Origin: Candidatus Paceibacter sp.
GTDB taxonomy: Bacteria; Patescibacteriota; Minisyncoccia; UBA9983
Assembly: GCA_013360865.1 (NCBI GenBank)
Contig: JABWAS010000009.1
Coordinates: forward strand, 1 to 38,667
Direction of reading: 5' to 3'
Length of the DNA stretch: 38,667 nucleotides
Of this stretch, positions 1 through 38,667 are shown one piece after another; within the stretch, counting starts at the first letter, position 1, and every line of letters begins with the position of its first letter. The notes beneath the pieces were generated by a model. That model saw nothing but the letters and a program-made list of their open reading frames with translations, made no database searches and was not told the origin of the DNA. The position numbers were made by a program, and so were the translations under genes.

Positions 1-536
1 GCCGGAGGCATCCCTTCCAAATTGGCGCTGGGGGCGACCAGCGGACCGGTTTGAGAAATTAAATCTCGCAAATATTCATCATTCGGCAGACGAAAAGCCA
101 AAGAGTTTGAACCGCGGTGAAGATAATAAAATTTTTCATCGGGGCAGGGGAATATGATACTCACTTTCCCCGGCCAAAGCTTATTCAGCTTCTCCTGCGT
201 GGAATCAGTGTCATTTGCTCGGCTCGTCCCGACGAACGTCGGGACTGAAAATTTGCTCTTCTCGCGCCGTCGCGCTTCGAAAGGCGTCGCAAACGACACT
301 GATTTCACGCTTAATAAATTCAAATCATCAACCGCGCTTATCAAAATTATCATCGGCTTGGACGGCGTTCTTTTGCGGACGACGTAAATCCGTTCTACTG
401 CTTTTTCGTCCAAAGCCCGACCGACAAGTCCGTAAATAGTGTCGGTCGGCATCACGCCGATACCGCCTCCGCGTAAAATTTCTATGATTTTACTTTTTTG
501 AGATTTTGGGTCCTTTGGCCGTATCTTCAATGTCAT
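1..536 (-). CDS. tsaC: Threonylcarbamoyl-AMP synthase (TsaC/Sua5/YrdC), C-terminus cut by window edge
   Basis: Makes threonylcarbamoyl-AMP from threonine, bicarbonate and ATP for the t6A37 modification of ANN-decoding tRNAs. Reading leftward from 536 the frame stays open to base 1 (178 codons seen). YrdC signatures visible are GVMPTDTIYGLVG, then VVRKRTPSKPMIILIS, LWPGKVSIIFP, RLPNDEYLRDL and GPLVAPSANLEG. The ATG at 534-536 lies inside cysS, so the two genes overlap by 47 nt in different frames. It is preceded by AAAAGG five bases or so upstream, and it gives the short basic lead common in the family before the core. A roughly 99-bp palindromic segment (204-302) adds about 33 residues between the DLNLLSV and QEKLNKLWPG blocks, where relatives have a short loop. 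The gene is cut by the window, so its C-terminus and any Sua5 extension are unknown. Confidence 0.9.
   Translation of the reverse strand, partial: MTLKIRPKDPKSQKSKIIEILRGGGIGVMPTDTIYGLVGRALDEKAVERIYVVRKRTPSKPMIILISAVDDLNLLSVKSVSFATPFEARRREKSKFSVPTFVGTSRANDTDSTQEKLNKLWPGKVSIIFPCPDEKFYYLHRGSNSLAFRLPNDEYLRDLISQTGPLVAPSANLEGMPP
204..302. repeat. 99-bp compound palindromic insert inside tsaC
   Basis: The outer arms ATCAGTGTCATTTGC (204-218) and GCAAACGACACTGAT (288-302) pair over 15 bp with one mismatch. Inside is a perfect 9-bp hairpin GTCCCGACG-AA-CGTCGGGAC (226-245). ATTTGCTC also occurs twice in direct orientation (213-220 and 251-258). The length is 99 bp, or 33 codons, so the reading frame is kept. 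The encoded stretch is arginine/serine-rich and does not match YrdC conservation. Confidence 0.7.
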
Positions 537-1899
537 AGCCTTTTTGGTTGATTAGCCGCCGCAACTCGTCGGATTTTCTAAAGTCTTTCATTTTTCTGGC
601 TTTTTCGCGTTCGTCCGCCATTTCCAGAATATCCGGCGGAACGGTTATTTTTTCTTCCTTCGCCTTTTCCAAATCAAGTCCGAGCACCTGGTCAAATTCC
701 AGAATGAGGCTTAGTTTTTCAGTAGGGTAAATATCGGATTTTAACGCTTCCCACAAGACGGCCAGCGCCTGCGGGGCCTGCAAATCGTCTTCCAAAGCGG
801 CGGTGAATTTATTCTTCAGTTTTTTGGCCGCGTCGGTGTAATCTTCCATTTTCACGACAACACCCGCTTTTTCTTTAAGCTTGGCTGCGGCATTTTTAAT
901 TTTCTTCAGAGCTGTTTCGGCGGCCGACAATGATTCCCACGTAAAGTTCATTATCTGTCGATAATGCGTCTGCAAAAACAAGAGCCGCAAAGCCATCGGG
1001 TTTATATTTTTCTTTTTTATGTCGTCAACGGTGTAAAAATTTTCCAGCGACTTGCTCATTTTCTGGCCGTTAACCAGCAAGAACTCGTTGTGGAACCAGT
1101 ATTTTACGAAGGGCCTGCCGGTGGCCGCTTCCGACTGGGCGATCTCGTTTTCGTGATGAACGGGAATGTGGTCCACGCCTCCGGCGTGAACATCCACCGT
1201 GTCGCCGAGATACTTCATGCACATCGCCGAGCATTCTATGTGCCAGCCTGGGAAACCGTCGCCCCACGGCGACGGCCAGCGCATAATGTGATTTTTAAAT
1301 CTCCCCACGGCTTTAAACCATAAGGCAAAATCGGCCGGATTTTTTTTGCCCGGGTCGGCGTGAACTTCTTCGCGGACGGCAATCTTTTTCTCCGCCAGTT
1401 TCTGGCCGGAAAGTTTTCCGTAATTTTTAAATTTAGAAACGTCAAAATAAACCGCTTCTTTTGTTTCGTAAGCGAAACCTTTTTTTTCCAAAATTTTTAT
1501 CAAATCAATAAACTCCGGTATGTGGCCGGTGGCGTTGGAAAAAACATCCGGTCTTTTGATGTTTAAAGCGTCAATGGAATACAAAAAATAATCCGTGTAA
1601 ACTTTGGCAAGATCCCAGACGGTGGCGCCTTTTTTGGCGGCGCCTTTTTCCATTTTATCTTCGCCCTCGTCGCCGTCGCCGGTAAGATGTCCGACGTCGG
1701 TGATGTTCATCACATGCTTCATTTTATAGCCAAGATATTGGAGGAAGCGTTTTAAAACATCGTTGTTTATGTAGGTTCTTAGATGGCCGATGTGGGTGTA
1801 ATCGTAAACCGTCGGCCCGCAGGAATAAAAAGAAACATCGGGAGGATGAAGCGGTTTAAATTCTTCAATTTTTCTTGACGCGGTGTTATATAATTTCAT
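490..1899 (-). CDS. cysS: Cysteinyl-tRNA synthetase
   Basis: Class I aminoacyl-tRNA synthetase that charges tRNA-Cys in the cytosol; 469 residues, the normal length. The HIGH motif lies at residues 36-39 in [16 protein letters not shown], the zinc-site Cys is C27 in SCGPTV, a second zinc region is GWHIECSAM, and KMSKS is present in [11 protein letters not shown]. The N-terminal start [14 protein letters not shown] matches the family start. No Shine-Dalgarno is visible. An AT-rich upstream region holds a possible extended -10 (TGCTAAAAT on the minus strand), giving a short leader. The end overlaps the start of tsaC, and the gene is divergent from the VTT membrane protein. Identification is secure. 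Confidence 0.97.
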
Positions 1900-1952
1900 A
1901 ACTTGTTAATTTATTTTATTTTAGCATAAATATGCTTTAAACTTAAGACAGA

Positions 1953-2579
1953 ATGAGAAAAATCAACAAAAAAGAGCTGGCGGCTTTTGCTGGGCTTATC
2001 GCCGTGTTCGTTTTTTCTTCTTATTTTTCGCTGAAGTATTCCAAAGAACTTAAAGAGCTAGTTTATTTGCAGGGAATCTGGGGGATGCTGGCGTATGTCG
2101 CTTTGGAGGTTGCGTCAATAGTAATCTTGCCACTGACGACCTTGCCGCTGCTTCCGGTGGCGGTGGTATTTTGGGGCAGCCTTGTCGCCGGAATCTTAAG
2201 CGTGACGGGCTGGATGATCGGAGGTTTTTTAGCTTTCAAAATCGCCAGGAGATACGGAAAACCTGTCGTTTCAAAACTTGTAAACCACGACCGGATAGAG
2301 AGAATAGAAAAGATGATTCCGACTGAGCATGTTTTTTGGGTTATTGTTTTTTTAAGAATGTCTTTGCCGGTGGATATATTGAGTTATGTGCTGGGGCTCT
2401 TCGGTAATATTTCACTAAGGACTTATATACTGGCCACTTTTATCGGCATTGTGCCGTTCGCGTTTATTTATTCTTATTCTGTTAATCTGCCGACCTGGTA
2501 CCAGATTATAACGATGGGATTTTCTTTGGGCGTAGTATTTTTGGGCTACAACAGGGGACGGTCAAAATATAAAAATTAA
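1953..2579 (+). CDS. VTT-domain (DedA/TVP38-TMEM64-like) membrane protein
   Basis: A 208-residue integral membrane protein. It has an N-terminal TM after a short basic lead, followed by hydrophobic segments around residues 45-60, 65-95, 130-155, 160-180 and 180-200. The central signature of the VTT family is recognisable: a glycine-rich re-entrant stretch (WGSLVAGILSVTGWMIGGFLAFKIAR, described here only by its G/A pattern) followed by RRYGKPVV, and then FLRMSLPVDILSYVLGLF, which matches the F-x-R-x-x-P-x-x-P-x-D-x-x-x-Y region. Relatives are flippase or polyamine/lipid transport-associated proteins, and the substrate here is unknown. It is divergent from cysS with a 53-bp spacer carrying the small palindrome AGCAT-AAAT-ATGCT. 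No terminator is visible after it. Confidence 0.8.
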   Translation: MRKINKKELAAFAGLIAVFVFSSYFSLKYSKELKELVYLQGIWGMLAYVALEVASIVILPLTTLPLLPVAVVFWGSLVAGILSVTGWMIGGFLAFKIARRYGKPVVSKLVNHDRIERIEKMIPTEHVFWVIVFLRMSLPVDILSYVLGLFGNISLRTYILATFIGIVPFAFIYSYSVNLPTWYQIITMGFSLGVVFLGYNRGRSKYKN

Positions 2580-2646
2580 AAATGCAGGACTAGGTTATAC
2601 CCCGCTCCATAATTGCTCTTTGCTCATGCTCGGCTATCATTAAATT

Positions 2647-2829
2647 ATGAGTTTTCTCAACTCGCGGATATTTTTGGCGTTAATCGGGATTTTTTCCGGC
2701 ATATTGATATTTGAGGAAATGGTAGTCGGGGCGGCGATGTTTATCGCCGTCGGCGTCGGCACCTGGGCGGCTTTCCGGAAAAGAAAAAAGAAAACCGCCG
2801 CCAAAGCAAAGGCGAATATTTTTTATTGA
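2647..2829 (+). CDS. Small two-TM hypothetical protein
   Basis: A 60-residue ORF with two hydrophobic segments (IFLALIGIFSGILIF and VVGAAMFIAVGVGTWAAF) and a lysine/arginine-rich tail (RKRKKKTAAKAKA). This is a credible topology for a small inner-membrane protein. There is no Shine-Dalgarno. A possible promoter (TTGCTC at 2613, TATCAT at 2635-2640, 16-nt spacer) would start transcription at or just before the ATG, in keeping with the leaderless pattern elsewhere in the window. It ends 7 nt before the convergent queA end. I do not recognise a family. It could be spurious, but composition and fit between neighbours favour a real gene. Confidence 0.5.
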   Translation: MSFLNSRIFLALIGIFSGILIFEEMVVGAAMFIAVGVGTWAAFRKRKKKTAAKAKANIFY

Positions 2830-2836
2830 TGGCGGA

Positions 2837-3880
2837 CTACAAAATCATCATTCCGTCGCCGAAGGAGAACAGGTGGAATTTTTGGCGGATGGCTTTTTGG
2901 TACAGTTCTAAAGTATTTTTGCGTCCGGCGAAGGCGGAAATGAGCATCAGAAGACTGGAACGGGGGACGTGGAAGTTGGTGATAAGTCCGTCTACGATTT
3001 TAAACTTATAACCTTCGCGGATAAAAATATCGGTCTGGCCGCAGCCTGAAATCAAAACTCCATTAGCATCAGATTTTGCTTCCAAAGCTCTGGTCACGGT
3101 ACTGCCTACGGCGATAATTGGCCAGCCTTCTTCTTTAGCCTTGTTTATCGCGTCGGCGGCGCTCTCGCTTATTTCAAAATATTCCTGATGCAGCTTTCCG
3201 GTCGCGATATTTTCTTCCATTAGCGGAGCAAAAGTACCAAGTCCGACGTGCAAAGTTATAAACTCAATGTTGTGTCCGGATTTTTTTATTTTGTCCAATA
3301 AACTTTGGGTGAAATGCAAAGAAGCGGTCGGGGCCGCCACGGAACCGGTCTGCTTGGCGAATATCGCCTGATACTTTTCCCGCAATTCTTTTTCTTTAAG
3401 CAGTGTTTCTTTTATGTAGGGCGGCAAGGGAGTTTTGCCGTATCTTTGCAGAACGCTGAAAATTTCATCCGCCGGAAAAGACGGTCTTAAAAAATAAAAT
3501 TTTTCGCTTTGCCCCGCGACCGTAAAAAATAATTTTGAAGTCAGGAAAATTTTTGAGCTGATTTCAATTTTCCGGTCGGACAAAAATTTCAAGTTATCGC
3601 CGTTTTGGCCAATGTACAAAAGGACGATTTTCCCGCCGGTTTCTTTACGGCAAATGAGCCTTGCGGGCACGACTTTGGTCTGGTTGAAAACCAGCAGAGA
3701 TTTTTCGGGCAGATACTCGGTTGTGTTGGCAAAAATGTCAAAAAAGACTTTATCCGACTTACGGTTGTAAATCATAAGTCTGGCGCTGTCGCGCGGAGAA
3801 GCGGGGGATTGGGCGATAAGTTCTTTCGGATATTGATAATCGTAAGCGTCTAAAATTTTTTGAAAATCCGTATCGTTCAT
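2837..3880 (-). CDS. queA: S-adenosylmethionine:tRNA ribosyltransferase-isomerase (QueA)
   Basis: Transfers and isomerises the ribosyl part of SAM onto preQ1-modified tRNA to form epoxyqueuosine at wobble position 34. It has 347 residues, full length. Family blocks seen are YDYPKELIA-type start YQYPKELIAQSPASPRDSAR, FNQTKVVPARL, GSVAAPTASLHFT, HVGLGTFAPL, IIAVGSTVTRALE, TDIFIREGYKFKIVDGL and TNFHVPRSSLLMLISAF. The ATG overlaps the rsmE stop by 4 nt (ATGA), so translation is probably coupled. It is the last gene of the archease-thpR-rtcB-rsmE-queA run and converges with the small gene at 2647-2829. Confidence 0.96.
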   Translation of the reverse strand: MNDTDFQKILDAYDYQYPKELIAQSPASPRDSARLMIYNRKSDKVFFDIFANTTEYLPEKSLLVFNQTKVVPARLICRKETGGKIVLLYIGQNGDNLKFLSDRKIEISSKIFLTSKLFFTVAGQSEKFYFLRPSFPADEIFSVLQRYGKTPLPPYIKETLLKEKELREKYQAIFAKQTGSVAAPTASLHFTQSLLDKIKKSGHNIEFITLHVGLGTFAPLMEENIATGKLHQEYFEISESAADAINKAKEEGWPIIAVGSTVTRALEAKSDANGVLISGCGQTDIFIREGYKFKIVDGLITNFHVPRSSLLMLISAFAGRKNTLELYQKAIRQKFHLFSFGDGMMIL

Positions 3881-4596
3881 TGGATGTTTACGGCAACGTA
3901 GCTGGCAACGACGGCCGCCGTTTCCGCCCTTAAAACAGTTTTACCCAATCCGGCAAATGTAAATCCGGCAGATTGGGCTGTTTTTACTTCTTCGTCCGCC
4001 CAACCTCCTTCCGGCCCCACAAAAATTCCGATATGGCATTCTGTATTTTTAGGCCGATCGGCATTTTTTTGCAGAATAAGACTATAGCCAGTTTGGAAAA
4101 ATAAATTTAAGTCGTTTTTATTTTTTGCTTCATCAACAGACTTTTCAAAGTCAGACGCTTTGTTAAGTTTCGACAAAATTCCGCGGCCGGATTGTTCAGC
4201 TGCTTCTTTAATGATTTTATTTAGCCGTTCGTAATTCAGGCCAAGTTTTATCGTTCTTGCCGTGATAATCGGCGTTATTTCTTTTACCCCGACTTCCACT
4301 GCTTTCTGTGCCGCCAATTCAAAATTCTCTTTCTTCAAAATGGGGCAATAGAGATGGGCGTAATTTTCCGGCTCGTTTTCGTTTCTATAAACTTTCAAAA
4401 TCTCCAACTTGGAAGCTAAGCTTCCAAGTTCAGCAAAGCGGGCCGTTGTCTCGTTCATATTTCCGTCGCATAAAATAATTTCATCGCCCGCCCTAAGCCG
4501 CAAAACATTTTTCGCCTGATTGATAAAATCGGCGTCATTAATTGACACTTCTTTTTTTGATAAATCAAAATTTCCGATGAATCGATGCAAGCGCAT
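3877..4596 (-). CDS. rsmE: 16S rRNA (uracil(1498)-N3)-methyltransferase (RsmE)
   Basis: SPOUT-class methyltransferase that modifies U1498 of 16S rRNA in the 30S decoding region. It has 239 residues. Seen are the start MRLHRFIGNFD, the conserved block KAVEVGVKEITPIITART, the AAEQSGRG motif and the knot signature FVGPEGGWADEEV followed by LGKTVLRAETAAVVA. Reading from the start, a perfect palindrome (4406-4430) encodes an extra stretch ELGSLASKLE in the N-terminal PUA-like domain. It starts 3 nt after the rtcB stop and overlaps queA by 4 nt, so it sits in the operon. Confidence 0.95.
   Translation of the reverse strand: MRLHRFIGNFDLSKKEVSINDADFINQAKNVLRLRAGDEIILCDGNMNETTARFAELGSLASKLEILKVYRNENEPENYAHLYCPILKKENFELAAQKAVEVGVKEITPIITARTIKLGLNYERLNKIIKEAAEQSGRGILSKLNKASDFEKSVDEAKNKNDLNLFFQTGYSLILQKNADRPKNTECHIGIFVGPEGGWADEEVKTAQSAGFTFAGLGKTVLRAETAAVVASYVAVNIQ
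4406..4430. repeat. 25-bp palindrome inside rsmE (ACTTGGA family)
   Basis: AACTTGGAAGCT-A-AGCTTCCAAGTT: perfect 12-bp arms with a 1-nt centre. Its ends ACTTGGA/TCCAAGT are shared with the palindromes in recR (14758-14799) and in the ctpA-rplI spacer (19229-19251). Confidence 0.75.
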
Positions 4597-4599
4597 AAA

Positions 4600-6003
4600 T
4601 TATCCTTTTACCACCGCCAGCGGCTTCATTTTGGCCACTTTTTTGGCGATGCCGGCATTGTGAACCACATCCACCACTTCGTCAACGTCTTTATAAGCCG
4701 TCGGCGCTTCTTCGGCGAGGCCAGACATTGAGCCGGCCGCCACGACAATGCCTTCATTTTCCAATTCTTGTTTGAGCGCGGAACCGCTTATTTCTCGCTT
4801 GGCCTGATGGCGCGACATTCTTCGGCCGGCGCCGTGGCAGGACGAGCCGAAACTTTCTTCCAGCGCTTTTTCCTGACCGATAAGCAAATAAGAGCCGGTG
4901 CCCATACTGCCGGGAATAATAACCGGCTGATTGGGAAAGGCTCGGGTAGCGCCCTTGCGGTGCATTACCATCGTTTTTTCTTTCCCGTTGATTTTATAAT
5001 TTTCCACCTTGGCGATGTTGTGCGCCACGTCGTAAAGAATATCCAACTTGCCCCCGTCGCCGAAAACTTTTTTCCACGCCTGCCTTACTTCGTAAGTAAT
5101 GAGCTGGCGGTTGGCCCAGGCGAAGTTGGCGCCGGCGCACATCGCTTTAAAATATCTCTGACCTTCATCCGACTTAAACGGCGCGCAGGCCAGTTCTTTG
5201 TCGGCCAAAGCGATGCCGTATTTTTGCGCCGCCGCCAGCATTACTTTTATGTAATCAGTGGCTATTTGATGGCCCAGCCCGCGCGAACCGGTGTGGATTA
5301 AAACTGCCGCTTGCCCTTCAAAAACACCCAGCCTGTCCGCCTCGGCTTTGTCAAAAATTTTCTCCACCGCCTCCACTTCCACGAAGTGGTTGCCCGCGCC
5401 CATTGTGCCGAGTTGGTCGGCGCCGCGCGCCTTAGCTTGAGCAGACACCAGCACAGCGGAAGCTTGTTCAAGACGACCCTCCGATTCTGTATGTTTTAGG
5501 TCTTCCGACGCGCCGTAGCCCATCTCCGCCATTCTTTTGGCGCCGCCTTCCAGAACCGCGTCCAACTCTTTTCCTCTTAAATCCAAAATCCCGCCTTTGC
5601 CCACGCCGGAGGGAACTTCTTTGTAAATCGCCCGAGCCAGTTCGTGTTTTTTTACTTCCAAATCTTTTGCTGGAATTTGAGAAATAAGCAAGCGGACCCC
5701 GCAGTTTATGTCGTAACCGATGCCGCCAGGTGATATCACTCCACTTTCCGCGTCAAACGCCGCCACGCCGCCGATAGGGAAACCGTAGCCCTCATGGATG
5801 TCCGGCATGGCGATGGCGTATTTTTGGATACCAGGCAAAGTGGAAACATTTACTAATTGTTCCAATGACCGGTCGCGGACAACCTCGACAAGCATCTTTT
5901 CCGTAGCGTAAATTCGGGCCGGAACCTTCATTCCCGGCCTCGCGCCCAGCGGTATTTCCCAAAGCCAGTCGTGAATTTTGATAAGATTATTTTTGCTGAA
6001 CAT
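4600..6003 (-). CDS. rtcB: RNA-splicing ligase RtcB
   Basis: GTP- and Mn2+-dependent ligase that joins RNA 2',3'-cyclic-phosphate or 3'-phosphate ends to 5'-OH ends. It has 467 residues, the usual length. Visible active-site blocks are MPDIHEGYGFPIGGVAAFD, SPGGIGYDINCGVRLL (metal-binding Asp and Cys), GTMGAGNHFVEV, VLIHTGSRGLGHQ, YDVAHNIAKVE, VMHRKGATRAFP, IPGSMGTGSYL and SSCHGAGRRMSR, which carries the His that accepts GMP. All key residues are present, so it should be active. It lies 12 nt after thpR and 3 nt before rsmE. Archease and a 2',3'-cyclic phosphodiesterase immediately upstream suggest a dedicated RNA repair or splicing unit. Confidence 0.97.
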   Translation of the reverse strand: MFSKNNLIKIHDWLWEIPLGARPGMKVPARIYATEKMLVEVVRDRSLEQLVNVSTLPGIQKYAIAMPDIHEGYGFPIGGVAAFDAESGVISPGGIGYDINCGVRLLISQIPAKDLEVKKHELARAIYKEVPSGVGKGGILDLRGKELDAVLEGGAKRMAEMGYGASEDLKHTESEGRLEQASAVLVSAQAKARGADQLGTMGAGNHFVEVEAVEKIFDKAEADRLGVFEGQAAVLIHTGSRGLGHQIATDYIKVMLAAAQKYGIALADKELACAPFKSDEGQRYFKAMCAGANFAWANRQLITYEVRQAWKKVFGDGGKLDILYDVAHNIAKVENYKINGKEKTMVMHRKGATRAFPNQPVIIPGSMGTGSYLLIGQEKALEESFGSSCHGAGRRMSRHQAKREISGSALKQELENEGIVVAAGSMSGLAEEAPTAYKDVDEVVDVVHNAGIAKKVAKMKPLAVVKG

Positions 6004-6015
6004 AAAGTTAGAATA

Positions 6016-6549
6016 TCAAAACAATGCTCTCCGTAAAATTTCATAATCCGCCCCGTTTGGAGAAAGTTTTGATTCCATTATAACCACGTTGTCCGTCTTT
6101 ACTTTCCAGGAGATTTTTTCGTCCAGGTTTTTAATAGGAAAGCCGCCAAAATCTTCCGGCTTGAAGCGAGCCATGGTGAGATGGGGCAGCCAGGGGCGGT
6201 TTTCGTTTTTAACTCCGAAAACATTTTCCAGTTTTTCTTTCATTTCAGTCAAAACCGTGTTTGCAACTCCCTCCGCCCATATTAAACGAGGATTATTTTT
6301 GTTCGAGCCGAAGCGCACTCTCGCAAATTCTATTTCAAAAGGCTGGAAATTTTTTATAGCATCTTTTAGTTTATCAGTGGTGGATTCAATATCGTTTTCC
6401 CGCCATGGCGGAACAAGAGTAAGATGCAGATTTTTCCCGGCCAGCCATCGGACTGGTAGTTTTTGCAGTTCCGTTTTGGAATTTATCCAATCCAAAATTT
6501 CTTTTTGCGAATCTTCCGGAATTGGTATGGCGATAAAAATTCTTTTCAT
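6016..6549 (-). CDS. thpR: RNA 2',3'-cyclic phosphodiesterase (2H superfamily, ThpR/LigT)
   Basis: 2H phosphoesterase that opens 2',3'-cyclic phosphate RNA ends, historically called 2'-5' RNA ligase. It has 177 residues. Both catalytic HxTx motifs are seen: HLTLVPPW near residue 44 and HLTMARF near residue 125. The start MKRIFIAIPIPE is typical. Its ATG overlaps the archease stop by 4 nt (ATGA), and it is followed after 12 nt by rtcB. Chemically it produces or removes the same end that RtcB uses, so the three genes probably act on the same RNAs. Which RNAs is unknown. Confidence 0.93.
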   Translation of the reverse strand: MKRIFIAIPIPEDSQKEILDWINSKTELQKLPVRWLAGKNLHLTLVPPWRENDIESTTDKLKDAIKNFQPFEIEFARVRFGSNKNNPRLIWAEGVANTVLTEMKEKLENVFGVKNENRPWLPHLTMARFKPEDFGGFPIKNLDEKISWKVKTDNVVIMESKLSPNGADYEILRRALF

Positions 6550-6950
6550 ATATCAAAAACTAAAACCGTTTCCCACTGACTTTCTTTATTTTGCTTTATT
6601 TCAGCTTCGTGATAGGTTATCGCCTTTATATCTTCGTCAAATCCGCCGACTTTAAATCCTTCAATTTCCGCCTCAAGACGAGTTTCGGAAAAATCCAAGA
6701 AATTAACTTTTGTGTAAACCTCCTTGTTTATTTGCGACATCGCCAAAACCTCGTTTAAAAAATCAACAAGTAAAGATGTTTTGTCTTGCGCGGATACGGA
6801 AACTTTTCTGATAATTGGCTTTCCGGTTTTTCGTTTTTCGCTCAAAACATCCGCAACCGCCAGCAAAGCCTCGCCAAAAAGCTCTTTAAGGCTGCTGGCT
6901 TGTATTTTAAGCCTTAAATCGGCGGTATGGGATAAAATTTCGTACGGCAT
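6546..6950 (-). CDS. Archease, RtcB activation factor
   Basis: Archease promotes RtcB guanylylation and turnover. It has 134 residues, family length. Recognisable are the start MPYEILSHTADLRLKI with the conserved H-T-A-D, the LLVDFLNEVL motif and the C-terminal FDEDIKAITYHEAEI block containing the acidic metal-binding residues and the invariant K-A-x-T-Y-H. It is the first gene of the minus-strand operon. A minus-strand extended -10 (TGTTACAAT, 6960-6968) puts the predicted transcript start about 3 nt before the ATG, with no Shine-Dalgarno. Confidence 0.93.
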   Translation of the reverse strand: MPYEILSHTADLRLKIQASSLKELFGEALLAVADVLSEKRKTGKPIIRKVSVSAQDKTSLLVDFLNEVLAMSQINKEVYTKVNFLDFSETRLEAEIEGFKVGGFDEDIKAITYHEAEIKQNKESQWETVLVFDI

Positions 6951-6959
6951 CTTAATAGA

Positions 6960-6968
6960 ATTGTAACA
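6960..6968 (-). promoter_or_regulatory. Extended -10 promoter of the archease-rtcB operon
   Basis: Reads TGTTACAAT on the minus strand. The hexamer ends 9 nt before the ATG at 6950, predicting a leader of only a few nucleotides. No good -35 was found. Confidence 0.5.
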
Positions 6969-6981
6969 TATCCACAGGGGC

Positions 6982-7011
6982 TTGACTTTTATTAAAATAC
7001 CAGGGTATAAT
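6982..7011 (+). promoter_or_regulatory. Sigma-70-type promoter for the 41-residue gene
   Basis: TTGACT (6982-6987), 18-nt spacer, TATAAT (7006-7011). The predicted start is near 7018, giving a leader of about 44 nt before the ATG at 7062. Confidence 0.8.
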
Positions 7012-7061
7012 AAGATAGTCTGTTTTTTATATCCGGTACCTTTTTATAAGGAGGATTAAAG

Positions 7062-7187
7062 ATGATTTGGCAAATAATAGTGTCAGTTGGAGTTATAGCG
7101 GTGCTGGCAATTTGTGCCAGGGAGATAATGGTTCTGAGAAGAGGACGCAAATATAGTTTCTTTGTTTTTTCAGAAGATGATTGCTAG
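7062..7187 (+). CDS. 41-residue single-TM peptide with arginine cluster
   Basis: Starts with ATG 7 nt after AAGGAGG (7049-7055), an excellent Shine-Dalgarno, and ends with TAG. The N-terminal 18 residues are hydrophobic (QIIVSVGVIAVLAICA), followed by REIMVLRRGRKYSFFVF and an acidic tail ending EDDC. Promoter, ribosome site and a downstream terminator (7225-7282) make a complete unit. No family is recognised. It may be a small membrane protein. Since argS follows the terminator and the peptide has an R-rich stretch (RRGRK), a leader-peptide role is an alternative, though argS also has its own promoter-like site. Confidence 0.7.
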   Translation: MIWQIIVSVGVIAVLAICAREIMVLRRGRKYSFFVFSEDDC

Positions 7188-7197
7188 AAAGGATATT

Positions 7198-7245
7198 ATG
7201 TCACCATCTTTGATTCGCTCGTACGGCTTGGCAAACTTATTTTAA
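7198..7245 (+). CDS. 15-residue mini-ORF overlapping a terminator arm
   Basis: ATG at 7198 follows AAAGG by 5 nt and encodes MSPSLIRSYGLANLF. Its last codons lie on the left arm of the 12-bp terminator stem (7225-7236). A ribosome on these codons would block the hairpin, so an attenuation role is conceivable. Chance occurrence cannot be excluded. Confidence 0.3.
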   Translation: MSPSLIRSYGLANLF

Positions 7246-7282
7246 ATTATAAATACACACAATGTTTGCCAAGCCTTTTATT
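7225..7282 (+). terminator. Rho-independent terminator upstream of argS
   Basis: GGCTTGGCAAAC (7225-7236) pairs perfectly over 12 bp with GTTTGCCAAGCC (7264-7275), with a 27-nt loop, followed by TTTTATTTTT. Confidence 0.8.
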
Positions 7283-7312
7283 TTTGCGCGGCTTCATAAA
7301 ATTGCCGATAAA

Positions 7313-7321
7313 TGCTATAAT
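7313..7321 (+). promoter_or_regulatory. Extended -10 promoter of argS
   Basis: TGCTATAAT, with 13 nt between the hexamer and the argS ATG. The predicted leader is about 7 nt, too short for a Shine-Dalgarno, and none is seen. Confidence 0.65.
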
Positions 7322-7334
7322 TTCGCCATAATAA

Positions 7335-9212
7335 ATGAAAGGCGAATCTCCACAATCTTTTTTTGAGTCCGTAAAAAAAGAGGCTCAAAAATCCATAGAA
7401 AAAACCAAAAAAAGAATCGCTAAAGAAATTTCCGGCGGGAAGTTTCGCTCTTTAAACGACTACGCCGCGGAAAAAATAAGAAACGATATTTTTGAGGCGA
7501 TAAAAGATTCCGTGAAGGTTATGCCGGAAAATATTTCTCCGGAACTTCCGCCGGCGCACATTGCCGCCGATTTGAGCTTGCCTATTTTTGAGCTCGCCAA
7601 AGCAATCGGCAAAAATCCAGCCGCGTTGGCGGCAGAAATCGCCGGTTTGATAAACAACGCGAAACAAAATTTTATAAGCAAAGCGGAGACCGCCGGACCG
7701 TTCGTCAATCTGTTTTTAAACAAGAAAAAAGTCTATTCGCTGGCCGCGGCGCAACCGGCCAAATTTAAAGAAAAATTCGGCCAAAGCGACGCCAACGCCG
7801 GCAAGGCCGTATTGCTAGACTATTCCGGCCCCAACATCGCCAAGCCGATAGGGGTGGGGCATTTGCGTTCCACTGTCATCGGCCAGGCGCTGGCTAATAT
7901 TTACAAAGCGACAGGCTGTTCAGTGATAAAGGACAACCATTTAGGCGATTGGGGCACGCAGTTCGGCAAACTTGTTTACGCGTACAAAAAATGGGGCGAC
8001 AAAAAGAAAATAGCCCAAGACCCGATCCGCGAGCTCAACAATCTTTACGTAAAGTTCCATGAAGAGGCGGAAAAAAATCCAAAATTGGAAGACGAAGCCC
8101 GCGCTATATTCAAAAAAATGGAAGAGGGCGACGAAAAGCTGCTGCGGCTCTGGAAAAAATTCAGAAAAATAAGCCTTGCCGAATTTAAAAAAGTTTACAA
8201 GAAGCTCGGCGTAAGCTTTGACACTTACATCGGCGAAAGTTATTTCGCCAAAGAAACGGATAAAATAATTGAAGAATGTCTGGACAAAAAACTGGCCAAA
8301 ATTGATTCTGAAACCAAGGCGGTCGCGGTTGAAGGATTGGATGGCCTGCCATCGTTTTTGCTGCGCAAAAAAGACGATTCCGGCTTGTATATTACCAGGG
8401 ATTTGGCCACTTTGATTTTTAGGATGGAAGTTTTTGAGCCGGATGAAATTTTGTATGTGGTCGGCGAAGAGCAGTCCTTGCACTTCAAACAGCTTTTCGC
8501 GCTGGCAAAAACGCTCGGATACACAGACGGCGCCAAAGCCAAACACATCGGCTTTGGTTTGGTTTTGTCCGGCGGCGAAAAAATGTCCACCCGCAAAGGC
8601 ACTTTGATAGAGCTGGAGGAGTTGATGAAGCAATCGGTTGAAAAGTCAAAAGAAATTTTGCGGCAAAAAAACAGAGAATTGAGCGAAAAGGAAATTGAGG
8701 AAATTTCGGAGATTGTCGGAGTGGGAGCAGTAATCTACAACGACCTGCGGCAATCGCGCCAGAATAACATTTCTTTTGATTGGGAAAGAATGCTTGATTT
8801 TGAGGGCGGCAGCGCCGCTTATCTGCAATACACTTACGCTCGGATAAATTCAATCATTAGAAAAGTAGGATATCCAGACCATCAAGGCGACGCCTTGATG
8901 TCAAAGCGTCGCCTTGATGGTAAAATTTCCAATCCGGTCTTTGAGAAGGACAGCGAGTTCGCGCTGGCCAAAAAGATGATGTTTTTCCCGCGGGTGATTT
9001 TAAGCGCGCAAAAGCGCGACGCGCCGCATCTTATCGCCGTTTATCTGGAAGAGCTGGCGCAATTGTTCAATCATTTCTACAACGAAGTCTCCATAATCGG
9101 CACGGAGAACGCTAAACTGCGCGCGTCCAGGATAACGCTGGTAAAATCAGTGGCCGCCGTCATAAAAAACGGCCTGGCTTTGCTCAATATAAAAACCGCA
9201 GAAAGAATTTGA
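7335..9212 (+). CDS. argS: Arginyl-tRNA synthetase
   Basis: Class I synthetase that charges tRNA-Arg; 625 residues. The N-terminal additional domain is followed by the HIGH-type motif in NIAKPIGVGHLRSTVIGQ, then NHLGDWGTQFGKL, a KMSKS-type motif GEKMSTRKGT, and a C-terminal DALR anticodon-binding domain (AAYLQYTYARINSIIRK to the end LNIKTAERI). Between the DALR start and FALAKKMMFFPRV a palindromic segment (8878-8921) encodes DHQGDALMSKRRLDGK, extra compared with the short variable loop normal here. The ATG start follows an extended -10 with almost no leader. A TTGACA overlapping the TGA stop starts the promoter of the next gene. Confidence 0.97.
   Translation: MKGESPQSFFESVKKEAQKSIEKTKKRIAKEISGGKFRSLNDYAAEKIRNDIFEAIKDSVKVMPENISPELPPAHIAADLSLPIFELAKAIGKNPAALAAEIAGLINNAKQNFISKAETAGPFVNLFLNKKKVYSLAAAQPAKFKEKFGQSDANAGKAVLLDYSGPNIAKPIGVGHLRSTVIGQALANIYKATGCSVIKDNHLGDWGTQFGKLVYAYKKWGDKKKIAQDPIRELNNLYVKFHEEAEKNPKLEDEARAIFKKMEEGDEKLLRLWKKFRKISLAEFKKVYKKLGVSFDTYIGESYFAKETDKIIEECLDKKLAKIDSETKAVAVEGLDGLPSFLLRKKDDSGLYITRDLATLIFRMEVFEPDEILYVVGEEQSLHFKQLFALAKTLGYTDGAKAKHIGFGLVLSGGEKMSTRKGTLIELEELMKQSVEKSKEILRQKNRELSEKEIEEISEIVGVGAVIYNDLRQSRQNNISFDWERMLDFEGGSAAYLQYTYARINSIIRKVGYPDHQGDALMSKRRLDGKISNPVFEKDSEFALAKKMMFFPRVILSAQKRDAPHLIAVYLEELAQLFNHFYNEVSIIGTENAKLRASRITLVKSVAAVIKNGLALLNIKTAERI
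8878..8921. repeat. 44-bp palindrome inside argS
   Basis: ACCATCAAGGCGACGC (8878-8893) pairs perfectly over 16 bp with GCGTCGCCTTGATGGT (8906-8921), with a 12-nt loop that itself carries a third copy of CTTGATG. It lies in a variable loop of the DALR domain, in frame. Confidence 0.75.
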
Positions 9213-9237
9213 CAATAATAATATTTTAAGGTACTTT
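9209..9237 (+). promoter_or_regulatory. Promoter of the receiver-like gene, overlapping the argS stop
   Basis: TTGACA (9209-9214), 17-nt spacer, TACTTT (9232-9237). The leader would be about 55 nt with AAAGGCGGG just upstream of the ATG at 9297. Confidence 0.55.
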
Positions 9238-9296
9238 AGTTAAAGCTGTAGTTTTAAATTTACCCCATCACATCTTAAAAAAGAAAGGCGGGATGC

Positions 9297-9770
9297 ATGG
9301 ATAACAAGAAAGTGCTTGTAGTAAACAACAATGAGTCAATTGTAATGCTTTTTGAAGCATTCAGAAGGCACTACAAAGTAAAATCGCTGGTGATAGTAAA
9401 TGGAGATTCCCCGGAAGCAATAAGTACCGTCGCGGAAGCCGTTAAGAAAATTAAAAATACCGATTTTGATATCCTCGTAATCGGCCATAAATTAAGCCAC
9501 TTTGCTCCGGAAAAATTTTATGCCGGGACAGCAATGGCCACGGACGAGGAGACTCTGGATGTATTAGAAAATCCGGAGATAAAAAATATTTTGAAAAACA
9601 AGGTTGTAATATCAGACGGGCTTAATCCCGGAACCATTGAAGAAATAAGAAATTTATACAGGGAACTTGGCGTAAATCATTTTATAAATCGCACTTACAG
9701 CGATTTTAAAAACAGGTTTGAGAATATGCTTAAATGTTTGGACGGCAAATGCGATTGCGCCTCCTTATAA
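9297..9770 (+). CDS. Receiver-like (CheY-fold) protein without the usual phospho-acceptor Asp
   Basis: 157 residues. The N-terminus KKVLVVNNNESIVMLFEAF resembles a response-regulator receiver start, but the acidic pair after beta-1 is replaced by NNN. The strand where the phospho-Asp should be reads FDILVIGHKLSHF, with G at that position. Later, ILKNKVVISDGLNPGTIEEI and LGVNHFINRTYSDFKNRFENML fit the remaining alpha/beta alternation. It ends with a Cys-rich tail GKCDCASL. It has its own promoter, a Shine-Dalgarno AAAGGCGGG and a terminator, and sits between argS and aspS. A pseudo-receiver is the best guess. The family call is tentative and the function unknown. Confidence 0.6.
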   Translation: MDNKKVLVVNNNESIVMLFEAFRRHYKVKSLVIVNGDSPEAISTVAEAVKKIKNTDFDILVIGHKLSHFAPEKFYAGTAMATDEETLDVLENPEIKNILKNKVVISDGLNPGTIEEIRNLYRELGVNHFINRTYSDFKNRFENMLKCLDGKCDCASL

Positions 9771-9802
9771 AGATAAAGCATGGGTTTAAAATTTACAGGA
9801 TA

Positions 9803-9840
9803 AAAGCCGGGTAGAAATAGCGCCCGGCTTTTTTATTTTA
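9803..9840 (+). terminator. Rho-independent terminator
   Basis: AAAGCCGGG (9803-9811) pairs with CCCGGCTTT (9823-9831), loop 11 nt, then a T-rich run. Confidence 0.85.
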
Positions 9841-9871
9841 AAAAACGGAAAATTATGCTAAGCTTTTAGCA

Positions 9872-11272
9872 ATGGAACGAATATACATAAAAGAGCTCAA
9901 AAATAAAATCGGCGAGGAGGTAAAAATCGCCGGGTGGGTGGATATCCGCCGCGACCACGGCAAGCTTATTTTCATTGACCTGCGCGACGTGTCCGGCAAA
10001 GTCCAAATGGTGGCCTTGCCTAATCATAAAGAGGCGCACGAGGCGGCCAGCAAACTTCGTTCGGAGTGGGTGATTGAGGTTGTAGGCAAAGTAAACAAGC
10101 GGCCAGAAAAAATGGTGAACAAAAACGAAGAACTGGGCGAAGTGGAGGTGGAGATTTTGGATGTAAATATTTTAAACGAAGCTGTCACTCCCGTTTTTGA
10201 AATAAACAATGATGGACACGAAGTGAATGAAGAAACAAGGTTAACAAACAGGTATCTTGATTTAAGAAGAAACCGTCTGCAGAAAAATTTAAGAATGCGG
10301 CACGAGGTCATCAAATTTTTCAGGAATTACTTGTCGGACAAAAATTTTATTGAAATAGAAACGCCGCTCCTTACCAAATCCACGCCGGAAGGGGCGAGAG
10401 ATTTTGTCGTGCCGTCCCGATTATATAACGGGAAATTTTATGCTTTGCCTCAATCGCCCCAACAATACAAACAGCTTTTAATGTCAGCGGGGATGGAAAA
10501 ATATTTTCAAATTGCCAAGTGTTTGCGAGATGAAGACACAAGAGGAGACAGACAGCCGGAGTTCACTCAACTTGATTTGGAAATGAGTTTTGTCGCGAAG
10601 AAAGATGTAATGAATCTGATAGAGGAAATGCTTATATCGACAATTAAAGAGTTGTACCCGCAAAAGAAAATTCAGCAAATTCCTTTTCCTGTTCTTTCTT
10701 ACAAAGAAGCGATGGGCAAATACAATTCAGACAAGCCTGATTTAAGAGAAGATAAAAACAATCCGGATTTGCTGGCGTTTTGCTGGGTTATTGATTTTCC
10801 GTTTTTTGAAAAAACCGACAAGGGTGGCTGGACATTCACTCACAATCCTTTTTCGGCGCCCAAACCAGAACATATGGAAATGCTGATGGAGAAAAAAAAT
10901 ATCGGAGAAATTTTGACTACTCAGTACGACATTGCCCTAAACGGATTTGAAGCGGGAGGGGGGAGCATCAGAAATCACAAGACGGAAGCTTTGGAAAAAG
11001 TTTTTGAGATAATGGGTTTTGAAAAAGAAAAAATTTGGCAGGATTTCGGCCATATGTTGAAAGCTTTTTCTTCCGGCACGCCTCCGCACGGCGGAATCGC
11101 TTTAGGATTGGACAGACTGATGATGATTTTACAAAACGAACCGAACATCCGCGAAGTTATCGCTTTCCCCAAGACCGGCGACGCCCGCGATCCGATGATG
11201 GACAGTCCAAGTGAAATAGGAAAAGAGCAATTGTTAGAACTCGGAATACAAATCAAAAAACTTAACAAATAA
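9872..11272 (+). CDS. aspS: Aspartyl-tRNA synthetase, bacterial type lacking the GAD insert domain
   Basis: Class II synthetase; 466 residues against about 590 for ordinary bacterial AspRS. The N-terminal OB fold is VKIAGWVDIRRDHGKLIFID. Motif 2 is FQIAKCLRDEDTRGDRQPEF, with the bacterial QSPQQYKQLLM. Motif 3 is GTPPHGGIALGLDRLMM. After YKEAMGKYNSDKPDLRED the chain goes almost directly to FCWVIDFPFFE, so the roughly 120-residue GAD domain usually inserted there is missing. The core looks intact and active. Whether it is discriminating (Asp only) or also charges tRNA-Asn cannot be decided here. A TATGCT-type -10 lies about 12 nt before the ATG, and there is no Shine-Dalgarno. Confidence 0.95.
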   Translation: MERIYIKELKNKIGEEVKIAGWVDIRRDHGKLIFIDLRDVSGKVQMVALPNHKEAHEAASKLRSEWVIEVVGKVNKRPEKMVNKNEELGEVEVEILDVNILNEAVTPVFEINNDGHEVNEETRLTNRYLDLRRNRLQKNLRMRHEVIKFFRNYLSDKNFIEIETPLLTKSTPEGARDFVVPSRLYNGKFYALPQSPQQYKQLLMSAGMEKYFQIAKCLRDEDTRGDRQPEFTQLDLEMSFVAKKDVMNLIEEMLISTIKELYPQKKIQQIPFPVLSYKEAMGKYNSDKPDLREDKNNPDLLAFCWVIDFPFFEKTDKGGWTFTHNPFSAPKPEHMEMLMEKKNIGEILTTQYDIALNGFEAGGGSIRNHKTEALEKVFEIMGFEKEKIWQDFGHMLKAFSSGTPPHGGIALGLDRLMMILQNEPNIREVIAFPKTGDARDPMMDSPSEIGKEQLLELGIQIKKLNK

Positions 11273-11292
11273 AGCATAATTATCCAAAATCC

Positions 11293-11320
11293 TTGACTTT
11301 TTGTTAGAATTGTGTATAAT
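11293..11320 (+). promoter_or_regulatory. Sigma-70-type promoter for the 117-residue gene
   Basis: TTGACT (11293-11298), 16-nt spacer, TATAAT (11315-11320). The following leader of about 72 nt contains two small hairpins, TCGCC-GATA-GGCGA (11349-11362) and TCTGG-CGGGA-CCAGA (near 11370-11384), just before AGGAGG. Confidence 0.75.
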
Positions 11321-11398
11321 TTTCTCATAAATTTGATCATTTAAAGTTTCGCCGATAGGCGACCGACATCTGGCGGGACCAGAAAGAGGAGGAAGAAT

Positions 11399-11752
11399 AT
11401 GGCTGAAACAAGAGCAGTTGATAATACCGACAGGAGTGCTGAAAAAAAGAGTAAATGTAGCAATTTTTTGGCTTTTTTATTTTTTGCTTTATTTGTGTGC
11501 GGTTTATTTGCCGGGTTTGTTTATATAAACGAAACAACAAACACACCCCTCTATCTTAATGATGAGCTAATAGCTAAGGTAAACGAATTGGCCAAAAAAA
11601 TAAATGGAAAAATATTAGTCATTGAACGCGATGGTTTTTCGGACTCAAAAAACTATCGCGAATTAAAAGAGATACAAAATGAATTCAATTTAATCCGCGA
11701 TAAGTTGGTTGAAATTAAAATTAGGATGAAAAACAAAACTTGGGCCAACTAA
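11399..11752 (+). CDS. Single-TM protein with coiled-coil-like tail, unknown
   Basis: 117 residues. A 22-residue polar N-terminus is followed by a TM segment (FLAFLFFALFVCGLFAGFVYI), then a charged helical C-terminal part with heptad-like spacing (ELAKKINGKILVIER and IQNEFNLIRDKLVEIKIRMK). Translation starts 6 nt after GAGGAGGAAG. It is a self-contained unit with promoter at 11293-11320, a structured leader and a terminator at 11771-11808. I do not recognise a family. The topology suggests a membrane-anchored scaffold or sensor, but there is no functional evidence. Confidence 0.75.
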   Translation: MAETRAVDNTDRSAEKKSKCSNFLAFLFFALFVCGLFAGFVYINETTNTPLYLNDELIAKVNELAKKINGKILVIERDGFSDSKNYRELKEIQNEFNLIRDKLVEIKIRMKNKTWAN

Positions 11753-11770
11753 GGAATCGTTAAGTACTCA

Positions 11771-11808
11771 AAGGGCAGATTGCGTAAAAAGCAATTTGCC
11801 CTTTTGTT
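11771..11808 (+). terminator. Rho-independent terminator
   Basis: AAGGGCAGATTGC (11771-11783) pairs with GCAATTTGCCCTT (11791-11803) with one mismatch, loop 7 nt, then TTGTTTTT. Confidence 0.8.
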
Positions 11809-11812
11809 TTTG

Positions 11813-11821
11813 TGCTATAAT
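11813..11821 (+). promoter_or_regulatory. Extended -10 promoter of the RhuM-Fic gene
   Basis: TGCTATAAT directly after the terminator, with 11 nt between the hexamer and the ATG at 11833. The site rules out the in-frame TTG at 11821 as start, because that codon would lie within the -10 box. Confidence 0.65.
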
Positions 11822-11832
11822 TGCGGTGGATA

Positions 11833-12804
11833 ATGAAAAAAGATGATTTCAAAAAAGGGGAGATAATAATTTATAAAACTTCAAAAAATGAGGTTGAATT
11901 GAAAGTGCATTTTGAAGAAGAAACAGTTTGGCTCAGGCAGAATGAGATTGCCGATTTGTTTGGAAAAGACAGGTCGGTTATAGCCAAACATATCAAAGCT
12001 ATTTTTAAAGATCAAGAAGTGGACAAAAAAAGCAATGTGCATTTTTTGCACATTGCAAATTCTGACAAGCCGGTGATGTTTTACGACTTAGATGTTATTT
12101 TAGCCGTTGGTTACAGAACAAATTCCGCTCGCGCAATCCATTTTAGAAAATGGGCGACAAATGTTTTAAAACAATATCTAGTTAAAGGCTATGCCGTAAA
12201 TGAGAAAAGGTTATTGGAAGCGCAAGAAAAATTTCAAGAACTGCAAACTGCTATTTCTTTTTTGCAAGAGAAATCCAAAAAAGAAATGTTAAGCGGGCAG
12301 GAAGGCGAAATCTTAAACTTGTTGTCCAATTACGCCAAAACGCTGACAATTCTTGAACAATATGACAAAGGAGAGCTGAAAGAATTAAAAAGAGGGAAAA
12401 CAAAATTTATTCTCACTTATGAACATTGTCTGAAAATAATAAAGGAATTGAGAAAAGAATTGATGACCAAAAAAGAAGCGGGGGATTTGTTTGGGAGCGA
12501 GAGAGATGGAAGTTTTGAAGGAATAGTTCGAGGGCTTTATCAAACATTCAGCGGAAAAGAATTATACCCATCAATAGAAGACAAGGCTTCGCATCTTCTT
12601 TATTTTGTGATTAAAGATCATCCGTTTTCTGATGGAAATAAACGTTCCGCCGCCTTTTTGTTTGTTTATTTTTTAGACAAAGTAAACTATCTCTTCAAAA
12701 AATCCGGCGAGAGAAAAATAAACGACAACGCCCTTGTGGCGTTGTCGCTTCTTATTGCCGAAAGCCAACCGAAAGAAAAGGAAACAATGATAAGGAAACA
12801 ATGA
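11833..12804 (+). CDS. RhuM-like N-terminal domain fused to a Fic/Doc domain
   Basis: 323 residues from the ATG at 11833. The N-terminal part (about residues 10-130) matches the RhuM/virulence-protein family: ETVWLRQNEIADLFGKDRS, VMFYDLDVILAVGYRTNS and FRKWATNVLKQYLVKGY. The C-terminal part carries the Fic core HPFSDGNKRSAAFLFVYF, which has the catalytic His and the GNKR phosphate-binding motif of the Fic/Doc superfamily. Fic proteins transfer AMP or other nucleotide parts, and Doc phosphorylates EF-Tu. The target here is unknown. No antitoxin gene (Phd-like) is adjacent and no inhibitory S/TxxxE/GN helix was identified with certainty. The RhuM part may regulate the enzyme. Confidence 0.85.
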   Translation: MKKDDFKKGEIIIYKTSKNEVELKVHFEEETVWLRQNEIADLFGKDRSVIAKHIKAIFKDQEVDKKSNVHFLHIANSDKPVMFYDLDVILAVGYRTNSARAIHFRKWATNVLKQYLVKGYAVNEKRLLEAQEKFQELQTAISFLQEKSKKEMLSGQEGEILNLLSNYAKTLTILEQYDKGELKELKRGKTKFILTYEHCLKIIKELRKELMTKKEAGDLFGSERDGSFEGIVRGLYQTFSGKELYPSIEDKASHLLYFVIKDHPFSDGNKRSAAFLFVYFLDKVNYLFKKSGERKINDNALVALSLLIAESQPKEKETMIRKQ

Positions 12805-12845
12805 TAAAGATTATCAAAAACTTAATATCAGAGTAAAATCAAATC

Positions 12846-13943
12846 ATGCCGGAAATTTTTACGATAATTTTGGTTTTAATCGGCGCGGTGGCTGTTTTGG
12901 CCGTCGTTTTTTGGCTGATGATGAAGAAAATGCTGGCGGGCAGGGAAGCGGCCGGGCCGGAAAAAAACGAAGGGTTAATGCTGATGCAAAACCAGCTCAG
13001 AGAATTAAGAGAGGCGCTGCACCGGACGAATTTGGACATCAGAAACACATTAGACACAAGAATAGGGGAGTCCACCAAAGCGATGCAGTCGCAGATCGGC
13101 CACTCCGCCAAAATTATTTCCGAAGTGACGGAAAAGCTCACCAAGTTGGACGAAACAAACAAGCAAGTCGTCGGCTTCGCCGGCCAGTTGCAAAATCTGC
13201 AGAATATTTTAACCAACCCCAAGCAAAGAGGAGTGTTGGGGGAATATTATCTGGAAACAGTGCTGAAAAACGTTCTGCCGCCCGGGAGCTACCAGATGCA
13301 ATACGGTTTTAAAGACGGCATCATCGTGGACGCGGCGGTATTCGTCAAAGACAAAATAATCCCGATAGATTCCAAATTCTCGCTGGAAAACTATAACCGC
13401 ATAGTGCAGGAAACAAACGCGGCTGAGCGAGAGAAGCTGGAAAAAACCTTCAAGCAGGATTTGAAAAACAGGATTGACGAAACATCAAAATACATCCGAC
13501 CCAACGAAGGCACCACCGACTTCGCTTTTATGTTCATTCCCTCAGAAGGGATTTTTTACGACCTGCTTATAAACCAGGTCGGCGCCGTCAAAACCTCCAC
13601 CGTTGACCTCATAGAATACGCCTTCAAACAGAAGAAAGTCATCATCACCTCGCCCACGACTTTCTTGGCTTATCTGCAGACGGTTTTGCAGGGGCTGAAG
13701 GCTTTGCAGATAGAAGAATCGGCCAAGGAGATAAGAAAGAGGGTGGAGGATTTGTCGCGCCACCTCGGCGCCTACGAAGAGTACATGAAGAAGCTCGGCG
13801 CCAATCTGGCCACCACCGTAAACACCTACAACAGCTCGTACAAAGAATTAAACAAGATAGACAAAGACGTTTTGCGTATAACCGGCGCGGCTATCGGCGT
13901 GGAGCCGCAGGTTTTGGATAAGCCGGAGGAAATTTTATTTTGA
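12846..13943 (+). CDS. rmuC: RmuC-family DNA recombination protein
   Basis: 365 residues. There is one N-terminal TM (IFTIILVLIGAVAVLAVVFWLMM), a coiled-coil region (about residues 40-120) and the conserved RmuC nuclease-like domain: NPKQRGVLGEYYLETVL, IVDAAVFVKDKIIPIDSKF, FAFMFIPSEGIFYDLL and VIITSPTTFLAYLQTVLQGL. RmuC limits inversions and recombination at inverted repeats in E. coli, which is relevant given the many palindromes here. A TAAAAT box (12834-12839) ends 6 nt before the ATG, so the transcript could start exactly at the ATG. It is followed 19 nt later by rplU. Confidence 0.93.
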   Translation: MPEIFTIILVLIGAVAVLAVVFWLMMKKMLAGREAAGPEKNEGLMLMQNQLRELREALHRTNLDIRNTLDTRIGESTKAMQSQIGHSAKIISEVTEKLTKLDETNKQVVGFAGQLQNLQNILTNPKQRGVLGEYYLETVLKNVLPPGSYQMQYGFKDGIIVDAAVFVKDKIIPIDSKFSLENYNRIVQETNAAEREKLEKTFKQDLKNRIDETSKYIRPNEGTTDFAFMFIPSEGIFYDLLINQVGAVKTSTVDLIEYAFKQKKVIITSPTTFLAYLQTVLQGLKALQIEESAKEIRKRVEDLSRHLGAYEEYMKKLGANLATTVNTYNSSYKELNKIDKDVLRITGAAIGVEPQVLDKPEEILF

Positions 13944-13962
13944 TGTAATATAAGGCTTAATT

Positions 13963-14289
13963 ATGAACGACAAACTAGCGGTAATCCAGACCGGCGGAAA
14001 GCAGTACTTGGTTAAAGCCGGCCAAAAAATAAAGGTGGAAAAATTAAACGACGCAGACGCACAGGAAGGCGCCACTGTTAATTTTGACAAAGTGTTGCTT
14101 GTTGCCGAAGGAGATAACATCAAAGTGGGCAAACCCCAGGTTGCCGGATCTTCCGTTTCCGCCAAGGTGCTGAGAAACGGCCGGGCCGACAAAATCACGA
14201 TTTTAAAATACAAATCCAAAACTCGATCCCGCAAGAAAGCCGGCCATCGCCAGCCGTTTACGGAAGTCCAAATAGAAGAGATAAAGTAA
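13963..14289 (+). CDS. rplU: Large ribosomal subunit protein bL21
   Basis: 108 residues. Start NDKLAVIQTGGKQYLVKAGQ and C-terminal YKSKTRSRKKAGHRQPFTEV are family hallmarks. It binds 23S rRNA. The usual partner rpmA (bL27) is not downstream but 5.5 kb away on the other strand. A TAATAT box lies 11 nt before the ATG and no Shine-Dalgarno is seen. Confidence 0.97.
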   Translation: MNDKLAVIQTGGKQYLVKAGQKIKVEKLNDADAQEGATVNFDKVLLVAEGDNIKVGKPQVAGSSVSAKVLRNGRADKITILKYKSKTRSRKKAGHRQPFTEVQIEEIK

Positions 14290-14315
14290 TCCCAAATATT
14301 TCTGGCAAATAAATA

Positions 14316-14362
14316 AAACCGTCCTCATTTTACTGCTATCGCTTAAAAGTGAGGACGGTTTT
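14316..14362. terminator. Bidirectional terminator between rplU and recR
   Basis: AAAACCGTCCTCA and TGAGGACGGTTTT pair over 13 bp with A/T-rich flanks on both sides. It lies between convergent genes. Confidence 0.85.
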
Positions 14363-14371
14363 ATAAATAAC

Positions 14372-14989
14372 TCATTTTCTGTTTTCCAGCGCGTTTTCTA
14401 TGGTGTCGCTGTCGCTGTATTCCAATTCGGCGCCAGTGGAAAGGCCTCGTCCGAGTTTCGTTATCTTAACCCCCAACGGCTCCAGCAGTCTTTTGATGTA
14501 AAGATTGGTGCTTTCTCCTTCCGTCGTGGCGCCGGTGGCCAGAATAACTTCCCGCGGTTTTTCTTTTTTAACTTTTTCAAACAACTCCTTGAGCCGGACA
14601 TTTTCAGTTTTTCCGCCGCCGTTTAATTCCACCACGCCGCCAAGCACGAAATATCTTCCGTTAAAAACACGCGTCCGTTCTATATTTTCCAAATCAACGT
14701 CTTTTTCCACCACCATCAACAAGGAAACATCACGTCCTATACCCGCGCAAATTTTGCACTTGGAAGTTTTGCTTCCACTTGGAAGCGAAACTTCCAAGTT
14801 TCCCTGTTCAAAATAATGAAAACAAGATTCACACTGCCTCATTCCGCTTTTTATTTCGGCAATGAGTTTGGACAGGGAATCAACAAAACCCTTATTTTCT
14901 CCGGCCAGAAAATAAACAAACCGCCGGGCCTGGCGCGGCCCGACGCCCGGGAACTTTAAAAACATTTCAATTAACTTTTCCAGGTTCAT
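14372..14989 (-). CDS. recR: Recombination protein RecR with enlarged zinc-finger loop
   Basis: Part of the RecFOR/RecOR gap-repair machinery that loads RecA. It has 205 residues. N-terminal helix-hairpin-helix LKFPGVGPRQARRF, then a C4 zinc finger CESC...CKIC, then the Toprim domain with LMVVEKDVDLENIERT and ATGATTEGESTNLYI. In most RecR proteins the two CxxC pairs are about 8-10 residues apart. Here they are 21 apart because a palindromic segment of 42 bp (14758-14799) encodes the linker NLEVSLPSGSKTSK. All four cysteines are kept. It lies 18 nt downstream of dnaB in the same direction, so co-transcription is likely. Confidence 0.96.
   Translation of the reverse strand: MNLEKLIEMFLKFPGVGPRQARRFVYFLAGENKGFVDSLSKLIAEIKSGMRQCESCFHYFEQGNLEVSLPSGSKTSKCKICAGIGRDVSLLMVVEKDVDLENIERTRVFNGRYFVLGGVVELNGGGKTENVRLKELFEKVKKEKPREVILATGATTEGESTNLYIKRLLEPLGVKITKLGRGLSTGAELEYSDSDTIENALENRK
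14758..14799. repeat. 42-bp palindrome inside the recR zinc finger (ACTTGGA family)
   Basis: ACTTGGAAGTTTTGCTTCC (14758-14776) pairs with GGAAGCGAAACTTCCAAGT (14781-14799) over 19 bp with one mismatch and a 4-nt loop. The length is exactly 14 codons. Confidence 0.8.
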
Positions 14990-15007
14990 TTTTCAGTTGG
15001 GCTCGGA

Positions 15008-16366
15008 TTAAAAACTTCCAAAATCGCCCCTTTCTATGCCGCTGAAGCTGACTTTTTCCGGATTAAAATACAGGTCTATTTTTCCAGTGGGGCCGTTTCT
15101 ATGCTTCTCAACGTGAATCTCGGCTATGTTCTTTCTGTCCGTGTCCGGTTTGTATTTATCCTCCCGATAAATAAACATAACAACGTCCGCGTCCTGCTCA
15201 ATTGAGCCGGAATCGCGCAGGTCGTGCAGTTTAGGAATGGGCGGATTTCTCAATTCCACCGCTCTGGCCAGCTGCGACAGCGCCAGCACCGGTACCTCCA
15301 GATCTTTGGCCAATCCTTTGAGCGAGCGGGAAATTTCCGTTATCTGCTGGACCATGTTGTCGGACTTCTGCCGCGGCACCATAAGCTGGAGATAATCAAC
15401 GACCAGAAGCCCAAGGCCGTGTTCCGCCTGCAGCCGCCTGGCTTTGGCTCTCATCTGCATAATGTTTACGGATGATTCGTCGTCTATGAATATCGGCGCG
15501 GTGGAAAGCCTGTCCAAAGCGTCTCTTATCCTGGTGAACTCTTCTTCGCTGGAAAGTTTGCCGGTACGCAATTTCCACGAGTCAACGTGCGCTTCCGAAG
15601 CGATCATTCTGTCCACCAAAGACTGGGTGGACATTTCAAGACTAAAGATGCCCACAGGTATACTATATTTACAGGCCACGTTGCGGGCAATGTCCAAAGC
15701 CAGCGCCGATTTACCCATGGAAGGCCGGGCGGCAAGAATGATGAGGTCTGATTTCTGGAATCCGGCCAGCAAATTGTCCAGCTCGGAAAATCCGGTCGGC
15801 GTGCCTCGCAGTTCGCCCTTGGACTTATGCAGCTTGTCAAACCTCTCCCAGGCATCCATCATGGATGTCTTCATATTCACAAATCTTTGTTTGGATGACA
15901 TTCTGGCGATGCTGAATATCTTTTTCTCCGCTTCGTCCAGAAGGGAGTCAATCTCTTCCTCCTCTTTGTAGCCGAGCTGGGAGATGTGGCTGGAGGATTC
16001 TATCAGGTCCCTCAGGACGCTTTTCTTGTGGACTATCTCGGCGTAATGTTTGGCGTTGCTGGCGGTAGGCACGTAATTGACCAGTTCCGCGAGGTAGGCG
16101 CTGCCGCCGACGTTTTCCAAAAGCTTTTTTTCTTTAAGCCGGTTGGAAAGCGAGAGAACGTCTATCGGCTCCCGTTTGGAGTGCAGGTCCATTATTGCTT
16201 CGTAAATCGCCTGATGTTTGTTGTGGTAAAAATCTTCCGGCTGAAGAATATCCACCACCACGTCCATTACCTTCGGCTCAAGCATCAGCGCCCCCAAAAC
16301 AGATTTTTCCGCCTCAAGATTGTGGGGCGGGATTCTCACGGACAAAGATTTGAATTCGTCGGACAT
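15008..16366 (-). CDS. dnaB: Replicative DNA helicase DnaB
   Basis: Hexameric 5'-3' helicase at the replication fork; 452 residues, normal length. The N-terminal domain is RIPPHNLEAEKSVLGALM, then the linker, then the RecA-like domain with Walker A AARPSMGKSALALD, the FSLEMSTQSLVDRM block, Walker B LLVVDYLQLM, LSQLARAVELR and GSIEQDADVVMFIYRE. No intein is present. The promoter on the minus strand is TTGCGC, 17 nt, TATTAT (16380-16408). The predicted leader is about 7 nt. recR follows. Confidence 0.97.
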   Translation of the reverse strand: MSDEFKSLSVRIPPHNLEAEKSVLGALMLEPKVMDVVVDILQPEDFYHNKHQAIYEAIMDLHSKREPIDVLSLSNRLKEKKLLENVGGSAYLAELVNYVPTASNAKHYAEIVHKKSVLRDLIESSSHISQLGYKEEEEIDSLLDEAEKKIFSIARMSSKQRFVNMKTSMMDAWERFDKLHKSKGELRGTPTGFSELDNLLAGFQKSDLIILAARPSMGKSALALDIARNVACKYSIPVGIFSLEMSTQSLVDRMIASEAHVDSWKLRTGKLSSEEEFTRIRDALDRLSTAPIFIDDESSVNIMQMRAKARRLQAEHGLGLLVVDYLQLMVPRQKSDNMVQQITEISRSLKGLAKDLEVPVLALSQLARAVELRNPPIPKLHDLRDSGSIEQDADVVMFIYREDKYKPDTDRKNIAEIHVEKHRNGPTGKIDLYFNPEKVSFSGIERGDFGSF

Positions 16367-16379
16367 AAGTATTGCTTAA

Positions 16380-16408
16380 ATAATACACAATGTCGGGAGC
16401 AAGCGCAA
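16380..16408 (-). promoter_or_regulatory. dnaB promoter (divergent)
   Basis: On the minus strand TTGCGC (16403-16408), 17-nt spacer, TATTAT (16380-16385), then 13 nt to the ATG. It is back-to-back with the promoter at 16411-16438, so the -35 boxes are only 2 nt apart and the two may interfere. Confidence 0.6.
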
Positions 16409-16410
16409 AA

Positions 16411-16438
16411 TTGACATGGCGTTTAATCATAATAATAT
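16411..16438 (+). promoter_or_regulatory. Sigma-70-type promoter for the acidic orphan gene
   Basis: TTGACA (16411-16416), 16-nt spacer, TAATAT (16433-16438). A leader of about 60 nt ends in AAGGAGGGGG. Confidence 0.7.
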
Positions 16439-16504
16439 TAAAGCTAGCGGCAGAAGTTCCTTAACTTTAAAAATAAAAACCAAGACGAACAAAAGGAGGG
16501 GGAC

Positions 16505-16936
16505 ATGGTTGACAAGATTTTAGAGTACGCGCTAGTGCAGCACGACGAGAACAGCATATCAATTCACTTTAAGCGAAGATTGTCCGAAACTCTTGATGGT
16601 GTTGAGATATTAATGGAGTTGCCTATTATTGCCAGCGCCGGCGAAATTCAAAGTCTTCACGAAGACGACGACACCGAAGCCGAAGTTGAAATTGCCGTAG
16701 AAGACGATAACACCGTTCGCAACTCAAATAATCTTTTGCGTTTAATCGGCCAGATGGTGGGGAGAGTGTCCGGCGTTAGTTATGCTGAAATTGATAACTT
16801 TGAGATTTTTATTGAGAAAGGGCTTTTGTTCAATTGGGACAAGGTAGTGGTAGATGTTATTTCCAATGTCCTCATGGCAATAGGACCAAATTGGAAAGCA
16901 AAACTTGTGTATATAAACAAGCAGGAAGGTAAATAA
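16505..16936 (+). CDS. Acidic protein of unknown function
   Basis: 143 residues with a strongly acidic central stretch (HEDDDTEAEVEIAVEDD), no TM and no signal peptide. It alternates beta-like segments (SISIHFKRRL, VEILMELPIIA) with helix-like ones (NNLLRLIGQMVGRV). Start ATG after AAGGAGGGGGAC, an exceptionally strong ribosome site. Complete transcription unit: divergent promoter and an 18-bp terminator at 16945-16984. I recognise no family. It lies between dnaB and corA and seems functionally unrelated to either. Confidence 0.75.
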   Translation: MVDKILEYALVQHDENSISIHFKRRLSETLDGVEILMELPIIASAGEIQSLHEDDDTEAEVEIAVEDDNTVRNSNNLLRLIGQMVGRVSGVSYAEIDNFEIFIEKGLLFNWDKVVVDVISNVLMAIGPNWKAKLVYINKQEGK

Positions 16937-16944
16937 AGTACATT

Positions 16945-16984
16945 AAAAGAGCCGAGAATTAGAAGCCTAATTCTCGGCTCTTTT
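16945..16984. terminator. Bidirectional terminator
   Basis: AAAAGAGCCGAGAATTAG (16945-16962) pairs perfectly over 18 bp with its complement at 16967-16984, with a 4-nt loop. It is A-rich and T-rich on the outer sides, between convergent genes. Confidence 0.9.
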
Positions 16985-16992
16985 ATATCTAC

Positions 16993-17907
16993 TTACAGCC
17001 ACTTTTTCTTTTTAAATACGGAGAAGGTCGCGCCGGCGGCGGCAATCATCAAAAATACCACTATCCAGAAATCTCCGGTTTTCCCGACGATAGGCAAAGA
17101 GTTGGTGTTCATACTGAACAGACTGGACAAGAACATTACCGGAAAGGTGATAAAAGCCATGATGGTCAAAGTTTTCATAATCTCATTAGTGCGGTTGGAG
17201 AGCAGGGAATTGTTTGTTTCTCGCAGAATTTCTATGGCCTGGCGGGAATTGTCCAGCAAGCTCTCAACCCGACCCAGCTCTCCTTCAATTATTCTCAAAT
17301 AGCGTTGGAATTCCTCGCCCATCAATTTTCCGTCTATGGCTTCCAGCGACGCCATGACACTTTTATGCGCGTGCACCGACCGCTCAAACTCCAAAATGTC
17401 CCGCTGAACGAAAGAAATTTCCTTTACCATCTCTTTCTCCAACCCTTTGAACACATGCTCTTCTATAATGGATATTTTTTCCTGGACGTGATCCAGCTGC
17501 CGCAAGGCGAAGTCGTATAAATGCCGGATGATGAGAAACATCAGGCGGCTGGTGCTTTTGGACATATTCTTTTCTCCCATCAGAGAGTCAACCTCAAAAG
17601 TTTTTATCATTTCGTGCAGAGGAATGATGGACTGGTAGTGGGTGGTGATTATGAAATTTTTTCCGACGATAAAGTCTATTTCGCAGGGGGAGCTGGTCTT
17701 TCTAACGATATCATAAACAGGGAAGTGCAGGACGAGATAAATAAATTTGTCGTAAGCGTCAACCTTGGGGCGGACTGTGGGGCGCAGAAGCTCGTCGGCC
17801 ACCGCGGGCGGAATGGCGAATTTTTGCATCACTTCTTTAACCTCTTCCGGCGTGGGCGACTCCAAATCCGTCCAGGAAAGATTTTTGCGCTTGTGGGAAG
17901 AAATCAT
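16993..17907 (-). CDS. corA: CorA-family divalent cation transporter with SMN instead of GMN
   Basis: 304 residues. An N-terminal cytoplasmic alpha/beta domain is followed by a long helical stalk and two C-terminal TM segments (TIMAFITFPVMFLSSLF and FWIVVFLMIAAAGATF), ending in KKKKWL. In CorA the invariant selectivity motif after TM1 is GMN. Here it reads FSMNTNSLP, so the glycine is replaced by serine. The family fold is clear, but Mg2+ selectivity or transport may differ. The gene is divergent from ctpA, and the spacer holds a 37-bp palindrome (17924-17960). Confidence 0.88.
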   Translation of the reverse strand: MISSHKRKNLSWTDLESPTPEEVKEVMQKFAIPPAVADELLRPTVRPKVDAYDKFIYLVLHFPVYDIVRKTSSPCEIDFIVGKNFIITTHYQSIIPLHEMIKTFEVDSLMGEKNMSKSTSRLMFLIIRHLYDFALRQLDHVQEKISIIEEHVFKGLEKEMVKEISFVQRDILEFERSVHAHKSVMASLEAIDGKLMGEEFQRYLRIIEGELGRVESLLDNSRQAIEILRETNNSLLSNRTNEIMKTLTIMAFITFPVMFLSSLFSMNTNSLPIVGKTGDFWIVVFLMIAAAGATFSVFKKKKWL

Positions 17908-17923
17908 AATTTGCGTTATTGGT

Positions 17924-17960
17924 TCGATGTCGGACGTCGAAGCTCGACGTCCGACATCGA
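17924..17960. repeat. 37-bp palindrome in the corA-ctpA spacer
   Basis: TCGATGTCGGACGTCGA (17924-17940) pairs perfectly over 17 bp with 17944-17960, loop AGC. It shares the TCGA-n3-C-GGAC-n-TCGA pattern with the palindrome at 20369-20415. It could be an operator for the divergent pair, but the similarity to a coding-region copy favours a dispersed element. Confidence 0.7.
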
Positions 17961-18002
17961 GGATTGTTTTAATTATAACTTTTTTGATGTAGAATGGAAA
18001 TT

Positions 18003-19220
18003 ATGCAAAAAAGAAAAAAACTTTTTACCTGGATAAGCTGCTTTTTGGCGGCTTTATTGATTTTTTCCGCCGGAGCTTACTTCGGTTATTCACAGATACC
18101 GGATGTGGAGATAGTGACGGGTTTGGCGAATAAAGAGACGGAAAAGCCGGCCGAGGTTGATTTTTCTCCGTTCTGGAAGGCTTGGTCTGTCATCAAATCA
18201 AAATACGTTTCCGCCGGCGACGCGGACGACCAGAAGCTTGTCTGGGGCGCCGTGGAAGGGCTGACAAAATCATTAGGCGACCCGCATTCAGTGTTCTTCC
18301 CGCCGCAGGAAGCGAAAGAATTTGAGGAAAACATCAGAGGCGACTTCGGCGGCGTGGGAATGGAAATAGGGGTTAAAGGAGGCTACGTCACGGTAATAGC
18401 GCCGCTTAAAGATACTCCGGCTTATCGCGCCGGCATTAAAGCGGGCGACAAAATTTTAAAAATTGGCGATAAGGAAGCTTTGGATATGAGCGCGGAAGAA
18501 GCGGCTCGGCTCATCCGCGGAGAGATAGGCACTACGGTCGCCCTCCTGATATTGCAGAAAGACCAGGACGAGCCTAAAGAATTTAAAATAACGAGGGCCA
18601 AAATCACCGTGCCTATTTTGGACACGGAGCAATTGCCGGGTGGCATATTCGTCATCAAGCTTTACAGCTTCTCCGGCAACTCCGACAAAGAATTCCGCCA
18701 GGCCATCCGAGACTTCGTCTATTCCGGCAAAGATAAGCTCATTATAGACCTGCGGGGCAATCCGGGTGGATTTTTGGAATCGGCGGTGGACATATCCAGC
18801 TGGTTCTTGCCGGCGGGAGAAGTGGTAGCCAGGGAAAAATTCGCCAGCGGAGAAGAAAATCTCTTTCGCAGCAAAGGCTATGATGTCTTTAAAAATCTTC
18901 CTTTGGCGATATTGGTCAACGAGGGCAGCGCCTCCGCTTCCGAGATTATGGCTGGCGCTTTGCAGGAGCACGGCAAAGCCAAGCTCGTCGGAACAAAAAC
19001 TTACGGCAAGGGTTCGGTGCAGGAATTGTTTGAGATAACGCCGGACACCTCGCTCAAGCTCACTATCGCCAAATGGTTAACCCCCAATGGCCGTTCCATC
19101 TCCGACCTCGGCCTGGAACCGGATTACAAGGTGGAAATAACCAAGAAAGACGTGGAAGCCGAAAAAGACCCCCAAATGGAAAAGGCGATAGAGGTGGTCA
19201 AGAATTGGGGTAAATTATAA
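18003..19220 (+). CDS. ctpA: C-terminal processing peptidase (S41 family)
   Basis: 405 residues from the ATG at 18003; an ATG at 17994 is also in frame. Signal/TM anchor [21 protein letters not shown], an N-terminal helical domain, PDZ domain ([19 protein letters not shown] to [11 protein letters not shown]), then the S41 protease core. The catalytic Ser is in [15 protein letters not shown] and the Lys in [10 protein letters not shown]. The substrate-binding strand is [13 protein letters not shown]. It acts outside the membrane on protein C-termini. The TAGAAT box at 17990-17995 ends 7 nt before 18003, which favours the second ATG and a leaderless mRNA. Confidence 0.95.
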
Positions 19221-19228
19221 GCAAAACC

Positions 19229-19251
19229 ACTTGGACATCAGATGTCCAAGT
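19229..19251. repeat. 23-bp palindrome in the ctpA-rplI spacer (ACTTGGA family)
   Basis: ACTTGGACATC-A-GATGTCCAAGT, perfect 11-bp arms. It lies 9 nt after the ctpA stop and 12 nt before the rplI ATG. No T-run follows on the plus strand, so it is not a standard terminator. Confidence 0.75.
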
Positions 19252-19263
19252 AAAATAAAAACT

Positions 19264-19695
19264 ATGAAAGTAATTCTAAATCAGGACGTGTCCGGGGTGG
19301 GCAGAAAACACGAGGTTAAAAACGTCAGCGACGGCTACGCGCGCAACTTTCTTTTTCCGCGCAAATTGGCGCAGGCCGCCACGGAACAGGCGGTAATGTC
19401 GGCGGAGAAAATCAAGAAACAAAAAGAGGAAGAAAGAAAGATAACGGAAGACATTATGGAAAAAAACATCAAAGCATTGAGCGGCGTAAAAATCACCCTC
19501 AAAGAAAAAGCCAACGAAAAAGGCCATCTTTTCTCCAACATCCGCGCCGAAGAAATAAGCAAGAGGCTGAAAGAAGAACACCGCCTGGACATTCCGGCAA
19601 AAATGATAGAAATGCCGGAGCACTTAAAGGAGCTCGGCGTCCACAAAGCCAAAGTCAAAAATCAAGAGTTTGAAATAGAAATCCTGCCGCTGTAA
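19264..19695 (+). CDS. rplI: Large ribosomal subunit protein bL9
   Basis: 143 residues. It starts [18 protein letters not shown], the family N-terminal domain, with [14 protein letters not shown], then the long connecting helix and the C-terminal domain ([30 protein letters not shown]). An in-frame TTG 33 nt upstream lies inside the palindrome and would add residues unknown in the family, so the ATG at 19264 is chosen. bL9 is missing from some CPR groups such as Microgenomates, so its presence here is compatible with Parcubacteria. Confidence 0.96.
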
Positions 19696-19821
19696 AAAAC
19701 TGTAAAAAATTCGAAATCCGAATATCGAAATTCGAAACAAATTTAAAATTTTTAAATCTTAAATTTTTTTATTCGAATTTTAATATTGTTTCGGATTTAG
19801 TGCTTCGTGCTTCGGATTTTC
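19696..19821. other. AT-rich spacer with mirrored TTCGAA/CGGATT words between convergent rplI and rpmA
   Basis: Contains repeated CGAAATCCGAA, CGAAATTCGAAAC and, further on, their complements (ATTCGAATTTT, GTTTCGGATTT), then TGCTTCGTGCTTCGGATTTTC. The two halves can fold into a long imperfect stem with an AT-rich loop. It may serve as a two-way terminator. No ORF of interest. Confidence 0.45.
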
Positions 19822-20094
19822 TTAAACGACGCTGGCGACTTTTTTCCTTTTGACGTTGCCGTCGTAAGAGACTTTTCTAACGTCAGTGAATTTAACGACG
19901 CCTTCTTTAAGAGAGAAGATGGTGCAATCCTTGCCCATCTTGGCGTTTTTGCCGGCCATTATCTTAACCCCTTTCTGGCGGACGATAATAGAACCGGCCT
20001 TCGCGGTCTGGCCGTCATGAATCTTAATCCCGCGATATTTAGGAGCGGAATCTCTTAGGTTATGTGTTGTACCTCCGGCTTTTACGTGTGCCAT
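19822..20094 (-). CDS. rpmA: Large ribosomal subunit protein bL27
   Basis: 90 residues from the ATG at 20094: AHVKAGGTTHNLRDSAPKY, then GSIIVRQKGVKIMAGKN. The N-terminal tail that reaches the peptidyl-transferase centre is present without a cleavable extension. An in-frame upstream start at 20133 would add 13 residues (MKQPGRTAKFLEI). That resembles the Firmicutes-style cleavable extension only in position, and it overlaps the neighbouring gene region, so it is not preferred. Not linked to rplU, unlike in most bacteria. Confidence 0.94.
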   Translation of the reverse strand: MAHVKAGGTTHNLRDSAPKYRGIKIHDGQTAKAGSIIVRQKGVKIMAGKNAKMGKDCTIFSLKEGVVKFTDVRKVSYDGNVKRKKVASVV

Positions 20095-20196
20095 AATTTC
20101 TAAAAATTTTGCGGTCCTGCCTGGTTGCTTCAACCTGGAAGGTCAGTAAAATTTTTGATGACTGAAAGAATAATTTATATTACTATAATATTTAGT

Positions 20197-20586
20197 ATGT
20201 TATCAGAAATGACAAACCTTTGCAAGAGGGCGAAAGAATGGCTGAAAGTCAATGAAAGGGACTTATTCTTAGCCGCCGTTATCGTTTTGGTGGCGGCCAT
20301 AAGTTTTGGTTTGGGCCGTCTATCCAAAATCCGGGAAGAAAAAACGCCGATAATAATAGAAAGTGCCTCGTCGACACCGGACTTCGACGAGACTCGTCGA
20401 AGTCCGGTGTCGACGCAAGCGCAAGATAAAATATTCGTCGCCTCTAAAAACGGCAAAAAATATTATTACGCATGGTGCGAATCGGCGCAAAAAATAAAAG
20501 AAAGCAACCGCGTCTGGTTTGCCACCAAAGAAGAAGCCGAAAAATCGGGCTACGAACCGGCAGCCAATTGCAGGGGACTGAAATAA
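20197..20586 (+). CDS. Membrane-anchored protein with Ada/sunset-like C-terminal domain
   Basis: 129 residues from ATG 20197; upstream in-frame ATGs at 20158 and earlier are possible. A single TM (LFLAAVIVLVAAISFGLG) follows a basic lead. The C-terminal 50 residues, FVASKNGKKYYYAWCESAQ to FATKEEAEKSGYEPAANC, match the small Ada zinc-binding/sunset-like module seen attached to TM anchors in CPR proteins; two cysteines and the YYYAWC motif are present. Between anchor and domain the linker SSTPDFDETRRSPVST is encoded by a perfect 47-bp palindrome. A TATAAT at 20184-20189 ends 7 nt before the ATG at 20197, favouring that start and a leaderless mRNA. Confidence 0.7.
   Translation: MLSEMTNLCKRAKEWLKVNERDLFLAAVIVLVAAISFGLGRLSKIREEKTPIIIESASSTPDFDETRRSPVSTQAQDKIFVASKNGKKYYYAWCESAQKIKESNRVWFATKEEAEKSGYEPAANCRGLK
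20369..20415. repeat. 47-bp perfect palindrome in the linker of the TM/sunset-like gene
   Basis: 22-bp perfect arms (20369-20390 and 20394-20415), loop GAC. Left arm begins CGTCGACACCGGACTTCGAC. Shares word order with the spacer palindrome 17924-17960. Confidence 0.8.
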
Positions 20587-20589
20587 TTT

Positions 20590-20618
20590 TTGACAAAATA
20601 ATTTAAATATGCTTGAAT
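20590..20618 (+). promoter_or_regulatory. Possible promoter of the secreted DxDxDG protein
   Basis: TTGACA (20590-20595), 17-nt spacer, TTGAAT preceded by TGC. The -10 is weak. The long leader (about 100 nt) carries two Shine-Dalgarno sequences: AAAGGAGGAG near 20663 with no start codon behind it, and AGGAGG at 20714-20719 before the GTG. Confidence 0.4.
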
Positions 20619-20724
20619 ACCGCAATAAGATTTTCGTCTTATTTTAGAACATTAACAACAGAAAGGAGGAGAAATAATTTTTTATTTTATCTTAATTTAA
20701 TCTTTTTGTTTCAGGAGGTGAGTG

Positions 20725-21345
20725 GTGAAGAAATTTATTTCGCTCTTGGCTGTAATTTTATTTTTTTCGGTATCGGCTGAGGTTGTGCTGGCGGATTGCG
20801 TAAACATCCAAAGCGGAACATTGGTTGACTCCGCCGGAAACACAATCCAAACTGGCTACGACCAATTTGGGTATAACTATCAAGCGCATAAGTTTAACGG
20901 CACCTACGACGGCTCGGACAGGGTGCTTGATGGGACGTACTGGGGCGACACGGCCGACTATGTTGATGACAAGCTTATGATGAAGTGGAACGACGCCTGG
21001 TTGTCCAACAAAGATTGCGACGGAGACGGAAAACTGGACCGGCACTTCGGACATTCCAGCTATATAGACTCAGGAGCATGGCTGACCAACAATGTGGAAG
21101 GCGATTATTATGACGCCGATGGCAATGAGTGCCATTACACTTATTTCGTGAAAATCGTCGCTGTTTCAGCCACCGATGTTTTGGTTGGCGGAATATGGCA
21201 CGACGAAAGCGGCGTAGAAATTGGTCCTGAAATTTGGGGCCAGTTCGCCATAATACAGTCGGTGTACAATGATCCCTGTGGAGGTTCGCATGGGGTAGAA
21301 TATTTGAGCCCAGCTCGCCCAGGACTCGGCAACCGGGAAGATTAA
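20725..21345 (+). CDS. Secreted protein with a DxDxDG calcium-loop-like motif
   Basis: 206 residues from the second of two tandem GTG codons, about 6 nt after AGGAGG. Sec signal peptide KKFISLLAVILFFSVSAEVVLADC, with likely cleavage after VLA. If the Cys were lipidated it would be a lipoprotein, but the sequence before it (VLAD) is not a good lipobox. The mature part is Tyr/Asp/Trp-rich, with DCDGDGKLDRHFG resembling an EF-hand/dockerin calcium loop. Five or so cysteines may form disulfides. I do not recognise a named domain. Regulated as an independent unit with a long leader and a strong terminator. Confidence 0.7.
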   Translation: MKKFISLLAVILFFSVSAEVVLADCVNIQSGTLVDSAGNTIQTGYDQFGYNYQAHKFNGTYDGSDRVLDGTYWGDTADYVDDKLMMKWNDAWLSNKDCDGDGKLDRHFGHSSYIDSGAWLTNNVEGDYYDADGNECHYTYFVKIVAVSATDVLVGGIWHDESGVEIGPEIWGQFAIIQSVYNDPCGGSHGVEYLSPARPGLGNRED

Positions 21346-21368
21346 GTTAAGATAAACAAAATTCAGCC

Positions 21369-21411
21369 AAAAGGCGGTCTTGCGTAATCTAAAGCAAGCC
21401 GCCTTTTTATT
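21369..21411 (+). terminator. Rho-independent terminator
   Basis: AAAAGGCGGTCTTGC and GCAAGCCGCCTTTT pair with one bulge, then a T-rich run. Confidence 0.85.
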
Positions 21412-21414
21412 TTA

Positions 21415-21423
21415 TGATATAAT
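21415..21423 (+). promoter_or_regulatory. Extended -10 promoter
   Basis: TGATATAAT, with 11 nt between the hexamer and the ATG at 21435. No Shine-Dalgarno. Confidence 0.65.
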
Positions 21424-21434
21424 TCTAAAATCCT

Positions 21435-22166
21435 ATGTCCGAGTATTATAAGCCAAACAGGGGAGAGTCGTGGAATTACGGCGGGAAAACAAAAATTGAC
21501 TTGTTTTTGGAGTGTCCGAGGTGTTTTTATCTGGACAACAAGCTGGGGGTAAAGCGGGTGCCCGGTTTCCCATTCGCTTTAAACAGCGCGGTGGACCATC
21601 TGCTCAAGCAGGAATTTGACATTCATCGCGCTAAGAACGAACAGCATCCGCTGCAAAAAGAATACGGGTTGGACGCGAGGCCTGTTGCTCACGAGGAGTT
21701 GGACGAATGGCGGAGAAATTTTGGCGGGATAAAATTCTTGCACAAGCCGACGGGTTTACTGGTTACCGGCGCAATTGACGATTTGTGGATAAACGGGGAA
21801 GGGGAATACATCGTCGTTGACTATAAGGCCACCGCCAAAGACGAGGCGGTAAAAGAGCTTGATAAAGAATGGCAGAGCGGCTACAAACGTCAGATGGAGG
21901 TGTACCAGTGGCTGCTGCGGCAAAACGGATATAAAGTTTCGGACATCGGCTACTTTGTTTACTGCACCGGCAAAATGGACCGGAAGGCTTTTGACAAAAG
22001 AATTGATTTTGACATCAATCTGATAGCGCACAAAGGGGAAGATTCCTGGGTAGAAGGGATTTTGCTCAAAATCAAAAAATGCCTGGACAGCGCCATTATT
22101 CCAAAATCAAGCAAAATTTGCGACCATTGCGCCTACTGGAACTCCAGAAAAAAGTTTGAAGAGTAA
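21435..22166 (+). CDS. PD-(D/E)XK nuclease, RecB/Cas4-like with four cysteines
   Basis: 243 residues. The nuclease core is GAIDDLWINGEGEYIVVDYKAT (described by its parts: Asp in GAIDD, then VVDYK), followed by the QMEVYQWLL motif typical of RecB-like enzymes. N-terminal CPRC and C-terminal CDHC give two CxxC pairs that could hold a metal or Fe-S cluster, as in Cas4 and AddB. No cas genes or repeats are nearby, so a CRISPR role is not supported. It lies just upstream of the restriction island. A general DNA repair or defence nuclease is the safe call. Confidence 0.8.
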   Translation: MSEYYKPNRGESWNYGGKTKIDLFLECPRCFYLDNKLGVKRVPGFPFALNSAVDHLLKQEFDIHRAKNEQHPLQKEYGLDARPVAHEELDEWRRNFGGIKFLHKPTGLLVTGAIDDLWINGEGEYIVVDYKATAKDEAVKELDKEWQSGYKRQMEVYQWLLRQNGYKVSDIGYFVYCTGKMDRKAFDKRIDFDINLIAHKGEDSWVEGILLKIKKCLDSAIIPKSSKICDHCAYWNSRKKFEE

Positions 22167-22216
22167 AAAATGTCCGCAATTTTAGACGATCGTTCGGGAG
22201 TGCGTACATTTTTTCT
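22165..22216 (+). terminator. Probable terminator after the nuclease gene
   Basis: AAAAAATGTCCGCA (22165-22178) pairs with TGCGTACATTTTTT (22201-22214) apart from one position. It includes the stop codon. Confidence 0.6.
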
Positions 22217-22322
22217 TAATAAAACGATAAAATTTTTTGTGGACTTAGCGGTTTAATTATGCTTAAATTTTTGCAGGCATATTTTACTTTAACAAAACTT
22301 TTTAGTTTATAAGGAGAAAATT

Positions 22323-22505
22323 ATGCAACGAGCAGAATTTATGAAAGGCGAAATAAGAATAACCAATGGCAAAGGGGAGAAAGCGGTTTTTACGGCTAAA
22401 GGAAGTCAGGTTGTTATTGAGATGACAAATGGCGACGGGAACAAAGTTTCCATGGCGCTTGATAGGCTTTCAACCAAAAAACTGAAAAATTTTTTCTCAA
22501 AATAA
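22323..22505 (+). CDS. 60-residue protein of unknown function
   Basis: Starts 7 nt after AAGGAG. The sequence has beta-rich spacing (GEIRITNGKGEKAVFTAKG, then VVIEMTNGDGNKVSMAL) and a basic C-terminus KKLKNFFSK. No TM and no cysteine. It is a stand-alone unit between two terminators. I recognise no family. The leader upstream (22217-22322) is AT-rich, with no clear promoter. Confidence 0.65.
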   Translation: MQRAEFMKGEIRITNGKGEKAVFTAKGSQVVIEMTNGDGNKVSMALDRLSTKKLKNFFSK

Positions 22506-22538
22506 AATAGAATAAAATTAAAATAACGCCACAAACCC

Positions 22539-22570
22539 CGCCGCCAGCCCAAACCTGGCGGCGATTTTTT
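22539..22570 (+). terminator. Rho-independent terminator
   Basis: CGCCGCCAG (22539-22547) pairs with CTGGCGGCG (22555-22563), loop 7 nt, then ATTTTTT. Confidence 0.9.
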
Positions 22571-22625
22571 ATGCCAAAAACCGTTTGAAAAATGAACGGA
22601 AAAACTTTGTATTTTGGCCTAAAAA

Positions 22626-22634
22626 TGGTATAAT
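22626..22634 (+). promoter_or_regulatory. Extended -10 promoter of the hsdR operon
   Basis: TGGTATAAT, with 9 nt between the hexamer and the ATG at 22644, so the predicted transcript begins about 2-3 nt before the start codon. Confidence 0.7.
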
Positions 22635-22643
22635 TATAAAACA

Positions 22644-25022
22644 ATGAACGGGGTTGATAAGAAAAATTTATCCGAGCAGGACATTTGCTCAAAATATGTT
22701 TTGCCGGCGATTGTCAACGCCGGCTGGGATTTGCACAAACAAATCAGAGAGCAACTAACTTTCACGGCGGGAAGAGTAATCGTCAAAGGGAGATTCGCGA
22801 CAAGAGGCGAGAAAAAGCGCGCCGATTTTATTCTTTATTATAAAAACAATCTCCCGATAGCGCTCATAGAAGCAAAAGACAATAATCATTCCGTCGGCTC
22901 CGGTATGCAACAGGCCTTAAACTACGCCGAAATGCTGGATATTCCTTTCGTATACAGCACGAACGGAGACGCCTTTCTGGAGCATAACAAACTGGCCAAA
23001 GACGGTTTAAAAGAAACGGAAATATCAATGGATAATTTCCCGTCTCCCGATGAGCTTTACAAAAGATATATCAAAGCAAAAGGCCTTTCCTCCGAACAAC
23101 AAGCCGTAATGGAGCAGGAATATCATCAAGAGATTGGAGGCAGAAGCCCGCGATACTTCCAGCAAATTGCCATCAATAGAACGGTAGAGGCAATAGCAAA
23201 AGGACAAAAGAGGATTTTACTGGTAATGGCTACCGGCACGGGAAAAACTTACACGGCCTTTCAGATAATCTGGCGGCTCTGGAAATCAAAAACCAAAAAA
23301 AGAATTCTATTTCTGGTGGACAGAAATATTCTGGCCGACCAAACGATGATGAACGACTTCCGCCACTTCGGCGACAAGATGACAAAGATTGAAAACAGGA
23401 CAGTGGACAAGTCTTATGAAATTTATCTTGCTCTTTATCAAGGCATTACCGGACTGGAAGAAGAGAAAAATATTTTCAAGCAATTTTCGCCGGATTTTTT
23501 TGACCTGATAATCGTGGACGAGTGCCACAGGGGAAGCGCCAGAGATAATTCCCAGTGGCGGGATGTTCTTGAATATTACAAAAGCGCGACCCAAATCGGA
23601 CTTACCGCCACACCCAAAGAAACAAAAGATATTTCCACTCAAACTTATTTCGGCGAGCCGGTATATACTTATTCTCTGCGGCAGGGAATTGATGACGGTT
23701 TTCTTGCGCCGTATAAAGTCATCAGAATAATTATTGACAGAGATGTGGAAGGATATCGCCCGCAAGAAGGTAAGTTAGACAAATACGGCTACGAAATTCC
23801 GGACAGAATTTACAACACCAAAGATTTTGACAGAAATATCGTCCTGGACGACAGGACAAAGCTGGTGGCCAAAAAGATAACCCAATATCTCAAAGAAACG
23901 GACCGGGTGCAAAAAGCCATAGTTTTTTGCGTTGACATCAACCACGCCGAAAGAATGAGACAAGCTTTGGTAAACGAAAATGCCGACCTTGCGGCGGAAA
24001 ACCGCCGATACATTGTCCGCATTACCGGCGATAACGAAGAGGGCAAGAAGGAGCTGGACAATTTCATAGACCCGGAAAGCCCATACCCTGTTATAACCAC
24101 CACTTCCAAACTTATGACCACTGGCGTTGACGCCCAAACCTGCAAACTGATAGTGCTTGATACCAACATCAATTCAATGACCGAGTTTAAGCAGATTATC
24201 GGCCGTGGCACGCGCCTTAGGGAAGATTACAACAAATTTTACTTCACCATTATGGATTTCCGCGGCGCCACCGAACTTTTCGCCGACCCGGATTTTGACG
24301 GCGATCCGGTGGTAATTTACCAGCCGAAAGACAACGAGCCGCTAAACCCACCCGCCGAAGCGGAAACGGGACAGGACGCGACCGTCTATAATCCCCAGGA
24401 AGAAATAATGATAAACGATACCCCTGTTCTTAATGGCGCCGGAATTATTAAAGACGCGCCTAAAAAATATTTCGTAAACGGAATAGATGTAAAGATTATC
24501 AACGAGCGGGTGCAGTACATCGGCGAGGACGGGAGGCTTATTACGGAATCGCTCAAAGATTACACCAAGAAAAACATTCTTAAAGAACACGCCTCTCTTG
24601 ATAAATTTCTTAATGCCTGGACTAAATCGGACAAAAAAGAAGCGATTATAAAAGAATTGGAAAAGAAAGGGGTGATTTTTGACGCACTGGAGCAAGAAGC
24701 CGGAAAAAATCTTGACCCTTTTGACCTCATTTGCCACATAGCTTATGGCAAACCGCCGCTTACAAGAAAGGAAAGGGCGAAAAATATCCACAAAAAAGAT
24801 TATTTCGCAAAATACGAAGGCAGGGCGAGAGAAATAATAGACGCGCTTGTAGACAAATACGCCGACGAGGGCATTACCGCCATTGACGATATCGGCGACC
24901 TTTCCGTTACGCCGTTTACCCAATTTGGCACGCCGATGGAAATAGTCAACAATATTTTCGGCGGGCGGGAAAAATATCTAGAAGTTATCAAAAAAATACA
25001 GGAATCAATCTACGCCAATTAA
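22644..25022 (+). CDS. hsdR: Type I restriction enzyme R subunit (EcoEI-like HsdR)
   Basis: ATP-dependent translocase and nuclease of a type I restriction system; 792 residues, the EcoEI-type length. The N-terminal HSDR_N nuclease has D61 (ADFILYY) and E76-x-K78 (ALIEAKD). SF2 helicase: Walker A ATGTGKT (196-202), DECH (292-295), GLTATP, and motifs V/VI in TTGVDAQTCK and FKQIIGRGTRLRED. The C-terminal part resembles the EcoEI R C-terminal domain. All motifs are intact. First gene of the island, 3 nt before hsdM. Confidence 0.95.
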   Translation: MNGVDKKNLSEQDICSKYVLPAIVNAGWDLHKQIREQLTFTAGRVIVKGRFATRGEKKRADFILYYKNNLPIALIEAKDNNHSVGSGMQQALNYAEMLDIPFVYSTNGDAFLEHNKLAKDGLKETEISMDNFPSPDELYKRYIKAKGLSSEQQAVMEQEYHQEIGGRSPRYFQQIAINRTVEAIAKGQKRILLVMATGTGKTYTAFQIIWRLWKSKTKKRILFLVDRNILADQTMMNDFRHFGDKMTKIENRTVDKSYEIYLALYQGITGLEEEKNIFKQFSPDFFDLIIVDECHRGSARDNSQWRDVLEYYKSATQIGLTATPKETKDISTQTYFGEPVYTYSLRQGIDDGFLAPYKVIRIIIDRDVEGYRPQEGKLDKYGYEIPDRIYNTKDFDRNIVLDDRTKLVAKKITQYLKETDRVQKAIVFCVDINHAERMRQALVNENADLAAENRRYIVRITGDNEEGKKELDNFIDPESPYPVITTTSKLMTTGVDAQTCKLIVLDTNINSMTEFKQIIGRGTRLREDYNKFYFTIMDFRGATELFADPDFDGDPVVIYQPKDNEPLNPPAEAETGQDATVYNPQEEIMINDTPVLNGAGIIKDAPKKYFVNGIDVKIINERVQYIGEDGRLITESLKDYTKKNILKEHASLDKFLNAWTKSDKKEAIIKELEKKGVIFDALEQEAGKNLDPFDLICHIAYGKPPLTRKERAKNIHKKDYFAKYEGRAREIIDALVDKYADEGITAIDDIGDLSVTPFTQFGTPMEIVNNIFGGREKYLEVIKKIQESIYAN

Positions 25023-25025
25023 TTT

Positions 25026-26456
25026 ATGCCTATCCAATCAACCATCAAATCAATCCAAGATATTATGCGCAAAGACGCCGGCGTGGACGGAGACGCTCAG
25101 CGACTTTCCCAGCTTGTCTGGCTTTTGTTCCTTAAAATTTTTGACGACAAAGAAAAAGAATACGAGCTGATAGACAACAAATACAGGTCCCCGTTGCCGA
25201 ACGAATTGCGCTGGAGGAATTGGGCGCAAGACCCGGAAGGAATGACGGGCGATGAACTTTTAGACTTCACCAACAATAAACTTTTCAAAAAGTTAAAATC
25301 GCTTTCTTTCGGCGCCAATGACGACCCGCGCGGATTTATCGTCAAAGAAGTTTTTGAAGACACTTACAATTATATGAAGTCCGGAACACTGATCCGGCAG
25401 GTGATAAACAAGATAAACGAGATAGATTTCAACCGACAGGAAGATAAGCACCACTTCAATGAGATTTACGAGCATTTGCTCAAAGAGCTGCAAAGCGCCG
25501 GAAACGCGGGGGAATATTACACGCCAAGACCGCTTACAAAATTTGTGGTTGAAATGGTTAATCCAAAATTGGGAGAAATAATTTTGGACCCGTCTTGCGG
25601 CACAGGCGGCTTCCTTGTGAGCGCCTTGGAGCATATAAGGGGCAAAGGAGAAGTTAAGACTGCCAAAGATGAAAAAATACTTCAATCATCCATCCGCGGA
25701 GTGGAGTTAAAGCCACTTCCGCATTTGCTGGCCATTACCAATATGATTTTGCACGGAGTGGAAACGCCTCAGCAGATTAAAAGAGCCGATATGCTTTCCC
25801 GTCCGATCAGAGAATACGGCCCGAAGGACAGGGTAGATGTGATAGTGGCCAATCCGCCTTTTGGCGGGGTAGTCAAAGATGGCACGGAAGCCAACTTCCC
25901 GCAGGCCTTCAGAACCAAAGAGACGGCTGATCTTTTTCTCGTCTTATTTATCCACCTTCTAAAACCGGGAGGCAGAGCGGGGATAGTGCTTCCGGATGGA
26001 ACGCTTTTCGGCGAAGGCGTGAAAAGCGCCATTAAAGAAAAACTGCTTCAGGAATGCAATCTGCATACCATTGTCCGGCTTCCGCCGGGAGTCTTCAGCC
26101 CTTACGCCGGAGTAAATACAAATCTGTTGTTTTTTGAAAAAGCAAAACCTACCAAAGAAGTTTGGTATTATCAAATGCCTTTGCCGGAAGGATTGAGGCA
26201 ATACACCAAAGGCAGGCCGATAAAAGACGAGGAGTTTACAGTTGTCAAAAACTGGTGGCAAAACCGCGAAAAAGAAGACAACAAAAACGCCTGGAAAGTA
26301 TCAATAGACGAAATAAAAGCCAGAAATTATAACCTAGACCTCAAAAATCCGAACAAAAAAGAAAACTACATCCGCAAATCTCCGGAGGAGATTCTGGAAG
26401 GGTTGATGGGGAAGGAAGAGGAGATTATTAAAATTTTAAGGGAGATAGAAAAATGA
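25026..26456 (+). CDS. hsdM: Type I restriction-modification system M subunit (N6-adenine methyltransferase)
   Basis: 476 residues. N-terminal HsdM helical domain (DAQRLSQLVWLLFLKIFDDK), then the gamma-class methyltransferase: SAM-binding motif I ILDPSCGTGGFLV, catalytic motif IV VIVANPPFGG, and the GEYYTPRPLTKFVVEMV block. With HsdS it methylates the recognition site, and with HsdR it restricts. It starts 3 nt after hsdR. The usual next gene, hsdS, is displaced by three inserted genes. Confidence 0.96.
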   Translation: MPIQSTIKSIQDIMRKDAGVDGDAQRLSQLVWLLFLKIFDDKEKEYELIDNKYRSPLPNELRWRNWAQDPEGMTGDELLDFTNNKLFKKLKSLSFGANDDPRGFIVKEVFEDTYNYMKSGTLIRQVINKINEIDFNRQEDKHHFNEIYEHLLKELQSAGNAGEYYTPRPLTKFVVEMVNPKLGEIILDPSCGTGGFLVSALEHIRGKGEVKTAKDEKILQSSIRGVELKPLPHLLAITNMILHGVETPQQIKRADMLSRPIREYGPKDRVDVIVANPPFGGVVKDGTEANFPQAFRTKETADLFLVLFIHLLKPGGRAGIVLPDGTLFGEGVKSAIKEKLLQECNLHTIVRLPPGVFSPYAGVNTNLLFFEKAKPTKEVWYYQMPLPEGLRQYTKGRPIKDEEFTVVKNWWQNREKEDNKNAWKVSIDEIKARNYNLDLKNPNKKENYIRKSPEEILEGLMGKEEEIIKILREIEK

Positions 26457-26466
26457 TATAAGGCCT

Positions 26467-27354
26467 ATGATAAGTGAAGAACAGGTTAACAGGTGGGCTA
26501 ATCCGCCAAGTGACACAGAGAGTGAGAAATGCACTAGGTCTATACGACAAATTACGGATGCACTTCGTAATCATTTTGGTGACAAGATTTCTTTTGTCCG
26601 GCAAGGATCCCATCACAACCGCACAAATATCCGGCTTGATAGTGATATTGATATTGCCGTGGTGCACAAGGATTCTTACTACCCTGATGTAAGTAGACTT
26701 AGCGAGACAGACAAGCAACTTTATAATCGATATCGTGCTAAAGCCAAATACACTTACTTTCAATTTAAAATGGAGGTGTATGATGTGTTGAAGAGCGAGT
26801 TCGGCATACTTAACGTTGAACGAAAGAATAAGTGTATCCGTCTAAAAGGCAACTCGTCGCGCGTTAATGCTGACATCGTGCCGGCATTCGAGCATCACCG
26901 TTTTAGTTCGTATGGCGTTATTTCGGCGAGCGGAATCGGTCTCTGTACGGATAAAAATGATCTAATTTATAGCTTTCCGAAGCAACACTACGAGAATGGC
27001 GTAACAAAAAACGATAGGACTGCCCGGGCATACAAGTCTGTGGTGCGAGTATTCAAAAACATCAGAAATGATTTAAAGGAAAAAAATTTGCTCCGGGGCG
27101 GCGATATGCCTTCATTCTTTATTGAATGTCTTGTCTGGAACGTACCAAACAATTATTTTTCTGGAAAGACATATCGAGAAGACGCATTGGCGGTAGCCGA
27201 CAAGATTTGGGAGGACATGCATGATGCAAAAATTGCTGATGAATACGCTGAAGTATGCAATCTTCACTGGTTATTCAAAGGCAGCCCATACCGCACCCAC
27301 GAGCGAGCGAAAGATTTTGCGCTTCAAGTCTGGTCCCACATAAAGGAAACATGA
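26467..27354 (+). CDS. CD-NTase-like nucleotidyltransferase (cGAS/DncV superfamily)
   Basis: 295 residues. The nucleotidyltransferase signature is GS (47-48) ... DIDI, giving metal-binding D60 and D62, with a third Asp in VNADIVPAFEH (about D136). Downstream GVTKNDRTARAYKSVVRVFKNIR is typical of the OAS/CD-NTase helical part. CD-NTases make cyclic di- or trinucleotides after phage sensing and activate a neighbouring effector. The TGA overlaps the ATG of a TM protein by 4 nt, the classic two-gene type I CBASS layout. It starts 10 nt after hsdM. The product nucleotide cannot be predicted. A less likely alternative is a non-signalling NTase. Confidence 0.82.
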   Translation: MISEEQVNRWANPPSDTESEKCTRSIRQITDALRNHFGDKISFVRQGSHHNRTNIRLDSDIDIAVVHKDSYYPDVSRLSETDKQLYNRYRAKAKYTYFQFKMEVYDVLKSEFGILNVERKNKCIRLKGNSSRVNADIVPAFEHHRFSSYGVISASGIGLCTDKNDLIYSFPKQHYENGVTKNDRTARAYKSVVRVFKNIRNDLKEKNLLRGGDMPSFFIECLVWNVPNNYFSGKTYREDALAVADKIWEDMHDAKIADEYAEVCNLHWLFKGSPYRTHERAKDFALQVWSHIKET

Positions 27355-27848
27355 AAAATACAAACGACAATTATAAAAAAGATGTGCTGATAGCCGCTCT
27401 TGAAGAGCGGTACGAGGCGATGCGCATAATTCGCGAACGAGTGCAAAATATTGGCGTATGGGCTCTTGGGTTCATGGTTGCTGTAGCCGGATGGATCTCA
27501 CAGAGCGACTCTTTTATTGCGTTAGAGTGGAAGTTTTTCTACCTCATAGCGCTTGGGGTAGCATTCTGGGCTCTTCGTTTTAGGTATTTGAGCGATTTAA
27601 AAAAAGGATTCTCTATTCAACAGCGAGTTGTCGTTCGTCTTGAGAAGGCATTAGGTCTTTATACGCCGAAAACATTTGACGATCTAGAAGACCCGATTTA
27701 TCCGAAGAAGTGGGAGCAAGCCGGAAACGCTGAAGGTGATGGCAAATTCTTTTCTAGTACATATCTACTTTTATATATTGGCTTTGCGATATTAGCATTT
27801 GCAATGTTTCTTCAATCAGAGCATAACTCTTTTATTTGTTTGTTCTGA
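27351..27848 (+). CDS. Three-TM protein coupled to the CD-NTase, candidate pore-forming CBASS effector
   Basis: 165 residues from ATG 27351 (ATGA overlap; AAAGGA upstream). Amphipathic N-terminus, TM1 VWALGFMVAVAGWI, TM2 FFYLIALGVAFWALRF, a soluble stretch of about 70 residues with the EKALGLYTPKTF region, and TM3 TYLLLYIGFAILAFAMF near the C-terminus. The arrangement recalls SLATT-type and other TM effectors that damage the membrane when their CD-NTase is active, but the third TM differs from the two-TM SLATT plan. No nucleotide-sensing domain (SAVED, CARF) is visible. Function is inferred from position and topology only. Confidence 0.65.
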   Translation: MKNTNDNYKKDVLIAALEERYEAMRIIRERVQNIGVWALGFMVAVAGWISQSDSFIALEWKFFYLIALGVAFWALRFRYLSDLKKGFSIQQRVVVRLEKALGLYTPKTFDDLEDPIYPKKWEQAGNAEGDGKFFSSTYLLLYIGFAILAFAMFLQSEHNSFICLF

Positions 27849-27912
27849 TAAAATATTTATTTTTCAATAAAATTTTTTTTAATGAAATGGAAACTAATTA
27901 CCCAACAAAAAA

Positions 27913-28875
27913 ATGAACAAAGTACAAAAATTAAGATTAAAATTCAGAAAAAGCATAATGCCGGGTTGGTTTTTTGGATTATTTATTGCAATAGTTTTCG
28001 CATGGATTCTTTATTTAGATTACAAAGCAGATGGATTAACGAGGAGTATCTTTCCTTTTTTAAATGACTACAAGGCAGATTGGAATATGTGGTCAGCGAT
28101 TGGCACAATCTTATCTGCAATGGTTGCTTTGGTTATTGCTGTTTTTGGTTATTTAGAATCTTTAAAAAGAGATACCAAGTCTAAACGAAAAGAAGCAATT
28201 GAAAAAATTATTATACCCCTAAGGAAAGATTTACATAATTTTATTGGTTATAAATGGCATACTTGCCATCTTCTTGGCAGGTCTTACAAATTAGAAAATT
28301 TAAGATTGGATTTTCCACTCCATTATTTTTGGCTGGACAATAAAATTAAAGAAAAGTTAGAATATTTTGATTTGCAGTGGGATCGTTTTGAATACCTGAG
28401 CCATCAAGAAAAAAATAATTTTACAAAACTTATAGCTGATATTACTAAAAATTTTTTGGAAAATCAGAAAATATCCATTAGGTGCTTTCCGTTAGGAGAA
28501 GGGCATATTGAAGAGGCTATTAATAACATTCATTGGTCTTGTACAATAGGTGGTAAAAGTGGAGCCGCTGTGACTCTGCATAGTTTAGTGTTATTAAACC
28601 AATCCTTGACTGATTATTTAAACAAAAGAAAAGAAGAAAAAGATATTCCAAATAACCGAATTGATAATGTTCATTTCAGTATGCACAGCTCAAGTGTATC
28701 AGTGAAACTTATGCCACAGCCAACTGTTGAGCAATCTAACGCGCTACTGAGTGAAATCAGGATAGCAATTGATAAAAACACGGGCGTAAAACAATATCAA
28801 AAAGAATGGCAAGAATTACACAAAAATGGTTTGGAATTATTGGAGTTCATTGATTCATGGCTTTCAAAACAATAA
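27913..28875 (+). CDS. Two-TM protein of unknown function in the restriction/CBASS island
   Basis: 320 residues. TM1 FFGLFIAIVFAWILYL, TM2 in MWSAIGTILSAMVALVIAVFGYL, then a basic linker (KRDTKSKRKEAIEK) and a soluble alpha-rich domain of about 230 residues. The WSAIGTI...VALVIAVFGY segment is a motif of many orphan membrane proteins found in mobile regions. No catalytic motif is recognised. Base composition is visibly AT-richer than hsdR and hsdM. It overlaps the hsdS start by 19 nt, so it is expressed with the operon. It may be another effector or anti-phage component. Confidence 0.6.
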   Translation: MNKVQKLRLKFRKSIMPGWFFGLFIAIVFAWILYLDYKADGLTRSIFPFLNDYKADWNMWSAIGTILSAMVALVIAVFGYLESLKRDTKSKRKEAIEKIIIPLRKDLHNFIGYKWHTCHLLGRSYKLENLRLDFPLHYFWLDNKIKEKLEYFDLQWDRFEYLSHQEKNNFTKLIADITKNFLENQKISIRCFPLGEGHIEEAINNIHWSCTIGGKSGAAVTLHSLVLLNQSLTDYLNKRKEEKDIPNNRIDNVHFSMHSSSVSVKLMPQPTVEQSNALLSEIRIAIDKNTGVKQYQKEWQELHKNGLELLEFIDSWLSKQ

Positions 28876-30044
28876 AAAAATTAGGAGATAAAAGCATACT
28901 ATCTATAACAAGCGGAGGAACTCCTTCGCGAAGGAATTTAGAGTATTATAAAGGGAATATTTTATGGTTAAAATCTGGGGAGTTGAACGACAGCCAGCAT
29001 ATTAACAACTCTGAAGAAAAAATATCTGAAAAAGCATTAAAAAATTCTAGCGCAAAAATTTTTCCTAAAAATACCGTTTTATTTGCCATGTATGGCGCAA
29101 CGGCTGGAAAGCTAGGCATTTTAGATGTACCGGCGGCAACCAATCAGGCTGTTGCGGGTATGGTTTGTAATGAAAAGGTTTTACATTATAAATATCTATT
29201 TTATTCTTTGTTGAATATCAGAGAAAAAATAGTAGATAAAGCATGGGGTGGAGCTCAGCCAAATCTTAGTCAAACAATAATAAAAAATTTTGAAATCCCT
29301 CTTCCTCCTCTTTCAATCCAGAAGAAAATTGTTGAGAGGATTGAAAGGTTGATGGGGAAGATTGATGAGGCGAAGAAATTGCGGAAAGAGGCGATGGCGG
29401 ACGCCGCGGCCTTGATTCCTTCGGCTTTGCATAAAATTTTTGAAGAGGGGAAAAAGAAGGGGTGGGAAGAGAAAAGTTTAGGCGAGATTTGTGATATTGC
29501 TCGCGGTGGTTCGCCTCGTCCGATTAAAAATTATCTGACCGAAGCAGAAGACGGGATTAACTGGATTAAAATAGCTGATGCGACAAATTCAACAAAATAT
29601 ATATATAAAACAAAAGAAAAAATAAATAAAGAAGGTATGAAAAAAACACGAATAGTAAAGCCGGGCGACCTTATCCTCACAAACTCTATGAGTTTTGGAC
29701 GACCGTATATTATGAAGACCACTGGCGCCATACATGACGGCTGGTTATTGTTGCGTCCAAGGAAAAACATTTTAGAGGAGTATATGTATTATTTTCTAAG
29801 TTCAGATGAAATTTATAATCAATTTAGTTTTTTAGCTGGTGGCGCAGTTGTGCAAAATTTAAACAGCGAATTGGTAAAAGGTGTGAAAATATTGATACCT
29901 CCGTTCTCTGATCAGCAAAAAATAGTCAAATATCTTGATTCGCTATTCGAAAAAATCGGCAAGGTTAGAGCTATGCAGGAGCAGACAAACAAAGAGCTAA
30001 AAGAGCTTGAAAAATCGGTTTTGAGAGGGGTGTTTGTGCTATAA
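28857..30044 (+). CDS. hsdS: Type I restriction-modification specificity subunit
   Basis: 395 residues with the two-half HsdS layout. TRD1 spans about residues 1-150 and ends in the conserved helix IPLPPLSIQKKIVERIERL. TRD2 spans about 205-365 and ends in ILIPPFSDQQKIVKYLDSL with a helical tail. Each TRD reads half of the bipartite site. The C-terminal helix region reappears as a 40-nt scar at 30796-30835. The gene overlaps the preceding 2-TM gene. It completes the system with hsdR and hsdM, although 2.4 kb separates it from hsdM. Confidence 0.93.
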   Translation: MAFKTIKKLGDKSILSITSGGTPSRRNLEYYKGNILWLKSGELNDSQHINNSEEKISEKALKNSSAKIFPKNTVLFAMYGATAGKLGILDVPAATNQAVAGMVCNEKVLHYKYLFYSLLNIREKIVDKAWGGAQPNLSQTIIKNFEIPLPPLSIQKKIVERIERLMGKIDEAKKLRKEAMADAAALIPSALHKIFEEGKKKGWEEKSLGEICDIARGGSPRPIKNYLTEAEDGINWIKIADATNSTKYIYKTKEKINKEGMKKTRIVKPGDLILTNSMSFGRPYIMKTTGAIHDGWLLLRPRKNILEEYMYYFLSSDEIYNQFSFLAGGAVVQNLNSELVKGVKILIPPFSDQQKIVKYLDSLFEKIGKVRAMQEQTNKELKELEKSVLRGVFVL

Positions 30045-30045
30045 T
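30037..30045 (+). promoter_or_regulatory. Extended -10 promoter of the NYN gene, inside the hsdS end
   Basis: TGCTATAAT spanning the hsdS stop, with 15 nt to the ATG at 30061. Confidence 0.55.
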
Positions 30046-30060
30046 TAAAGTAATATTTTT

Positions 30061-30681
30061 ATGGAAAGAAAAATTGAAACAAGGAGATTTGCGTTTATAG
30101 ATGTTCAAAATACGGCAAGCACTACGCGAAAATTGCTTGGTTTTGTTGTTGATTGGCATAAGCTCTGCGCTTATCTTAAAGAAAAATGGATGTGTGAAAA
30201 GGTGTTCTTTTATTCCGGCATAGATGAAGGCGACGAAGAAACAGCCAGGGAATTTGAACTTCTGTCTAAAAACGGTTGCGTGGTAAAGGCAAAAACAATA
30301 TTTTCTTATAAAAAACCTGATAAAACCATATCAATAAAATGTGTTAATTGCGGCGCGGAAAATGTTGAGATAGTGGATATGGGCTATAACAAAAAATCAA
30401 ACTGTGATGTTGATCTGACGGTGGACGCACTGGAACACGCCGGACCAAACATAGAGTTTCTAATTTTTACAGGCGATGGAGATTTTGATTATTTAATACA
30501 GAAAATTATTGAAAAGGGAACAAAAGTATATATTGTTTCCTCTAATGCCGGCGTCAGGAAGCCCGGAGTAAATACAAAAAGATTATCAACCAAATTAAAA
30601 AATTTAATCAAAGAAAACAAAAACAACGTTCATTTTATAAATATTGACAGCTGGAAAATGAAAATAAAAAAGGACATTTAA
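30061..30681 (+). CDS. NYN-domain (LabA/DUF88-like) putative ribonuclease
   Basis: 206 residues. PIN-like NYN fold with the acidic residues FIDVQN near the start, KSNCDVDLTVDAL in the middle and IFTGDGDFDYLI in the second half, a complete set for a metal-dependent nuclease. An insert with CVNCGAE resembles half of a zinc ribbon. Ends in a lysine-rich tail. It may be part of the defence island or an unrelated RNA-processing gene. The hairpin CAAACCG-n-CACG...CGTG-n-CGGTTTG at 30695-30721 follows, without a T-run. Confidence 0.8.
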   Translation: MERKIETRRFAFIDVQNTASTTRKLLGFVVDWHKLCAYLKEKWMCEKVFFYSGIDEGDEETAREFELLSKNGCVVKAKTIFSYKKPDKTISIKCVNCGAENVEIVDMGYNKKSNCDVDLTVDALEHAGPNIEFLIFTGDGDFDYLIQKIIEKGTKVYIVSSNAGVRKPGVNTKRLSTKLKNLIKENKNNVHFINIDSWKMKIKKDI

Positions 30682-30795
30682 ATATATAAAAATACAAACC
30701 GCCACGAAGCGTGACGGTTTGCGAATGACAATTATTATAATACTCCCAAAGGTTAAAAAGTCAACAAGTTGTTGTCCACAAACACCAAAATTAAT

Positions 30796-30835
30796 CTCCG
30801 AACAGCAAAAAATCGTCAAATATCTTGATTCGCTT
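30796..30835 (+). pseudogene. Remnant of an hsdS 3' end
   Basis: 40 nt that match 29906-29945 inside hsdS at 36 positions. They encode SEQQKIVKYLDSL against SDQQKIVKYLDSL. The frame continues to a TGA about 55 nt later and overlaps the start of the zincin gene. There is no start or remaining TRD. It is best explained as the leftover end of an older hsdS after allele replacement or module insertion. Confidence 0.8.
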
Positions 30836-30849
30836 GGTAAACAAATTTT

Positions 30850-31233
30850 ATGCTCAAAAAAGATTTTGCAAAGTTGGTGAAAGAAGGGATTAAGGCTATT
30901 CCGGAGAAGTTTTTGCGCCTGGTTAATAACGCGGCGATTGTGGTGGAGAATTGGCCTTCGGCCGAGCAGAAAAAGAAACTTCGTTTGCGTAAAAACATGA
31001 CGCTTCTGGGCTTGTATGAGGGCGTGCCGAGAACGAAACGCGATTCCGGCTACAATGGCATTTTGCCGGACAAAATCACCATTTTCATGGGGCCGATTCT
31101 GGAGACGGCAAAAGACGAAAACGACGTCAAAAAAATCGTCCGCGATACCGTCTGGCACGAAATCGCCCATCATTTCGGCCTTAGCGAAAGTGAAGTGAAA
31201 GAAGCGGAGAAAAGGAAGAAGAAAAAGAATTAA
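30850..31233 (+). CDS. Zincin-like metallopeptidase family protein (HExxH)
   Basis: 127 residues. The zinc motif is WHEIAHHFGLSESEV (HExxHxxGxxE). It ends in a lysine-rich tail. The layout matches the small bacterial metallopeptidase family of about 120-130 residues (COG3824/DUF1025-type). The substrate is unknown. It lies directly downstream of the hsdS scar and converges with the RecB-like nuclease gene with a 12-nt gap. Confidence 0.83.
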   Translation: MLKKDFAKLVKEGIKAIPEKFLRLVNNAAIVVENWPSAEQKKKLRLRKNMTLLGLYEGVPRTKRDSGYNGILPDKITIFMGPILETAKDENDVKKIVRDTVWHEIAHHFGLSESEVKEAEKRKKKKN

Positions 31234-31245
31234 AAATTTTTGAGA

Positions 31246-32478
31246 TTATTCTTCTTTTTTTTCCTCTTCGTCTTCATCAAGGGCGACTTTCTTTTTCATA
31301 TTCAACCTTATTTCTTTCTTTTTCGGCGTTATGGAGAGAATTTTTTCTTTCAAATCTTCCGACAGGCGGGGGAGGAGTTTGTCCAGTTTTTTCTCGTCCG
31401 GTTCCAGAATGTCTTTCCACCGGCCGTATTTCTCCAGAATTTCTTTTAACTTTTCCAAATCGTAAACGTTTTTTTCTTTCACCGTCCTAGTCAGATAGCC
31501 TTCGTCGCCGAAAACTCTTTCCACTTTCTGCTCATCCATAAAGCCGAAAATAAAGGTCTTGAGATCGTCCAGGCGGTCGTTGTTGCGGCTGTTTTGCTCT
31601 TTGAGCGTAAAATATTCCCTAATTATTTCTTTTATTTCTTCTTGGGATTTGGCGCTTATAATTTGAGATTTCTTATAGAGATGCCTCCACATCGGGCACA
31701 TCTGCTTGTACTCGCACCAATCGCATAACGGGGAAGGCGAGGGCGGGAAGTTGTTGTTGTCTTTTACTCTCTCGTTTATTTCTTTAATCGCCCCCAGGAT
31801 GACATTTTTTGTTTCTTCCAATTGTTCCTTCGTCCTTTTGGTGGAAATTTTTTCGCCGTGCTTTAAGTAATACAAGCTCAATTTTATTTTTTCCGGATCC
31901 AGGTGCGGCCATTTGCTGACAAGACCCAGCAGGTAAGCGGAGAGCTGGAGATTGCCGTCCACTTCTTTTTGCGGCGGCAGTTTGCGGCCGGTTTTGTAGT
32001 CTATTATCTCAAAAACGCCGTCGTCACTTTTGTCTATCCGGTCTATGATGCCGGACAGGGTGTGCTTTTCGCCCGTTTTTTCCTCTTCAACCTCCAATTC
32101 AAACCGCGATTCCATGTCAATAACGTTGAAGTTCCAGGGCGGGTTGTTTTTGTAGAATTTTTGCAGAATGGCTATGCCGTCTTTGTAAAACATTTCCTCC
32201 ACCGATTCGTCTATTTTTTCTTCCTGCTCGGCCGCTTCGTCGACGTCCGCCAGCTGGCGGATTTTTTTCTTATTCCAAATTTCGCGGAAATGGTCCAGCA
32301 CCTGATCCAGGGTGGGGTATAACGGGTTCTTCTCAAACATAAACTTGAGCGTTGAGTGTATAGCCGAGCCGAAAAGGGCGTTTATGCCTTTGGCCGCCCT
32401 GATTTTGTCTATATTTTGATACTTATACTTCAGCGAACAGTTTTTAAGGGTCTCTATGCTGGAATAGGATACGCGCAT
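31246..32478 (-). CDS. PD-(D/E)XK nuclease with Fe-S cysteine set (AddB/Cas4-like)
   Basis: 410 residues. Start MRVSYSSIETLKNCSLKYKY, with the first cysteine in the position of Fe-S RecB-like enzymes. Nuclease core: HS in FGSAIHSTLKF, GIIDRIDKS, FEIIDYKTGRK and LQLSAYLLGL. A C-terminal CDWCEYKQMCPMW gives C-x2-C-x5-C, completing a 4Fe-4S set. After this comes a charged helical extension of about 130 residues. It probably acts in DNA end processing. No helicase partner is adjacent. Identification of the fold is secure; the role is not. Confidence 0.85.
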   Translation of the reverse strand: MRVSYSSIETLKNCSLKYKYQNIDKIRAAKGINALFGSAIHSTLKFMFEKNPLYPTLDQVLDHFREIWNKKKIRQLADVDEAAEQEEKIDESVEEMFYKDGIAILQKFYKNNPPWNFNVIDMESRFELEVEEEKTGEKHTLSGIIDRIDKSDDGVFEIIDYKTGRKLPPQKEVDGNLQLSAYLLGLVSKWPHLDPEKIKLSLYYLKHGEKISTKRTKEQLEETKNVILGAIKEINERVKDNNNFPPSPSPLCDWCEYKQMCPMWRHLYKKSQIISAKSQEEIKEIIREYFTLKEQNSRNNDRLDDLKTFIFGFMDEQKVERVFGDEGYLTRTVKEKNVYDLEKLKEILEKYGRWKDILEPDEKKLDKLLPRLSEDLKEKILSITPKKKEIRLNMKKKVALDEDEEEKKEE

Positions 32479-32506
32479 ACGTAAATGATAACAATTGATG
32501 GTCGCA

Positions 32507-32536
32507 TTGCAAACTTTTGGTTTTTTTTGGTATTAT
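32507..32536 (+). promoter_or_regulatory. Promoter for the 50-residue basic gene
   Basis: TTGCAA (32507-32512), 18-nt spacer, TATTAT (32531-32536) preceded by TGG, an extended -10. Confidence 0.6.
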
Positions 32537-32590
32537 TTTAAGCGAAAAGTACTTACTTTATATCTGGCACATTTAAAAAGGAGCTATATT

Positions 32591-32743
32591 GTGAGGTGCT
32601 ATGTTTTTTATTTGAAAGGGAACAGAAAGAGAGGTATAAGGAGAATTGTTTGTTCTGATTATAAAGCAGGTCGCCAGAGCGTCGTGTTTTGCGCGACGCC
32701 GGAAATGAAAAGAAAGAGAAAAAGGCGTTTTAAAACAATATAA
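32591..32743 (+). CDS. 50-residue strongly basic protein
   Basis: GTG start 7 nt after AAAGGAG (about 32578-32583), after the promoter at 32507-32536. It has many Arg/Lys (GNRKRGIRRIV and MKRKRKRRFKTI) and three Cys spaced far apart. No family is recognised. Size and charge suggest an RNA- or DNA-binding protein, possibly ribosome-associated, by inference only. The longer in-frame ORF to 32495 would start upstream of the promoter and is rejected. Confidence 0.55.
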   Translation: MRCYVFYLKGNRKRGIRRIVCSDYKAGRQSVVFCATPEMKRKRKRRFKTI

Positions 32744-32806
32744 AAAATTTACTACTACGAAAGGACGGTGGTAGGTATAGGTAATGCAATCAATAATAAA
32801 TAATAC

Positions 32807-32836
32807 TTGAGTTTTTGTTTGTTTTTTGTTTATAAT
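32807..32836 (+). promoter_or_regulatory. Promoter for the 43- and 18-residue ORFs
   Basis: TTGAGT (32807-32812), 18-nt T-rich spacer, TATAAT (32831-32836). Confidence 0.65.
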
Positions 32837-32870
32837 TTATTTTTAATTTTATAAATGGAGAAAAAACGAA

Positions 32871-33002
32871 ATGATAATAACCGCAAGCAAAAACAAAGGT
32901 CACGGAAAGAACAAAACGCATCCCCAAAAACTCATTGAATTGAGAGATATAATCTCTCAAAGAAAAACCAGGCTTGCTCTCACAAAAACAAATACGAATT
33001 AA
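32871..33002 (+). CDS. 43-residue basic peptide
   Basis: ATG at 32871 about 10 nt after GGAG, in the unit driven by 32807-32836. The sequence begins MIITASKNKGHGKNKTHPQK and continues with LIELRDIISQRKTRLALTK. Basic, no TM. No family recognised. An overlapping 27-codon ORF from the ATG at 32855 (other frame) is an alternative. Confidence 0.5.
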   Translation: MIITASKNKGHGKNKTHPQKLIELRDIISQRKTRLALTKTNTN

Positions 33003-33041
33003 CAAACCCAATAAATACCAAAAGAAAGGAGGTGGTGAAAT

Positions 33042-33098
33042 ATGTTGACGCCACTATTGGCGTCAAAAAACATCTTTTTGCCAATCGTTAATGTCTAG
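33042..33098 (+). CDS. 18-residue hydrophobic micropeptide with near-perfect Shine-Dalgarno
   Basis: AAAGGAGGTGG (33025-33035) matches the 16S anti-SD over about 9 bases, followed at suitable distance by ATG; the peptide is MLTPLLASKNIFLPIVNV. The first codons lie in a hairpin TTGACGCC-ACTATT-GGCGTCAA (33045-33066), and the stop touches the terminator stem. This could be a leader peptide, a type I toxin-like peptide or a translation-regulated micropeptide. Confidence 0.5.
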   Translation: MLTPLLASKNIFLPIVNV

Positions 33099-33138
33099 GG
33101 ACTTCCCAGTAGTTATAGGGAAGTCCCGTTTTATTTTA
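33098..33138 (+). terminator. Rho-independent terminator
   Basis: GGGACTTCCC (33098-33107) and GGGAAGTCCC (33118-33127), loop 10 nt, followed by GTTTTATTTTA. Confidence 0.85.
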
Positions 33139-33147
33139 ACACACCAC

Positions 33148-33247
33148 GTCGCACAATATACCTTTTGCGACACATAGTGTCGTAAAAGGTGCCGCGATTG
33201 TGTGTACATTGCAAATGTCGCACAATCGCTTCTTCCGACACTTGTGC
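33148..33247. repeat. Cluster of hairpins and GTCGCACAAT repeats
   Basis: ACCTTTTGCGACAC-ATA-GTGTCGTAAAAGGT (33160-33190, one mismatch) is followed by GCGATTGTG ... CACAATCGC (33194-33229) with an inner ACATT-GCA-AATGT. GTCGCACAAT occurs at 33148-33157 and again at 33218-33227. On the minus strand the block lies directly after the stop of the 56-residue gene and could end that operon. Confidence 0.6.
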
Positions 33248-33418
33248 CTAAAACAACCCCTTTATAAATCCAAAAGCCGATTTTAGAAGGCCCCATAGGT
33301 AGGCCAGATTCTCTTTAAAGATATCGCTCTCAAAAACGTATTTAATTTTTATGTTAAAGGCGCTTAATATGACCAAAGCGATTATTATTATAAGAAATAA
33401 TTTAAAGAAGCCTCTCAT
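33248..33418 (-). CDS. 56-residue single-TM peptide
   Basis: MRGFFKLFLIIIIALVILSA forms an N-terminal TM, followed by a polar stretch and an amphipathic end LLKSAFGFIKGLF. It lies 5 nt after the M23 peptidase stop on the same strand, so it is probably co-transcribed. It resembles many tiny membrane peptides of CPR genomes. Function unknown. Confidence 0.6.
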   Translation of the reverse strand: MRGFFKLFLIIIIALVILSAFNIKIKYVFESDIFKENLAYLWGLLKSAFGFIKGLF

Positions 33419-33423
33419 ATTAT

Positions 33424-34719
33424 TTATAAATAATTTAATGGATTAAGATAAGCGTCCTTCTTGGTTTTAACCGGCAGTATCATATTAGTGCCGCAGACCT
33501 TGCTCTTGTAAGACTGCACCGCTATACCCTCCGTGGCAAATACTCCGAAATGCAGGTGTGGTCCTGTCGCATAGCCGGTGTCTCCACTATATCCCACAAG
33601 CTGACCAACATCAACTTGCTGGCCTTTGGACACCTTTATAAGCGACAAATGCGCGTATAAGGTGGACAAATTATTGTCGTGCCTAATGAGTACCCATTTG
33701 CCGTAAGAGACGCCGTAGCAAGCCTCGTCGGTGTTGCCGACTCCCTCAACCACGCCGCTCCTGGCGGCTTTTAACGGCGTGCCGATGGCGGCGGCGAAGT
33801 CAACCCCGTTATGCCCGCCTCCGTTATAAAGGCTGGCGTTGGCCAGAGCGAATTCGGTGTTGCCGAAGTACTGCGTTATCCTGATCTTGTCCAGTGGCCA
33901 CTTGAGCACGCCGCTGCCGGCTGGCGGTAAGGCGTTCTTATCAATAGCCAGTTTAATCTGGTCTTCCAGCTCCCTTATTTCTTCCTCAAAAGCCTTTTGC
34001 TTGGCCAGACGGTCGGCCAGAAGCTTTTTGTAATTAGTTTCCTTGTTCTTGGTTTCTTTAAGAACCTTGTCCGTGTTGCTTTGGTTTATCTCCACCAGTT
34101 TTTTCTGGTCCTGGTACTGCCCTTTCAGCCTTTCCATGTTTTTCTTTTGGCTTTCTTCTTCTTTTTTTTGCGATTCCAGGCCTTGCTTCAGATTTTTGAG
34201 CCGTTCCAAGCTGTCGTTTATTTCTCTTTTAAAATCGTTCAGCCGTTGGAGGTTGCCGAAAAAGTCGGAAAAATTGTCTTCCGCGAGCGTTATTTCCATA
34301 ATAGTGGCCGACTCGCTCTCGTTCATCGTTCTTATAAACTCCCCCAGCGATTCTTTTTTGCCCGCGATGTCTTCTTCTTTGGAATTTATTTCAAATCCCA
34401 GTTTTTCTATGTTCAGCTCCGCCGCTTTGATTTGCTTCTGCGTCAGGCTGATGTCGGCGACCAGTTTCTTCTTAGCTTTTTCCAGGCTGTTTATTTTTTC
34501 TTTAAGACTGGCGGCCTCTTTGGCGTTGCTTTGCAAATCTTTCTGTATTTGTTCTATTTCTTTCTGGATTTTTTCTATTTCGGAACTGTTGTCTTTAATC
34601 TTTTGGCGCAATTCGTCCACGAGGGCGGCCTCGGCGGTAAAATTATAAAAAGAAAAAGAGGCCGAAACAAAAACGGCGAGGAAAACGGCGAGGATTTTGT
34701 TAAATTTTTTCGGCGGCAT
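33424..34719 (-). CDS. M23 peptidase with coiled-coil N-terminus (EnvC-like)
   Basis: 431 residues from the ATG at 34719, which overlaps the gltX end by 20 nt; starting further up would hide the signal peptide. Signal peptide KKFNKILAVFLAVFVSASFSF ending in AEA. Then a long coiled coil (about residues 30-270, many EIEKIQKEIEQ-type heptads), then a LytM domain: HNGVDFAAAIGTPL with the metal-binding H and D, LYAHLSLI, and HLHFGVF (HxH). It cuts or regulates cutting of peptidoglycan cross-links at the cell surface, probably in cell division. Confidence 0.92.
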   Translation of the reverse strand: MPPKKFNKILAVFLAVFVSASFSFYNFTAEAALVDELRQKIKDNSSEIEKIQKEIEQIQKDLQSNAKEAASLKEKINSLEKAKKKLVADISLTQKQIKAAELNIEKLGFEINSKEEDIAGKKESLGEFIRTMNESESATIMEITLAEDNFSDFFGNLQRLNDFKREINDSLERLKNLKQGLESQKKEEESQKKNMERLKGQYQDQKKLVEINQSNTDKVLKETKNKETNYKKLLADRLAKQKAFEEEIRELEDQIKLAIDKNALPPAGSGVLKWPLDKIRITQYFGNTEFALANASLYNGGGHNGVDFAAAIGTPLKAARSGVVEGVGNTDEACYGVSYGKWVLIRHDNNLSTLYAHLSLIKVSKGQQVDVGQLVGYSGDTGYATGPHLHFGVFATEGIAVQSYKSKVCGTNMILPVKTKKDAYLNPLNYL

Positions 34720-36001
34720 TTTTGAGCCTGTCCAGAGTTTCTTTTTTGCCCAATATGGAAGCGACGGCAAACGGGTCGGGCGATTTTTCCAGGCCCGTCA
34801 AAGCGACCCTGAAAGGCCAGAGCACGCTCCCCCTTCCCTCTTGCTCCGCGAAATTCCAGACGGCCTCCTTTATTTTATCCGCTTCAAAATTATTTTCATC
34901 CACAGCGCTCAATGATTTGACAACTTCTTCTAAATGTTTTTTAGTATTAGCTAGATCCGGCTCTTTGCGCCACAACAAAAGGTCTTTTTCATAAACCGGC
35001 TTATTAAAAAAGTACCCAATCCCCCCTTTTATGTCGGACAATTTTTCAATCCGGTCTTTTTCCAAGTTCACTATTTTCAGCCACATAGCTTTATTTTTTT
35101 CCGCTTCTTTTTTCCATTCGTCCGGCAGATATTCAAACAATTTTTGAGCCAGTTTTTCCGGTTCAATTTTCTTAATATATTCTTTGTTATACCAGTTGAG
35201 CCGCTCGATATTGAAGACACCGGCTCCCTTCTGAATTCTTTCCAGGGAAAATTCCTTGACCAGCTCCGGCAAAGAAAAAATTTCCCGCTCGTCGCCCGGG
35301 TTCCAGCCTATAAAGGCCAGAAAATTTACTATCGCCTCAGGCAAATATCCGTCTTCGCGGTATTCGTTTACGGAGGCGGCCCCGTGCCTTTTGGAAAGCT
35401 TGGAGCGGTCGGTGCCCAGTATCAAAGGCAAATGCGCGTATTGAGGAATATTAAAACCGAGCGCCTCCTGCAAAAGAATATGGCGCGGCGTGTTGGAGAT
35501 GTGATCCTCCCCTCTTATGATGTGAGTTACGCCCATCTCAAAATCATCAACCACCACGGTAAAGTGGAAAAGCGGCGTTTCCAAATCCTTGGCGATAACA
35601 AAATCGCCAACGTCGTCCGTCTGCGTGGCAATCTCGCCTCTTATAATATCGTTAAAAACTACTTTTTTGTTCGGATTTTTAAATCTTACCGCGTTGCCGT
35701 CCAAATATGCCTTGCCTACGTCTAAAAGTTTTTGCAGGTATTTTTTATAAACCTCTGTCCTTTCGCTCTGCCTGTAAAATTCGTCCCAATTCAAACCGAG
35801 CCATTTTAAACCGTTTACAATGTCTTCCTCGTACTTTTTTTCCGAACGAGCTTTGTCCGTATCTTCAATTCTTAAAATAAATTTGCCGCCGTGTTTTCTG
35901 GCGTATAAATAATTGAAAAGCGCCGTCCGAGCCGTGCCGACATGGAAGAGCCCCGTAGGCGATGGGGCGACGCGAGTGACGATTTTGGGGTTGGCTGCCA
36001 T
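34700..36001 (-). CDS. gltX: Glutamyl-tRNA synthetase
   Basis: Class I synthetase, about 433 residues; shorter than the usual 470-490, mainly at the C-terminal end. HIGH-type motif VTRVAPSPTGLFHVGTARTA, then ILRIEDTDKARS, YQSERTE-type RQSERTEVYKKYL, IRGEDHISNTPRH and KMSKS-type DRSKLSKRHGAA. In-frame ATGs at 36010 and 36007 are also possible. A -10-like TAATAT just upstream makes 36001 the most sensible. Its 3' end overlaps the M23 gene. A terminator separates it from ppdK. Confidence 0.95.
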   Translation of the reverse strand: MAANPKIVTRVAPSPTGLFHVGTARTALFNYLYARKHGGKFILRIEDTDKARSEKKYEEDIVNGLKWLGLNWDEFYRQSERTEVYKKYLQKLLDVGKAYLDGNAVRFKNPNKKVVFNDIIRGEIATQTDDVGDFVIAKDLETPLFHFTVVVDDFEMGVTHIIRGEDHISNTPRHILLQEALGFNIPQYAHLPLILGTDRSKLSKRHGAASVNEYREDGYLPEAIVNFLAFIGWNPGDEREIFSLPELVKEFSLERIQKGAGVFNIERLNWYNKEYIKKIEPEKLAQKLFEYLPDEWKKEAEKNKAMWLKIVNLEKDRIEKLSDIKGGIGYFFNKPVYEKDLLLWRKEPDLANTKKHLEEVVKSLSAVDENNFEADKIKEAVWNFAEQEGRGSVLWPFRVALTGLEKSPDPFAVASILGKKETLDRLKNAAEKI

Positions 36002-36024
36002 AAACATCATTCTATATTATTTTA

Positions 36025-36076
36025 ATGAAAAATAAAAAGGACGGTCCTTTAAATTAAGTATCTAAGGACCATCCTT
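36025..36076 (-). terminator. Rho-independent terminator of ppdK
   Basis: AAGGACGGTCCTT (36037-36049) pairs with AAGGACCATCCTT (36064-36076) with one G-U type mismatch. On the minus strand it is followed by a T-rich run. Confidence 0.85.
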
Positions 36077-36103
36077 GAAAAAATTAAACAAGATAAGAAA
36101 AGT

Positions 36104-38667
36104 TTAGACAGTTGCTTGTGATGCAGGCTGCTGCAACGCCGCCTGCGCCGCCGCAAGTCGAGCAATAGGCACCCGGAATGGAGAACAGCTCACATAATCC
36201 ATTCCCACCTTATGACAAAATGAAATAGTTTGCGGATTTCCGCCATGCTCCCCGCAAATGCCAGTTTTAAGATTGGGCCGTGTTACCTGCCCACGGACAA
36301 TGCCAATCTTGATTAATTCTCCAGCACCTTCCTCGTCTAAAACCTGGAAGGGATCTTTCTCGAGAATGCCTTTTTCAATGTAATCAGGTACAAAAGAACC
36401 CGCATCATCGCGGCTAAAACCAAAAGTCATCTGGGTAAGATCATTCGTGCCAAAGGAAAAGAATTCGGCGTGTTTCGCAATCTTGTCAGCAATCAGGGCC
36501 GCCCTCGGTAATTCAATCATTGTGCCAAACATGAAATCAATCTCTATGCCTTTTTCCTGGATGACCATTTTTGCAATATTGCAAAGGTCATTTTTCAGAA
36601 GCTCAAATTCCCGCTCGGTACTAATTATTGGCAACATGATTTCCGGGTACACCTTAACGCCTTCTTTCTTCACATTGCAGGCGGCCTCAATGATGGCCTG
36701 TACCTGCATATCGTAGATTTCCGGATATGTGACACCAAGACGGCAACCACGATGCCCTAACATCGGATTCAATTCGTGTAGAGCGGCAACCTTGTCCTGT
36801 ACCTCTTTCAGGCTTATCTTCATTTTTTTGGCAATATCTTTCTGGCTTGAATCTTCATGCGGCAAAAATTCGTGAAGAGGCGGGTCAAGGAGTCGTATCG
36901 TTACCGGAAGACCGTCCATAGCTTTGAATATTTGTTCAAAGTCATCCCTTTGCATTGGCAGTAATTTATCCAGAGCGGAAGTATAAAGCATTAATGGTTT
37001 CTCCAACGCTTTCTTCGCTTTTGCAAGTTCTTTTTGTAAATCTTTGGCGTTGCCATTTTTTTTGCTTTCTTTTCCTAACTCCTTTTCCATGGCCGCAATT
37101 TTCGCCCTTAAGATTTTGACATCTCGGGAAAAAAGAATCATTTGGCGGACATCATCAATCCTGTCTTCACCAAAGAACATATGCTCCGTCCTGCAAAGTC
37201 CTATTCCCTCCGCGCCAAATTCTCGCGCCTTTTTCGCGTCGGTCGGAGTGTCAGCATTGGTGCGGACCTTAAGTTTACGGACTTCATCTGCCCACTCCAT
37301 GAGCGTGGCAAAGTCTCCGCTAAGCTGGGGTTCTACGGTGGCGACCTGACCCAGCATCACCTCCCCAGTGCTGCCGTCCAAAGAAATATAGTCTCCCTTT
37401 TTTACCGTCTTACCATCTACTTTGAAAGTTTGACTTTTGTAATCCACATTGAGCGAACCGCAGCCAGCCACGCAACATTTGCCCATTCCTCTTGCCACCA
37501 CAGCGGCATGGGAAGTCATACCCCCGCGCGTCGTCAAAATACCCTCCGCGACATGCATTCCGCCGATGTCTTCTGGTGAAGTTTCTTTTCTCACCAGAAT
37601 AACCTTATCTTTCTTTTTATGCACCCATTCTTCCGCGTCTTCAGCGCTGAAGACGACTCTCCCAACGGCGGCGCCCGGTGAAGCAGGCAATCCTGTAGCA
37701 ATAACCAGCCTATCAGCTTTCAGGTCAAAGGTCGGATGCAATAGTTGATCAAGTTGATTTGGATCAATGCGGGAGATAGCCGTCTTTTTATCAATCAATC
37801 CTTCCCTAACCATATCCACGGCTATTTTTACTGCTGCTTGAATAGTGCGTTTGCCATTTCTTGTCTGCAGCAGGAACAACTTATTTTCCTGAATCGTAAA
37901 TTCAATGTCCTGCACGTCCTTAAAGTGATTTTCCAGGATATTCTTATACTTGATAAGTTGGTTATAAACATCCGGCATCAATTTGCTTAGACGGCAAATC
38001 GGTTCAGGAGTACGGATACCCGCGACAACGTCTTCACCGGCGGCATTGGGCAAAAATTCGCCATAGAATTCATTTTTTCCTGTTGACGGGTTTCTGGTGA
38101 AGCACACGCCTGTGGCGGAAGTATCCCCCATATTCCCGAAAACCATAGCTTGAATGTTTACCGCTGTCCCAAGGAGCCCTTTTATGTCATAAAGCTGACG
38201 GTATTTAACCGCCCGGGGATTGTTCCATGAGGCAAAAACCGCGTCTATAACCATCCGAAGCTGTACCATTGGGTCATTGGGAAAGTCTTCCTTGGTGTGT
38301 TTTTTATAGACGACCTTGGATTCTGCTACAACTTTTCTCAGATGTTCAGCCGTCAATTCCGTGTCACTTTTCACCCGCGCCTTCTTTTTGTATTTATCAA
38401 GGATCTTTTCAAAATAGTGGCGTTCCACACCCATCACGACATCACCAAACATGGTGATAAAACGCCGATAAGCGTCCCACACGAAGCGTTCGTTGCCCGT
38501 CTTTTTTATCAATCCGGCAACGGTATCTTCGGTTAACCCTAGAAACAAAACCGTGTCCATCATTCCGGGCATTGACGCCGCGGCGCCGCTCCGGCCGGAA
38601 ACCAATAAAGGATTGTTTGGGTCGTCCAATTTTGTCCCAGTGATTTCTTCCAGACGGGAAAGATTCT
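36104..38667 (-). CDS. ppdK: Pyruvate, phosphate dikinase, N-terminus cut by window edge
   Basis: Interconverts pyruvate, ATP and phosphate with phosphoenolpyruvate, AMP and pyrophosphate. More than 850 residues are seen and the frame is open to the right edge, so the first roughly 90 residues are outside. Seen: PLLVSGRSGAAASMPGMMDT of the ATP-grasp domain, CFTRNPSTGKNEFYGEFLPN, swivelling phosphohistidine domain TRGGMTSHAAVVARGMGKC with the catalytic His, and PEP-binding TIM barrel with GLCRTEHMF, GTNDLTQMTFGFSRDD and GICGEHGGNP. A lysine-rich helical insert of about 35 residues (KELGKESKKNGNAKDLQKEL) sits after GEDRIDDVRQMI. The enzyme is probably central to energy metabolism in this reduced genome. 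Confidence 0.96.
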   Translation of the reverse strand, partial: NLSRLEEITGTKLDDPNNPLLVSGRSGAAASMPGMMDTVLFLGLTEDTVAGLIKKTGNERFVWDAYRRFITMFGDVVMGVERHYFEKILDKYKKKARVKSDTELTAEHLRKVVAESKVVYKKHTKEDFPNDPMVQLRMVIDAVFASWNNPRAVKYRQLYDIKGLLGTAVNIQAMVFGNMGDTSATGVCFTRNPSTGKNEFYGEFLPNAAGEDVVAGIRTPEPICRLSKLMPDVYNQLIKYKNILENHFKDVQDIEFTIQENKLFLLQTRNGKRTIQAAVKIAVDMVREGLIDKKTAISRIDPNQLDQLLHPTFDLKADRLVIATGLPASPGAAVGRVVFSAEDAEEWVHKKKDKVILVRKETSPEDIGGMHVAEGILTTRGGMTSHAAVVARGMGKCCVAGCGSLNVDYKSQTFKVDGKTVKKGDYISLDGSTGEVMLGQVATVEPQLSGDFATLMEWADEVRKLKVRTNADTPTDAKKAREFGAEGIGLCRTEHMFFGEDRIDDVRQMILFSRDVKILRAKIAAMEKELGKESKKNGNAKDLQKELAKAKKALEKPLMLYTSALDKLLPMQRDDFEQIFKAMDGLPVTIRLLDPPLHEFLPHEDSSQKDIAKKMKISLKEVQDKVAALHELNPMLGHRGCRLGVTYPEIYDMQVQAIIEAACNVKKEGVKVYPEIMLPIISTEREFELLKNDLCNIAKMVIQEKGIEIDFMFGTMIELPRAALIADKIAKHAEFFSFGTNDLTQMTFGFSRDDAGSFVPDYIEKGILEKDPFQVLDEEGAGELIKIGIVRGQVTRPNLKTGICGEHGGNPQTISFCHKVGMDYVSCSPFRVPIARLAAAQAALQQPASQATV

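Follow-up and report, generated by a model that had tools for sequence, protein, structure and literature searches.

The window, i.e. the whole stretch of 38,667 nucleotides analysed here (Candidatus Paceibacter sp., contig JABWAS010000009.1), begins within tsaC, a universal tRNA-modification gene. The minus strand of positions 3 to 536 encodes residues 1-178 of L-threonylcarbamoyladenylate synthase (TsaC). The ORF leaves the window at its start and its remainder lies on contig C24 of the same genome. A profile search with PF01300 over all 848 kb of the genome, which is scored 100% complete, gave matches at C9:6-482 and C24:2-226 only; since these two pieces stand alone in the genome, tsaC is its sole YrdC-family gene. 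The NCBIfam TIGR00057 match to the TsaC of the window is split into two stretches. The gene carries a compound palindrome, whose parts are listed with their coordinates in Table 1.

Table 1. The tsaC compound palindrome and its parts (positions are those of the window).
Feature	Position	Strand	Basis or remark
tsaC, 5' part	3-536	-	translation; TIGR00057, E 4.9e-28; PF01300
Whole compound palindrome, 114 bp	197-310	- (strand reading as tsaC mRNA)	inverted-repeat and fold analysis
P1 outer arm, left	197-218	+	20/22 pairs with 289-310
P1 outer arm, right	289-310	+	20/22 pairs with 197-218
Net in-frame insertion, 93 bp, 31 codons (VSFATPFEARRREKSKFSVPTFVGTSRANDT)	207-299	-	codon, nucleotide and PDB alignments
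Direct repeat ATTTGCTC, first unit	213-220	+	part of the subfamily core
Nested perfect palindrome GTCCCGACG-AA-CGTCGGGAC, 20 bp, in place of the P2 hairpin	226-245	.	
Direct repeat ATTTGCTC, second unit	251-258	+	
Conserved P3 block of the family	255-286	-	hairpin stems 264-267/272-275; consensus on the + strand GCTCTKCTC-GCGC-CGTC-GCGC-TKCGMAAGGC
			

In relatives this loop of TsaC reads LNLF-(10 residues)-LxxxWPG, whereas 41 residues occupy the same place in the TsaC of the window. Alignments to solved TsaC/Sua5 structures (PDB) gap there as well, between query residues 75 and 113. Inspection by eye of the orthologue nucleotides at the insert site did not reveal the palindrome, and in the congener G001 the TsaC loop counts 20 residues, with no large palindrome. 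The first-pass annotation had described an insert of 99 bp (33 codons) at the position of a loop that is short in YrdC proteins. The place was right, the orthologues having 10 residues and no insert, and the frame is kept; the length was overestimated. When the TsaC orthologues with a 10-residue loop are aligned, the insert is absent from them and its borders fall at about 207-299, which gives a net gain of 93 bp or 31 codons; the former figure is larger because one native-looking codon had been counted on each side. A conserved domain of equal length was looked for in the orthologues and not found. The tsaC feature is confirmed as an in-frame inserted palindrome.

Positions 190-320 fold as RNA with a minimum free energy of -59.8 kcal/mol; shuffled sequences reach -34.5 +/- 3.5 (z -7.2), and none of 200 shuffles is as stable. 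The outer arm by itself is unremarkable: its longest perfect run, 10 bp, is also reached by shuffles. As this longest-perfect-arm statistic is not significant alone, the case is carried by the fold and by the family described below. The 15-bp outer arms first proposed do pair (14/15 between 204-218 and 288-302) but are too short, the real ones extending over 22 nt. The inner 9-bp hairpin had been delimited exactly; its 20-mer occurs once in the window (0.02 expected by chance). A second small hairpin lies at 264-275, and the DNA of the element folds into a Y shape, i.e. a three-way junction of P1, P2 and P3. The direct repeat is real too, ATTTGCTC being comprised in a 29-nt repeat of 72% identity; we rejected it as a target duplication, as it recurs in the core of other family copies.

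A DNA search of the same genome revealed seven copies in addition to that of tsaC, i.e. eight in all, with cores up to 98-100% alike and outer arms that differ. Two probes had been suggested for such a search. The outer-arm motif ATCAGTGTC gives chance-level matches only elsewhere in the genome, and is unusable as a family probe because the outer arms are copy-specific. GTCCCGACG-AA-CGTCGGGAC is found at one further place, within another copy of the family. Since the same 20-mer occurs in that copy and the hairpin at 226-245 replaces P2, the early suggestion of nested elements or of a larger family member was well founded on both counts: the palindrome is nested, and a dispersed family exists.

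The family core also occurs in a congener and, here and there, in other genomes of the class. With a covariance model trained on 18 copies, the window copy being left out, matches were obtained in 78 of the 384 class genomes, in many cases with at least 12 scored candidates in a genome. Searching for the exact core in one genome per species (about 85,000 species) returned 28 stretches, all of them in Parcubacteria-type MAGs (Giovannonibacteria, Kaiserbacteria, Taylorbacteria, Yonathbacteria, Vogelbacteria, Nomurabacteria, Adlerbacteria and other Paceibacterota) or in a further candidate-phylum MAG, and none in Rickettsiales. The window comes from one MAG assembly only, which could raise the suspicion of an ordinary lineage-specific loop, a chance palindrome or an assembly artefact. 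We consider this extremely improbable: the fold is far outside the shuffled range and the same core recurs in numerous genomes assembled independently of one another, at many loci, so that the family refutes it.

The element has a common layout, in which P1 is variable, P2 variable yet strictly covarying and P3 conserved. On the tsaC mRNA strand it consists of the P1 outer arms, a P3 hairpin GCGC-GACG-GCGC within the conserved block, and P2, e.g. AATTTTC-AGCA-GAAAATT; in the window copy the 226-245 palindrome takes the place of the usual P2 hairpin AATTTTC-TGCT-GAAAATT. Tips of P2 or P3 are replaced or extended by other palindromes at L001, L007, L008, L034, L100, L111, L119 and L130. The covariation model covers P2, P3 and only two pairs of P1, because the register of P1 differs between subfamilies; an initial structure that took in the entire alignment, P1 included, was dropped on this account. 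In the 18-sequence core alignment 14 of the 20 modelled pairs are altered on both sides, with 47 cells changed on both sides and 8 on one side only. Paired cells amount to 93.9% against 80.5% in shuffles (0/500), while slid structures reach at most 57%. On four of five covariation measures none of the 500 shuffles matches the alignment. The window stretch has no Rfam match at E up to 1, nor does Rfam match the family core in L003, L021, L025, L033, L035 and L037; a mir-3202 match overlapping L024 (E 0.88, below the gathering threshold) was set aside as due to chance.

We examined 87 copies, which were picked by match score and include a few seen twice via overlapping loci, so that their proportions are no census. 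ORFs of at least 150 aa enclose 48 of them, 40 in sense and 8 in antisense. The host genes (NCBIfam) are uvrA, uvrB, uvrC, leuS, ileS, miaA, murB, murD, mutY, recR, holA, gatB, tsaD, dnaE, prmC, fmt, hrcA, and those of DNA-3-methyladenine glycosylase (3mg), a cysteine desulfurase (iscS/nifS-type), an XerC-type recombinase and glycosyltransferases. In several of them the NCBIfam profile match is split in two around the insert. The in-gene copies are read in differing frames, all three sense frames being used, and antisense too. One third of the unique cores (33%) lack stops in every one of the three sense frames, the share among shuffles being 5%; this openness reaches 46% in genomes rich in coding copies against 15% in the rest. 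The tsaD gene of G269 (L084) carries the family twice in frame, with about 490 bp between the two insertions.

The sense bias, 40 against 8, could hint at a role at the RNA level. A functional structured RNA or regulatory element, present in genes by happenstance, would also account for the strong covariation, for the better fold of the coding strand and for the G-U pairs kept at conserved asymmetries. However the copies lie in the middle of unrelated genes, in three sense frames and in antisense, Rfam recognizes none of the cores compared, and the same sites are empty in relatives (see below), so that this explanation appears improbable. A very stable hairpin within core enzymes might alternatively be removed after transcription or skipped in translation, by self-splicing or bypassing. 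But the in-gene copies examined keep the frame and have no stops, of which removal would need neither, and the sense frames are open in excess of shuffles; we regard removal or bypassing as very improbable.

The insert of tsaC is probably translated, which would lengthen a loop of the enzyme by 31 residues, and it appears to be tolerated in TsaC, since the frame stays open. A copy that lands in frame in a tolerant loop would thereby persist as translated sequence. For a palindromic element (RPE) in the guanylate kinase of Rickettsia, translated persistence was shown experimentally (review PMC2229807). Taken as a whole, the best explanation is that the tsaC feature is, very probably, a member, in frame in its host gene, of a non-autonomous palindromic family dispersed in the Parcubacteria lineage (Patescibacteria).

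Orthologous sites were obtained from flank searches within genera and families, with the filled/empty alignments of gatB, murD in G114, the RecR locus L122 and hrcA in G093 left out as too poor. Empty sites without a dyad were found in iscS of G150 and G133, uvrB of G093, xerC of G000, at the L006 site in G007 and at the L007 site in G001 and G007; folds were computed for most of the empty sites, iscS of G133 and three tsaC orthologues being left out. comEC is filled in G114 and empty in G093, with a weak CAAAC-TTT-GTTTG dyad. At other sites an unrelated palindrome occupies the same position: uvrA of G133 (z -7.1) and G150 (z -6.6), uvrB of G114 (z -5.2), uvrC of G072 (z -6.4), xerC of G007 (z -4.8), and the L006 site in G001. 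The family appears to be mobile, as its copies are dispersed and sites are empty at about 75-90% DNA identity. The many insertion sites shared between species could also be old, since-diverged insertions. No target-site duplication is evident in the filled/empty comparisons, whose relatives are too distant for base-exact borders.

We found no transposase or recombinase that goes with the family as a partner. Transposases of the Y1/IS200 (RAYT) type occur commonly in carriers and non-carriers alike; PF01797 (Y1) is absent from the carriers G052 and G358 and present in many non-carriers. RAYT/IS200 was therefore rejected as a partner, having no correlation with carriage, and Y1 is not required, at least in G052 and G358. 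Some activity would move or copy the element.

The palindrome at the L006-orthologous site of G001 (L227) is an AT-rich compound palindrome of about 110 bp; at exactly this position G000 carries a copy of the family and G007 has nothing. Unrelated compound palindromes lie in uvrA of G133, G150 and G050 (L187, L186 and L185) and in uvrB of G114 (L180); their outer and inner stems are variable, with pyrimidine-rich internal loops between them (CTCCT.. on one side, TTCCCGG.. on the other), and they possibly form a second family of coding palindromes. Upstream of the L034 element, and separate from it, the XerC-type recombinase of G001 has an in-frame insertion of 21 bp with CCTGCCTGCCGGCAGGCAGG in it, which G000 and G007 lack; CCTGCCTGCCGGCAGGCAGG is a short palindromic repeat present at several places in these genomes and also nested in L007.

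Over ten copies from this genus, the two arms of one and the same copy show Watson-Crick pairing of 0.7-1.0 at most positions out to 20 nt, whereas arm identity between copies drops to about 0.2-0.35 past 12 nt. The inner 12 nt or so of P1 are partly common to the copies; L002, L003 and L004 have an identical core and unrelated outer arms. Arms that pair within copies but differ between them are not simply inherited with the core. Most likely, the outermost arms are no fixed part of the element and arise, or are perfected, at the insertion site. As to the way they form, we infer two routes: insertion into the tip of a hairpin, or copying of one arm from the other by template switching. We hold these to be nearly equal. 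What makes the copy of the window compound is the replacement of its usual P2 tip by the second, 20-bp palindrome.

By the first route the element inserts into tips of pre-existing hairpins, whose stem becomes the outer arms, and other palindromes then enter the tips of P2 and P3. The palindromes nested in such tips at the loci named above, the unrelated palindromes recurring at the same fixed sites of uvrA, uvrB, uvrC and xerC in other species, and the weak dyad at the empty comEC site of G093 are consistent with this. But no dyad is present at the empty sites of iscS (G150), uvrB (G093), xerC (G000), L006 and L007 (both in G007), these empty controls being distant species, and hairpin-tip insertion is a possible but somewhat doubtful route. 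By the second, the arms are written or repaired after insertion by template switching during replication, mismatches being removed and the palindrome growing outward into unique DNA. Template switching is generally established as a mechanism (PMC8794818, PMC7202029) and can create and maintain stems (PMC8794818). The excess of cells changed on both sides (47 versus 8), the Watson-Crick arms with almost no G-U outside the conserved part, and the empty sites without dyads all point to it; however both flanks of the tsaC element align with orthologue codons, so that neither arm is marked as the donor. We see this second route as a serious candidate, somewhat short of an even chance. A more general process is conceivable and, to us, rather unlikely: that Patescibacteria build and rewrite compound palindromes in place, with palindromes landing at or beside hairpin tips, arms template-switched outward from host DNA and unrelated palindromes swapping at fixed, tolerant sites of essential genes. 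If so, protein loops would be continually rewritten by DNA folding and not by point mutation. The copy-specific arms and the many filled/empty pairs make the choice between hairpin insertion and template switching testable.

To our knowledge, protein-coding mobile palindromes have so far been regarded as peculiar to Rickettsia and Wolbachia. The RPEs of Rickettsia and the protein-coding palindromes of Wolbachia are dispersed elements of about 100-150 bp that sit in frame within conserved genes and are read along with them (PMC2229807, PMC3767692), and in Rickettsia a given locus can hold one RPE group in one species and another group in the next (PMC3767692). Our family resembles them by its length (114 bp, with arms), its eight copies in the source genome, its in-frame position in tsaC and about 20 other named conserved genes, and the unrelated palindromes found at one site across species. 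It differs by its phylum, its three-way-junction core with a conserved P3, its copy-specific outer arms and the palindromes nested in its P2/P3 tips. The best reading is probably that it is RPE-like by size and habit; as its host range differs, we do not class it as RPE.

REP/BIME are small dispersed palindromes, some in genes (PMC3733652), and the family shares both traits, being partly intragenic. REPs are nevertheless single hairpins of 20-40 bp with a GTAG or CGTC tag at one end, whereas the family element is larger and bears no such end tag: its ends are copy-specific and CGTC appears only as the loop of P3. REPs are also associated with RAYT transposases, whereas two carriers of the family lack any Y1. 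Bacterial MITEs (NEMIS, ERIC, RUP) are small and non-autonomous with terminal inverted repeats, some having open frames fused to genes (PMC2229807). The family is likewise small and non-autonomous with open frames within genes, but has no common terminal sequence beyond about 12 nt and no partner transposon was found. In mitochondria, the sponge RHE and the coding inverted repeats of Nematomorpha are palindromes of compact genomes, some of them coding (PMC2800124, PMC6649704); those are organellar, and no core is known in common.

In the literature searched, a scope that leaves most subscription journals and preprints outside, we met no report of protein-coding palindromic elements in Patescibacteria. 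The presence of the same habit in about a fifth of the genomes sampled from this class, whose members are streamlined candidate-phylum bacteria, suggests that it recurs in reduced genomes. For annotators, loops of 25-45 residues in proteins of these genomes may be translated DNA repeats.

The window contains further palindromes. In the plus-strand ORF 7335-9212 (arginyl-tRNA synthetase) positions 8878-8921 form a 44-bp near-perfect hairpin palindrome with 21-nt arms, 95% complementary, read in frame within the DALR domain (DHQGDALMSKRRLDG); it is possibly another type of coding palindrome. In the minus-strand ORF 14372-14989 (RecR) a 42-bp hairpin palindrome with 20-nt arms, 95% complementary, lies in frame at 14758-14799, where it separates the HhH part from the Toprim part. 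Inverted repeats without a mismatch are located at 20369-20415 (23 nt), 17924-17960 (17 nt) and 16944-16985 (19 nt), their loops being 1-4 nt long.

Follow-up and report, generated by a model that had tools for sequence, protein, structure and literature searches.

Three palindromes that share the ends ACTTGGA and TCCAAGT lie within a 38,667-nucleotide stretch of the Candidatus Paceibacter sp. genome (contig JABWAS010000009.1; hereafter the window), two of them inside conserved coding sequences and one between genes, which raises the question of what these repeats are and how they come to reside in genes. The original prediction held that they represent a small palindromic element able to insert into genes, similar in concept to the Rickettsia palindromic elements (RPEs). 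Our analysis points to a different origin, namely REP-like miniature elements that belong to a RAYT (TnpA_REP-like) system and take a form encountered here in Patescibacteria, a reading to which we assign a probability of roughly 0.78.

All three palindromes are present at exactly the positions predicted and have the predicted ends (Table 1). The element is built on an odd palindrome of 23 bp, two of which, overlapping and fused, make up the 42-bp form in recR. The identities of the genes were confirmed by Pfam, and the copies in rsmE and recR are in frame, in agreement with the claim that conserved proteins carry the palindrome without frame damage. In RecR, the two zinc-finger CxxC pairs lie on either side of the doublet, and in the AlphaFold model of the protein (mean pLDDT 79) residues 61-80, which contain the insert, form a low-confidence loop (pLDDT 59-66), consistent with a tolerated surface loop. 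The intergenic copy was not found in the aligned ctpA-rplI spacers of relatives. The initial list of three was nevertheless incomplete, as the window contains three further palindromes belonging to other families, the last of which lies in a gene whose small product has a zinc-binding domain of the Ada type. A weaker palindrome (AAGATGTCCGACGTCG..) resembling the TCGA family is also found in cysS (1684-1707). At its end, the window encodes an 841-aa pyruvate phosphate dikinase/PEP synthase-like protein (36104-38629).

Table 1. Palindromic elements of the window and the genes or spacers that hold them.
Element	Position	Context	Gene strand	Remarks
23-bp ACTTGG palindrome (25 bp with flanking A/T)	4406-4430	in frame in rsmE (3877-4596)	-	host by Pfam; encodes ELGSLASKL
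42-bp ACTTGG doublet	14758-14799	in frame in recR (14372-14989)	-	encodes NLEVSLPSGSKTSK
23-bp ACTTGG palindrome	19229-19251	ctpA-rplI spacer		12 bp before rplI start
44-bp inverted doublet, TCAAGG..CCTTGA palindrome	8878-8921	in frame in argS (7335-9212)	+	family of RAYT genes G000:C1:6577 and C5:41779
37-bp inverted doublet of TCGAYGTCNGACRTCGA palindrome	17924-17960	corA-ctpA spacer		family of RAYT gene G000:C4:47151
47-bp perfect palindrome, doublet with TCGTCGA..TCGACGA arms	20369-20415	in frame in 20125-20586	+	put in TCRTCGA type by resemblance only

As predicted, the motif is commoner than expected by chance. Searching for ACTTGGA-N(0-30)-TCCAAGT gave four matches in the window and none in 100 shuffles, and in the genome as a whole (G000; 848 kb, 46 contigs) the 23-bp form, ACTTGGA-N9-TCCAAGT, and the 42-bp doublet together account for 20 forward matches at 17 sites, compared to none for the pattern read backwards. 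The nearest named relatives of its RecR, from Terrybacteria, Nomurabacteria and the Parcubacteria group, place this genome among the Paceibacteria of the Patescibacteria. Amongst 384 genomes of the class, ACTTGG-N11-CCAAGT is present in 90, representing 71 of 294 genera, with up to 35 copies per genome and about a dozen control matches in total. The three outermost unspecified pairs of the 98 distinct copies are almost always complementary, and 82 copies are paired at four or five of the five inner positions. Viral contigs contained 80 matches to the same 14 fixed bases; their centres are non-palindromic, with 0/80 fully paired, and we therefore regard these as chance matches. The ends of the element are thus conserved while its interior is variable yet self-complementary. 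Taken together, the shuffles, the reversed-pattern control and the unpaired viral centres rule out a chance origin and confirm that these palindromes are genuine copies of a small dispersed repeat in the tiny genomes of Patescibacteria, which are ultra-small bacteria. Intrinsic terminators were rejected given that no T run follows the palindromes, and no Rfam RNA family was matched at the gathering threshold.

Copies within genes are not restricted to rsmE and recR. In the window's own genome, in-frame copies are also found in TIM, LigA, MurD, a HolA-like protein and UvrB, with the remainder being mostly intergenic, and in four relatives (G005, G009, G015 and G093) they occupy DnaG, GyrA, TopA, UvrC, Fmt, Tgt, MnmA (two doublets), ValRS, FolD, ribulose-phosphate epimerase and others; these names come from reading the proteins, with a Pfam check for the genes of the window. 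All reading frames are used. The mnmA gene of G005 (L293, contig C3) holds four ACTTGG units arranged as two 48-bp doublets with differing centres, all in frame. DNA replication and repair genes seem to be over-represented as hosts (holA, uvrB, ligA, recR, dnaG, gyrA, uvrC and topA; L403, L404, L006, L015, L306, L308, L314 and L322), at 8 of 20 distinct hosts (P = 2e-4 against a guessed share of 9%, in a non-random sample).

The palindrome is also not the lone insertion that was first envisaged, as in relatives it both flanks and sits inside genes for Y1 transposases. A search for Y1_Tnp (PF01797) across 55 relatives revealed genes for Y1/HUH tyrosine transposases of approximately 210-245 aa (RAYT/TnpA_REP-like) that are flanked by ACTTGG palindromes, and 60 such loci, when retrieved, yielded 65 usable gene records (59 distinct). 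Over the 65 records, palindrome density is 7.2/kb in the 5' region and 5.8/kb in the 3' region versus 0.52/kb elsewhere in the same loci (14- and 11-fold). The ACTTGG clade has four stereotyped positions, at about -40, at +170 to +180, at +446 to +455, and at the stop codon or beyond it. Both internal copies are in frame, and inspection of the proteins places one immediately ahead of the HUH motif and the other immediately behind the Y motif. The HUH and Y motifs are present, with F replacing W in the sequences read, and the NCBIfam RAYT model NF047646 matches these transposases at E-values of 1e-5 to 7e-13, below its cut-off. By sequence, no credible relative of solved structure was identified. 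The absence of a PHROG match to the RAYT, along with the chance nature of the viral-contig matches, led us to reject spread by phage. In G093, contigs C8, C54, C55 and C63 carry ACTTGG clusters spaced as at RAYT genes, the inner variant differing from one cluster to the next, and the C8 cluster includes a RAYT-like gene.

Other RAYT clades have palindromes of different sequence at comparable positions (ATCAAGG-TCGGA-CCTTGAT, TCATCGACGTCGGACGTCGATGA, TGTTAAAAGCCGAGCTTTTAACA and more). For 31 of 35 genes (89%), the 5' and 3' palindromes of the one gene have at least 9 nt in common, versus 2% between different genes, and internal copies match the palindrome of their own gene in 85% of cases versus 3.5%. 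In a maximum-likelihood tree, whose bootstrap is not fully settled, the ACTTGG-type RAYTs essentially form one clade (support 100/99), which holds 13 of the 14 together with one relative, and the AAGG-type RAYTs essentially a separate one (100/99). The palindrome labels, assigned by a simple pattern rule, require 13 changes compared to 30.3 when shuffled. Palindrome type thus follows transposase clade, indicative of co-evolution. The two are also co-distributed: across 55 genomes, the palindrome is present in 13 of 14 with a detected ACTTGG-type RAYT versus 5 of 41 without (Fisher P = 7e-8), a comparison that covers only part of the RAYTs and counts in the palindromes of the RAYT genes themselves.

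An ACTTGG-type RAYT was not found in the window's own genome or in G005, and the ACTTGG copies of the former are therefore orphans whose transposase is either lost or unassembled. An assembly gap is possible since one copy (G000:C10:17159-17181) lies 16 bp from a contig end; another, G005:C8:6697-6719, is likewise within approximately 30 bp of one. This suggests that assemblies break at the palindrome repeats, which may be concealing the missing gene. Two other families in the same genome do have resident transposases. The TCAAGG..CCTTGA pattern has 26 matches, including those belonging to the RAYT genes on C1 and C5 and window positions 8882-8898 in argS, and TCGANGTCNGACNTCGA has eight, including those at the RAYT gene on C4 and the doublet in the corA-ctpA spacer, with no control matches for either. 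Many copies are inverted doublets spaced 20-26 bp apart, reminiscent of REPINs. ACTTGG is thus one of at least three parallel families in this genome, two of which retain a RAYT.

Comparison of alleles revealed that the sites are not occupied in all lineages, as expected for a mobile repeat by the original prediction. G001, from the same genus, has no ACTTGG palindromes and carries empty alleles; palindrome-free alleles of LigA, MurD, RecR and TIM were found there and in others, and the RsmE, TIM, LigA and TopA sites lack the palindrome in the genomes of relatives. The expectation of a clean insertion with definable borders and a target duplication is not supported. The cleanest pair is TopA, occupied in G005 and empty in G010 with flanks 90% identical, where the net change is +21 bp for a palindrome of 23-27 bp and the occupied allele lacks K-N-Y codons that are present in G010 and similar in other empty alleles. 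Net changes elsewhere were 0 for a 33-bp palindrome in UvrC, 0 in RsmE (gapless against most homologues), 0 in TIM relative to G001, +21 in RecR relative to G001 and +24 to +36 in MurD for 42-bp elements, and +24 for about 42 bp in GyrA of G005. The full element length was never gained in the alleles compared, whose empty sites fall short of near-identity, and host bases were lost; no target-site duplication or fixed border was recognised amongst them. Loop lengths vary among homologues, and compensating deletions under selection could possibly explain the small net gains.

A single loop may also bear different palindromes across species. The TIM loop contains a 23-mer with paired base changes in G000 and G007, whereas G005 and G003 have doublets there and G008 a palindrome that is unrelated; the MnmA loop is similar. 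Together with the failure to gain full length, this leaves clean insertion unsupported. Copies are also inherited and decay, as the prepilin peptidase gene (PilD) has an intact copy in G015 and a decayed orthologous copy in G044. A tentative and, in our estimation, rather unlikely extension is that the RAYT-linked hairpin overwrites rather than inserts, replacing loop bases, filling its arms with copies of the neighbouring host sequence and in time giving way to palindromes of other families at the same spot; if so, certain loops of essential proteins would be permanent docking sites for hairpin elements.

These elements share with REP/RAYT systems (REPtrons), especially subclass 2.4 or RAYT group 4 (PMC6006769), short dispersed palindromes that occur singly or as inverted doublets, a Y1/HUH gene flanked by its own palindromes (in relatives for ACTTGG, in the window's genome for the TCAAGG and TCGA types), co-evolution, in-frame palindromes inside the transposase gene, and two-ended palindromes. 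In-frame REPs within the gene and REPs with a double foot are both reported for TnpA_REP subclass 2.4 (PMC6006769). In contrast to that subclass, the internal copies described here fall outside the HUH-Y interval rather than between the motifs; the RAYTs read have FQ or FE in place of the conserved WQ, with Y-x-x-L-N[PD] common, and many copies reside in frame in housekeeping genes of genomes of about 0.5-1 Mb. The canonical mark of a REP is a GT[AG]G tag, and this foot is not enriched at ACTTGG palindromes (7/98 copies versus 5/98 control stretches). Given the missing tag, the F for W substitution, the below-cut-off NCBIfam match, the internal sites outside the HUH-Y interval and the host group, we class the system as a tagless REP/RAYT variant in Patescibacteria. 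Among the open journal papers searched, none names RAYTs and Patescibacteria together.

A further parallel is provided by intragenic GTAG/CGTC REPs, which occur in genes for replication and repair, DNA ligase, tRNA synthetases and tRNA-modifying enzymes, and of which different ones occupy one recB site in two species (PMC3733652). In-frame copies in replication, repair and translation-type genes and differing palindromes at one site are common to both, whereas the outer bases here are ACTTGG rather than CGTC, GTAG is not enriched, and the link to a transposase holds clade by clade, at fixed positions. Two of the RPEs, RPE-4 and RPE-6, are themselves CGTC-tagged REPs (PMC3733652). The IS200/IS605 elements share the Y1 transposase superfamily and hairpin ends; classical ends of this kind were ruled out, as a canonical IS200-type gene in the window's genome (L045, 140 aa) has unrelated hairpins.

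Likeness to the RPEs stands insofar as the palindromes are dispersed and in frame in unrelated proteins. It could be argued further that, as in RPEs, the palindrome spreads through genes independently of any RAYT and that RAYT genes are mere targets, which would fit the many unrelated housekeeping genes occupied and the persistence of copies without a cognate RAYT in G000 and G005. No transposase link is known for the RPEs, while here each type has its cognate RAYT and the ends are ACTTGG rather than CGTC. A mere target would not bear a private palindrome at four stereotyped places whose type tracks transposase phylogeny, and we consider independent spread highly unlikely. Much the same applies to the proposal that the palindromes are immobile binding sites, either operators or chromosome-organising sites, kept by selection for a palindrome-binding protein that may be the RAYT. 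The fixed outer bases do resemble a protein footprint, and in 18 of 39 RAYT genes, versus 8.4 expected, a TATAAT-like box comes directly after the 5' palindrome, which is suggestive of a second role for that copy as an operator. However, the RsmE, TIM, LigA and TopA sites are missing in relatives, the inner bases vary by genome, and in-frame copies in random housekeeping genes would be odd for regulation, leaving this proposal with a very small probability.

Equally improbable is an origin in place, whereby foldback or template-switch DNA synthesis generates each palindrome with no mobile unit being copied and the shared ends reflect a preferred hairpin. The flanks beyond the 23-mer are self-complementary over at least 4 nt in 13% of copies versus 1.7% expected, with copy-specific sequence; the right palindrome arm of one RAYT gene (L059) reads as an inverted copy of its conserved left flank; and the net length change can be zero, as in UvrC, TIM and RsmE. 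These extended flanks and the L059 arm suggest that foldback synthesis may contribute. Yet identical ACTTGG ends at dozens of unrelated sites require template copying, and inner variants, which differ from genome to genome, recur exactly at distant loci within a genome.

We therefore return to the RAYT system, for which we propose the following model. The tie between enzyme and palindrome is established by position, sequence match and phylogeny, and movement by the enzyme is inferred. Each transposase clade has a cognate palindrome both within and around its gene, and the enzyme would recognise single-stranded hairpins of that palindrome, much as E. coli TnpA_REP processes its cognate single-stranded REP in vitro, with enzyme groups that co-evolve with their REPs (PMC8266576). 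The RAYT would then move the palindrome, ACTTGG included, by copying or pasting the hairpin elsewhere in the genome, either as a single unit (23 bp) or as an inverted, REPIN-like doublet (42 bp). Copies survive in intergenic DNA and, with the frame kept, in surface loops of conserved proteins; they are inherited, decay and are rewritten in place, such that the arms stay complementary as types change. The upstream copy, next to the transposase promoter, is probably also an operator, through which the RAYT may regulate its own expression.

With types tied to their own REP-type transposase and copies in frame in housekeeping genes, the palindromes appear to form a new branch within a known class of miniature elements. 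The encoded LGSLASK-like peptides account for odd loops in protein models from Patescibacteria genomes. Since every transposase comes with its cognate palindrome in fixed positions, these genomes supply many natural enzyme/hairpin pairs for testing RAYT recognition and the spread of REPs. Little tolerance of repeats would be expected in the streamlined Patescibacteria, but several families of RAYT-associated palindromes are present in them, with copies inside proteins of replication, repair and translation.
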